In this document: one piece after another, positions 1-64,000 of the stretch
Numbering within the stretch: position 1 is the stretch's first letter
Layout: every line of letters starts with the position of its first letter
From: Umbilicaria muhlenbergii
Taxonomy: Eukaryota > Ascomycota > Lecanoromycetes > Umbilicariales > Umbilicariaceae
DNA length: 64,000 nucleotides
Direction of reading: 5' to 3'
NCBI GenBank assembly: GCA_000611775.1
Contig: KK106981.1
Location: forward strand, 6,284,312 to 6,348,311
Position numbers and translations under genes: made by a program
The notes under the pieces: generated by a model
Told to the model about the DNA's origin: nothing
Seen by the model: only the letters and a program-made list of their open reading frames with translations
Databases searched by the model: none

Positions 1-31
1 CATCAGTCGTCCACTCATTAAACCCCTTCGC

Positions 32-794
32 CTAGCGTCTACCCTTGGTGATATCCTTCAGGATCGTGTCGTACTCAATTTCGTCGTCACGGTTGGCTTG
101 TATCTCCGCAGCAATACCGTTGAGTGCGTTCTTCAGAGCCTCCTTCGACGAAGCGTATGTCATGCGGGGCTAGTTATCCAGTCAGCGGAGGAGTTGAAAA
201 TGCACACTGGGGTTGAAGGAACTTACGAAGACCAGTGTACCCTCGTCTGGTGACCAAGAGATGAAGGTGATCTTGCTCCTAATACCCCGTTAGCACCTCC
301 AGTCCTTTCAGAACGTTTCTCCAATCTACGACTTACCTCTTGCCCTCACCAGCTTCAAGCTCATACTGGAAGTCGTACACGGCATACCGCGGTCCCTTGC
401 CCTCTTTCCCTTTGTAGCTGGCCTTGGCGTTCATGAGCTTTGACTGGAAAGTCTCCCAATCGCCATCTGACGACGTCTCTTCGACAACGATTTCTTTGTA
501 GTCGTCTGACAACTTGTAGATGATATATTTAACCGCACCTCTGCCGAGTTTAAGCTCGTTGAAGGTGGAGATGCACTCGGGTGCTACGGAGACGCTGCAG
601 GAGTATAAGATATCAGCATGGTCGGCCAGAGGGCGGAGGAGTATCTCGAGCGAACGGCGAAAGGTTGGTTTTGGAAGTTCTCAGGCCACGATCGGCTTGT
701 GGGAGGTTACGTACCCGGATTTACTCTATCGCGAAGAGATTAGTCTACGAGCACATGCGCGAGTGTGTTGCGATAGAGGGAGCCGACTTACCAT
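32..794 (-). CDS. COF1: Cofilin (ADF-H actin-severing protein)
   Basis: Binds and severs actin filaments in cortical patches. The spliced model is 153 aa in five coding exons: 794-792 (only the ATG), 725-715 (11 nt), 594-337, 278-227 and 169-32. It starts MSKSGVSVAPECISTFNELK and holds the single ADF-H domain, with family-typical stretches YAVYDFQYEL, KITFISWSPDEG and MTYASSKEALKNAL, the last lying in the actin-binding long helix. Length is normal for the family. The two tiny 5' exons have good splice sites (GTAAGT and GTACGT donors) and restore the conserved N-terminus; reading straight through does not. The gene lies tail-out at the window edge, with its 5' side facing the 3' end of HSP60. 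The family call is very sure; the first two exons are inferred from splice signals. Confidence 0.93.
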
Positions 795-1429
795 GTCTGC
801 GGAGAGCCTAGAGTATTCAAGCAGCAGACCTTAGGGGAGTCGAAAGAATGCTGTGCGCAAGAAGCTCGTCAGCCGTAAGCAGTAGACGGAAGAGGGATGC
901 GATGTTGAAGACTGGAGCCTAGAGGCCTGAAGGTAATATGCCGAGGCGCAGAATAGCAGGTAGCAGTTTTGTGGACCTACTGGGGATGATAAGACGATAG
1001 CAGGGAGGTGGTTGAGGGTTGAATGTTCTCGTGCCTGAAAGCTCTTGCAGCAATACTTCTGTTGATTCTGCAGTTGGTGGGGCGAAAGTTAGCGCCAAGC
1101 CCCCTGTCACTGGTGTTGCGCTTCCTGATACTCGTCCTACGTACTAGATTTCTCATTTCTACTGATTGCGATAACAAGCTCTTCACCAACAAGATGAACA
1201 AGATGAGCAGTATGAATACTCTGATCTTATCGCTTCATGCATGTCTCTTATTACAGGTGTCATTGATATTGTACATTGTAAGCCGCTTTTGGAATGCTAT
1301 TTAGAAGGACAAGATGCGAAGAGAGCCCGAGTGGAGTGACTCACAGAGAAGATGATACAACGCCGGAAGGCGTAACGAGGTATACAGAATAGGCCTGAGG
1401 ACAGAAAGATAGCGACGGAAGTATCACAC
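795..1429. other. Intergenic, COF1 5' side / HSP60 3' side
   Basis: Holds the COF1 leader and promoter and the HSP60 3' UTR. The open frames here are short and lack family resemblance; no gene is supported. Confidence 0.6.
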
Positions 1430-3406
<1,977 letters not shown>

Positions 3407-4696
3407 CGCTCTTTCGTGTAGAGAAGGTAGAGGTGAGTGATGGGGGAAAACAGTAGCTGGCAGTAAGAATGGATAGCTATGGGAGGTCTGGTGGTAGAAA
3501 TGTCTCGAAAAGCTTCTCCCGAATACTTTTTTCTAGACGTGCAAGGTTTAGGTTTAGCGTTCGGAGACCGGATGGAATCCTCTAGAGCCTCGCTTGGACG
3601 TGCAGACCACCATCTCCTGATGCCGACCTCACAACTAAGGTATCCCATTGTAAAGTCACACACCCTCCAGAACAATTACGTTGGTTGCCAGTCACCCGGA
3701 ACCCATACAACTGCCTCTCCTGAAATCACCGTGAAGGCTTTTAAACAGGAAATGGTTCTTCTATTCTAAACTGGGAACGTGTCTATGTTGGCACTCTGGT
3801 TCAACATAACCGCCCCTCATCACCTGATCTATCTCCTTGTTAAGATGGAAAGCATCCCACTTGAAAGGCCACCACAGTACAGTTATCTGATTTTTGTTGT
3901 GTTCGTAATCGTGATTTGGTGACTGACTTCGAGCTCCGATATCGATAAATCCGCACGTTCACTGCTTAACCCTATTTGCCGTCAGAGCTTGTTGAAATGC
4001 CCTGACAGCGCCGGTCAGCAAGTCTGGATATGTGCATGTCAAAGTGTCAGTAGAGCACTTTGGTGCATCATCAAACCCATCGCCAAACTTCGCAAGTTTC
4101 TCGTTGCCTAGCATGGCTTGCTTCTTAAAGGCCGCTCCCCGCAACCTCTTCACTAGATGACAAGCGAGTCACGAATTTTTCACTCCCGGGACCAGTTTTC
4201 TCTGCATTTCAATTTATCTGCACTAAGAACTTTTGTGTGGACGAAAGAAAAGGTGATAGAGCAAAGCGGCGCCTTGCTAGACAGCCGCAGTCTGCCCGAA
4301 GTAAGGTCTTGTTCTGTGCCTGTGGTTTGAGTATGGTATCTTTGAAGGATCTCAGAACCGTCACTGATGAAACAGAGATGAACCCTCACCACAACGCAAC
4401 GTCAAGAGGCACTTCGGAGGTCCGTAAAAACATTCGCACGACTTCAAGGTACTGAAAATTATCGCGATCTTAAAACAGACAAGACTCACGAGACTGAAAT
4501 TATCGACAACATGTCATCGCAAGCCGCTTCCACCATTCCTCAAGCCATGATCCCATAAGACTGACCACAAGAGGTGCTCTCGACCTAAGCACAAATTGAA
4601 TTTCGACGAATGTCAAGAACGTCAAGAACGCGAAGGTGCTGAGGTTAGTATGTTGCAATCCTTCGCTGACGTGTTTCAGCTTAGTGAGATGCAACA
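3407..4696. other. Intergenic, HSP60 promoter side and left edge of the SML array
   Basis: About 1.3 kb between the HSP60 start and the SML1 stop. It should contain the HSP60 promoter. Several GAA/TTC triplets occur at 3497-3533 but do not form a clean heat-shock element. No coding sequence is supported. Confidence 0.5.
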
Positions 4697-6514
4697 TCAC
4701 TCCGCTGCGGCATAGTGAAAGTCATAGTCTTCCAAGCCATCCTCATGGCCGAGCATAGGGTCGTCAGCTATGCCGTGGCCGAACATGTCATTGGCTCCAT
4801 ACCCAGTTTCGAATCCGCTATAGGTCATATCGCGTGTGAGAGGTGGAATCGGCCCCCAATTCGTCGAAGCAGCGGAAGGCAGGTTGGAATAGGTATTGAT
4901 CGAATTGGCTTGCTGAGCATATTGAGATGGCATAATCCCAGGAGCCTCGAGTTGCGAATATAGGATCGAGGTTGGGGCAGGTAAGCCATGTCCAGCGTTC
5001 TGTTGAAGGGATTGATTGCTCATCGAATGGCTACCAAAGTCATTTGCAGGATAGTATCCGCGTGTGTGTCCGACAGACCCATAGCGAGAGAAATCGATCG
5101 CGTTGTTGCCGCTAACCTGTGGACTGGGTGCTGAGTATCCTGTGCTGGACCTACGCGACGGTGTGGAGCTGCTATGGTTTCTTCCCCTATCTTGATGAGG
5201 AGCGGCCAAATAGAGCTGCTGCTCAGCCACCCGATCAATTACATGTCCTGAGGAGCTCAGTTCTCTCGGCATGGAACGGGTAGTGTAGTCTGTTGTATTC
5301 CCCATGAGACTAATGCTTTCGTTTCGCAGGTTTTGCACCGCAGACTCCCCTGCGACAGCTAAGTTGGAAAGCTTTTCCAAGGGTGTCAAGGAGCGCTCAC
5401 CCTTCCCAATACGCAAGACAACCATCTTACTCGGACTCTCGGTCTGTTGGACTATGTTCTTGCTTTCAAAATCCTCCCGATCTTCATCTTCAAGATATTC
5501 AGCTTCGAAGCCGTCGTCTACTGGTTCTTGCAATTGCAGGAACGACGCACCTACGGCAACATACTCCTCATCGGTGTTGTACTTGCCTTCGAAATCGTCA
5601 TCGTCTTCCGGGTCTCCATAGTCAACACTGGAGCGGCGCTCACGATTTACCGCTGGAAGACCACGGAGTCTTTGGAGCGTGCTGGAAGCAGCGGCAGACT
5701 CTGCGTCCTCGACTTCCATCATGTCCTTGGCTTTGATCTTGTCAACCTCCGGTTGAGAGCGCTTACGCTTGCCGTTTGCTTTCTCGGCCTTTGGTACCAG
5801 TTCGTCGTCGTCATTACTGTCTTCTTTCTTGGCCCTACCCTTCTTACCCTTTGACTCACGCTTGACTCGCTTCGAACGTGCTTCAGCGAACTCTTCGTCG
5901 GGGTCGGAGGCCTTGTCGACGTCAAATTCTTCCTCGTCTTCTTCCTTGACCCCCTGTGCTGCATTCGAGGAAGCTCTATTGGCGGTAGCTTTGCTATTGC
6001 GTGCTGCTTTAGGCTTACTTGCGCTATAAGAACTTCCACTGTACCCGGTTGATATCAAACTCCCACCTCCACGTCGAAGAGGCGGAGGAACAGAGAGGCC
6101 TTGTGCAACCATGCGCTGGCGAAGCTTCGCAAGATGCTGGATAACGGCTCCGTCGCTGATGTTCTCGCCCATGATGGCACCAACCTTGTCCCATGGTATC
6201 TTGACTCCATCGGCATTGCAGACGGACTGGATCGTCAGTAGCAGTTTCTTGTCCATATCATCTGGAATCACAATTCATCAGCGTCCTTGGCTCGAAATTC
6301 AGGACCCGAAAGTAGGAGCGTCACCGGGGACTGTGAAAAAGCGTCTAGCGAAGCTAAAGCATTTCGGCGCATACCGCGAAACGACCCGGTGTTCTCGATC
6401 GCGAAGATATGGCGGCGCAAGCCTGCAAGAAAGACGCATAGGAAGGCCATTCTACGTACCTGTCCAGCGCACTAAATGCCGCTTGGCGGGTCTTGGAGTC
6501 CTCTGGCCAGCCAT
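4697..6514 (-). CDS. SML1: Myb/SANT-like domain protein, long form
   Basis: Two exons (6514-6460, 6261-4697) give 539 aa. The ATG at 6514 sits in a 55-nt first exon whose GTACGT donor joins in frame to give RWTDDMDKKLLLTI, matching the W-x(8-9)-LLL start of its neighbours. The domain spans residues 16-71: W17, LLL 25-27, PWDKVGAIMG as the second helix, AVIQHLAKLRQRM as the basic third. Behind it comes a Lys/Arg/Glu/Asp-rich stretch with GVKEEDEEE and KRVKRESKGKKGR (NLS-like and SUMO-consensus-like), then about 250 residues rich in S, N, Q, G and Y ending YDFHYAAAE. It is two to three times longer than the other members. A nuclear DNA- or chromatin-binding role is inferred from the domain; no target is known. 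Confidence 0.8.
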
Positions 6515-7787
6515 TTCGCTGGATGCTAGAGGGGTTGATCTTTATGACGTGTTTTGCTATCGGATTCAACGGGAGTTAGCCAAATACGAGGATATCAATG
6601 GAAGCTTTGGAACATGTGGCGGCACGCGACCAAAGCATATGCTGTTGGGAGGGGCAGCCTCTAGTTTGGCCCAACCCTGTAAGAGGCGGACGAAGCAAGG
6701 GAGGCATCAGACAATACGGTCAATGGCGTCGAGGTTCGCACGTTCGGAGATCTTCCACGACAATAGCAGTGCCAACAAGCGCGATCGTCATACGATCGGC
6801 CTCCCTCGACACGAAAGTGAAGCTCGGATGATATTGTCTGTGCGCTCCAGAGCGGAAGATCTCCACATACCTTTGATGTACTGGTGATGTTGACAATGAA
6901 TTCGACAGTGGATATTCGTCTGGCGATGTTCTGAAGAGGTAAAGGTCAACAAAGCAGATAATGAGTGTCTGCGGGAAGTCAAGAGAAGGACGAAAGAAGG
7001 AAAGGTTGAGGCGATATCGGTGGTTTTGTGGCTTCCACGATTGGTGCCTGACTATTCACTGTGGGTGAGGGGTTGTGGAGGTTAAGGTACCCACCTTGTT
7101 CAAGATGCAAGGCCTCGCTGGCGATCTATGATTCACTTACGGAAAGTATAAACCGGGTGTGCCTTGCCGTCGTCGCTCTGTCTCGATTAGGTCTTTGTGA
7201 ATGACCGTTTGCCAGCCGTTTGTCTGTCTGTGCTATCTGAGAATGAGTTCTTTCTCGACTAGTGTTATGTAGAACCGCGTCCACGGGTCTGGAAATTTGG
7301 CATCGTCAAGGCTGAAACGCTTAACAGCTGCGCACCTTTGTGGATATCCTCAGCTTCGGGACATAAGCGGGACAAAAGCGGGATAGAGGCGTTTGGAAGG
7401 ATATGCAGTCATCTCGGGGGAGGGGTCTAGCTAACTACGCTGCAGCCTGTCGCGGCGTGCAATCGAGGCGGCTTCAAGTTCGTTCCTGGCATATAAACGC
7501 CGCCACATGCGACCACCAGCTTCTTCCGGAAATACTCGACCGGCGCACTGCATGAATGTGGTAGGGATGCCTTTGACTTGGACCAAACACTACGTGGGGA
7601 AAGGCTCTCGAGGCGGATGGAAGTGATTCGTACTGTGTCCTTGCAGCCCCTCCGCAGTACTAACAATACAATAATCTAAAGCAGCTCTGCTGTGTGCTCA
7701 TCCGACCACGGTTTGGCGAGCATACAGTTAAGAGGTGTGCCCGCAGAAGAGTGCCGGATGTGCTAAGCTCCACATCTCCAGCCAGAC
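6515..7787. other. Intergenic within the SML array
   Basis: Upstream region of SML1 and 3' flank of SML2. Open frames here do not resemble the family or anything else I know. Confidence 0.5.
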
Positions 7788-8449
7788 TCAAATAGCACGT
7801 GGCTCCAACGTCTCTTCTTCATACGGGAGGAGGCCGTACTGATTGTTATACTCCATCTCTGCAGCAAGCATGTCCTCCTGACCCTCTTGCAACAACATTC
7901 CACACCCTTGCGCGCCCAAGATCGAGGGCTCGAAGTTCGTCTCGCCTCCCATCTCCAGTTTCACACCGCCCTCCTCTTCATCATCGTCAAAATCATCTTC
8001 CTCGAACTCCTCCTTCACTCCCGCATCCTTCTTGGCTTTCTTCTGAGAAGTAGGAGTGGAGACTGGAGCCTTACGTTTCTTAGTGATAGGGAACTTGGTC
8101 GCATCGCTATTAGCGGTTAATGCCATGTTGCCGGAGGCTGAACGAGTTCTCATCTTGATCTTCTTGAAGCGTTCTTCGATCGCGCGCGAGGTGCAATCGA
8201 ATCCTAGCGCAGCGGTCACCGCAGCGTAGTCAATCTTGATGTCGTGAACGGAGATGACAGTCAAGAGAAGGTGTAAATCGGCGCGCTCTGGATTAGGAAG
8301 TATGTCAGTAACATACTCATAACGGGTCTTTTGGAAATCACAATTGTGAGTTTTCATGCGGCCCAGAGCAAATGAGTTTGAACTGTGACTGCGGGATGCC
8401 GCCAGATGATTCTGGGTGGCTTACCGTCCCATTTTACTTTCGTCGACAT
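7788..8449 (-). CDS. SML2: small Myb/SANT-like domain protein
   Basis: Two exons (8449-8425, 8287-7788), 174 aa. The 25-nt first exon ends G|GTAAGC and restores MSTKVKWDERADLHLLL; the in-frame ATG at 8357 lies within the intron and would lose the conserved W. Domain at residues 6-56: KWDERADLHLLLTVISVHD, then KIDYAAVTAALG, then TSRAIEERFKKIKMR. The tail has KFPITKKRKAPVS and KKAKKDAG basic clusters, then GVKEEFEEDDFDDDEEEGG, an acidic run with a VKxE motif, and ends in Gln/Glu/Tyr-rich sequence. Helix 3 has no intron before it, unlike SML8-12. Closest by eye to SML9, SML11 and SML12 (AIEERF/AIEERI). Nuclear protein of unknown function. Confidence 0.82.
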
Positions 8450-9452
8450 ATTTTCCTTCGAGCGTTACTTGAATCGGATTGTTTTTCGTGTTGCTGTACG
8501 ACCACGAGCCTTCTCGTCAGCTGGAGGCGTTGCTTGGGATGATGAAAAGGGGGAACGTCGCGAAAGCTCATCAGGTCACACTCGGTGAGGTTAAGGCAGT
8601 CATGCGCGTGAGGATAAGAGGAATCGTCAGAGCAGGGAACCTCAAAGTTTACTTACAAAAGGGGGTCTTGGAGTGAGGGCTTGGAAGCGAAGGATTTGAG
8701 TTGGATGTTACTGTACCGAAAGTGGAGGAAATGAATAGTTGGCAATGAGGTCCCGAGGGGCGGAAATTCATAGAAGCTCGGGGCTTCGCGTTGAGCGAAG
8801 CGCGGCGGTAAACTCCATTAGGACGAGAATCTTATTTGGTGTGGTATCTCATAATTTCTGCTAGTTTTATTCTACAAATGTTGCCGCAAACACTCCACTG
8901 CCCATGCAAATAGCCCTAGAACGATGAGATAGAGTTGGTAAGACAGGGTTCATTTTAGCGTCATGCAAGCTTCCCGTCGCCAACGTGCAAATCAGAATCA
9001 TGGTTTATCCGACAGCTAGCCACACCGTAGCGGATAGCTTAAATCAACTCCCCAACTCCAGAACGAGCGGATGAGAAGATACCTTAGGCATCACGCTACG
9101 ATGCAATGTGCAAATGTTGTCCCTCACTGTTTGGCAGCTCTTCCCCTATTATCGTAATGCGTTTCTATGCTTTATTTATGGCTGTGCTCTTTTTGAAATA
9201 CGAGCTGATATTATTTATCTGCAGCTTTGCAGACGATCTGGACCGCAGAAAACAAGTCCATTCTGTACTGCTTCCACATAGCTACAAGATGGCTACCTAG
9301 CTCAAATTTCCGGTTGTACCGATGAGATGGAGAATAATAGCTTAGAAAAGTGGCGCTTGGGGATTTAAATCGACGCACAACCAGCAGAAACCCATCCCTC
9401 AGTTCCGCAGTCTGCTTCAGCTTGCTTCATCCGCCGACCGGAACAACCTCCG
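8450..9452. other. Intergenic within the SML array
   Basis: 5' region of SML2 and 3' flank of SML3, with AT-rich patches around 8840-8880 and 9150-9230. Nothing coding is supported. Confidence 0.5.
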
Positions 9453-10193
9453 TTAGTCAGTGATAAGGATGCTCTCGTGTAGGGCGTGTCCACTACCGCT
9501 GAATGCAGTTGAGGCCATGCCTTCCCTATCGCTCTGGCCAATCCCACCAAAAGTAGATTGAGGCATCAGCACGCTTGAATCATATGCACCGGCCTGGAGG
9601 AAGTCGTGAAAAATGGAACCATCGTCCGCTTTTCCAGCACCCTCAACATCAACCGACTGATATTGAAACCCGCTGGAAGCGACCTGCAGCTCACCGTCCA
9701 GGGCTGGCTCATTCTTAATGAGAGTACTTCCAACCTCGCTTTTGACCCTTTTCAACCCCTCGTCGTCGTCTGCTGTAGTGCTAGTGGTCTCGGAAAAATG
9801 ACTGAGCTTTGCTCTCTTATTCGAGCTGGTACGTTCTGTGTTTGACTTGCGGCACGTTGGGATCGGGGTTTCGCGGACAGGGGTAGCCTTATCATGGATA
9901 CCGTGTGCCTTCATCATGCGCTCGTACCGCTTTGCTCTACAGGGAGTGAAGAAAGGTGTCAGTGCATTACGCTTTCTTAGGTTGCGGCTTGCGGAGATGA
10001 TTTGTTGGGAGACTCACGCTGCGCCTTTCGTGACGATGCTGCATTCTCTGGCCACTTCACCAAAATCCACCTGGATGAGGTTAGCATGATCAAGCGGAAG
10101 ATGGGAGAAGGCTAAGATTACCTTGCCGTTGTTGGAATAACGAATGCATGAGATCAAGAACTTGAACTGCTCTTCATTGCTTGCTGGAGCCAT
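9453..10193 (-). CDS. SML3: small Myb/SANT-like domain protein
   Basis: Three exons (10193-10122, 10070-10018, 9936-9453), 202 aa, starting MAPASNEEQFKFLISCI. The first helix lacks the leading W of the LLL subgroup; KVDFGEVARECS is the second helix and AKRYERMMKAHG the third. Intron 1 lies in phase 0 directly before V-D-F, exactly where SML4, SML5, SML6 and SML8 are split; intron 2 lies just before helix 3. The tail carries a basic run (SNKRAKLSH) and two SUMO-consensus-like sites, RVKSEV and LIKNEP, then a Ser/Gly-rich end. No function can be assigned beyond probable nuclear DNA or chromatin binding. Confidence 0.8.
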
Positions 10194-10886
10194 GTTGAGA
10201 GGTTGTGTTGCTTCGAGTAAGGTGGAGCTTGTGTTCGCTGAGAAGAACTCTGTGGTCTGACGGTTGGTTGATGTTGACAGAGGATGAAAGCGATGTGACA
10301 GTATGTGTCGGTTGTGACAGATGGACAGGACGAAATACGCCAGAAAGCTAGTTTTAAGATTGTCAGGACTTATGGACCGACGTGACTAATAAGGTGGGAA
10401 GACTTACGAGATTGTCAACCACAGTCGTTTATAAGATCAATCGCAAGTTTCCGGACAAACCTGGGACGTGTAGAAAGAAAAGGTGGTGCAGGTGGCTACG
10501 TGCGTGGTTCTCCCGTCGCCATGAGGCTGCTGCGCGGTACTGGATCTTTACACATGAGTTTCATTGTCACCGAGGACTACAAATGGTCGTTCGTATACAT
10601 CCACTGGATCGATCGAGCGCACACTTTTCAAGGTTTGGATTCCTTCCAGACTGCTCGCCTACTCGATGTCTTCACGCTAGAGGCCGACAACGTGTTCCCA
10701 ATCAGCTCAGGCGATAAAATCGGTGCCACCTCACCCCATGTCTTGCAACATGTGCTAGACATGTACATATATTGGGACGCCGAGTATCCTCCAAAACACA
10801 CCAAGAACCCAACCAGAAAAGTCAGATACTCGGCGAATATTGGAGAAGGCACCAATACGCTGGGATTGAAATACCAGGCGAGACCT
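10194..10886. other. Intergenic within the SML array
   Basis: SML3 promoter side and SML4 3' flank. A long plus-strand frame from 10500 runs antisense into SML4 and has no family features, so it is treated as a shadow. Confidence 0.5.
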
Positions 10887-11526
10887 CTAAGCTCCTTCGT
10901 CCACCTCTTGTCCCGCCTCCTCGGACTCCTCCGCTACTTCTTCCTTGACTTCTTCCTGGACTTCCTCCTTGGTTCCTTTCTCCTCATCGTCAACGTTCTC
11001 ATCCTGCTTTGTAGCCGCAGCTTTCGTAGCTTTGGGCTTGCGTCCGCGCTTAGCAGCCGGCTTGGTCACGTCACCGCTCGCCTTACGCTTGTTTGTGGTC
11101 TTGGCGGGGCTACCATCGGGAGTTGCGGCGTTACCGGAGGCCGTGGCCGTGGTGTCGCCACCGCCGCTCAACTTGGCTTTCTTGAGGCGCATGAACATGA
11201 TCTTGGCATTCTTCGCATTCTTGTACCCAGCTTTGACCGCAACCTTGTCGAAGTCGATCTGTAATAGACGTCAGTATCTCATGTCTTGTGCTGGCCGGTC
11301 GCAGTGTTGAAAGAAAGCAATAAGATGTGGAGTGAACGAAGTCTATGACAACCATGAACTTTGAGGGTTGACGTCGACTGGCGAATTTTAGTATTGAAGT
11401 GTTGGGTGATAATCATCCGATATGATGACATATGAAGCTGACACTTACAGATGAACTGAAATCGCCTTTCAGGTATTCCATACACGCACAAAGGAGTTCA
11501 GTCTCCTTGGGGGTGAAGGTAGTCAT
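10887..11526 (-). CDS. SML4: small Myb/SANT-like domain protein, Lys/Glu tail
   Basis: Two exons (11526-11449, 11258-10887), 149 aa, the shortest member. Starts MTTFTPKETELLCACMEYL. The 190-nt intron falls in phase 0 before IDFDKVAVKAGYKN, the conserved site; helix 3 is AKIMFMRLKKAK. The tail is almost only K, A, T, E and V: KRGRKPKATKAA is an AT-hook-like RGRKP core, followed by repeated EEVQEEVKEEVAEE. The RGRKP core suggests minor-groove AT-DNA contact; this is inference. It groups with SML3, SML5 and SML6 by intron position. Confidence 0.82.
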
Positions 11527-12331
11527 GATCGTGGTGTTTCTGAAGTGAGACTTTGGATCGATCGGGATTTATTCGTCTGTGCTGACAGTCGAAGAACAAG
11601 TCAGTAACGATGAGAGCAATACCGATGTATGGATCTAGGCTAATGGATCCACTATGTACTTACTGGATGAAGATTGCTGATAATGCTGAAGCCTTCGAAT
11701 ATTGTGTCGTGGTCAAGGTCGAGGTTGAGGTTGAGCTGGAAGTTAACGGAATTTGGGGCGTGAAAGTGCTCTAGCCTCCGGGAAATGGTGTGGAGATCGA
11801 ACCCGATGTCGAGCTGGAAGTTAATGGAAGTCCGGGCGTGAGACTGGATGTGAAATTTCTTTGACACAAACAGCCGGTCACGATCTACCAACTTTGTGCA
11901 AACGCCGTGGAGTATCAGCCGGCAGCCATCAGAGCCCTGCTTAGGGCTGCAAGGAAAATCACGGGACATCCAAATCTGGTATCTACATGGACGACCTTTG
12001 GGCGACTAATGTGCAGGCACCAAGCTACCGGCTCCATGGCAAGCACGAGGTACTTTTAACGCTTCATACAACACACTTGCGGCCGCCAAAGAGAGTTGAA
12101 TTTCTCTCCTCGGTCGAGTGTTAAAGACAGAGTTCCCAGACTTGCATTTGCTATGAATCATTGAGATTTCGACATCAAGGCATTCATAAAACCTGGAGTC
12201 CCAAGTACCCATGGAAACATGCTTCGTTCATCAGCCCCAACCCTCTCCAGAAAAGTGGTGAAGCACAAAGAACAACGAGTTGGTAAGCCAGCATGCTCAT
12301 GCAGCAGCTGCTCTGCTTGCATTAGACCCTT
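11527..12331. other. Intergenic within the SML array
   Basis: SML4 upstream region and SML5 3' flank. Contains short similar plus-strand segments around 11708-11752 and 11806-11845 (ctggaagttaa..gga....ggggcgtga type), probably a local imperfect duplication. No coding call. Confidence 0.45.
11700..11850. repeat. Imperfect direct repeat, about 45 nt
   Basis: Two copies sharing GAGCTGGAAGTTAA and GGGCGTGA, separated by about 95 nt, with a GAGGTTGAGG partial copy just before the first. Visible by eye only. Not associated with a gene I can recognise. Confidence 0.4.
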
Positions 12332-13038
12332 CTACACGTCGTGGTGGTCGGCGTTGAGACTCGCCTCGTCCTCCTCGTTCATCTCCGCTTTCAACGCCGC
12401 CAACAAGTCGGTAGTGGTATTATCTCTTTGTCAACGTTACTTTGGAAAGTGTCACAAACATATTGGGCGGTTTTTACGTACCCTTTGCCTTCTTCCTCGT
12501 GCTTAGTCTCGTCGGAGGAGTTGTCATTGCTGTCAACGCCGCCGGAACCTAGCTCGTCGTCTTGAGCAACTTCTACTTTAGCAGAAGCTTTGCTGGCTCG
12601 CTTGGCGCGTGCACTTCCGGTAGTAGAGGCCTTTCTCTTGGTGACTTTGTTGACCGAGGTGAAGCCGGAGATAATTGGGGCTCCGCCTGTTCCTGCATCA
12701 CCAGACTTCCGCCCGAGTTTCTTCTTGATCTGTCCGAAACGCACACTCGCAACTCCTGCGTTCTTAAGGCTCATGGCTTTTGCGACAGCTTCCCAATCGA
12801 CCTAATACGAAATGTTAGTCTGCTCTGGGACTCATTTGTGTGAGATCTCGGACCTCGAAGGCTGCCGAGGAGTGTAACGCTCTATGTGGTGCACCTGACC
12901 CCGAAGGCGCGTTTGAAAAGGGGAGCATAAACAAGGTCATGTCAAGCTCACCTTTGGCTTGCCCTCCATGTTTTCCAGGACTGTCATCATGAACAATGCG
13001 TTCTTTTCATTCGCTTTGCCGACCTTGGTTGGCGCCAT
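12332..13038 (-). CDS. SML5: small Myb/SANT-like domain protein
   Basis: Three exons (13038-12952, 12801-12482, 12425-12332), 166 aa. The domain covers residues 10-61: KNALFMMTVLENMEG, VDWEAVAKAMSLKN, ASVRFGQIKKKLGRK. Intron 1 is in phase 0 immediately before V-D-W. After basic repeats (KRKAST, RAKRASKASAK) there is an acidic part with AKVEVAQDDE. Reading on without splicing gives a non-family tail; removing a 56-nt intron (GTACGT donor, TAACGTTGAC branch, AAAG acceptor) gives an acidic end, LKAEMNEEDEASLNADHHDV, that looks genuine. Stop therefore placed at 12332. Function unknown; probable nuclear protein. Confidence 0.8.
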
Positions 13039-13633
13039 CTTTATCGTAGAATGTCAGTCTTTTCTCACGTGACTACAGGGCTTAAGCTCACTTTTCGCTG
13101 CTTTGGGAGGGTTCTAGTACTCTAGAATTAGGACGTGTCTAAGTTGGGCCAAAGAGTCTTCTTGCCTGAGTTGATGCTTGGACTGAGTTACTTTAGATGA
13201 TCGTTTGTAAGTGGTGATGTTGTTATTAGGTAGAAGTAATGTGGAAGATTGTTGATGAAGATGGAAGAAGGGGCTCAGTCTCCGTGAAGGGTCGTGTTAG
13301 ACTAAGATCACTTCAGGGCAAGACTAGAAGCGACGACTAGCTCCGACGACTAAGCGGGTGTATTGTCGGCTTGGGCAGCGCAGTTGCTGCAGCAGTGTTG
13401 ACGAAGATTGTCTCTATGGGATCAATACAGCAGGAAGAGCCATTCGCTCAAGACACGAAGCTATGCTGATACCCCTGACATGCACACAGTAAGAACGAGT
13501 CTACCAGTCAGGCTACTAGCTAAAGCTCCGAGCAATCCATAACCAGGCCTTCTCCTCGTACCTCCTTGCGAGACTATGCGGTTTCTCCATGCGCCGGCCT
13601 CCAGCGACAGCGGACTTTGTCAGAGCCTTCCGG
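13039..13633. other. Intergenic within the SML array
   Basis: SML5 promoter side and SML6 3' flank; nothing coding supported. Confidence 0.5.
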
Positions 13634-14232
13634 TTACTCGTCCCAGTACACTTCAGCCTTGACCATTGGCTCCTGCTTCTTGATAACGCACGAAGAGAGT
13701 GCCTCAAACGCTGAAGCCTCGAAAGAATCGGTCATCTCGGCCATTCCTTCACTGTCATCGTCGCCAGTTTGCTCCTCCTTTACGGTTGGCTCTGGTTTGG
13801 TAAGTGGCTCGGCGTTTGTTGTCTGCTCGTCCATCGACATAGGTTCCGGTTTGGTAGGTGGCTCGACATTTGCAACCCGCTCGTCTATCGACATGGGTTC
13901 TGGCTTGACTGCCGCCGGCTCGTCATCGTCCTTCACCCTTTTCTCATGGTCTGCTTCGTGCTCGTGTTTCGGCTTCTTGTGACGTGGAACGTTGGGCCTT
14001 GGCCTCCGGGGAGCTGGTGGGACGCCTTCCATATGCTGTTTGAAACGTGAGAAGCGCATTCGAGCAGCGTGGCCATTGGTGATGTCTAGTTGGCCTGCCA
14101 CTTCGTTCCAGTCGATCTGTGCTGACCGTTAGTATGCAGACCAAATCTCGATAACCAGCCACAAACCGATTTTAGATCTAGTTGCTTCAGAATGGTGTAC
14201 AGGAACTTGCCCGTTGCGCCATCAGTGGGCAT
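13634..14232 (-). CDS. SML6: Myb-like domain protein with KPEPMS repeats
   Basis: Two exons (14232-14167, 14116-13634), 182 aa. The domain (residues 7-53: KFLYTILKQLDLKSIDWNEV, then ITNGHAARMRFSRFKQHMEG) is the form common in Pezizomycotina that I know as the fungal Myb-like DNA-binding domain (Myb_DNA-bind_8 type, from memory, unchecked). Helix 3 ending R.RFSRFK is the likely recognition helix. The intron is phase 0 before I-D-W. Then come PRRPRPNVPRHKKPKHEHE and a tail with three copies of a KPEP unit (VKPEPMSIDE, TKPEPMSMDE, TKPEPTVKEE). Best anchor for naming the whole array, as it is the least diverged member. Confidence 0.87.
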
Positions 14233-15330
14233 AGTCTTACTCCTTCGGAGGCTCGCCAGCTTGATGGATGCCAAAGGATAAGAGCTTGAGAGCTATTGCT
14301 TTAATACGAGCAGAAGCAGTGAACTGGGTTATCAAGACAAATTGGTGTACAAGCTTTGCTGCACAGTCCACAATGCTAAGCTAAGTACTGGGAGTGTTCT
14401 GAAGGATCTTAAGACAATTAAAATCGGTGATTGACGGCTTGAAATAAGTGGTCTACGTGAACGGCAACATCATGTCATCAGCAATAAGTTAAGTCCTTTA
14501 CAAAGTAATGATGCCTAACCACATCAAAAGAACAAAGGGTCAAACCTAGGGTGTAGCCCGCCTTGGCTTGATACGGTATGCTTGCTTCCGCGCGCTTGAG
14601 GCGGCAAAACGGCCGGCGGGAACGAAGCGCGCAGTGTCAAAACTAACGACATGCCCTCTTCGTACCCATCGCCGTGCTTTTTAGATGGATCCCAATGTGC
14701 CACATAGTTGTTCTTTGAGATTGATTTGACACAGCTGGGAATTGCCAATCGCTGGAGCCCACAGAGACACTGTGTTTGCTCTCCTTTGCACTGAGATGCA
14801 TGATACAAGCGTCCCGACTGCCTTGCAGCATGTAAGAACTTACAGAAGTTTTGATGCATGACAGGCATCAAGTACCCTTGTACTTGGCGGAAGGGAGAGC
14901 TCCACAGGGTATGCTAGACGAGGTAGCCAGATTGAGCTGATTACGTATTGAATAGCCGGGTCACTGACGCTGCAAGAGTCTGGCTTTGGTGTGGACTTGG
15001 TACATTCAACTGTTATGTCAGCTAGTCCTTCAAGTTTCAAGTTCCTGGTATTCATCGCATTGTTCCATTATACAGCAACTGCGTTAATTGGCTTGCTTGT
15101 GAATCTGGCTTCGGAATTGATTTGGTATTCACGGCGCTTGTCAAATTACCGCCCCCCACACTTGTTCCTTTCTATCTCACCTCATCGATATTGATCTTCC
15201 TCCATCTCTCATCCATCACTCCCTCTTCGACCCCACAACTCCTCAAGCTCATCCATCTCTACATACCTCAACGGCTATCTGCATCAATAAGCACAGATCT
15301 GCCTGCACCCTACCTTTGCAACTAGTCATC
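14233..15330. other. Divergent intergenic region SML6 / SML7
   Basis: Shared upstream region of SML6 (minus) and SML7 (plus), about 1.1 kb. The last 200 nt before SML7 are CT-rich (15160-15330), like the leaders of SML10 and SML12. No gene supported. Confidence 0.5.
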
Positions 15331-16028
15331 ATGCCAGAGAAATGGGACACCGCGCAGGAGCTTAAGCTCTTGTTGGGTATTATCGAGATCACGAACCCCA
15401 AGCCGCCCTCCTGGGATGAAGTGTCCGCCAAGATGGGATCTGGCTATTCCAAGGAAGCTTGTCGGTATGTAAGCCCACAGTCTATCATTGCGATGAGGAT
15501 CCTACTGTTACCGGATTCTGCTGCTGCGGTTCTACATTACAGCTCATGTAGCCATTACTACCATTTTCGACATGAAATAAACCTTGATGTCTGGTTCTTC
15601 CGTACTTCAGTGGCTTACATATGGTTGCCGCTGCTGTCTTTCTACTTTTGGGTCCTTTACAGCCGTATTCAGCGTCAGCTCACCTCTGCTCCAGTCAGCA
15701 TTACCACAAGCTCAAGAAAGATCCCGCCAAGAACGGCTCGCCTTCCACTCCCGCCGTTAACCCTACCAAAGCCGCTGCTGCCCCCAAGACCCCCAAGGCC
15801 GCCAAGAATAAGTCCACCAAAGCAGCTGGCACCAAGCGTAAGCGTGCTAAGAGCGTCGCTGCGAGCAACCACGACGGCGAGGAAGAGGATGCTACCGCGA
15901 CTATTGACGACAAAGATGAGGCTATTACTAAGAAGATCAAGACGGACCCCGGCCTTCGCCAGACCGAAATCATCAAGTCCGAAGAGAAGCTCGCGGATGG
16001 GAGTCTCGATCTTGCTCAAGATTCGTAA
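15331..16028 (+). CDS. SML7: small Myb/SANT-like domain protein
   Basis: Two exons (15331-15464, 15695-16028), 155 aa, starting MPEKWDTAQELKLLLGII. Helix 2 is SWDEVSAKMG and helix 3 SKEACRQHYHKLKKD, split in phase 2 by a 230-nt intron inside the Arg codon. The tail is Lys/Ala/Pro-rich (TPKAAKNKSTKAAGTKRKR), then acidic with IKTDPG and IIKSEEK. The stop TAA overlaps a perfect GTAAGT donor (16025-16030); splicing to the acceptor at 16179 would extend the protein by 12 residues (YVAWWEAVMDTF) to 16219. Both ends are possible; I give the simple one. Confidence 0.8.
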
Positions 16029-17173
16029 GTCGATGTACATGGGTCTCGAAAGTCATTGCTAATATGTACGAAGTCTCTACGAGTAAGAGCGTCTTCATGG
16101 AACGGTCACTGTTAGGCAAGCTTTGGGCTTTGTGGCGGTAGTGGTTCAGTGGCCTGACGAATTTTGTTCTTTGTTGCAGGTATGTTGCCTGGTGGGAGGC
16201 GGTCATGGATACCTTTTGAAAGCCATGCTCTGTAAAGCAGCTATCCTAGCGGCAGCATAAAGCAGTTGATTACATCCATACATGACACAATCCTTCACTG
16301 GTGATCTTTGCGAATGATCAACAGTACTGTGATAGACCCTGATAACCTGTGATGAAAGGGGTATACGGCGGCTGTGTTGGCCTTGGCGGCTAATTAGATA
16401 CGGCCAGCGACAACGTCCACTACCGCAGTCGTCCTTATTTGGGCGAGCTTCGTAGCCCACTGCATCCCACCTGGAGCAGGTTGCCTTTGTACTTGCGGGA
16501 CCACAATACCAGAATTCAGACCTGCAAACGGTCTACGACGAAGCACGAGATACTAATAGGCAGTAAAGCATGTGCGTTGACCTCGACTCTCAGAATATAC
16601 ATCTACTATTCTCCTCGACTGCATGGAGATTTACGGCGAGCTGTGCCCTCACTCTCTGCTGCTATTGATCCCTTTTGACGCTGAACCATGTTATGTCTTG
16701 TCTTCCTGTCGTTATCGCTCTGTCACAAATCAGATCTTTAATCTACCTGCCCTCTGAGCTGTTCTGCAAACCATGAGGCGTGCTAGCACCTGAACTACAA
16801 CGTCGAGGGAACAGGAGTCGATGGAGGATCCTGCCTTACTTCTCGACATCAAATAAGTATCTTTCTAGCCTTGAAATGCTGTTTCAGTGTTGTCATTCTA
16901 GCATTGATTTGTTGGTCCTCACGCGCATGATACAGTCTAGCGGGCAATACGGCAGCCGCTACTCAAAAGCAGATGTCAGGCATTTTCATTGGGAGTTCCA
17001 TGACCGAAAAGCAGCTCACCAGGCTGCAATATGCCGAGAATTTCGCCGAAAATCGTGTACCGAAATCCCTCCCATCCAGCCGATGAAAAGGAACCCAGAA
17101 TCCGCGCCTCAAACCCCCGAAAAGACCAAGAAACCCGGTCGTACAATCCCCAAACCCCTGCGCCTTCCCTCCA
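16029..17173. other. Intergenic between convergent SML7 and SML8, with a possible SML relic
   Basis: Contains the candidate extra intron/exon of SML7 (16025-16219) and, at about 16850-17010 on the plus strand, a stretch that reads like a worn SML domain (see findings). No intact gene supported. Confidence 0.45.
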
Positions 17174-18049
17174 TCAGACCATATCAAACGACTCTCCACG
17201 CCCATCCGCCGCCGACCCCATCATCATCCCCTGAAAAGCATTGCCATTCCCGCCTCCACACCCCGCGCCACCCGCACCACTCATGCCCCAATCCTCCATC
17301 CCCATCCCCTGCGTCCCGAAACTACTCATCATGTTCTCTTCCATCATGCTCGACCCACTACTCAGAATCTCCTCCTTCACGCCCCTCACCACATTCGCCG
17401 CCGCCCCGTTCTTCATCCGCTGCTTCGTCGGCGTGTTATTCGCCGACTTGTTGACTCTGCCGCCCAGAACCCCGGTCTCTTTCTTCACGGCGGTTTTGGG
17501 GGTGCGGGTTTTTTTCGGGGTGGCGATTTGGGAGCGGTGGATGATGTCGTGGCCGTCGAGTCCGTCTTTGATGGTTTCGGTGGCGGGGGTGGGGTAGGTG
17601 CTGCCTTCGGCTTCGGATTTGAGGGTGGCGGCTTCCCGCTTGATGATGCGGAAGCGGCCTTCGATGCTGTCGTAGGTGGCGCCTGAAGGGGTTAATTTGG
17701 GGGGGCTTGGGGGGATCGGGGGGTTGGGGGCGTACCTCGCCCGTACATAGCTGCTATACGGCGGTAGTCGAGCTGTGACGAGGGCGGACTGTTAGTCGAG
17801 GGTATGGAAGAGAGGCGAGACGATGATGACAAGATGGCAGAACTTGCTAGTTGATACAAGGCCAAGAGACAGAACAGATCTTGAAGTCGAGACGGTGTGA
17901 AAAGTATGTGAGAATCCTGTGGGAGCACACAGATGTGCGTGCTTAAGAGAATCGAAGAGAGGATGATACAGTACCTTCATATCTTGTGCAGCGACCATGG
18001 CAGCGAGGAGGCGAGTGAAAGAATCTTTGTGTTTCCAGTCGACCGGCAT
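17174..18049 (-). CDS. SML8: small Myb/SANT-like domain protein, Met/Gly tail
   Basis: Three exons (18049-17975, 17772-17736, 17682-17174), 206 aa, starting MPVDWKHKDSFTRLLAAMV. The middle exon is only 37 nt and codes LDYRRIAAMYGRG. Helix 3 is YDSIEGRFRIIKREA. It is the one member with introns at both conserved sites: phase 0 before L-D-Y and phase 1 within the Gly before helix 3. The tail has the basic TPKKTRTPKTAVKKE and GVKEE, then a Met- and Gly-rich end (MEENMMSSFGTQGMGMEDW). Unknown function; bridging gene structure links the two intron subgroups of the array. Confidence 0.83.
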
Positions 18050-19432
18050 CGTGGCGGTTACTTGAGCGTTAGACTTGTGCGAGGAGCGGATTATGACGTG
18101 GACGTGGTGGTTATATCGAGGTTGTGGTCAGTTATGGTGTCCAAGTGACTACTCTGAATGTTGTCAGGTTGAGATGGAAAGAGTGGGAGTAAGATGTGAT
18201 ACTTACTATGTGAACCTGATGTGTTCAGTTACAGGATTCGACAGATGGCCCAGTGGGATGAGAGATGACAAGGTGAGAACTTGTGTGACGTTGCAATAGA
18301 AAGGACCAGTCTATATTGTGGTAACAGAGCCAATCTCAACCAACCCACTCCTGCTATCCTTGAAATTAATCAACTTGCTGAGGTACGACCACTGGCAAAA
18401 GATCGAACCACACAACCACACGGGCAGTCCTCTTTCTAAGGCAGTCGTTACAAAATCCATCGTAGCCACCTGGACTTCCGCACAGATATACCCCCTCTCC
18501 CTCTCCCGGTCCTCTATGCCAAAAGCCTCCTCTAAAGCAGCACTTCACGCACCCCCTATCCCCCACCTCCACCAATCTGCAAATGTGACTCACTGCCTTT
18601 CCACAACATCAGCCTCCCCACACTCACAAACCCAGTCCTTGCTGCATCGTCGTACTGTACAAACGTACAGCCCTGATGTGCCGATCCCTCCAAGCCCGAT
18701 AGTCACCCCGGTGAAGTCAGTTGTGCGCTAGTACCTGACGCTTGTTATGCAGTGCGCCAATCCTTTTGCAGGGATGTCGAGGGCGAGGATCTGGAAATAA
18801 GTGCGATATAGCGGCGCACAGGCTGGGTAACGAGTACACAGGGTAGGGAGGATCGCTGGACTGCATGCCATCTCTTCTGAGATATTGGTTTGTTTGTCTG
18901 TTCATTCGTCATGTATGGTATCCAGAATATGAGTGGTCCTTTATCCGATGCATGTAGCAAACGAACCGCTGTGAGGACCAAAATATACTCGGCTAAGGAT
19001 GCTTATAAAGAGCACCCCATAACTAGCTAAGTACCACACCGCCACCAACGTTTACAGGGTTATGAGATTGATTGCATGCAGAACAACTCGATTGGGGTCG
19101 GGGTCAAGGGTCGTCTGCGCGTGCGGCCTGCCGGGGAAACGGCGGCAAAGCGGGGATGCAATGCAGGCACTTTACGCGGTGCAGGTTGATCGGGCAACGG
19201 GTGCATGGGTATGAGAGAGGTGTGGGGTCCATGGAGAGGGGTTTAGATTGGCAGATGATACTGTGGTAGGGGACTGGGGATTGATTGATGGTTTACGTAG
19301 TATGTGAGCCGAGATTTTCAGGGTTTATTGCTGGATTGCTAGATGGTAGACTGTAGTACCTCGTAGACTGCGTAAGATTGTGCTAGATCGGAATCCTAGG
19401 ACACCCCCATCTGCTGGCCATCACTCAGTGAT
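18050..19432. other. Intergenic within the SML array
   Basis: SML8 upstream region and SML9 3' flank, 1.4 kb. CT-rich plus strand at 18470-18630. No coding sequence supported. Confidence 0.5.
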
Positions 19433-20295
19433 TCAAGCTTCCATAGGGACATCTTCGTCTATCTCGCCACCCTCAAACGCGGAATCCTCAGCCGCGGAGT
19501 CCTCGCTAGAGTTTGCAGCTTCCCCGAAGACCTTTCCCCCTTCTCCGTCGGTGTCAGCGTCCATGGTCGCAAACGGGTCGTCAAGGTGGGCGTAGTCGGT
19601 CTGTGAAATCTTGCGGGGAGAGGCACGCTTCTTCAGGACTCGACCGGCAAAAACCTTGTTCATAGCAGAGGAACTTGCGGTCTTGGTGGCCGGGGTGGGA
19701 GTTTCGGACTCAGTCTTGACGGTGATGGTGTCCTGATTGCAAGGGGTCTCTGGTGGAGTGCTAGATTGGGTGTGAAGATCGTTAGGTGATGCGTTGAGTT
19801 CATTGGATGAGGAAATAGTAGGCTCCATGTTCCCCTCCTGATCGCCATAGTTCTCTTTCTTGGTGAGGTTCCTAGTGATGGCTTTCTTAGATTGACCTTT
19901 GCTGGTGGATGGAGCAGGGCGGCGATTGGTGGTGATTGGTGTAGGTGTCGCAGTCAAACCCATCTTGGCGGCGTTCTTGCGGATTGCGCTCATCTTCGTT
20001 TGGATGCAGGAACCGGGAATATCAGGGCCTGAAATGTGTCAGCAGAATTGACCGATTCAGCGTGGGAATGAGCAGCTGTAGGAAACAGAGGTTGTTTATG
20101 CGTAGCCCTGTAGTGTATGGAAGAAGCCGGGGAGTGTATTAAAGGAAGTTCATGAAGGTAGCTGTTGCTCAACTTACCGAAGATAGCTGCCACGGCTGCA
20201 TGATTAACCTTAATATCGTGAACAGTCAAGATAGCAAGCAACAGCTTTGCTTCATTATCCGCCGTCCACGAAATGATCGTTTGTCCTTTCGGCAT
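19433..20295 (-). CDS. SML9: small Myb/SANT-like domain protein
   Basis: Two exons (20295-20178, 20028-19433), 237 aa, starting MPKGQTIISWTADNEAKLLL. Helix 2 is VNHAAVAAIFG; the 149-nt intron splits the following Gly codon in phase 1, as in SML8, SML11 and SML12; helix 3 is CIQTKMSAIRKNAAKMG. The tail holds a basic GQSKKAITRNLTKKE, a Ser/Thr/Pro-rich region with TVKTESETPT, a second basic patch RVLKKRASPRK and a strongly acidic C-terminus (EDSAAEDSAFEGGEIDEDV). Nuclear protein of unknown role by inference. Confidence 0.83.
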
Positions 20296-22228
20296 TGTTT
20301 GGTGGTTCTACGATGAACTTGATAACGAAATTCCTAGTGAGCGAAGATCTAAAAAAGTTTTGCGCTGATGGATTGGATGATATTTAGGAAGTGACAGGAG
20401 GACTGGACAGAACTGTATTGAAGTATTATAAGCGAGACCTGAGATGGAATAACAAGAGGAAATGAAGTGCAGAAATAGAGCTCAAGAACTCAACGATCCA
20501 AAGGTGATGGTAGATGCAAGTCAAACCACTTGACGTTATCAGTGTTGATATCACTTACTGCTGGTCAGGACTTATGGCGGTGAATGTTGTATCAAGCTCT
20601 AGATACTATGGGGAAGATGAGCGTTGATCAAACTAGGACTTGGAAGAGTTGTATGATGAGATGAAAGTAATTAGGAGGTAGAGAAACGATGGACAAGTGA
20701 GGTCAAAATCAGATCGTGAACTTGGAGGAGTGGCTGGGGATCCACAATGTAATCAAAGCTAGTTTCAGGAACCCCCAGGAATGCTTTCACGACCAGGTGG
20801 CACTTGACAATACCACATAGGAGAACAGCCAACTCGAGAGGACGCAGTATTATGCATGAGAGTCGACAACGAACGTTATCAAAATCGGGGCACAACGGTC
20901 AAGGGACTGCAAGAAAAGCCTTGGAACTGAGTATAGAACGCAAGCGCCTATCACGCAATTACAAAACCACAAGAGCAAACAGGAAGTCGGGTTATCTACC
21001 TATTTACAAACCACACAACACAGTATATCTCTTTTCTCGAACATAATTCTGCAAAGCCGTGATCATATCGACGGTCGCGAATACACCATTCGAGATCGAG
21101 GCTGCAGGTCGCGAATGATTATCCGCCACTCTACACATTTGCGTTATCGTCGGGAATCCTCATCCAACAAGTGCCTGCATAGCAATGCCGGGCCCATGCA
21201 CAGGCGTCCAGGTACTTGAAGCAAATCCACGGTCGACCGACCCCTGGCAGGTTCCTCCAGCGTGAACTCGAAGGGTTACCGGGAGAAGTTCCGCCCAGCC
21301 GGCGCTCAAGCCCCTCGAAAGCGACATACTCACACCGCCATACCTCTCCCCAAACCTGCAATCTCCTCTGCATTGCTTTGCCGCCGGTATCAGTGACTCA
21401 TATCCCACCATGCATGTCGAAAAGAAGGCTACAGATAGGCGTCAAGGTGACGGGGGAGGTTGAAGCAAGCTTCACGGACTACTGTAGCCGAAGTCTGCCG
21501 ATGGGTGTCAGGGGCCGCCGACTGGGCTGAGTGCTTGCATGCTTAGCGCGACATGGGGAAAACCATGCTTGAACGACATCTCAGGGCTTCGACCTTGGCA
21601 GGTGGAGATTGTCGTCGTCTACGGTGGCGTGCGTTGCCTGAAAGCATGGCGATCTTGTTTTATTGCCTTTCTCATCATGATAGGGTGGTGGCCATTATCT
21701 GGCGGTGCTGCACTAGAATTGAACCTTCACATGCGCGCCCCTGAGTGCTTGGCCCAGAATTGACTCTGGATGTTCATGCGGGGATACTTCGAGCTATTGG
21801 CTATCTGTAATTTCCTATAGCTGTGTGCTCCATCAGTTCGCATCTGCACTGTGATGCCGCTGCTTTTGACAAATTGCAACTGCCATCGTCAAACCCACTC
21901 CCACTGCCATGCCCCACAAGATTGCATCAACACTCGTTTATCTCACTCCGTGGCCTTGACCTTCGAACCTACAGCTTGAGATCTCACTTCCTGTTCCTCG
22001 AATTTCAGCATCTTTTTACACTCTCTACATTTATCACCCTCCCTTGAACTATCAGTTCAACTGCATCTATTTTCAAGGAAGAACAAACAATTCTAAGATC
22101 AAAGTAAGTCATTCTACCTCAAACAACTGGATTCTATCTTCCTCAACTCCGATACACCAAGAACTACATTGAAGCTAACAACATCCCCCAGCTTTCCAGA
22201 CTCTTCAATCTCGATCCAAGCTGTCAAA
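20296..22228. other. Divergent intergenic region SML9 / SML10
   Basis: 1.9 kb shared upstream region. The right end holds the SML10 leader with a probable 5' UTR intron. Other open frames are short and unrelated to known families. Confidence 0.5.
22104..22191 (+). other. Probable 5' UTR intron of SML10
   Basis: GTAAGT donor at 22104, GCTAAC branch point and CCCCCAG acceptor ending at 22191, 37 nt before the SML10 ATG. Sequence signals only. Confidence 0.55.
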
Positions 22229-23291
22229 ATGCCTGTCAAGTGGACCCCCGAGATGGACCAACTTGTAAGTCCGTTCTCACCTCCCCATCAACTCTCACTT
22301 CCCGCACATTCCACTTCCACAGATCCCGTCAGCCCCTCCACACTCCGCCTCCGCACTCACTTCCACTCCCTCACACCCCTCTCTAACCTTACCTCCCCTA
22401 CCGCCCACTCTCATCCAAACTAACCTCCTCCCCTTAGCTCCTTCTCAAGATCCTCGAAACCTGTGACGTTAATGCCGACGCTAAAAAGATCTCCACCGCC
22501 TGGCGTAAGTCTCCCAACCTATACCCTCTCCAACCCCCATCCCTTCTCCCCTCCCTTTCTTCCCTCCTATCTCATCCTTCTCCTCCTCCTATCTCATCCC
22601 TTCTCCCCTCCCCTTTACTCCTCCGTCCCCAATCGTACCCCCATACCCATCCCCATCGACTAACCCCTTCCTCCCCCCGTTAGCAACCGACTGTCCCAAC
22701 GGCCTCCCCACCGCCCGCGCCATCACCGAACGCCTCGTAAAAATCCGCGACTCCGCCAAGAAAAACGGCGCCGGCCACTTTAACATCTCCTCTGCGCAGA
22801 GCAAAGGCACCGGGACCAAGCGTGCGGGGGGTGGTACGCCGCGGAAACCTCGCGCTGCCAATGGTTCCGGGATACCGGGGAGTGGTGCGGGTAAGCGCAA
22901 GCGCAACGGAGGTGCGGGTGGGAATGCGAATGGGAGTGGGAAGGATATAAACGGCCATGAGGGCGCGGAGAATGAGGATGACGAAGAGGTCGTGGATGTG
23001 AAGCTCCCCAAGACGGAAGATGAAGACGAGGCGGATGTGTTTTGGGCCGGAAAGGCTGGGCTGGGACGTGTTGGGAACGGGAATGGGGTTGGTGCTACTG
23101 CGAATGGGGACGGGGATTCGAAAGACTTTGTGGTGAACGTTGATGAGGTAGGTGGGGACGGGGAGGATTGTATGCACAAGAGCCCGGCGAAGCGTGCGAA
23201 GAGGGAGGGAACGAGTAAGGTGGATGGGTATGGCAGTGATGGGCAGGTAGGGGGGGACCGCAGTGTGAGTGAGTTTGCGGATGTGGCTTGA
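22229..23291 (+). CDS. SML10: small Myb/SANT-like domain protein
   Basis: Three exons (22229-22264, 22438-22504, 22684-23291), 236 aa. MPVKWTPEMDQLLLLKILET is the clearest W-T-P-E start of the array. Intron 1 (phase 0) follows DQL; intron 2 (phase 1) splits the Pro codon before helix 3, ARAITERLVKIRDSAKKNG. Both introns are very C/T-rich on the coding strand. The tail is Gly/Asn/Lys-rich (KRAGGGTPRKPRAA, AGKRKRNGG), acidic (ENEDDEEVVDVKLPKTEDED) and again basic near the end (SPAKRAKREG). Only SML7, SML10 and SML12 lie on the plus strand. Likely nuclear; function unknown. Confidence 0.85.
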
Positions 23292-23712
23292 GCTTGAGGA
23301 GGGGGGTGCGAGGTGTTGCTCGAGGAGGATGTGCGGAATGTTTGGAGAGCGGTCTTTATGGTTTGGAGAGGTTGTGGCTACCTAGCTCAGGGAGGGGTGG
23401 CTGCAGCTCTTTATGTGCGCGGGGGCGGTGGGTTCGTTCAATGCGATTGATTGCTATTATCGTGGCGATTTTCCAGTCACTTGATGAAGAGCTAAGTCAC
23501 ACAGATCTCGTTCATGGGTTCGACTAAGTTTGAATGTGGATGACGTTGCTACCTTCACGATGATCCTCCGGTCGCTTGGAGAAGGACTAAATCACAAATC
23601 TCCTCCCTATATTAAACTAAATCGCAATGTGAATGACCAAGTCCCCTTGACTCTTCTTAGACATGTGGACTGGGAGATATCCAACCGTAAAAAGCTCCAC
23701 TTCAGCTCAAAG
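23292..23712. other. Intergenic between convergent SML10 and SML11
   Basis: 421 nt of 3' flanks; nothing else seen. Confidence 0.6.
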
Positions 23713-24389
23713 TCACTCCTCAGCACCCCCGTCGGCTAGGAATTTCCCGTTCTCAAGCTTGATTCGCTTCCCGGTCTCCATCTTTTCCACCTTCAGCCCC
23801 TCTTCTTCATCGTCGGCAGCATCCTGAGACCCTCCTGATGCCTTAGCGTCACCACTCGCATTGCGTTTGGTGCCTTTCTTCGCAGGGGACTTGGTGGCGT
23901 TGGTGGGAGTCTTGGTGCCGGCGGCTTTGGTTGGTGTCTTCGGTCCTTTCTTAGTGGTGCTCTTTGGGACTGCGCCGTCAGCTGAGGCTGCGCTGGTGGG
24001 ATCGACGTCTCCTTTCTCGGCCTTCTCTTTCAACTTCTGGATGTGCTTCTTGACGGCGAGCGCAGTAACATCTATGAAAGTTGTAAGCGTTGGGTGTGCT
24101 GATGGGATGCCGGGGTTAGGGTCAAGTGGTGGGAGCATGTGGGGTCGAGCGCTTGAGGTACTTACCAGCACCGGTCGCAGTAGCCAAGGCGGCATAGTCC
24201 AACTTGATCTCATGTGTCTTGAGGATATTCAGCAGAAGCTGTTCGCAATGTCAGTAGGGTGCTTAACGATGTGAGGTTGAGATATGAGAGATAGCAATGA
24301 TAGGATACAGGATATTGGGCGAGGAAAGGGATGTCGTGATGGTCTTGACTTACCTGAACATCCGCTTCGTTGGTCCAGTTCATAGGCAT
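23713..24389 (-). CDS. SML11: small Myb/SANT-like domain protein
   Basis: Three exons (24389-24354, 24238-24166, 24071-23713), 155 aa, starting MPMNWTNEADVQLLLNIL. Intron 1 is phase 0 right before LLL, intron 2 phase 1 before helix 3 (LAVKKHIQKLKEKAEKG), matching SML10 and SML12. Helix 2 is KLDYAALATATG, nearly the same as SML2 (KIDYAAVTAALG). The tail is a lysine-rich stretch with repeated TP/KTP units (KGPKTPTKAAGTKTPTN) recalling linker-histone tails, then EEEGLKVEKMETGKRIKLE, with a SUMO-consensus-like LKVE. A second ATG two codons downstream could also serve. Function unknown. Confidence 0.84.
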
Positions 24390-26600
24390 CTTGACGGGCG
24401 GGACTGTGAGGTTAAGAGTGTGATATTGTGTAATGTCAAAATGTTTAAAGTAAACGATGGTATGAGTAGAGTGGTAGAATGTTATGTTGAAGTGGGTGGT
24501 CGGGAAGTCAAGAGGAATGGGAGGGATGGAAGGAGGTGATGAGAGATGAAAGTGAGATGTTTAAGATCCTGGTCGGGTATCTTTGAGCAGAAGCACAATC
24601 GACCACGCTAGAGCAGTGCTGGAGATATAAAAACCTAGAGCGGCACAGATCTTGTGTTTGGCCTGCTTACACAAGGGCGAACAGATCGTGCGTCGATTGT
24701 AAAACAGTTGAGCAGATGGAACCTAAGGCAAGACTCGCCGAGTTCGGTGCTTGTTTGTTGTGACAATATTTGAGATTCTCGAATGGAGCAGAAACAGATT
24801 TAGCAGCCCCTGTCATAGAAGGTAACGTTCCAGAGAACCTGAACGGTGTGCTCAACATCAGACAGACAGACGATAAATCAACAAGGCTCCCAGAGCGTTA
24901 ATCTTATTCGCTGAAGGATTGGAGATCGAGGCATGATAGTAATAAAGGATGATGCTTTTGGAAGGCCTTCCAAGTCGCCTTCCCTATCATCGACATGTAG
25001 AACTTCTCAAGCAGCTCCGGCATCCTACTCTTCTCGATTACAATGCAAGAACGTCCTTTTTATCAACTTGAGTACTCCATACTCGAGTGGCCAAGAATAT
25101 CTAGGAGACGTCGTCGGCAATCAATAGCAAGTCGAGCTACTAGTATCTGAAAACGGTTAGCAGCTTAATTCTCGCCAGGACATCCGCTGACATCGTTGCG
25201 ACAACATCACAGTCACTATTGACACTTATAACACCCAAGATCCATTGATTGAGTCTATTCGTAGCTCGCTCTCTATACGTAATTCGTCCCTCTCATATGT
25301 CGTCACAGTCACATGCACTGCAGCGGCCGCTAGGTGTACATCCAATTGAGGTGACTCTGGCCATTTCATAAGGTCATGGCTGTTCTATAAGGTCCTTGCT
25401 AAGGGCTGTCCTAAACACATAACCGTGGACAGTGGCATATGATAGAAGATACTCCGCCAGCACTCTCTAGCATTTCTATTTTGATCTCATTGCTCGTCTT
25501 GTTCTTGGTTCTTACAGCGGGTGCTTCCAAAGCCGATTCTACGATCTCTCTTAAGATGCTGAAATGAATACTCTGTTTGATTCTATTCCATGTTCTGCTT
25601 GATCTCCATGATTTAATGGCTGTACCTAAAGGTAGGGCGGTCCTCGAACTCGAATCAGAGCCTCTCACGGCTGCCCCCCTACCACAAATTTTACCATATA
25701 GGGCTTGCAGGATGAACACACATCAGGAGCTCCTTCGGTAGTGCCATGGCTACCTGGACCTCTGTCTGTTCCGAACCCTTGAAGTCCCCACGTCGTTTGC
25801 TGACATACTTTCGAGTATTTCTTTTTCTCGACTCTCGGTTCACATCTGCCTCGACTGGCTCATTACTAGGGGTTAAGAAGAGGCATGGTGTTATTCTTTG
25901 GTATTGACATGAGGTATCCTGGTCTTATGTTGCCCTAAAATCCCATCTGGAAGCATCGTTTCTGCGACTTTCTTCTCAGGACGGCCAAAGATTAGAGTTG
26001 GGAGGAGCCCTTCGCAATCGGTTCGAAAGAATGGACTGGACTGGACTGAATCCATCCAGTTCAGTTTGTCCAGACTGCGTCTAACGCTGCTCAAGTATCG
26101 ATACACGCAAGGCTGTTTGTGTTCTCTTTTCCAGTCCACCAATTTTGCGATTTCTCTGCCGCTGCATCATCTCGATTTGCGTACGGTGGACATCTCTGTA
26201 AACCCGTCGGCACAGGGCACTCGAACCTGAAAGGCGCAGACATCTTGCTCGCTTTCGAAAAGAGTCACACATATCGAAAGGAGTCACACATCATTCACAT
26301 AGAACAACTCGTCATCAAACCACTGTGAATAATGAATGTATTCACGTTGACCCCTTCCTGTTCATTCTTCCTAAAAGACACCGTTCTTCGTTCTATTTCA
26401 TACCACTCTATCCTTCTCTACTCTTCTCCATCATCTTCAACACTACTCCATCATCGAGTTACACCACCGAACTCATTTCTATCAAATTCCAAGAGATTTA
26501 CGAGTAAGTTTCCATGTTCCGATACTTTGGCATCAACACTCAACTTACTCGTAGCTCACCATCCGGCAATCTTTGTATTTTTGAACCAGGAGACGTCACC
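24390..26600. other. Divergent intergenic region SML11 / SML12
   Basis: 2.2 kb, the longest gap in the array. The right end is the CT-rich SML12 leader with a probable UTR intron. No coding sequence or RNA gene supported; a short tRNA-like fold at 25630-25684 was rejected. Confidence 0.5.
26504..26589 (+). other. Probable 5' UTR intron of SML12
   Basis: GTAAGT donor at 26504 and TTTTTGAACCAG acceptor ending at 26589, 11 nt before the SML12 ATG. Matches the arrangement upstream of SML10. Confidence 0.5.
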
Positions 26601-27638
26601 ATGGCCAACCGTAAGCAGATCGTACGTATTTCCTTGATGAACTACCCTGAATTGAAAGGGTATCATCCATCACATTTACCGGTTTCGAGTGGTTTTATCT
26701 CTCAGGGTTACTGACATGGTGCTTTCATAGACCTGGAATGCGGAGAACGATCGAACGGTACATTACTAGATCCTCGTACTATGACAGCTTGTACACTTCT
26801 TTTGCTCTGGATCAGACTGACAGCAATACCGTAATAGCTGCTTCTACAGTGCATGCGTGGCACGGTCAGGGATCTTCCCCTGGCGAAGATAGTTCGCATG
26901 TTTCCCGGTATGTCTTTTCTTGCGCATTATTGTTCAAGCAAAGACCTCGCCAGTGGAGGTCAACATCCAGCACCTTGGCTCCCTCCTCCGCAAACCGTTG
27001 AACCTTCTCTAGTGCCTGTGCTAAATCTTTAAGATCTAGGTGCGACTACTAAAGCCATAGAAGAACGCATCGCAAAGCTCCGTCGCAAAGCCAAGGATGC
27101 ATTGGCCGCAGTGGACCTACTTCCCTCTGACGCACCAGCAATCCGAACGTCGGAGCCTTCTCCTCGCCAACGCCGCACCATGCAATCTGCCTTGGATGGC
27201 TCTACCGCCGAAACCAATACAGGCTCTACTTCAGGGAGCAGGAAGAGAAGCCGGGTAAGCATAACTGCACAGCGCGCGGCCGAAAAGGCCAGAATGTTTG
27301 GCGGAGCGGTCGATGATGAGGATCCGGCCTTCGCTGAAGCAAGACTGAAGCGGGTGAAGAAGCAGGAGGAAGAGGACGAAGACGATGTCAAGGGGATTGG
27401 GAAGGCGGAGATGGCCGTGGTTGAGCGTCATCGACGTCCGCATGGGATGGCCGGTGAAGTGGAGGTGGGGAAGGAGGTTGTCCTCTTGACACCCCCCGCG
27501 AAAATGGATGCATCGGAGGTAACCGAGGAGGTCAAGGAAGAAGAGAAGAAGACCACTACCCCAATGGTAGACCAGAAGAACGTCGACCTGGACAATGCCA
27601 AGAAGGAACCCGTTGTAGAGACTAAGATGGAGATCTAA
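26601..27638 (+). CDS. SML12: small Myb/SANT-like domain protein
   Basis: Four exons (26601-26621, 26731-26757, 26838-26907, 27040-27638), 238 aa. The 27-nt second exon codes TWNAENDRT, the conserved W segment, and the third LLLQCMRGTVRDLPLAKIV; an upstream acceptor at 26787 was rejected because it brings a stop. Intron 3 splits the Gly codon in phase 1 before ATTKAIEERIAKLRRKAKD, as in SML8, SML9 and SML11. The tail is Arg-rich (SRKRSRVSITAQRAAEKAR), then acidic (KKQEEEDEDD) and ends in repeated V-K-E-E (EVTEEVKEEEKK). It closes the array; the next gene is unrelated. Confidence 0.83.
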
Positions 27639-29342
27639 GCCTTGGCACGGCGTGCTGTACGATAACACCCAGCAGTCAGAGCAAGCCCTTAGACCTCGAG
27701 GGAAGACGACGAGAGGGGTGCAGTACGATGATGGTGAGGATCCAGGGGAAGCGCTTAGAGAAGGCACTCATGACTCGAGGAAGAAGGCGGCCCTAGACAC
27801 CCCTTTCATCCAATTCAGGCGTTTGTATTTTCTCGTTTTGCTATTGTTTTGATCTACTTGCTTCAAAGTTTGTTGCACTCCATAGATAATACAGTTGGCA
27901 TGCACCTTGCCGCTTTGAATCGACGCATCCCACATCTACATCCTGCTCTGGATCATTGGGCAAAAGCTCGACTACTTGGCTGCTCAGCTGTGGACTGGAT
28001 TTGAGAATACTTTGGTGGCGGTCGATAGGATTTGTCCTCGGTAGATACCCCCCATATATAACACAGTGACAACCTCCGCCAGCGCCCTGATCTTCTCTTC
28101 TTACCCTCCTGTTCGCGTATCTCCATAGAAGATGTGGTGTTGAGCAAATTTGAAGGAAGCAGTACGACATCCCTTTGGCTCGACATTAAAGGACAGTTGT
28201 TTATCTCCAGCGATTCAATAACATCCCTCTTTTCTGTACGTCATGCGCTGCTTGATCGGGGCCTCTTCCATTGTACTCTTCCTGCCCTTGCCCTGCTTGG
28301 CGGAACGGTTGTCACTGTTCCACATTACGACAGTTTGTCCATACGCTTCTCGCATTCTATCCACCCGACGAGAAATTCGTGGGTTGTGGGACATGATGAA
28401 TATGGTTGATTGAACAGCCCGGGTAGTTTATCCGTCATAGGAGGGCGAGTAGCGATACGGCAACACTCAGCTTCCCTCCTTAATTTGACGCCTGTCGTGC
28501 CTCAACAGGCTTTTCGTTCCTTAGCTCTCAACCCTATGTAGCCGCTTCCGCTTCGAGGCTGATCAACCTTATGAAGGGATGTTGATGTGGCTGAAGAGCG
28601 CTAAACAGCCAATCCAAGTGAGACACGAAACCTAAACACCATGCCCCTGTCCACACAGCCACAGTGGCGCAGGCATCGAATAAGCTTGGAATTCGAAACG
28701 CGTCACAGTCTCTCGACTTAAGGAGCGCGCGTAGCAGCGTTCAACCCTTCAGGGCGAAAGAAATGTATTGGTTCAGCTTCCCGAAATACTTTTGTGAAGC
28801 AACACTGCACTCTCCCCCTTCTTTCCCCCCTTTGTCGCAAAAGACAAACCCTGACCAAGAACGAGAGGCCTGTTCGCATGACCAGAAATGGCAGCAGGGC
28901 CAGCAGGGATCCAAGCGCACAGAAGGGGGCGATCACGGACCTATCACACTCCTTTCCAAGCTGGCAGGGCAGACACTAGTTGCTTCTGAGCCACGCATGG
29001 AATCATCATTCACCAGCAATCGCATGCGTGCCCCGTGACAAACAGGAAATTGCGCCCAATTACCAGAAACAAATGTCCTCCACGCCGTGCGCGCCGCTTT
29101 TATCCTCGCGCGTCATCAGTCACCCTTCACCACAGTTGCTTTATAAGCAGCAAATCTCCTGCTGGTGCTCAGGTTCAAGAACAATCACCGACACACCGTA
29201 CCTTCCTCGAACACTCATACCGACATCTTCGATCCATCCACACGCGCCAACAACATTCCACCTCACCACACTCCTCACCTTCCCTTCCGCACCACCCTAA
29301 CAAACAACAACCGCCACTCTCCCACCTCCCACATCCCTCAAG
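27639..29342. other. Intergenic, right edge of the SML array
   Basis: 1.7 kb between SML12 and the MARVEL-like gene. CT-rich leader at 29180-29340. No gene supported. Confidence 0.5.
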
Positions 29343-30217
29343 ATGGCCTACAACTTCGCCTTCCCCCTCCGCATCGTCCAATTCCTCTTCGCCATCATCG
29401 TCCTCGCCCTCACCTGCTATGGTGCGTCCCTCGTCCTTCCCTATCCCCTCATCCCACCCCATTCCATCTCCAACCCCCATCCTCACCTCCATCTCCATCC
29501 CCACCCCCCTCCCCTCCCTCTCTCTCTCTCCCCTCCCTTCTCTCTTCTCGCCCATAAAGCAGAAAGAAAAAGCGCCGACCTGCCAAAACTAACCCCCCAC
29601 CAGTATCCCACTGGTACACGGCCCACACCCTCTACGCCTCCCCCAGCCAAATCAACTTCCTCATCTTCACCTCCATCTGGACCCTCCTCTCCGTCATCTA
29701 CCTCGGCCTGACCCCGACCTACTCCCCGCGCGCCGCCCACAAATTCGCCATCCTCGCCGTCGACGCCCTGACCTGCGTGTTCTGGTTCGCCGGCTGGGTG
29801 GCGCTGGCCGTCTTTCTGGGCGGCTTGGCCGTGTGTACGGGACACGTGTGTCGGGCGGCGGAGGCGGCGGCCGTGTTTGCGGCGTTTGAGTGGTGAGTTT
29901 CGAGACGTGCTGCCTTACTCTCTTTGACTTTCTTTGTTGGGCTCGGTGTTCTTGGCTTTCGGGGGTAGGGATCTGGGAGGAGTGTTGGGAGATAAGGAGG
30001 AGGAAGAGGGGATACGGAATGCGGATACGATATGCGGGCGATGCGAGTTGAGATCTTCTATCGGAGGGTTCGGCTAATGGGGTTTGATGGCAGGGTCCTC
30101 TTCCTCGCCACCACGGCCCTCGCGGCGCTGCATGCGTGGCGCACACGCGGGAGCGGCGGCACGAAAGCGGCGACGACTGCGGAGGTGCATAACGGTGGCA
30201 TACATAGTGGCGTTTAG
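29343..30217 (+). CDS. MARVEL-like four-helix membrane protein
   Basis: Three exons (29343-29421, 29604-29892, 30094-30217), 163 aa. Four hydrophobic segments are seen: RIVQFLFAIIVLALTCY, FLIFTSIWTLLSVIYLGL, ILAVDALTCVFWFAGWVALA and VLFLATTALAALHAW, with a short polar C-terminus. R-x-x-Q at the start of helix 1, and helix 3 carrying AVDALTCVFWFAGWVALA, are typical of fungal MARVEL-domain proteins, which sit in the plasma membrane or eisosome-like domains. Intron 1 is extremely C-rich on the coding strand. Its substrate or partner cannot be told. Tail-to-tail with NAA35. Confidence 0.8.
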
Positions 30218-30653
30218 GATGCCTCTCTCGTGTTCTTCCGTCACACGTCGACTCAACATTCGCTACCTTTCTTCCGCCTGAGGCGTTTCCATTTTCTTTT
30301 CGTTTCCGAAGCAGAGATACCAGTTCGAGCGTTTTTCTTCCTATGCTGCTTGTACTCCGTTCTCGAAGAGAAAGGTAGGGTGGGAGTACTGAAAAACGGA
30401 ATGGTGCTTGCGTATTTTCCGTATGGTGGAGGAGGGCTGATAGATCGAATGCTTTTCTGATGCGGACTTGAGGGGCGTGATTGTATTCGTGATTTCTTCT
30501 TCGCGTTGGGAGAACGTGAAGTCTATAAATCACACCTGTAGACACTACATCGGCTACCAACTTACAATCCCAGTATACACTTGCCCCATCTCCTGGCCGA
30601 AGCAACACCCAACTTAACCTCCCACCACCCCATCCAACCCACCGCCTCTCCAT
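30218..30653. other. Intergenic between convergent genes
   Basis: 3' flanks of the MARVEL-like gene and NAA35; nothing else seen. Confidence 0.6.
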
Positions 30654-33473
30654 CTACTTCACCGACATAACCTTCGGCACAACCCACCAAGCATGATACC
30701 TCTCCCCCACCCCCGGCACCTCCACCCTCACCTTTCCCCCCTCCTTTCTCCCCTCCCCTACCGCCCTCCTCACCGCCGCAACAGCAATACTCCCCGCAAT
30801 ACACCCCCTCAGCACGTCCCTAACCCCCTTCCTCCACTCCTCCTCACAGCCCACACACCTACCAGTTTCCGCCCCTACTTTACTAACAGCCTCCCACTCC
30901 TTGCGCGCCCTTTTCATCGCCAACTCCGCGGCATCGAGCAGATCTGAGGGCGCGTCGGACGCCGAGGGGACGAGGGAGGAATATTCGACGAAGGTGGGCA
31001 GGACGGGAAGGGAGATGGGGAGGAAGGGGCGCATACGGAGGGAGTAGCGGAGGGAGGGCGTGCTGTAGGGGTAAGAAGGGGACGGTGGGAGGAGGGAAAG
31101 GGGGGGGAGTGCTGTGAAAAGCTAGTAAGGTTAGTGAGGATGGGTTGACAGTAGGTCAGGGAGGGGGTGGGCATACACATGCGAGTGCGTCGGCAAAGGA
31201 TTGAGTGGCGGAGGCTTCGAGCATGGCGAAGTCGAGGAATGAGAGCGAGCGCTTGAAGGCGGCTTTTATTTCCGAGGTGGGTTTGGCGAGGCGGGTGAAG
31301 CGCCGGGTGGTGAAGGTTCGGATGCGCTCGAGGTGTTGGAGTCGAGTTTGCGCGAGGTGGTTGAGGTACCTGGGTGCGTGGATATATCAGCATACGGCGA
31401 AGTCACTACGACGTAAAAAAAGGTGCGACAAAGGCGTACCAGTACATGCCTGCCAGCTCTTCCAACTGGTAGATTTCTAGCTCGAAGCCGAGTTGGACAA
31501 TCCACTCCATCTCGTGTAATTTGTGGTAGTAGGCCCAGGAAGACAATGGGAAGGCCCAGAGGTCTTCTCCAGAGTTTGGATCATGGATCGGCTCTTCATC
31601 GGTATACCGCCGAAGCTCTGTATCTAGTTCCTCAGCCTACTGACAAGTCAGCACTTTGTGTGTAGATGGTGAAGAGGGTGTACACACGTCCAGCTGAATA
31701 TTATCCCAGTCGAGGATTAGGTGACATAGCATGCGCCGCATCCGCTCTCGATTCATACAGATGGCTCGGAAGATATCCAGATATGACTACACTTACGTTT
31801 AGTATTCCACATGCGAGTTGTGTGTTTGCAGCAGAGTAATACCTGAGCCGCTCGGCCGACGAATATCTCCATCCTCTTCATTATCTGGAACCTTGGATCC
31901 TTTGGTGCCTCGACATCATCATTCGATGGATCGATGAGTATGTGTGCTGGCGCTACCATTTCCGCAAGATCGTCGAAAACAAGTTGCCGTACGGACATGA
32001 CATTCAGCACCTTCATCTCACTGAAGATGAGGGATTGGAGTAGACATCGAATGTAGACCGAAGGCTGCGGGTTTCGGGATTGGAATGTCCAGACAAAGGT
32101 CTATGATATAGCATGATTAGTTATTGTAACCAAGAGGTCCACTGATTTGATTTACCAGCATATTATTTCCCCCATGATAGTCCAAAACGCCATAAACCTC
32201 CTTACCATCCTGGCACAATCGACTGAGGTTGGCGTGCGCCTCTTCGAAGGTAATATTCACAATCGGCCTTGGGGGTACAGTGCTGGCCAACCTCCGCTGG
32301 ATCTTCGCGCTGAAGGCAGCTGTCGCCTCTGTCCCTACAGCCTTTGATTCCAAGAGAAGAGGGAGTAATTTTGAACACTGTTGCCACGCAGAGGGAGAAT
32401 CGAGATCATCACCATCGCCACCAAATGCCACAGCTGCCATGAATGACTTCCGGAAATTCAGTCGAGAAAGTAGGGCTTTCTTAACGTCCTTATCCGCTAT
32501 GTCGTTCTGGTCGTTAACCCACGCTATAGCCTCGTTGAGAAGGTCGTCGATCTCGATCCTCGAAAAATGTGTTAAGAGCTCTCTATTGTAGAGATTACTG
32601 ACGAAGTCTTCCTCCTGTTAGGCTGTCAGTCTTCGCCTGCATCATTTGGCGTCATATGCAAACAGTAATTCATTTGAATAAAATGCGACTTACCTCATAG
32701 TAATGCTCCACAGATATCCGCCGATGTACAAAATCACATGTCTTAATTGTAGCCAGACAGTAGGCGCGCAGTACCGTGTGTAAGAACGTGTTCGTAACAA
32801 CCTTTGGCGTAGTGCGGTAGAAACGGGCTTCCTCTAGCTCTATAGGCGCTGGCCACAACAAGCGATCAATGTGGAGTGATGTAAATAATGTCTGGGACAG
32901 TGGGTGACCCATATGCCATGCCATCTAAAAAGCCTACCATTAGCATCAGACGTGCGCTTTTCATTCGTACCAGGAAGGGGGCCGAGATCATACCTCATAG
33001 CAAAGCATCTGATCCATGATTCCCATGACTTCTTCAGGTAAAAGTTCCCTCAGGACATCGTATTCATCTTCCAGCGTTTCCCCTGGGGCTAGATATCCGC
33101 TATCCATCTTTGGGTCCATGATCTATTTCCATCACGCCGCTATCAGTTTTTCAGCCCTCGCCCGACAGCCTTCTGTGTAGTTGTATCATGGAGGCGTACC
33201 TCCAGCGCCCCGACGGCCTCGAATAGCGTGAAGAAGTCATCTTTCACGAGCTGTCCAGTATTGAGCGCTATGTAAACATTAGCTGTGTAGGAGATTATGG
33301 ATGGGTGATGGGGCATGTAGACCGGATGCTGCCCTGATGAACCCAGTGGTAATGTCTCGAGCGTCTAACGTTCTTCTGGCAATCTTTGCAGCTGATGACG
33401 AAGTTTCAACGGGTCTTGTTATTAATGGCAGGCTCTGGTTGCCAGCATTACGAGACTGGGGGGCATCGGCCAT
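30654..33473 (-). CDS. NAA35: NatC N-acetyltransferase auxiliary subunit Naa35 (Mak10)
   Basis: Large scaffold subunit of NatC, which acetylates N-termini of the Met-Leu/Ile/Phe type on ribosomes. Ten exons (33473-33323, 33267-33200, 33122-32994, 32924-32694, 32614-32156, 32100-31843, 31786-31688, 31636-31440, 31369-31179, 31111-30654) close in frame to 746 aa, normal for the family. Signatures: LVKDDFFTLFEAVGALE, IMDPKMDSGYLAPGET and LCYEMAWHMGHPLSQTLFTS, all in the conserved N-terminal Mak10 core. The partner catalytic subunit gene (NAA30) is not in the window. The ATG at 33473 precedes the core by about 60 residues and has an in-frame splice to it. Nine introns make it the most split gene here. 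Confidence 0.95.
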
Positions 33474-33758
33474 GGGACGCCTGGTGTGAGCGAAGTGTAG
33501 CGCTCTCGATGGTTCAGCTTACTTCGGTAATACTACCTCACCTTGGTAGCCCTATGACAAAAATAACGATGATCAAGCTACAGTTTGATGCTTACAATAT
33601 CATGATCACGGCAAGAAACGGCTACATTGAGAGACGGTAGCTCGCAAGGTTTATGAGTTTCTCGAGCTGCGGCGTGAAACATCCGTAAGTTATGTACAAC
33701 CGCACACGCCATCCAGTATCTCCAAACCCTCCCTTCATGTTTTTTGGCTTTCAATCAT

Positions 33759-34111
33759 CTACTGCTGCCCCTGTTGCCCGGCATGCTCTGCCATCGCGCT
33801 CGTGTTCGCCTCGTCCAAGTTCTTATTATCTCCCTGCTTGCCATTCTGAATATAGCCCCCATCAGTCCATGGCCTTGACGTCTGAATCATAGGATTCAAC
33901 GAGGATTTAAACTGACCTGCCACTTGGCGAACCTAAGCTCCGACTCGCCCCTTCTCTCAGCTTGTAGTCGTTTCTCTTCTTTGAGAGATCTTCGCACAAC
34001 GCGGGCTGCGACGGCGAGGTAGCGGTTGTAGCTGGAGCTTGTCAGGACGGCACCCTCATTAGTTCGGGTTATATCATACGTGAGACCTGATGCTTTCCAC
34101 GCAAACGCCAT
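33759..34111 (-). CDS. ATP15: Mitochondrial F1 ATP synthase epsilon subunit
   Basis: Small central-stalk subunit of the F1 sector. Three exons (34111-34080, 34031-33917, 33845-33759) give 77 aa: MAFAWKASGLTYNRYLAVAA, then RRSLKEEKRLQAERRGES and LRFAKWQNGKQG, all standard for the family. The first intron (34079-34032) is 48 nt, a multiple of three and stop-free, so an unspliced reading inserts 16 foreign residues between GLT and YNRYL; removing it restores the conserved join exactly. Its neighbour QCR2 is another respiratory gene on the same strand, 348 bp upstream. Confidence 0.93.
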
Positions 34112-34458
34112 TGTGATAGTGAACGGAATTTGAGACTGAAATGCGACTGGAGAGCTAAGGCCGAGAGCTTTGGTTACGGATCATGGATCTCGTCTCCTCA
34201 GCCTTGCCAAGAACAGGTAACACTAACCTCAATTGACCAATCACAAAGTGCATATCATTAACGTCATATCGAATGAGGAGTGTCAAGACGCGTCTGCAAT
34301 CTATGTACAGCCATTGTATTTACAGCTCTATTTTCCGCATGGTTGGATCATGTAGTTTCGGAAAAGCTGAGAATACTACAGTGTTCGCAGATAACGCTGT
34401 CTAGAAGTGCTTTCACACAGCTATTTATACAGAAAGTGACCGCTCTCCGATAACCACA

Positions 34459-36035
34459 TTAGACATGAAGACCAAGCTCCTCTGCGAAAGGAAGGATGTA
34501 AAGATCTCCAACGGTTGACACAGATGATTTGCCATCGAGGAGAGATTTGGCGGCCTATGGGATCAAGGTCAGCTAATGCACGAACACTGGATTTTGATAG
34601 GTCAGCTCACCTTCTTAAGCTGGTCACCGCTGACACCGTCAATGCCCTTGCCAACTTCATCAATCTGGAATGCCTTTCCTCCATGAATGAGGCCAGCACC
34701 TGTGAGCTCGACACCCGTTGCCAGGCTTTCTCCTGATTCCAGAGCCTTGAACTTCGCAGATGCGATCGCTTTCTTCAGGTCCTCATTGCTAACCTCGCCG
34801 GCCGCCACGCTCTTCAGCGTCTTCACAACCTCCTTGCTAGCTTCCTTGATATGAAGGGCGTTGCCAGTGATGGATATGCACAGTAGACCAGCGTCTGAGT
34901 AGGCTGCATGCGACGTTGAGATATGGGCATGTGGGTGAGCTGCCGTATTCCTCGAAAGTAGCGAGAAACCAGGCGACCACTTGATACTCGATTCTCCACC
35001 TAGCAGTGCAGCAAGTACCACGAGCTCAGGTTTGTAGGAACTGCCAGTGAACGAGCTTGAACCAGGGAAAGCCAGAATCATGGTATTGCCCGAGTCGTGG
35101 GCAATTCGCTCTTCTCCGCCGTAGTATTTGGTCGGTGTTGTGTCAATCGCCGGAATGTCCGACGGTGGTGAGCTTGATACGTCTTCAAAGAATTCACCGA
35201 CCCACTTCGATAGATCCGCGTGGCTGGCACCGTTGGCGACCACGGCGATATTTGGCTTTGCGTATGCGGCCTGGCTATATGCCTGGATGCGCTCGGCACT
35301 GAGATATTTGGATAAGGGTGTCGATGAGGTCGGATGCAGGGGTTCGCCGAGGCCACGGTGGAAAGCAACCCCGTGCACTGAGTTGATAGCCAACTGTGTG
35401 ACGTTGCCAAGTAGTGCTTTCTGGGAAAGCTTAATGGTTGGCTCGACCTCCTCCTGCCATTCGTGGCCTATGACGGTCAGCAAACACACAGTAAACTTGT
35501 CTTTTCCCACATACTAGTGAACTTAGTCTTGGAGATAACCTCGCCCAGCAGTTCAGTGAAATATGGCAGGTCGTCGCGCAGGAATTTGGCACCAATCACG
35601 AGGTTTTCCCTAGAGTGGTATGTCGAGAATTGACCACCCAAAAGCTCGGTCTCTCGTGTGATTCTCAAGGCGGACCGTTTGGTCGTGCTCTATAACAAGA
35701 GTCAATCGGGCCTGAGGATTGCTTTGGAACCTATGCAAGGTCTCCTGGTATCCATGCTTCAATCGTAGACGCACCTTGAACGCGAACTTCTCCAGTCCGT
35801 CCGAGAATCCGGGTAGGACTTGGTACCGAGTTCCAGCCTTTGCAACGACTGCTACCGTTGTCGTCGGCCCCGCAAGATCCCGACTTGCAAACCTCACGCC
35901 TGCAGCCTCTCCGGTCTCATAGTTGAAGGTGCCTGAAGCTACCGCGGCCAGTCCTCGGCGATTGCTCGGCTGGCCTTGGCATTGCCGTCGAAGGGCAAGC
36001 TGCGCACTGCGGCCGAGCGAAGCCCGAGAGATCAT
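34459..36035 (-). CDS. QCR2: Ubiquinol-cytochrome c reductase core protein 2
   Basis: Core subunit 2 of complex III, inner mitochondrial membrane, of the M16 peptidase fold but without protease activity. Four exons (36035-35775, 35689-35515, 35467-34611, 34554-34459), 462 aa. Presequence MISRASLGRSAQLALRRQCQ, then GVRFASRDLAGPTTTVAVV, ELLGGQFSTYHSRENLV and C-terminal VSTVGDLYILPFAEELGLHV. The HxxEH zinc site of active M16 enzymes is absent, as expected. Shares a 349-bp promoter region with the divergent RPC82. Confidence 0.96.
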
Positions 36036-36384
36036 AATGGCAGACGAGTGGGAAGGAAAGCGAGTGCGCTGGTAGACAGCAATCTCAAGCTAGGATGGAG
36101 CTATGTCCGGAAAGAGGGCATGGAGGTCGCATCCGCTAGCGCCGAATTGACGAGTTGACGAGCGTCACAGGCGCTAAAACTTTCTCTCCGGGCCAGTCAG
36201 AGGAGTCAGCTCGTGCCCCACCAAGGAAAGAAGTGCGGCTTTCCCTCTTTCTTTTCGACATATAATTGCTTGCCTCTTTTATTGTTCACACTATAGTTGC
36301 TTTGTACAACGTCCCAATGGACCAGCAGCGGTGACATTGGTAACCCGTCTAGAGGAGTTGACATAGTCTCTAGAATGATGCGAT
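36036..36384. promoter_or_regulatory. Divergent promoter region QCR2 / RPC82
   Basis: 349 nt separate the two start codons, so both promoters must lie here. A TATAATTG at about 36260 is AT-rich, but I cannot assign it to either gene. Confidence 0.5.
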
Positions 36385-38720
36385 ATGTCTCAAGTACGCT
36401 AGTACCAGAGAGACTTGAACAAGCCCTAAAGCAACTGTGCTGACCACGGCTCTCCGTAGCATGCTACCGAGCTGTGCATCCTCCTGGTGGATGATGCGTA
36501 TGGTGCTTTGACATCTGTAAGCTTCCTGTTTCCTGTTCCCAAGCCTCCAAAGCGCTGCACAACGTCCAGCTTCGCCATGCCCTTTCTGACTCATGGCCTC
36601 TACGGCGCATAACATTCCTTGAAAGAATCGCGCGTTACAAGGACAATCGGCTAACGTGGACAGCGTGTCTTCCAAACTCTTCGGTCCTATGGCCGCCTCC
36701 CCTTTCGAGTCCTCCTCCAGCATACCAATCTCTCCCCGAATCAACTCAAGCATAGCTTAGCCGTCCTCATACAGCAACACCTCGTACTGTGGTACACACC
36801 TTTGGGAGATGAAACGACCTATTACGAGGCGCATTGGCCCAGTGCTTATGCTTTGGCGCGCTCCGGCAAGCTTGTGAAGATAGTGGAGGATCGATTGGGA
36901 GATCTCGCGGGCGACCTTCTTTCGAACCTCTTGCTTCTAGGCCATGCTCGAGTCGGCGACCTGGCGAAGGCTTACAACGCTGTGCAATCGGATAGTACAC
37001 TCGGGTCCGTAAGCGAAGATCAGACTTTCACAGAGGGTGATTTGCCCAATGGTCTGGGAACCAATCACACGAGCGCTGGTACCAAGAAACGCGGTCCAAA
37101 TCTTGAAGATCTGCACTTGATGTTGAGTGCATTACTTCGAACAGGCTTCATCGTTCCGGTCCATGAGTCTCATTTTCGCTCTGCTGCTGATAATAGAAGC
37201 GAAGCAGAGAGGGAATTAAAAAGGAATAACGACTCTTTTCAAGGAACGCTCAAAGGCGAAAAGAAGATGGAGTTTGACCAAGCCATTGATAATAAGCTTG
37301 ACCAGTGGCGCGACGGCTTGAGTGTGCAGACGAAGGATACCTCAGGGAGGGGCAAGAAGCGTCGCCTCGAGGATGACAGGAATGGTGTCGATCGGAAGCG
37401 AATGCGGATGAGCAACGGACTAGGGAATGGCATGAACGGCCATGCAGGCCACCCTCAGGCCGTTGATGATTTCTACCTTGATGTCTGTTGGTTTTCAAAG
37501 CTGAAGGGTCTTTCAACAGACGTGGACAAACTGACTTTACATAGGACAACCTTGTTCTGCGGGTTAATCACGATAAGTTTGCCGTTGCTGCAAGAAATTC
37601 ACGCTTAATCGAGCTTTCGGAGCGGTACATAAGCAAAGCCACTTCCCGCGTATATGCACAGCTGCTCAGCCGCCTGGAAGGTAACTTACACCGGTGTAAT
37701 GATCGCAGACCTTCTGAGGATGATGACGAGGACGATCCTGCGAAGTGGCCTACTCCAGTCTCCGCCACCGACCTTTCGGCTGTCTTTCAGGAATCCGTAG
37801 ACCTTGCTGGCGCTATTGGTCGTGTAGCCCCGAACAAAGTCGACCGTAATAGGTTCATAAATCCGAAGAAACGACGAAAAAAAACCTTGTTCGATAGCAA
37901 TGAAACTGGGGTGGAGGATGTCGCTAGCACGGACGAAGACGAAGATATGGGTGACATTGCCCAGAACGGTAACATATCAGAAGCCGACGAAGACGGGGAC
38001 CACGTGAACGGCGACGCAGACTACGGCTCGGAGATCAAAGTAGAGAAGGAGGACCACATTCCTATTTACCACGATAAAAGATCTCGCGTGGAGCTCCTTC
38101 GCCAACACCTTTTGCTACTTGCCGAGCACCCTCTGGGATTCGTCGAATACATCAAAAGAACCCCAACTAAACCCGAGCAGTGGACCGTCAATTTCCGCAG
38201 CCTCGCGCGCCAGCTCCGCCAAATGGAGCTGGAAAACACCATCGCCACCCGCTTCGGCCCCGGCGCCACCCGCCTTGTGCGCATCTTCCTCGAGAAAGGT
38301 AAACTGGACGAAAAAGCCATCACCAGTATCGGCCTGATCAACCAGAAACTCATGCGCAGCATCCTCACCGCCATGCACGAGGCCGGCCACCTCGAACTCC
38401 AGGAAATCCCCCGCGACAACGCGCGTCAGCCGTCGCGGACCATGTTCCTGTGGTATTTCGACCCGGAACGCTGCCGCCAGAAGCTGCTGGAGGAGACGTA
38501 CAAGGCCATGGCGCGGTGTTTGCAGCGAGCGAAGGTCGAGAAGGAGGCGGTGCAGTTGACGATTGATAAAGCTAATCGCACGGATGTGGTGGGGAAGGAG
38601 GAGGAGTATTTGGGAGTTGATGAGAGAATGGCGTTGTCGATGTGGCGGGAGAAGGAGGAGAGGCTTTTGGGTGAGTTGGGGAGGTTGGATGATCTGGTGG
38701 CTGTTTTGAGGGACTTCTGA
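36385..38720 (+). CDS. RPC82: RNA polymerase III subunit Rpc82 (RPC3)
   Basis: Subunit of the Pol III initiation subcomplex Rpc82/34/31, built of winged-helix domains. Four exons (36385-36393, 36461-36517, 36664-37482, 37545-38720), 686 aa. The 9-nt first exon (M-S-Q) joins to HATELCILLVDDAYGALTS, then RVFQTLRSYGRLPFRVLL, LSPNQLKHSLAVLIQQHLVL and TYYEAHWPSAYALARSGK, the conserved N-terminal winged helices. An acidic linker follows near residue 400 (STDEDEDMGDI). The C-terminal half has FVEYIKRTPTKPEQWTVNF and PSRTMFLWYFDPERCRQKL. Codon 36802 (TTG) is internal Leu, not a start. Length and motifs match the family. Confidence 0.95.
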
Positions 38721-38984
38721 TAGGAAAGTTTCGTACGAGCCGGTTGGTCTGCATTCTGTAGGCGTTGCATAGCTTTGGCGTTTGGTTTAGAGGGTAAGGG
38801 GCGGTATGATGGGCTTTTGGGCCTCGAAGCGGAGCGGGGCGATCCGCTCGCTAGGAGGATTCGATTCCTTCGGCGGATATGCTGCGGGCGACTGAACACT
38901 CTCGGCTGGCTGGCATTGAAGTAGCTGGATCATATTTAGGGTACGGATGTCGAATCTATGCTTTGGACTAGCTATCTTTGAATG

Positions 38985-40320
38985 TCAAAATTACATATCT
39001 TGACACCATTTGTACTTCAGGCCCTATGCTTAGGCTCCATGCCAGAACGCAGAGTCCATTGAGCGTATCCGCCTCCAATATGTTCCACTTTCTCCCAAAA
39101 AAATCCACCGACACTACCGTCGGCGCCCTCCCGTACCTCACCACACGCACAAGTCCGCCTGCCCCCCGACACTCTCCGGCCCCGTCGCCACGTTCGTCGT
39201 CTCGTCCGCCACACTGTCCGGGAAGTCGACGCCGGGGATGTCCCTATCAAGCACGTGCTTGAGGATGTAAAAGTATCGGACAAAATCATGAACAAAGAGA
39301 AAAGAACCAGCAGACGCATGAAAAAACAAGTGCCAGTCTCCAGCCGAGGCCGCTCTCGACACTACAACAGCAAAAACGAGATATCTAAACTTCTGCAGTG
39401 GATGTTGTAGGGATCCATGCTTCTACCATCTCTGTATCAACGGGTTCTCAAAATCTGTCTTTCGATGCTTACTCTGATAAGTGGCTGAGGGGACCCCTAG
39501 CTGGTGACTACTACTTATCTGATCAACGCGCCTGCTAGGTGGGTTTCGCCATGTCCGGCGCTGCCTCTATTCGTAAGTGACTTATGTCCGGTACTCTTAC
39601 GTGCGGCCGTTGGGGGGGGGACGGTCGAGCATGCATTCCGGGAAGGAGTGGTCGGTAGTGTCGTAGGGTGGTTCGAAGGAGTGGAGGTATTTGTCGAGGA
39701 TGTAGGGGAGGCGCTGGAGTCTGGTAAGAGGGAGAGGGGGTGAGGATAGGGTGGAAAGGTGCGGTGGGAGTATGGAGTGGGGTTATGTAGCTGGGAAGAG
39801 GGGCGGGTGAAGGCTGTGAAGAGGTCTTGTAGCGTGGGGTGAGAAGCGGGACTTGACGCAGGGGTTTGTGTGGGGTTTGCTGCGGCTGGTGGTGGGGGAG
39901 CTGTTGAATTTGTTAATGGTGTCATTGTCGCTGCTTGGTGGGAGGCGAATGAGAACTTCATTGGGGTTGGTATTGAGTCAAGTTTTCACGGTCACGAGGT
40001 AGGATTTGACGCTTCCGGCATCTGGGAGGTAGCAGGATGTGTGGCAGGGGCTTGGGGTGCCGAATGGATTGTTGTGGGTCTGGGCTTGGAGAAAGCGGAC
40101 GCCGGCGTTCAGTTGGGCGGTGATGGGTTCGTCTTGGTTGACTTGGGGGAGGGCGCCGATGAAGGCGGAGTTGTGCGTGCCAAGTTGGGTTATGTTGGAG
40201 TATTGTCGGCTGCAGAGGGCGGGGTGGGGTTGCGAGAAGTAGGAGAAGTTGTGTATTGGAACGTGTTGAATGACATCGAATGAAAGACATGTCTGTAAAG
40301 CACACAAGGGAGTGAGACGG
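38985..40320 (-). pseudogene. PLC-like phosphodiesterase pseudogene
   Basis: Relic of a secreted fungal PI-PLC-X-like phosphodiesterase (TIM-barrel). Reading the minus strand, recognisable pieces occur in order but in different frames: ALCSRQYSNITQLGTHNSAF and LNAGVRFLQAQTHNN (about 40235-40060), a stop at 39980-39978 (TGA where the family has Trp) directly before LNTNPNEVL, then PTLQDLFTAFTR in another frame (about 39850-39790), LPYILDKYLHSFEPPYDTTD in a third (about 39710-39640), DIPGVDFPDSVADETTNV...QADLC (about 39245-39145) and YGRAPTVVSVDFFGRK (about 39140-39090). One nonsense change and at least three frame changes make a functional product unlikely. Exact 5' end not seen. Confidence 0.8.
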
Positions 40321-41155
40321 TAAAATGATCGCGATAGCGCTCTGTATGGATAAGTTGAAAACCCTAATCGTTGGTTCTCGTAACAACCTCTGCCAGCAGT
40401 TGGACAGTACATGAAGCAATAGCAGAACGTGGTTCGGATCACATTCATGATGGAGAAGTGTCCCCGGCGGCAAGACTGAAGAGTAATATACTATGGTTCA
40501 TAGGTCACATCTGCTGGAGACGACTTCTTGATGCCCGGCGGAGAGGTGCACGACGTGTTCTGATACCTTGACATGAATTGCCGTCAGGTACATTGTCGAT
40601 TATTGCACCCTGGTAGGAGTGTTGCAGCTTGCAGCACGCTCAATGCAGGTGTGGGAGAGAACTGCCTGGGGCGCCTGTCAGGCGTAAGGTACGTACCCGT
40701 GGCAGCTTACTCGTAGATCATCTGCAGTGTAACGTGAATTCATGCTGTCTGCTTCTGGCATACTTTCTGTTTAGCAACTTCGTACTTACACGGAGGTCCT
40801 CTATCATGTTGATAACAAGCACTGTCCTCTGGCTCAGCTGAGCTACCTTGTCCACTTCTATCATCATGCGGCAATTCAATGATGGGCATCCTGGGGGGAA
40901 AGGTGGCCACACCGGTGGCCTTGCAGATATCCGAGTGCCAGAAACCTGCAATAGTAATGCAGGAGTCAGAAAATGGTCTGCTCAGCCCAGGACCGGCGCT
41001 GCCCGAAGGATTCAGTAGTACAAGCCGCAGCAACTAACAAAGTCCCCTCGGACGAATCAAGAAATAAAGTTAGAGAACACTCTTGTCCGACTCGACTTAC
41101 GTCGAAAGAATGAGCGGACGTGTCTTTCTTCACTTCTGTGTTATCAGCCATCCCA
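40321..41155. other. Intergenic, pseudogene / GT71 gene
   Basis: Upstream region of both the dead PLC-like gene and the mannosyltransferase. Short frames only; nothing supported. Confidence 0.5.
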
Positions 41156-42719
41156 ATGGATGTCTTCTTGTCGCTATCTAGATTTGGGTCGCGATGTGTA
41201 ACTGCCGTATCCGGCCAGCTGCATGCGCTGCCTTCCCTACCTGGTGTTGCCTCTTGGGTATCACAGCATCCTCGACTGCCCAAGAACATCATCCCCTTGA
41301 CTCTCAGCTTCATCTTTCTCTACGTTCTCTATGGAGCCTTCAGTCTTTTCAATCAGGGGAGAGTCATTACGGTACATCGTATCCATATCGAACGGTTCAA
41401 CACAACACAACATGCACTACAGATACTTTTGGCCCAGCCCATCCCCAATGACGATTTCGCGGGCATGGGCGAACGGATAGCTCTCTTCTCTTCGCTCATG
41501 CAGACGCATCTATCAGACACCTCCTTGGACAGGACGTCCTTTCACGCCCAATTTCGAGATTACTTCCCATGGTGGAATCCCTCTCCTTCAACATATACAC
41601 CCTGGTCGTCTCTATCGAGCGCGTCGACAGACACAACAACAGGCATTGTAATGTGCGCTGGCTCGAACAACTTTCTTTTCGCAGTGCAACACATTCAAAC
41701 TCTGCGCAACGTCCTGCACTCCACTCTTCCTATCCAAATCGCCTACGCCGGTGACGATGACCTACACTACTCAGACCGCGTTCTTCTGACAAATCTCGGA
41801 CCGAACATCGAAACTCTCAACCTCCTAGACCATTTTGATGAGTCAGTGACAGGTCTGAAGACCGGAACTTGGGCACAAAAACCGTTCGCTATGCTCGCCA
41901 GTCGGTTTCAAAAGGTCATGATCGTCGACGCAGATACGGTCTTCATGCAGAAGCCGGACAAAATGTTTGAAGAAGAGCCAGGACTTGTGGAAACAGGGAC
42001 AATGTTCTACCATGATATGGCTTGGCGGGTGTACAAAGATGAACGCCAGGGATGGTTTCACAGGCTGATGGAGGGAAGAGAGCCAAGTAAGATGTTGAAT
42101 CAGAGCGCATTTTGGAGCGAAGGCGTATTTGTCGAAATGGAGTCTGGTGTTGTATGCATGGACAAAGGAAGACCGTCCGTTTTCATGAGCCTTGTTTTCT
42201 CGTCTTGGATGGAAACTGAAGAAGTACGGAAGACTGTGACCGATGCACATACTCACGGTAAGTCGAACGGCACTCAAGTTTGATCACTGTCCATCTCAAT
42301 CTGATCTCTCAACAGGTGACAAAGAAACTTTTTGGATCGCCGCCGAGCTCTCCAATACTCCATATCATTTCAACCCAGAATACGCAGGAAAGCTTGGAGT
42401 ATTACAAGACAATCCAAACAGCCAATCAAGTGTTTGCGGAGTACACCTATTACATTTGGATTCGAACCGCAACCCTCTTTGGTTCAATTTCAGCTTGAGG
42501 AAAAATAAAGCCTTACCAGGAAGAGAAATGGCGGACTTCACGCATTGGGTAAGCGGAAACGCAACGACTCGGCTGGAGTGGGAGTGGGAGGGAGTCGACA
42601 GAGTGTGGTGTGCCTGGGGTGCTGAGCCTCATGCCCTGGAAGGAACAGAGTTTTGGGATGTGCTGCATGAGATGAAACGAGAAGCAGAGAAAGTGGACGA
42701 GTTATTTCCAGATCGATGA
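41156..42719 (+). CDS. GT71-type alpha-mannosyltransferase (Mnn1 family)
   Basis: Golgi type II membrane glycosyltransferase that adds alpha-1,3-mannose to glycans. Two exons (41156-42257, 42316-42719), 501 aa. First ATG in frame is 41156; the frame further up begins after a TGA. A membrane anchor (IPLTLSFIFLYVLYGAF) lies near residue 50-65. The catalytic part has IVMCAGSNNFLFAVQHI, FAMLASRFQKVMIVDADTVF with the DxD nucleotide-sugar motif (DAD), and in exon 2 KETFWIAAELSNTPYHFNP, typical of Mnn1/GT71. Exact linkage (Mnn1 versus Mnt2-4 role) cannot be told from sequence. Confidence 0.9.
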
Positions 42720-42929
42720 TTATACCACTTCAAGAAACATCTCACACTAAATCATCAATGTGCTCTAAGGGGAAATTGGAAATCGGCTTGGCTATCTCAA
42801 ACGTACGTGCTGCGAAATACCACGGCCATTACTTAACAAATGGAGGATGCCTAGTACCCAACAGTCAGCGGGTCAGAAGATTAGGGCACACCCCAGGGAA
42901 TTGGGTAAAAGGGCTTCATTTAGTTCGAC

Positions 42930-44515
42930 TCACCTCCCGATCGCAAAACCCAGTACTTCCTTCATCCCCGCTCTTCGACTCCGCCGCTCAAGAATGTGGA
43001 CCCAGTTGGTGATGGCCAAAACAGCAAGAATTAGGACGTTAACGCCCATGGTTGCAACAAAAAACTGCCAAATATTGGGATTCGAGTTCGAACCACTGAT
43101 CTGCGATACGTTCATGCCATAGATGGAACTGACGAGCGAGATCGGTACAAAACTATGGACAGTGTCAGTGTACAAACACCTCGGTCAACTAGCAGATCAG
43201 ATTCCCTACAAATACGTGAAGCTATTCGTGAGAGCATTCGTTCGGGCGTCAGCTTGCCGCTGCCGAACAGCAGCCATTTTCTTTCGCTGTTCCCACATAA
43301 AGTCCGACTGGTCAAGCAGATGTTTGAAATCCTCCTCCAGCCTCGCTTTGGTGTCCTCAGTGAGTGGTGGGTGTGGGAAACGCGGTCCCCAGTCTAAGCT
43401 TCCACCGCGCTCCACCACCGACAGGCTCCTTTTTATCTCGGCAACGTGATAGACGGACTGACCTTCGGAGATACCGTTCAACCGCCGATCTTCGTCACAA
43501 ATGTTGTTTATCACTTTGTTCCAGCAGTAAGAGTTGAGTCGCAGAAGAGGGTGGATACAATAAAATGGCGACACGGCCGCCTCTTTGATGTCGATGAAGT
43601 CGAACGTGGACAGATACAGTTCCCGGAACGAATTGGGTTCGCGGGCCGTGGGCGCAGGTATCCCCTCGTCCATGCCAGGGCTAAAAGTTGGAGGCGTCGC
43701 GAGCGTATGCACCGACATACTGATCTTAGTATGCGAATTGAACAGGAGAACCCCTACACAAACCAAACTTTTAGACCTTGGATATTCTTCTCCAATGCAA
43801 AAACTGATGATATATTCTCTCCCTCACCTGTCCACCCGTTACCCACCGCATCCGGCTGCACATAAATCGACACCCGGAAAAACTCCGTATCCGTCGCCGC
43901 CTGGGTGCGCTCCTTCGGCACAGTGAAGCCAATACTCGTAAACGGCGCCCGATGCCTCTCCGACGGACTCAGCAAGTGCTTGTCGTCGAAGATATTCCAC
44001 TGGAAGAACCGCGGGTCGAGTTTGAGACTCGCGCCTAGGATTTCTATCACCCCGCTCGATAAGCCGGGCCCTTGCTGCTCCGCCAGTATCAACCGCACTT
44101 TCACCCCCTCCCTGTTGTCCGCCTGTAAGAAGGTCTTCAATTCCGCCTCGTCGTGGTAGTCGGCGTGCCGCTTTAGTACATCCCCGTCCAGGATGTCCAA
44201 CACGCTGATGACGAGGTTTGCGTCTTCGATGTCTTGGCACATGTAGTCGTCGAGTGGCTTTATGTTGTCCCAGCCGGCTTCCACTAATTTGTGAATGTAG
44301 GCATGGTAGGGGAAGCGTTGCCCGCCGATTTCCCAGCCGGGCCATCGCTGAACAGTGCTGTTGCGAGCAAGGCGCCTGGTGAGCCGGAAGCCTTTGCTTG
44401 ACTGGACGCGGGAGGCGGCGTTGAAGTGCGTGTTTAGCGAGTCGGTGTGCGGGGGCTGGAGGGAGCTGGGGGCGGCGAGGGAGCTGCTGGATGAGGAGGG
44501 GGTGGGGGAGGGCAT
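42930..44515 (-). CDS. CorA-like Mg2+ transporter family protein
   Basis: Three exons (44515-43828, 43753-43216, 43152-42930), 482 aa. The large N-terminal soluble part is followed by a helical stretch (EEDFKHLLDQSDFMWEQRKK) and two C-terminal membrane segments, with the signature SSIYGMN between them: TM1 FVPISLVSSIYGMN and TM2 IWQFFVATMGVNVLILAVLA. The GMN motif is the CorA selectivity-filter hallmark. N-terminal similarity is to the large fungal group of CorA-like proteins of unknown substrate rather than Alr1 or Mrs2, so Mg2+ is family inference. Ends 211 nt past the 3' end of the convergent GT71 gene. Confidence 0.9.
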
Positions 44516-45129
44516 CGTTGCGGGGGAGATGTTAGGAAATGAAGATGCAGATGGGAGGCATGTCGGGAGGCCTTTGCGACACTAGCATCGTGAACCTCCA
44601 GTCTGGATGCGGCTGGTGAGGGCTGCGTCGGGGGCTGAGGCTGAGCTCGGTCGAGTGACCTCCTCGAGGATGCGCCAAGAGCTATGGACTAGCGCGCATG
44701 TGCCGACCCGCCCTTAGCGTGGGGTATGAAAGCTTGTTTGATTCCATCACTGGGGTTGGATTTAGAGACCTCCGCATGAACAAGGATGAGGGAAAGCTTG
44801 GTAGCAATCTTGAAGTTGCATTCTCAGCTCTACTCGTTCCGAAAGGAAGGTGAGGTGTTCTCGGCTAATCAGTTATGAACGTAATACTCAGCGATGTGCC
44901 AGATCCACTGGACCGCACGGGGAATGTCATCAACTCCATCGGGTTAGAATTATGTCCCCGCATGCACGCCCAAGGCCACCAACTGCCCGATACCAAACGA
45001 GTGATTGACTAAACATCATTATGCTAACTCCAAGGGCCTTTTCACTGCATAACAGCTTCATTCTGTAGATTGCAGCAAGAAACAGAGTACCAACAAAGCA
45101 GTGATCTAGACTGGCACCAGTGAAGTGCA
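44516..45129. other. Divergent intergenic region CorA-like / GH13
   Basis: 614 nt holding both upstream regions; no other feature recognised. Confidence 0.55.
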
Positions 45130-46841
45130 ATGGGGACGAAAGGATCAACTAACGTCGTGGAACCCGCTTGGTGGAAAGAAGCTATTGTGTATCAGATATA
45201 CCCCTACTCGTTCAAAGATACGACTGGTACCGGCATTGGTGACCTCAATGGCATCGCATCAAAACTACCCTACTTGCGTGACTTGGGCGTCGATGTCGTA
45301 TGGTTAAGCCCGATCTATGCCTCCCCAATGAAGGATATGGGATACGATATATCCGATTACCGCGCCATCCATCCAGATGTGGGTACCATGGAAGATTGGG
45401 AAGCTCTCATTGAACAAGCGCATGACCTAGGGTTGAAACTTGTAATGGACCTCGTGGTCAATCATACTTCTGACCAACATGCTTGGTTTCAGGAAAGTAA
45501 AGAGGGAGGGAAGAAGAAAGCCTGGTACATCTGGAGGTCTGCAAAGGATGGTAAAGAACCCAATAATTGGGGAGCCATCTTCGGTGGCTCATGCTGGGGA
45601 TGGAACGAGCAGCTACAAGAGTATTATCTGCACGTATTCGACATCAGTCAACCGGACCTGAATTGGGAGAATCCGGCCGTACGAGAGGCAGTCTGGGACA
45701 TCATGAGGTTCTGGTTGGACAAGGGGTGCGATGGCTTCAGGATGGATGTAATCAACTGCATTTCGAAAGAGCCCGGATTTCCCGATGTACCGGTCACGGA
45801 CCTGGAAATGGAATTCCAATACGGTCTATTGCATCGATTCAACGGACCGAAGGTGCACGAGTACCTTCAAGAGATGAATGAGCGAGTCCTCAAGCAATAC
45901 CCCCATGCTTTCACCGTGGGAGAGACCCCAGGGGTAGATACGCCCGCGAAAGCCATCGAGTACGTCCAAGACGCAAAGGAACTCCAAATGATCTTCCATT
46001 TCGAACACATGTACATAGACATCGAACCAAGCAAGAAATGCTTCTACCACCGCGACTGGAAACTAACGGAGCTGAAGAGCATATTGGGCACATGGATGGA
46101 GTATATGCAAGAGCATAGAGGATGGGATTCTCTCTACATCGAAAACCATGATCAACCACGGATTCTCGGCCGCTGGGCGAACGACACGACCCATCGTCTC
46201 GAGAGTGCCAAAATGCTAGCCCTCTTCCACGCGACTGGCCGTGGCACTGTATATCTGTATCAGGGCCAGGAAATTGGCATGGCCAACCCGAAGCACTGGC
46301 GTACGAAGAGCTGCGTGACTTGGAGGAAATCAACTTCTACGATGAAGAGAAGCGCAAGAGGGCCGAAGGAGCCGACTTGAGTGATGTGTTGGCCCAGATC
46401 CAAGTCATCGGAAGAGACAACGCGCGGACACCCATGCAGTGGGATGGCTCGCATAGCGCTGGCTTCACCACGGGTGCTCCGTGGATCAAAGTCAACGAAG
46501 ACTATAAAACATGGAACGTCAAGAACCAAGAATCGGACCCGAACAGTGTCTTGTCCTTTTGGAAGACTCTGTTGAAAATTCGAAAAGAGCATACAGGACT
46601 CGTGTATGGATACTTCGAGATGTTGGATCGGGAAAACGAGAAAGTGTACGCTTATACGAGAACGGATGACCGATATGAGTATCTGGTGGTTTGCTCATTT
46701 AGTGGCGAGGATGTCTTGTGGAATTGTCCCGTCGAGAAGGGTGAGCTGTCGCTCTCCAACTACAGCGTGGAAGATGGGGAAGCAAAAGATCGGATGAAGT
46801 TGAAAGCGTATGAAGGGAGACTTTATTGTAGAAAGATGTAA
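45130..46841 (+). CDS. GH13 alpha-glucosidase (maltase) with a single-base frameshift
   Basis: Intracellular oligo-1,6-/alpha-glucosidase type, no signal peptide; cleaves maltose-like oligosaccharides. Frame 1 (45130-46299) carries WWKEAIVYQIYPYSF, the regions VMDLVVNHTSDQHAW, GFRMDVIN (nucleophile Asp), FTVGETPG (acid/base Glu) and YIENHDQPR (third Asp). At NPKHW the frame is lost: TGG|CGTACGAA where TGGGCGTACGAA would be expected, one G short. From 46302 the next frame resumes the same protein, YEELRDLEEINFYDEEKRKR through NARTPMQWDGSHSAGFTTG to the C-terminal beta domain and stop at 46841. No intron can explain it. Together about 570 residues, the family length. Either a recent inactivation or a sequencing error. 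Confidence 0.88.
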
Positions 46842-47862
46842 ACTGCATGGCTGCGCAGCATCTAGAATGAGGATTGTGGAGAGAATATGACTTACGATGT
46901 TACGAAAATGCATTTAGCTGCCCTGATAACGGCATCTGGTGTTAGCATTTCTTCCTCTTCTACCAGCAGGCGTAGGGTCAAAACCGGTAGAATTTAACTC
47001 AAGTAGACCAAAAAGAGGGCAAAAACATACAACAGCAGGGATTCGCTGGTGGTCACCCACCCAACTACTGATCTGCCGATCTCAAGCTTATGTATGGCAG
47101 AGCGGACGGGATGCCCAGTTCCCTTGAGTCTGTGGTCGTATGTGGCAGACATTACCCTTGGAATGGTATATAAATTTTTCAAATACCCATCAGTATGTTA
47201 CAAGGCATCTTTGTCCTCGAACTCTCTGCACTTACGACCAAAGGCTTCCTGATGTAAAGGCTACTATTGAGGTTGCCCACAGATGCTAGAGAGTTGCTTG
47301 ACAGGTCTCTACCATGAGCACCCGCCTTGATAAAATGACGAGAGCAATGTATCAAACACTTCAATTTCCAAATGCGGAGTTCAATAGCTTGTTGGTTTCG
47401 ACCTGGATGTTCTTCCAAATTTGTGTCCACTCTTGAAATGTCGAGGACCGTCCTTATTGGAGATGTCACTAAAGTTTGACTCAGGCCCTTGAAAGCGCAT
47501 GTTTTACAAAGACCAAGCTCTCCAGTGCTGTTGTAAATATCAGGGTTGGTTGTACTATTGCCCTATTAATACCCCACCTGACCGGCGACCCGCTGGTGAT
47601 TGGTGAAGATGAAGGTTGCGCTAATGCGGCCAGAGCTTGTTTTTCCAATGTCCGGCCCGGGCCGATGATCCCATCTACATGAAGGTGGAAGGGTTCCGCT
47701 CGGAGAAAGTGACGTATGTATTTGATATGAGTTTCGTCAGTACTCGCAATGTCAGGCTGATTCGGAAGCCGGAATACCAAAAATGTATATATGCAAGAGA
47801 GTACTGAAAATGGTTTCAGTGCAAGGACACAAATTTCACTTGTCTACAGCTGACTTGCCACC
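46842..47862. other. Intergenic upstream of the MRJP-family gene
   Basis: A TATATAT stretch at about 47785-47791 lies some 70 nt before the MRJP start and could be its TATA box. Nothing coding supported. Confidence 0.5.
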
Positions 47863-49173
47863 ATGAAATCCTCCTACACATGGACGGGTCTTGCAGCCCT
47901 TGCCTCTGTAGTATCTTCGCAAGCAACATTTCAGGACTCCATTTCCACCATCCTTCGCGTCGACAACGGATCGTACGCCCCCCACGGACCCGTAGAAGAG
48001 TTCCACTACTACTACGATCAATGGCCGATCGGCCTCGCGGCAGCTTCTGATGGCCGAGTATTTGTCTGTTACACTCGGGGCACGGATCTTTACACGCTTA
48101 GAGTTACAGTCAACAAAACTGCGGAAGTGGCTTATCCGAGTCAAGATTTAAACCTACCAGTGTCTCAGCTCAATACAACTTTCAACGGCATCCCATTTGG
48201 TAGCGCCAATTCCAGCGCCTTCATCTCTGTACAGGCTTTGTACATCACAACTGCCACTGCCTCAAGACCCGAGACGCTTTGGGTACTCGACACAGGCAGG
48301 CCGACGATTCAAAATGCCCAGGGAGCGCCCACCATGCCATACGCACAGCCTGGAGGACCGAAGCTTGTGGCGATCAACGTTGCCAACAACAGCATCTACC
48401 AGACCTATACCTTCCCCTCTAGTGTACACTACCCAGACTCCTACATGAACGACGTGCGTTTTGACCTGCGAAACGCAAGCGAAGTCCCTTTCAGTTCCGG
48501 CTCAGGGGTCGCCTACATCGTCGACAGCAGCAACGAGGGTCGCAATGGGTTCATCGTCATCGACCTTGGCACCGGTGACTCTTGGCGCCGCCTAACACAG
48601 GATCCCTCGGTCTTGCGTACGCCCAACAATGTGCCTTCCTACCAAGGTTTCCCTTTTTACCTCAAGCAAATCGGGCAGCCTATTGGCTGGCAGCCTGAAG
48701 GCCTTGATGGTATCCAATTGAGCAAGGACGGCAAGACCATGTACTATTCCCCTCTTACTTCGGACTACTTTTACTCCGTGCCGACGTACAATTTGCTGGT
48801 TCGCCCCCAGGATCCGTTGGCGGAGATCGCTGCGCACAACAATGTGTCGAACCTGGGACAGAGGGGAGGACAGGCGAACGGTTTTGAAGGCGACAGCAAT
48901 GGCCTGGTCTACATGTCCATGCCCGAGCAAAACAGCATTAACATCTATAATCCAGCGACGCTGCAGGCGGAGCTTTTTGTTCGGGATCCGAGGATCATCT
49001 GGGCTGACTCACTGTCCGTCGGCGGAGATGGATATCTGTATATGAACATCAATCAGTTACCCTATCAGGCACAGTGGAACAACGGCACTGATCTCAGGAC
49101 GAAGCCCGGTGCGGTCTTGAGGTGTAAGCTGCCCAATAATGGAACAAAATTGACAGCGCTGTATGTCGTTTGA
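47863..49173 (+). CDS. Secreted major royal jelly protein / yellow-family protein
   Basis: Single exon, 436 aa. Signal peptide MKSSYTWTGLAALASVVSS with likely cleavage near SSQA. The rest reads as an MRJP/yellow six-bladed propeller: QWPIGLAAASDGRVFVCYTR, ETLWVLDTGRP, YMNDVRFDL, VAYIVDSS..GRNGFIVIDL, GIQLSKDGKTMYYSPLTSDY and LWxxD-type FVRDPRIIWADSLSVGGDGY. The VLDTG and NDVR motifs are the family hallmarks. Several N-x-S/T sites fit secretion. The fungal members have no proven reaction. ATG context CCACCATGA is strong and there is no upstream in-frame ATG. Distribution of this family in fungi is patchy. Confidence 0.9.
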   Translation: MKSSYTWTGLAALASVVSSQATFQDSISTILRVDNGSYAPHGPVEEFHYYYDQWPIGLAAASDGRVFVCYTRGTDLYTLRVTVNKTAEVAYPSQDLNLPVSQLNTTFNGIPFGSANSSAFISVQALYITTATASRPETLWVLDTGRPTIQNAQGAPTMPYAQPGGPKLVAINVANNSIYQTYTFPSSVHYPDSYMNDVRFDLRNASEVPFSSGSGVAYIVDSSNEGRNGFIVIDLGTGDSWRRLTQDPSVLRTPNNVPSYQGFPFYLKQIGQPIGWQPEGLDGIQLSKDGKTMYYSPLTSDYFYSVPTYNLLVRPQDPLAEIAAHNNVSNLGQRGGQANGFEGDSNGLVYMSMPEQNSINIYNPATLQAELFVRDPRIIWADSLSVGGDGYLYMNINQLPYQAQWNNGTDLRTKPGAVLRCKLPNNGTKLTALYVV

Positions 49174-50003
49174 TTATACAGACAGATCACCAAGTGTGAT
49201 AGACCTAGAAGGAAAACATTTCTAGAGAGAAACGCAAGTTTTAGCTCAAAAAAAGGAGAGGGTAAGTAGCAAGTACCGAGTGGAAGGAGAGGTTGGAATA
49301 GGGTTGAACCACGCCGCGCCTAAGTCTTGCGCTATGCGATTTCTGTGGCTTCCCAGATTTCAACAACACTGTACAGAGTAATAATAATGGCCTCCATAGC
49401 ATATAGAACATGGCCATATCAAACCAATTTTCACTGAAGAGAAGGAACTGCTCCGCGGGAGCCATACTAATGTCACTGATGGACTCTGATTGGTAGATTT
49501 AGCGAGCCGGCAAACCTAAACCCTATGGGAAAAAGATAGATGCTCGGTCTCTGACCGAGATACAGATGCACAGCGGGGATTTAATAGAGGTGACCAGTCT
49601 CGCCCCAATCTCGTAGGCGTATCCAAGCATCACATCCTTGACATATATACGTGGCGGTTGTAAAAGATACACATTTCTTATTTGCAGTGCCGTGTCTCGG
49701 CCAGTCAGAGCTCGCTAGTGACATTCAGCCATATCTCATATCATAACATGCTGTCTCTGCGCTCATAAATTTCTTTCACGCGGTGTTTGACTCGCTGTTC
49801 TATGTTATATATCTAGATCAGTCTTACTGTTATTCTGCTTTCACTTGCACAACCCAGGGCGCGGCGCAGGCGTAACAGTCACATTTCTTATTCTAAAGTA
49901 CATGAACCGCCTTCGTCCCCATCAGCTTCTAAGACAGAACTGGGTCTGCCGGCAGGCTCTAATATCCTCTTATCGGCAAGCTATCCGGACGCCAAAGGTT
50001 ATA
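49174..50003. other. Intergenic upstream of ArsH
   Basis: The last 160 nt (49845 on) are in frame with arsH and could code an N-terminal extension (see ArsH and findings). No separate gene. Confidence 0.5.
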
Positions 50004-51097
50004 ATGTCGTCTCATACTAATGGATCGGCAATTGCGGCATCGACGGGCGACCTTAATAATGCCAGCGCTGCACGACCCACTGTCGAGATATTACCCGATT
50101 CGGCATACATGCACTTCTCTCTCGCCATTCCGGAAAGTGAAGACGATAGGCAGATACGAGAATCATATAGGCCCTTCTTACGGAACGCAACGACCTCGAG
50201 CCAAGATTGGGTGGATGCTTTGGAACTAAGTACTGTAATGAAGATGGTGGACCAAGACCTCAAGAACACAGGGGAGCGGCTGAAAGTATTGGTACTGTTT
50301 GGGAGCTTGAGGAACAGGTCAGTGTTCCTCTGCTGGACGAGCCCGTCGTGTAATGCTGATCTCAACGGAAAGATCTTTCTCACGTCTTGTTGCATTGGAA
50401 GCCTCTCGAGTTCTCTTTCGACTAGGCTGCGACGTCCGAGTCTATGACCCTACGGGCCTACCGGTCAAGGATGATGTGCAGCATATGCATCCAAAGGTGC
50501 AGGAGCTGAGGGATCTAAGTAGATGGAGTGATGGCCACATCTGGGTCTGCCCCGAGCAACACGGGAATCTGGTACCGCACCTATCTTCTTCACGTGCATC
50601 CTTCTCTCGTGCTGATAGCCCTCCCCTCGCAGACCGCCGTCTTCAAGAACCAAATCGACTGGATACCGCTCTCGACCGGCAGTGTACGACCGACCCAAGG
50701 CCGGACCCTGGCCATCGCGCAAGTTTCCGGGGGTTCTCAATCTTTCAACACTGTAAACTCGCTCCGGATTCTGGGCCGCTGGATGCGCATGTTCACGATC
50801 CCAAACCAATCCTCAATCCCCAAGGCTTATATGCAGTTCCTAGATGCGGGCGAAGTCGACGATGACAGATTAATTCCTAGTGATAACAGAGACCGGCTGG
50901 TGGATTGCATGGAGGAATTTGTCAAGTATACGATCGTTATGAGGCCGCATTTTCAGCTTTTTGGGGATAGGTATAGCGAGCGGAAGGAAAGGAGGAGGAA
51001 GGAAGAGGCTGCGGCAAAGAAGGGGAAAGAGAGCCAGGTAGTCAACGGGATCAAGGGGGAGGACAAGATCAATGGAGTGAATCTGGCTAGCATTTGA
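50004..51097 (+). CDS. arsH: ArsH-type NADPH-dependent FMN reductase
   Basis: Flavoprotein linked to arsenic resistance; bacterial ArsH oxidises trivalent organoarsenicals. Three exons (50004-50317, 50373-50571, 50633-51097), 325 aa. Flavodoxin-like fold with the FMN phosphate loop [12 protein letters not shown] (split by intron 1), then [65 protein letters not shown] and [15 protein letters not shown], all characteristic. The C-terminus has a Lys/Glu-rich extension ([17 protein letters not shown]). I chose ATG 50004 (MSSHTNG); ATG 49902 in the same frame would add 34 residues resembling a mitochondrial presequence. No other ars gene (arsB/ACR3, arsC, arsM) lies nearby. Confidence 0.93.
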
Positions 51098-52495
51098 TGT
51101 GGAGGGCGGGTTCATGGCCATATAAGAGTAGCCATTGGGTTTGAAGAGCGCGCAAGCAATCGTCGGCATTGTAGATGACGAAAGCAGAAGCAGTGGTGCC
51201 AAGTTTGACTTGACCTTCACTGGTTTGCATGATGGCGGACATTATGAGAAAGCCTTAGAAAGAGTAAGTGTGACGGCTGAAGAGGACAGCTTAAGGAAGG
51301 AAACACAGCACGGATTATGTACCTACTATTTGGGCCCATCCTAGTGGCTAGTTAGACCCCCCATCCAAGTCTTGGTCGAGTACTAGGGTATAGAAATCAT
51401 CACAGAAATCCGCATGGTACTGAATAGCGCAAGACAAGCTTCTGAACAGTAAGCTCAACACCAAAAAGCTTCAACTATGATCGCAGGCGCTCTCTTCCAA
51501 GGGCTTCTTAATATACAAACGTGTATAATATCCGTTTCCGTAATCATGTATCAATCAGAGGGTTACATTGATGTTGTGAATGCAGAAGACGGCTAACAAG
51601 AAGACTGAAGTGCACCACCTTCAGCAGCGAATCAACCAACGAACAAGAATGATTTGAAAAGCTACATGCTTGTGAACAAGTGCGACAGTAATAAACCGCA
51701 AAGCGAAGAGCGAAGAGACGATTCCAGTGACATTCGCAACCATCTCGAGTGACGCATGGTCACTGCTATAGCATGATTCGAGGACTTGAAATATCGACAG
51801 AAGCATTTGAAGATGAGGACTCGACACGTGCCTTAAACCAGCAGAATAAGGAAAGCCTTTATCTGCGCGGAGATGGTACGTGGCCATTACGGCCGGCTCC
51901 ATCGAGAAGCTCTAACCAGACCTTGCAGTAGCACCTTGCTTGTATCCGGTCCTTGCTCTATAGAGGCAGGCAGCCTTAAAATGTCCCAGCGAATCATGAG
52001 AGTCCCAACCACACGTTTGAGTGATCGGGGTACAGATCCAGGGCTGTTCAGGCCAATGGATGTTGACCCGCCACGCCCCCAATTCCGTGGGCCCCCGCAT
52101 GCTCCCGTACTACTGCACCAGACCCAGGAACAAGAACCTACATAGAAACTGCAGGAGATCCCCAATCAAACATCTATAACATCCCACGTGGATAACCGCC
52201 TCTGTTGCATAATCGCGACCCCGCAAAACGATGACAAAATCTTCTGCTGGATGGCGGTCCACGAGCTGATCTGACTGGTCAGGGCCTCTTTGGAGCTCTA
52301 CGAAGATCCATGCAGGTTCGCAAGGATGAGGCATCGCATTATTAGACTATGGACTTCTTTCATTGTGGCTTGAAATACGAAATATTGGACTAAGAAGCAG
52401 ATGAGAATGGAAGAGACATAAAAAAGGCATGCTGCTCATGGTCTACAAGGTTCACACTGCCCAACTTCAGCGGGAATCTGGTTTCGTTCACGATC
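51098..52495. other. Intergenic ArsH / phosphodiesterase
   Basis: 1.4 kb; short frames without family resemblance. Upstream region of the phosphodiesterase gene at the right end. Confidence 0.5.
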
Positions 52496-54024
52496 ATGTA
52501 TCTCCAATCCGTTGTGCTAGCAGCCGCCGCTTTGAGCGGACGTGCCGCTGCCTGGAACGATGACAATGACAAAGTCTACAAATATGTAGCTGTCTTCAGC
52601 ATTGATGGCTTCCACAGCAGCGATGTCACCAAATATGTCGCCGAACGTCCCGGGTCGACTATGGCATCGTTGCTAGAAACAGGATACGAATACACAGATG
52701 CCTACACTTCGGCGCCATCGGACTCCTTCCCAGGGACCATGAACTTTGTCACTGGTGCTAGTCCAAGGACGACTGGTGTCTGGTACGATGATACATATGA
52801 CCGTTCCTTCTACCCGCCCTTTTCCGTCAGTGGAAGTTACTGCGCCGGGCCTCCAGGAGCTGAGGGTCAGTCTTTGTCACCATGAGACCACCGCTCTTCA
52901 AAGAAAATGGCTAACTTTGTGAGTTAGTTACGTATGACGAGAGCAAAGACTACAACTCCACCGAGCTCTTCTCTGGCGGGATCAACCCTGCGAATTTGCC
53001 TCAATCGATCGTGAATGGAAAGTGCCAAGAGATCTACCCTCACCAACGTGTCCGGGTCAACACTGTGTTTGAGGTTGTAGAAGCCAGTGGCAAGGAGACT
53101 GCGTATACGGACAAGCACCCAGCTTATGACATTGTCCGAGGACCGTCCGGTAAGGGCCTGACTGTGGGCTATTTTCCTGAGATCGCGGCCATCGCCAATA
53201 CCGTGAACGCTACCATTGCCTACGACCAGCTACATGTCAACGCTTTCCTGCAATGGATCAATGGTCAGACTCCAGAGCACTCTGAAGTCCAGGGCAAAGG
53301 CTTGACCACTACCCCGGCTTTATTCGGCGGCAATTTCCAAGCCGTATCCGTTGCGCAAAAGACCCGCGGCTACAAAAATGGCAGTCTTGACTTTACAACG
53401 GAGCTCCTCCAAGCCATTGACTTTGTCGATGCCTCTCTTGGCAAAGTCGTTTCAGCCCTTAAGGCCAAGAACATCTACGATGACACCCTGATCATCGTGG
53501 CCTCCAAGCACGGCCAAGCACCCATCAACCCTGCGCTATTCCGGGAAGTCAATCCCGACCTGGTCCCAGCAGCAACCGGCGTCAATGTATCCTGGACCAC
53601 AACCGACGATATCGCCTTGATCTTCCTCCAAGACCAATCTACCGTCAACACGGCCGTCAACAATCTGAATGGCGACCGCAACACCCTCCAAATCCAAGAT
53701 ATCATCTCCCGCCAGCGCCTGACCTACCTTGGCTACGGCAATCCGCTGACCGATCCCGCCGTTCCGGATATCATTGTGCGCCCAGAGCTCGGTGTCATCT
53801 ATACGACGTCGACGAAGAAAATTGCCGAGCATGGAGGTCTGAGCGATGATGATAGGAAGATTGCATGTTTTGCGAGCAGTCCGGGCTTGAAGAAGACAGT
53901 ATACTCGCATCAAGTGTCGACCAGGCAGGTTGCGCCGACCATTTTGAAGGCTTTGGGATTGGACCCGAGAGCGTTGCAGGGGGTTGTGGCGGAAGGGACA
54001 CCGCTTCTTGACGGGTTCAATTAA
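52496..54024 (+). CDS. Secreted type I phosphodiesterase / nucleotide pyrophosphatase-like protein
   Basis: Alkaline-phosphatase-superfamily metallo-hydrolase acting on phosphodiester or nucleotide substrates outside the cell. Two exons (52496-52865, 52928-54024), 488 aa. Signal peptide MYLQSVVLAAAALSGRAAAW. Metal and catalytic motifs: VFSIDGFHSSD (metal Asp), YTSAPSDSFPGTMNFVTG (nucleophile region), LIIVASKHGQAPI (metal His) and IAEHGGLSDDD (metal His). It is the fungal branch in which the second motif reads SDSFPG. Substrate not predictable. Good family match and length. Confidence 0.9.
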
Positions 54025-54799
54025 GTCGTTGTACATACATGGAAGAAATCCACCGAGAAGCTACTGAGCAATATGCAGATGGCTATAAATCCTCACCTCA
54101 AAAGTTGGCTGGTTTAAGTATATTGGCACCGGGTAAGGTCCATTGCAAATGTATGATGCTGTGATATAGATAATGTCTAGAAAATGGAGACATGCTTGAA
54201 TGGGTTGGAAACGAACATGTTGATTTTAGGACGTGATATGGGGAGTTGCTGGTGATACTGTTATTCTACAGCTGTCGGTTGGTCCGAATAGTGTGCCCGA
54301 CAGTTCGGACCAGCGCCAAGCCAAGTATGCGTATATCTCCTGCCGACAAACGTCAAAAGGCGGCGAAAAACTCCGGTAGTTGCTGCGCTGCAGCGTGCAG
54401 GTCTGATCGAAGTGTCTGGTACCGGATTACTGATTATACAAACGCTCCAATTAACGACACAGACACCTTGTGAGACATATACTCGCAAATATAGGTCAAG
54501 TGCATGCTTGCCCTAATACTAAGTGCTCATGCCGGGTGCTCTAGAGGACGAAACGATAGGTAATGGCCAACGAGCAAGCGGCGATGGTGCCATTTTGACT
54601 ACGCCGGAAATTGCTTGGTCTTTTTGCGGGGCCGGGTACGACACGAGCGTAATATGTTCCGTGGGCCGTTGCATCAGAAGACCGAAGAGCTTCTGTGCTG
54701 CAACCCTTGCTTTTGGGGAAGTACAATCTTTGCACAGTCATTAATATTCTGATATATCCCACACCCGATTCCCCCTAATCTCCCCATACCTACAACACA
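54025..54799. other. Intergenic upstream of the sulfhydrylase gene
   Basis: Nothing recognised beyond the expected 3' and 5' flanks. Confidence 0.5.
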
Positions 54800-56363
<1,564 letters not shown>

Positions 56364-57152
56364 CTGCTCTCATAAGTAGCTCTTGTATATAGGCATAGCA
56401 GAATCTGATGTTTGGCACAGGACCACGTCTGTAGGATTTCAAGCGTGTCATTAGCTGCTTTGTTTCGGTATCCATAAGACCCTTGACGCTTGGGGAGTTA
56501 TCACAGGGGTGGCGGGACAAAGGACGCTGGCCTTTCACATGCTTAGTTGTATCGTGATTCTACAATGAATAGGAGCGCCGGCGGTGTCGGTATCGGTGAC
56601 CGATCAGCTCGGTGGGATTCATGCCGACATCAAGCATCAACAAAAAACACTACGCCGCATGGGAGCCGAGAGCTGAAAGCATGGCTGAACACTGTCTTCA
56701 CGTCTGTCTTTGAATGAAACCGAGTGATTGTGATTACCATGGCAGCTGTTCTACCGTCCAACTCTGCTGTCAAATACTAGAAGCCGAGGAAGCTACGAAT
56801 CGCAGCAGGGAATAGTAGCTTGCTCGGTCCTTGATCCGCTTCGAGAAGCCCTGAGCCGAGGCATCTCCGGAACGGGCATCTGACTGAAGCCTCGAGCCGC
56901 CAAATCCTATTTGTCTTCCTACCTCGACTTTCTCGACCTCAGTCTTCTGCTGTCCTGTTTCCATCCTCCCCTCGAGACTCGTAAGTCACTACCTAAGAAC
57001 ATCTCTACAATAGCATCGACAAGGATGGTACTCGAGGCTGACGGCTTTGCGGGCCGATAGACACTGTGATACAACTCTCACCCGTGTCGACTGATTCTGT
57101 TTTCGTCAGTCCCCGAACCGTCGTATACAGTCAGAACATCTTTCAGTCAGCT
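56364..57152. other. Intergenic upstream of the acyl-CoA synthetase
   Basis: 789 nt, no other gene seen. An in-frame non-family extension exists upstream of ATG 57153 but lacks conservation. Confidence 0.5.
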
Positions 57153-59552
57153 ATGGCACACCTTGCGCGGGCAAAAGAAATTGCGGCGCCGCCTCCGGTT
57201 GGATCACCTTACTCCGTTGCTCTGCCAGGCAGCGAACAGGAAGGCCGGAGTAAGATATACAGACATTGGAGGTTTCAAGACGGACTGCTGAAGACCCTGG
57301 ATCCAAAGGTTCGTCATGCTCAGGGCGAAAGAAGGCTGAGTGAGGGCTCGATGAGCTGACGAAGCTGCAGGCCACCACAGGGCACGAGCTGTTCGAGCAA
57401 GTCGGTACGTTTTAATGCCAGCAGCCTTGTATGGCATTTGCTAAGCTCCAGAACAGCAAATCGCCAGCCTACACGTCGATGTCTCGGACAACGACCGTAT
57501 GATCCGGTCACGAAGACATTCGGACCGTACCAATGGATGGACTACCAGACCGTGCAGAGTCGGCGGAAGAACTTCGGTATTGGGATAGTTGAGCTACACA
57601 AGCAGGAAGGCGTGACGGAAGAGAAGTATGGAGTGGGACTTTGGTGTCAGAACAGGCCAGAATGGCAAATCACAGGTAAGGCATACACGGCTCACTTAGT
57701 AAAGGCATTGCTTATTGGTGACAAGATATGGCATGCATGTCACAATCACTATTTACCGTTTCCTTATACGATACTCTTGGACCTCAAGCTACCGAGTACA
57801 TCATCAATCATGCTTCGATGGCGTGTGTCGTCACCTCCCTCCCCCACATCCCGATCCTATTGAAATTGAAGCCTCAACTGCCCACCTTGAAGATCATCAT
57901 CTGCCTGGATGACCTCGACGCCGGTGAGCGGCAGGGTTACTCGAAGTTTTCCCTCCTAGCCGCATTCGCGGATGGCCTCGACGTCTCGTTGTATTCGATG
58001 GATCAAGTGGAAGCACTTGGCGCTTCTCTCGCCGGAGCGAACTACAACCCTCCCAAGCCTTCCGACACGATCACCATCAACTACACCTCCGGCACTACCG
58101 GCCCTCCAAAAGGCGTCGTGCTCACCCACGCCAACGCCGTCGCCGCCGCCTCCTGCTCCCTCGTAACAGTGATCCAAGGTCCTTCCGACGTCTTCTGCTC
58201 CTACCTCCCTCTCGCGCACATCTACGCCCGCCTGACCGAACAAGGCGCTCTCTGGGCCGGCGCCTCCATCGGCTACTTCCACGGAGACATCCTCACGCTC
58301 GTCGACGACCTCAAGCTCCTCCGCCCCACAGCCTTCAACTCGGTCCCCCGCCTCTACAACCGCTTCGGCAGCGCCATCCGCGCAGCCACCACCGCCCAAC
58401 CCGGCGTCAGCGGCTCCATCGCCCGCCACATCGTCTCGACCAAACTGGCCGCCCTCAAGAACCCCGACGACCCCGCCGCCACGAACAAACACGCCATCTA
58501 CGACCGCGTCTGGGGCCGCAAAGTCGCTTCCGCGCTCGGCCTCGACCGCGCCGCAACCATGGTCTCCGGCTCCGCCCCCCTCGACCCCTCCCTGCACCAA
58601 TACCTCCGCGTCATCTTCGGCAACCACTTCCTGCAAGGCTACGGCCTGACCGAAACCTACGCCGTCAGTCTCGGCCAACTCGCCGGCGACCTCTCGGCCG
58701 GGAACTGCGGCGCCGTCACCCCGGCGATGGAAGCCTGTCTGGCCAGCGTGCCCGACATGGAATACCTCGTCACGGACACGCCGCACCCGCGCGGCGAACT
58801 CTTACTGCGGGGGAACACGCTGTTCGCGGGCTACTACAACAACCCGGCCGAGACGGCCAAGGCCATGCTCCCGGACGGCTGGTTCCGCACGGGGGATATT
58901 TGTAAGATTGACGAGCGTGGCCGCTTCACGGTCGTCGATCGCGTTAAAAACGTGCTGAAGCTCGCGCAGGGGGAGTACATCTCCCCCGAAAGGATCGAGA
59001 ATGTCTATCTCTCGCATCTGAATTATCTGGGGCAGGCGTACGTGCACGGGGATTCGGTGCAGACGTTCCTGGTCGCCATCTTCGGGGTCGCGCCCGATCT
59101 GTTCGCGCCCTTCGCCAGTAAAGTCCTGGGGAAGGAGATTTCGGCGACGGATCTGCAGGCGGTGAGGGCGGCGTGCGGGGAGGCGAAGGTGAGGAGGGCG
59201 GTGGTGGCGGAGTTGGAGAAGGTGGGGCGGAGGAATAAGTTTGCGGGGTTTGAGAGGGTCAAGAACTGTTATCTGTATCTCGAGCCGTTCACGATTGAGA
59301 ATGAGCTTTTGACGCCGACGTGGGTTTCCCCTTTCCTCTTTTCTCTCTCTCTTTTGTTTGTGAGGGATTTTCTTTTCTTGGGAAGGAGTGCTACGGAGGG
59401 GGAAGAGTGTGTGCTGACTGGTGTTGGGTGACAGGTTGAAGCTCAAACGTCCACAGACGGCCAAGAAGTTCCGCGCCGAGCTGGATCAGCTCTATGCGGA
59501 GGCGTTGGCGGAAGAGGAACTGGGTAAGGGGAAGCCGAAGGCCCGCTTGTGA
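57153..59552 (+). CDS. Long-chain acyl-CoA synthetase, probably peroxisomal
   Basis: Activates fatty acids to acyl-CoA through an acyl-AMP. Five exons (57153-57308, 57371-57404, 57457-57675, 57726-59319, 59435-59552), 706 aa. Motifs: RPEWQITDMACMSQSLF, YDTLGPQATEYIINH, P-loop NYTSGTTGPPKGVVLTH (near residue 255), SYLPLAHIYARLTE, GYGLTETYAVS and YYNNPAETAKAMLPDGWFRTGDI with VKNVLKLAQGEYI. The last residues, KGKPKARL, end in a PTS1-like ARL, suggesting peroxisomal import and a role like yeast Faa2. The 34-nt second exon is supported by frame. The last intron is open in frame (see findings). Start at ATG 57153 gives MAHLARAKEIAAPPPVG, a usual beginning. Confidence 0.93.
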
Positions 59553-60111
59553 GGTTGGGATCTGGTGGTGGATGATGGGATCCAGGGAAGGGATTGCTGG
59601 TTGCATCTGCATACTTACGGAGGGAGGTGAGATTGGCATGTTGCATGCTGGCGGATAGTGCAGTCGTTGTCTCGTTCTCGTTAGGCAAATCAAGTGGATA
59701 GACTGATGGTATATGGGAAGTACTTACGAGCATCAGGTATCAGTGAAGGAAGTATCATGTCATATAGTTAGTCAATAGACGCTTTCACGTGCCTGAGGTT
59801 CATAGGGGTTTTTCAAATCAAGTACCGATTGCTATGCTCTCTGCTGGTTTTGTCTATTTTACACTGTTCTCCACTCCAACTACGGACAATGCATCGATCG
59901 CCGTCTGAGCTCCGTGCCTGGCCACTAACCACAATGTCCGAGGACAAGATGAAGAACGTATCTCAGTTGATCGTGAAACCAGCTTTGCCGTCTCCCCTGT
60001 TTGGGTGAACGAGCCATGTAGTTTGATTCCGAACAACGGCAAGCCAACGGTACCGTAATCCGCAAGTCATATCCAAACCACCACCCCTTCCAGCGCACCG
60101 CCCCGCCCGCG
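59553..60111. other. Intergenic between convergent genes
   Basis: 3' flanks of the acyl-CoA synthetase and the WD40 gene; nothing else seen. Confidence 0.6.
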
Positions 60112-63100
60112 CTATTTCCCCGCCAAAAGCTTCGCCCTCGCCTCCTCGACCTTCCTCTTCTCCTCCGCCGCTCTAGCATCTTGCACCCTCTTCCGCTCCT
60201 GCTCCTGCCGACGCTTTGCTTCCTCTATAACAGCCTCGGAGAATATTTGTTCACGCTCGGCCTCGCGGCTGATGAACCACGAGTCCTCGGCGTCTTCGAA
60301 GAGAATCTGATTGTGCTCTTGGGGCAGCCAGACATCGCGGGGATCGTAGTACTTTTCGATGTTTGGCGTGGGGTGAGACTCTTCTTCGGAGTCGCTGTCG
60401 AGGATGACAAGGTTGCCGACTTGGCGGTAGGGTGGTGATTTGGTGACGTTAATCGAGTGGGTGATGAACAGGTCGTTGTCGTCGCTCTTGACTTTGGAGT
60501 GTCTGTGCTTGCTCTTCTTGCGCATGACACCATCTTGGTCGCTCTCTTCGTCGTCTTTGGCATGCTTGCTGGTGCTTCCTTCTTGCAGATCCGTGACTTC
60601 GGCATCACGCGCGCCAGAATGCTGGAGCTTGAGCTCCTTTAATAGTTGGACGACATCTGCTCCTTCTTTGAATTGCTTCACAAGGGTTTCGTCCCTCTCT
60701 TTGACGTACTTATCACCCCAGTGATTTGAAAATTCGACAGTAACGTTCCTCAGCCACGCTATCTTCACCTGCTCTTTGATGATTTCCTGCTCTGCCTTCT
60801 TGGCCTTCCACCCTTGCTTCCTTGCCTTTTTTCTCTGACACCTACCTAACTGCAGCGCTTGCTCGTTTGGGAGCAGCGCCACAGTACGGGCGTCATCTTC
60901 TGTGGTACCCTCAGGCCTGGCTTCAAGGGAGTAGGGACCGGAATATTTCGGCCCTTTGCCCGCGCCGAATATAGGGTGCATGGACAATTCACCGGTGGCG
61001 AGGGCGGCATTAGCAATCATGGTACCATAACAGGTCATGTCTTCTTCGTCGGCTTCGGGGATATCTGGAGCCGTTGTTGAACGTTGATTCTGTGGCGCGT
61101 AGATGAAAGGAATTCTCTCTGTAATCAGATTCCCCTCCTCGTAGCCGTCCTCTTTTATATATCGCCTCTGTCCCGTCGGTGCAGTCGTCAGAATATGAAT
61201 ACCCGCTGTATCATCGCCCACCAAGATGTTGGAATAGTCAGGCGAGAAAGCACCGCACATGACTCCGCCTTTAAGCTGCGTAACATCACGGACCAGCGCA
61301 TCTTTAGCGGCACGACGGATATCCCATTGTTTGATAAAACCATCAGATGACCCGGTGTATAGATACTGCCCATCCAGGCCCCATGACGTGAAGCGAACTC
61401 CAGTGTCATGCTGCTCCCGGGCCAGATATGGATGGCTCTCTGCCAGTGGTTCACCGTGTCGAAGTCGAAGCATCACTTTATCTGGCATACGGTAGTCCCA
61501 GACATAGGTGATGCCGTCGGTACATCCTGCAGATATGTAATTGACATTATATGGGGCAAAGGTAACGTCGTTAATATCAAAAGCTGGACACTCGTACTCA
61601 ACTGTACTGTAAGAGGATCGTAGAGGTTCATAAACGCGGACGACAGAGCGAGTCTTTGGACTGGCTCTGTTGCTCCGTAATGGTGTACTCCCTGTTGCAA
61701 ATATAGGCAAATTAGGGTGCCAGGTTGCATCGAACACATTTTGCGACGAAGGTGCGAGTTTGATTGCTTGACCATCTCCCAAATCCCAAAGGCATACCTC
61801 TCCGTTTTGGCCACAGTCTTCAGTGTCATCGTTGACTTTAGGAGAGAAGCCTGCTAACAACAAACCGCTTGTCTCTGAAGTGGTTCCCCATTGTAGGGAA
61901 GAGGGGTAAAGCTCCTCGCTAGCATGTTTCTTGGATCGAGAAGAGGAGAGAACTTCACAGTTGTATGCAGCACCGTGGGCGTCACCCGAGCCAGGAGAGT
62001 AGTACACACGTATAGAATCTTCTCGTGTTCTGGAGCCCGTCGCCAGAACAGCCGGGTAGACATGAGATGTTGCGGCCAGCTCTACCTCAGCATCATGCTC
62101 AAGGGTATCCACCACAAAAGGTTTTCCGCGCTGCGAAACATCCCAAACCTTGACAGTACAGTCGTAGCTGGCTGTGTACATGCGGTCACCTGCAGTAGAA
62201 AATCTCGTGGCAGTTACGGTAGTCTGCAGCAACGGGTCGCAGGCATTGTATAGGGCCCATTGGGTGCCAGTGCCATCTTCCGGTATCGGTCGATCAATGT
62301 GATGGTCCGGTAGCTCTCTAAGGGTGTTCGAATCGAGATCTCCAAGTAGCAGGTTGTTGCGCTTGTTATACTGCGCACTTGCTGGATCCGTTTGCGCCGA
62401 AGCTCCAACCGCGTATGTTGAACCATTTGGACTCCATGCGACAACCAGTACGTCATTGGATGCGTCACTCCAAGTCTTCCAAGCTGTTAATCCTTCTGAT
62501 AATCTTATCCGCAGCTCTCTGTTGATCGCCTTGGCTGACGAGTGGATGGCCTTGCGTGGAAGGTTGAAGCCACCGTTTCGCCGGGTTAGAAGGGAGATCC
62601 TCGCGCGCCGGATTGGTTGTATAACAGTGTTGATGCGCAAGGCCCTGGGATGCTCTGGTAGTGCCCCGTGACTGGCATCCTTAAGAAGCGACTCAACGTC
62701 CTTCTCGTTTCTTCTCTCAATAACAGATCCTTTCTGTTGCGCACGCTTTCTAATGAGCACTCGATCCTCTTCTGAAGTGTTCTTCATTATTTCTGTTAGT
62801 CGCAGGCGAGCAGATAGCTGGGTGTCTTGAGGTTTGATGGTCTTGAGGGTCTTGTAGGCGGCTTGTAGTAGCTCTTCGTACTCGCGATCCTCAAAGTCCA
62901 TATGTATTATCTTATCTTCGTCTCCTTCAACCATGTCCAGATCGAATGTGCGCTCCGCCCGAATATCGCTAGTATTTCGCTCTTGGACGCTCAGGTAAGG
63001 ATACTCCTTTACTACACCCTGATCTGCCCCGCCCGAAATTCCAAGTTTGATAATTGAATCAAGAACTTCGTCTGACAGCTGAGAGACAATTTGCTCGTGT

Positions 63101-63963
63101 GTAGCGTGTTGCGGGTCTGCCCGCTTCTCCACTGACTGCTGTCGTCCTGTTGTTGTGAGACCATCAGCTCGTATGGGAGGTAAAGATTCAAAAGTGTCCG
63201 AGGATGGAGATTTGCAGTCCGGGTCCGGGTGATAATTGAGAGGGGCTCGAGATCGTAGACTTGGAGTGATCTTGTCTGTTGCTACTCCTGATTTGTAACG
63301 TCTCTTAGACTCTCTCCTTGGGATCACGAACCGAGACGTCTGAGAGCTTCGTGTTGTCTTGTCTAGCAGGGTCCGAGCCAGAGCTTTGGGGTGATGAGGC
63401 AAGACTCCTGTCGAAGTGCTTATGCCATTGTTGCTGGTGGTTACGTGTTCGAACGGCGAGACGTGTGACTGAGATGGCAAAGTCTGGAATTTTGCACAAG
63501 ACGAAACAGTGCGTGTATCCTTCTGTTTCCGAGCTAGAGTTCCGCCTTGGATATTTTTGCCTTTGGTATTCTCGCCTTTGGTGTTTTCACGCTTACTATT
63601 TTCGCCACCCGCAGATGACAGCTGCGTTGGCGTAATGAAAGCGGGCAAAAGCGCGAAACTCCCTCCCACGCTATTAGTATCTAACGTGCCAGGCAGTGTC
63701 CCTGCTTCCTCACCACTTAAACCGCCACCGACTGCCTCAATTCCTTCAGACTCGAAGAGTTCTTGGGTTTCCCGCAAGTCTGGACTCGGACTTCTTAGTT
63801 CAAAGGGACCGACTTGCTTCCCCTCTACTAGATGATGATTCAACTCGGTCACTGAGGTCGCCAGAGCCTTGCCAGCAAAGGAACCAGAGGCGGACGAAGA
63901 GCGCGGCAGACTCAACAGTCCTACTGGGGGCAACAACGAAGGAGAAGCAGCAGACTCGGACAT
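60112..63963 (-). CDS. Large WD40-repeat protein
   Basis: Single exon, 1283 aa from ATG 63963 (MSESAASPSLLPP); the codon ten residues further up is TTG. The N-terminal 370 residues are Ser/Thr-rich and probably disordered, followed by a helical region with YEELLQAAYKTLKTI. About seven WD-like repeats lie between residues 490 and 920, e.g. SYDCTVKVWDVSQRG, GEVCLWDLGDG, GCTDGITYVWDYRMPD and SSDGFIKQWDIRRA. The C-terminal 280 residues are charged, with an acidic SDSEEES patch and a terminal coiled coil (EAKRRQEQERKRVQDARAA). Size and layout recall the large WD40 partners of Cul4-type ligases in heterochromatin formation (Dos1/Raf1, DIM-9), but I cannot prove orthology. Confidence 0.88.
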   Translation of the reverse strand: MSESAASPSLLPPVGLLSLPRSSSASGSFAGKALATSVTELNHHLVEGKQVGPFELRSPSPDLRETQELFESEGIEAVGGGLSGEEAGTLPGTLDTNSVGGSFALLPAFITPTQLSSAGGENSKRENTKGENTKGKNIQGGTLARKQKDTRTVSSCAKFQTLPSQSHVSPFEHVTTSNNGISTSTGVLPHHPKALARTLLDKTTRSSQTSRFVIPRRESKRRYKSGVATDKITPSLRSRAPLNYHPDPDCKSPSSDTFESLPPIRADGLTTTGRQQSVEKRADPQHATHEQIVSQLSDEVLDSIIKLGISGGADQGVVKEYPYLSVQERNTSDIRAERTFDLDMVEGDEDKIIHMDFEDREYEELLQAAYKTLKTIKPQDTQLSARLRLTEIMKNTSEEDRVLIRKRAQQKGSVIERRNEKDVESLLKDASHGALPEHPRALRINTVIQPIRRARISLLTRRNGGFNLPRKAIHSSAKAINRELRIRLSEGLTAWKTWSDASNDVLVVAWSPNGSTYAVGASAQTDPASAQYNKRNNLLLGDLDSNTLRELPDHHIDRPIPEDGTGTQWALYNACDPLLQTTVTATRFSTAGDRMYTASYDCTVKVWDVSQRGKPFVVDTLEHDAEVELAATSHVYPAVLATGSRTREDSIRVYYSPGSGDAHGAAYNCEVLSSSRSKKHASEELYPSSLQWGTTSETSGLLLAGFSPKVNDDTEDCGQNGEVCLWDLGDGQAIKLAPSSQNVFDATWHPNLPIFATGSTPLRSNRASPKTRSVVRVYEPLRSSYSTVEYECPAFDINDVTFAPYNVNYISAGCTDGITYVWDYRMPDKVMLRLRHGEPLAESHPYLAREQHDTGVRFTSWGLDGQYLYTGSSDGFIKQWDIRRAAKDALVRDVTQLKGGVMCGAFSPDYSNILVGDDTAGIHILTTAPTGQRRYIKEDGYEEGNLITERIPFIYAPQNQRSTTAPDIPEADEEDMTCYGTMIANAALATGELSMHPIFGAGKGPKYSGPYSLEARPEGTTEDDARTVALLPNEQALQLGRCQRKKARKQGWKAKKAEQEIIKEQVKIAWLRNVTVEFSNHWGDKYVKERDETLVKQFKEGADVVQLLKELKLQHSGARDAEVTDLQEGSTSKHAKDDEESDQDGVMRKKSKHRHSKVKSDDNDLFITHSINVTKSPPYRQVGNLVILDSDSEEESHPTPNIEKYYDPRDVWLPQEHNQILFEDAEDSWFISREAEREQIFSEAVIEEAKRRQEQERKRVQDARAAEEKRKVEEARAKLLAGK

Positions 63964-64000
63964 ATACCTATCAACTTCCACTCCACGACACAATGCTGCA

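Follow-up and report, generated by a model that had tools for sequence, protein, structure and literature searches.

An array of twelve diverged Myb-like genes with a SUMO-type motif in most of their tails in Umbilicaria muhlenbergii

Do twelve small genes that lie side by side in a fungal genome, each starting with a similar short domain, form one family, and what could such a family do? The genes, here named SML1 to SML12, are located at positions 4697-27638 of a window of 64,000 nucleotides from Umbilicaria muhlenbergii (contig KK106981.1; the window is the whole stretch of DNA that was analysed). We built all twelve models afresh, from ATG to stop and with every intron GT-AG. The outer bounds are exactly 4697-27638, and all twelve genes are intact: no internal stop interrupts their 2,640 codons. 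The gaps between neighbouring genes range from 421 to 2,211 nt. The minus strand carries nine of the genes, among them all of the first six, and the plus strand three; the orientation, earlier called scrambled, is so only in part.

SML1 (4697..6514, minus, 539 aa) has the exons 6460-6514 and 4697-6261; the upstream exon provides the W motif (W-T-D-D), and the Myb-like domain is followed by a tail of 464 aa with the motifs VKEE and VKRE. The exons of SML2 (7788..8449, minus, 174 aa) are 8425-8449 and 7788-8287, and its tail contains VKEE and VKLE. Three exons (10122-10193, 10018-10070 and 9453-9936) make up SML3 (9453..10193, minus, 202 aa; VKSE and IKNE in the tail). SML4 (10887..11526, minus, 149 aa) consists of the exons 11449-11526 and 10887-11258 and has an AT-hook-like KRGRKPK as well as VKEE in the tail. 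For SML5 (12391..13038, minus, 165 aa) the exons are 12952-13038 and 12391-12801, and for SML6 (13634..14232, minus, 182 aa; tail VKPE, VKEE and VKAE) they are 14167-14232 and 13634-14116. SML7 (15331..16028, plus, 155 aa; exons 15331-15464 and 15695-16028) has a lysine/alanine-rich tail with IKSE. The next two genes are SML8 (17174..18049, minus, 206 aa), with exons 17975-18049, 17736-17772 and 17174-17682 and tail motifs VKKE and VKEE, and SML9 (19433..20295, minus, 237 aa), with exons 20178-20295 and 19433-20028 and the tail motif VKTE. SML10 (22229..23291, plus, 236 aa) has the exons 22229-22264, 22438-22504 and 22684-23291. SML11 (23713..24389, minus, 155 aa; exons 24354-24389, 24166-24238 and 23713-24071) has a lysine/alanine/proline-rich tail with LKVE and IKLE, and SML12 (26601..27638, plus, 240 aa; exons 26601-26621, 26731-26757, 26838-26907 and 27034-27638) has VKEE in its tail. 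The model of SML12 was picked by eye from the 17,940 distinct open splicings found by an exhaustive search, and it ranks 7th by profile score (22.8 bits, the best splicing having 26.2).

Codon use in all twelve genes is shifted toward that of seven long open reading frames (ORFs) of the window, relative to a neutral draw of synonymous codons. The shift is mild (z 1.8-4.8), and the raw codon score per codon is slightly negative in SML1 and SML10. The twelve open frames and the mild coding-like codon use support the view that the genes are real.

Every gene carries a single domain of about 55 aa at the N-terminus. The preliminary description gave these domains a common pattern with a leading W; the domain is found in all twelve, but the W is missing in SML3-6. 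Splicing by hand is able to force such a pattern, so the whole window was also scanned without splicing, by scoring six-frame segments of at least 12 aa with a profile of 14 domains (the twelve and two dispersed members, see below). The top 23 segments (9.7-68.1 bits) are all inside the array. For every gene one or more domain exons score between 14.0 and 68.1 bits, whereas no segment from the rest of the window exceeds 7.2 bits and none from the reversed window 5.9. Two exons do not rise above this background, namely exon 3 of SML3 (6.7 bits, less than the top score elsewhere in the window) and the small exon 2 of SML12 (3.8 bits), and the tiny first exons of SML1, SML2, SML10 and SML11 are absent among the matches listed.

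The 14-domain profile includes array sequences, and therefore a leave-one-out comparison serves as the independent test. Against the 13 other domains all twelve are recovered at 12.0-57.8 bits, each with 0 of 5,000 shuffles reaching the real score. Against array members alone the scores are 13.9-56.9 bits, again with 0/5,000 for each of the twelve. In three such runs with 5,000 shuffles per member, a single shuffle equalled the real score. This was for SML8, the weakest of the twelve, which has 11.3 bits and 1/5,000 in one run and 12.0 and 13.9 bits with 0/5,000 in the others. The kinship of the domains, which had been made to depend on exactly this kind of profile comparison, is upheld for all twelve. 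In a protein search of the whole genome, the SML11 query matches SML2 (E 1.5e-7) and SML9 (E 0.085), SML2 finds SML9 (E 0.0018) and SML8 finds SML2 (E 0.015), while the queries SML1, SML6, SML7, SML10, SML12 and the dispersed member on C3 return only themselves.

The intron positions in the domain alignment reveal how the array may have grown. An intron at column 6, phase 1, is found in SML1 and SML2. SML3, SML4, SML5, SML6 and SML8 have one at column 29, phase 0, and SML10, SML11 and SML12 one at column 13, phase 0. Further, SML8 to SML12 have an intron at columns 40-42, phase 1, and SML3 and SML7 at columns 53-54, phase 2. As neighbours have sites and phases in common, serial local duplication can be inferred. 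The shared profile, the shared intron positions and the basic third helix (see below) thus agree with the earlier proposal of an old local expansion, and they support that the array arose in this way from a single family of small Myb-like proteins, which are probably nuclear.

Two further members, each a single gene, were detected in the rest of the 34.8-Mb genome, at C2:357.2-358.3 kb and C3:5522.7-5523.8 kb. The search was carried out exon by exon with the best candidates scored, and more diverged members may be missed, so there are at least two dispersed members. Twelve of the 14 detected members consequently sit within 23 kb. Both dispersed genes have a phase-0 intron directly before the [IV]D pair, like SML3-6. 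The C3 member is weaker in leave-one-out (11.1 bits with 0/5,000 and 8.2 bits with 1/5,000). A match to the Pfam family PF22980 at C1:10306872 (E 0.41) lies among ORFs that read as retroelement-like and was judged to be chance, and the SML6 domain used as query against plasmid records gave no match. In the 400 nt that precede each of the twelve start codons, the top 7- and 8-mers occur no more often than in segments drawn at random from the window (P 0.47 and 0.85); with no shared upstream motif, co-regulation is without support.

The domain itself is a catalogued one, PF22980 (Myb_DNA-bind_8), which had been missed earlier. Four of the twelve full-length proteins pass its curated cut-off of 27 bits: SML3 (83.7 bits, E 5.4e-24), SML6 (64.7 bits, E 4.6e-18), SML5 (45.6 bits, E 4.3e-12) and, barely, SML4 (27.1 bits, E 2.6e-6). 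Three match below the cut-off (SML2 14.2, SML7 17.9 and SML11 14.5 bits), and the remaining five, SML1, SML8, SML9, SML10 and SML12, have no PF22980 match. When the domains alone are used as queries, eight of twelve match at E <= 10. The eight members that are under the cut-off or unmatched are, by the leave-one-out profile, related to SML3-6 and are not filed under PF22980. SML3-6 fall within the catalogued family, while a W-bearing subtype, an array of twelve and these eight members set the array apart from it. SML1 has no Pfam match at E <= 1 as a full-length protein; an HTH_5 match (SML1, E 0.12) was put down to chance, as were other Pfam matches under threshold.

Full-length SML7 matches Myb (PF00249) below the cut-off, at 18.2 bits (E 0.0028), and one member's domain alone matches at E 0.00046. 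Searching solved structures with the family profile gives seven matches at E <= 10, all weak (0.025 to 2). The top two are SNAPC4 (E 0.025) and a chain of transcriptional adaptor 2 (ADA2, E 0.092), and a SWI/SNF subfamily C chain is fifth (E 0.88); we take these three to be Myb/SANT domains. The others are an archaeal HTH regulator, a bacterial sigma factor and two transport proteins. Structure prediction, suggested earlier as a check, was made for two members. AlphaFold2 gives three helices both for the SML2 domain (eight-row alignment, pLDDT 69, pTM 0.40) and for the SML1 domain (single sequence, pLDDT 62, pTM 0.39); both models omit the W-bearing first exon and their confidence is low to middling. 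A Foldseek search of the PDB with the SML2 model returned nothing at E <= 10, which has little weight for 56 residues. The SML domains resemble Myb/SANT (PF00249; SNAPC4, ADA2, SWI/SNF subfamily C) in the three helices predicted for the two members modelled, the W and LLL pattern of helix 1 and the weak profile matches. However, they differ in having no match to PF00249 at the curated cut-off and no Foldseek fold match (SML2 model), and they retain at most one of the usual Myb/SANT tryptophans.

Helix 3 has a net charge of +2 to +6 in all 14 members, and the rest of the domain is net negative in 11 of 14. Such a basic helix 3 is what a helix that meets DNA would show, and the SML family probably consists of Myb-like, DNA-binding proteins.

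The tails that follow the domain had been described as basic/acidic; their charge is indeed mixed, but eight of twelve are net acidic. Several contain motifs of KTP, KSP or TPKK type, KRGRKPK in SML4 is the one clear AT-hook-like core, and the tails of SML7 and SML11 are rich in K, A, P and T. In a passage of PMC3395311, [IVL]KxE is given as the sequence present in most studied SUMO substrates. This consensus occurs at 17 sites in ten of the twelve tails, with 1.82 expected and 0/5,000 shuffles reaching the count; the tails of SML5 and SML10 have no site. The control patterns are at chance, [VIL]E.K being found once with 1.80 expected and [VIL]R.E once with 1.09 expected. Among 121 patterns of the form [VIL]X.Y, with X and Y taken from eleven residues, [VIL]K.E comes first at 9.6-fold, and the runner-up reaches 4.9-fold from 3 counts. 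The motif was spotted by eye while reading the tails and tested afterwards. It had been missed in the preliminary description.

Other ORFs of the genome do not show the enrichment. In 35 background segments (11,945 aa, stop-to-stop, from the window and four fetched loci, some of which may not be genes) 8 sites are found with 7.8 expected, and in the 12 charged segments among them 7 with 5.3 expected (135/500 shuffles). The dispersed C2 and C3 members have two tail sites each, with 0.39 and 0.24 expected; taken singly this is modest (281 and 113 of 5,000 shuffles). Inside the domain the motif occurs in SML8 alone of the 14 members. The context of the sites varies between proteins, so they are not copies of a single site. 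The surroundings of the sites are richer in acidic residues than the tails overall (0.26 and 0.17, a comparison made without shuffles). There is also a SUMO-like ORF in this genome, at G000:C4:527600-528200, which we take to be SUMO. From the sequence, the motif enrichment in the tails suggests that the clustered genes encode regulators under the control of SUMO.

We suggest that the array is a tandem family of twelve old paralogues, PF22980 together with diverged relatives, that bind DNA as small regulators and have a SUMO switch in common, and we give this a probability of about 0.5. Each SML protein would enter the nucleus via basic clusters in its tail, and its N-terminal domain of three helices would bind DNA by the third, which is basic. 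The tail would be flexible (disordered), and SUMO attached at the [VIL]KxE lysines would be the switch. In many transcription factors SUMO favours repression or limits synergy, and repression or limited synergy would also be its most likely effect here. As the third helices have diverged, twelve different targets could come under one common switch. Against this count the tails of SML5 and SML10, the fact that the motif was noticed by eye before it was tested, the confidence of the structure models together with the blank Foldseek search, the lack of a common upstream motif, and the five full-length proteins without a PF22980 match.

It can further be speculated that the array is a counterpart in principle of the KRAB zinc-finger gene clusters, in which DNA-binding paralogues are tied to SUMO-dependent silencing; twelve paralogues would then meet different DNA sites under one SUMO signal. 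The clustering and the link to SUMO are alike, but the domain is unrelated and the likeness is by analogy only. We regard this extension as doubtful.

The SML proteins could instead be architectural chromatin proteins, redundant variants whose domain would anchor them to DNA weakly and without sequence specificity and whose short tail, of linker-histone or HMG type, would shape chromatin. The K/A/P/T-rich tails of SML7 and SML11, the KTP, KSP or TPKK-type motifs and the AT-hook-like sequence of SML4 would fit. However, linker-histone tails are not net acidic as most SML tails are, there is only the one clear AT-hook-like core, and the enrichment of SUMO sites is not foreseen by this idea. No linker-histone Pfam match was found at E <= 1 among the twelve proteins, and eight of the tails are net acidic where linker histones have strongly basic ones. 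We rank this possibility next after the SUMO-controlled regulators and consider it rather unlikely.

Two further explanations are less likely still. Clustering, strong divergence and the SUMO-type signature are also what a fast-evolving set for genome defence or recognition might display, for example one silencing mobile elements, by analogy with the KRAB zinc-finger clusters of vertebrates. Yet two members stand alone elsewhere in the genome, and the nine ORFs scanned from the gaps (a subset, one of them partly antisense to SML8) include none that could be recognised as a gene of a mobile element or of defence. None of the nine has a Pfam match at cut-off, and one has a weak RuvA_N match (E 0.085). 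A defence role is improbable. The weak SML8 domain and the four-exon model of SML12, one of many splicings, might point to relics, that is, a decaying array with several members no longer expressed, but the stop-free codons, the canonical splice sites and the codon use in the coding direction in all twelve genes make this very unlikely.

According to Shelest 2017 (PMC5415576), homeodomain-like proteins are one of three families driving the growth of fungal transcription factor sets; the words Myb and SANT are absent from its text, and the sections considered here describe no tandem array. The open-licence literature gave no paper naming Myb_DNA-bind_8 or PF22980 and, among the matches listed, no description of such a Myb-like array or tail signature. 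The domain is thus already catalogued, while the array and its SUMO-motif signature are new within the open-licence literature searched. With them, an uncharacterised catalogued domain becomes a family whose mechanism can be tested, and the SML series is suited to ask how targets are split among the products of tandem duplication of a single DNA-binding domain. A clustered set of regulators like this would, if conserved, be unusual among fungi.

Of the 66 tail pairs, 16 are more alike than shuffles give (<=2/200), a result weakened by the low-complexity composition. SML1 and SML12, at opposite ends of the array and on opposite strands, both have FAEAR.KRVK in their tails, and their DNA at this place matches at 80% over 30 nt.

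SML1 and SML12, the Myb/SANT-like genes at opposite ends of the array, encode low-complexity tails with a common motif, FAEAR.KRVK (window 5861-5985 and 27330-27544). The DNA of the two tails also matches in inverted orientation, at 80% over 30 nt and 71% over 49 nt, and together the tail motif and this inverted match link the two array ends to each other. The array is flanked on the left by genes for cofilin/ADF (PF00241) and HSP60 (PF00118), and on the right by those for a protein with a MARVEL domain (PF01284) and for one that resembles NAA35 (PF25789, score below the cut-off), see window 333-2998 and 29558-31121. Upstream of SML4, a 53-nt element is found in two copies that are 75% alike (window 11716-11846).

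Elsewhere in the genome, positions 3000-6000 of the stretch C1:10302500-10311500 contain numerous short ORFs resembling a broken retroelement, and the match to PF22980 (Myb_DNA-bind_8) among them was rejected as chance. On C2, five adjoining Rad60-SLD family matches, three with identical scores, lie in tandem at 3058689-3059844, which we take to be polyubiquitin-like.
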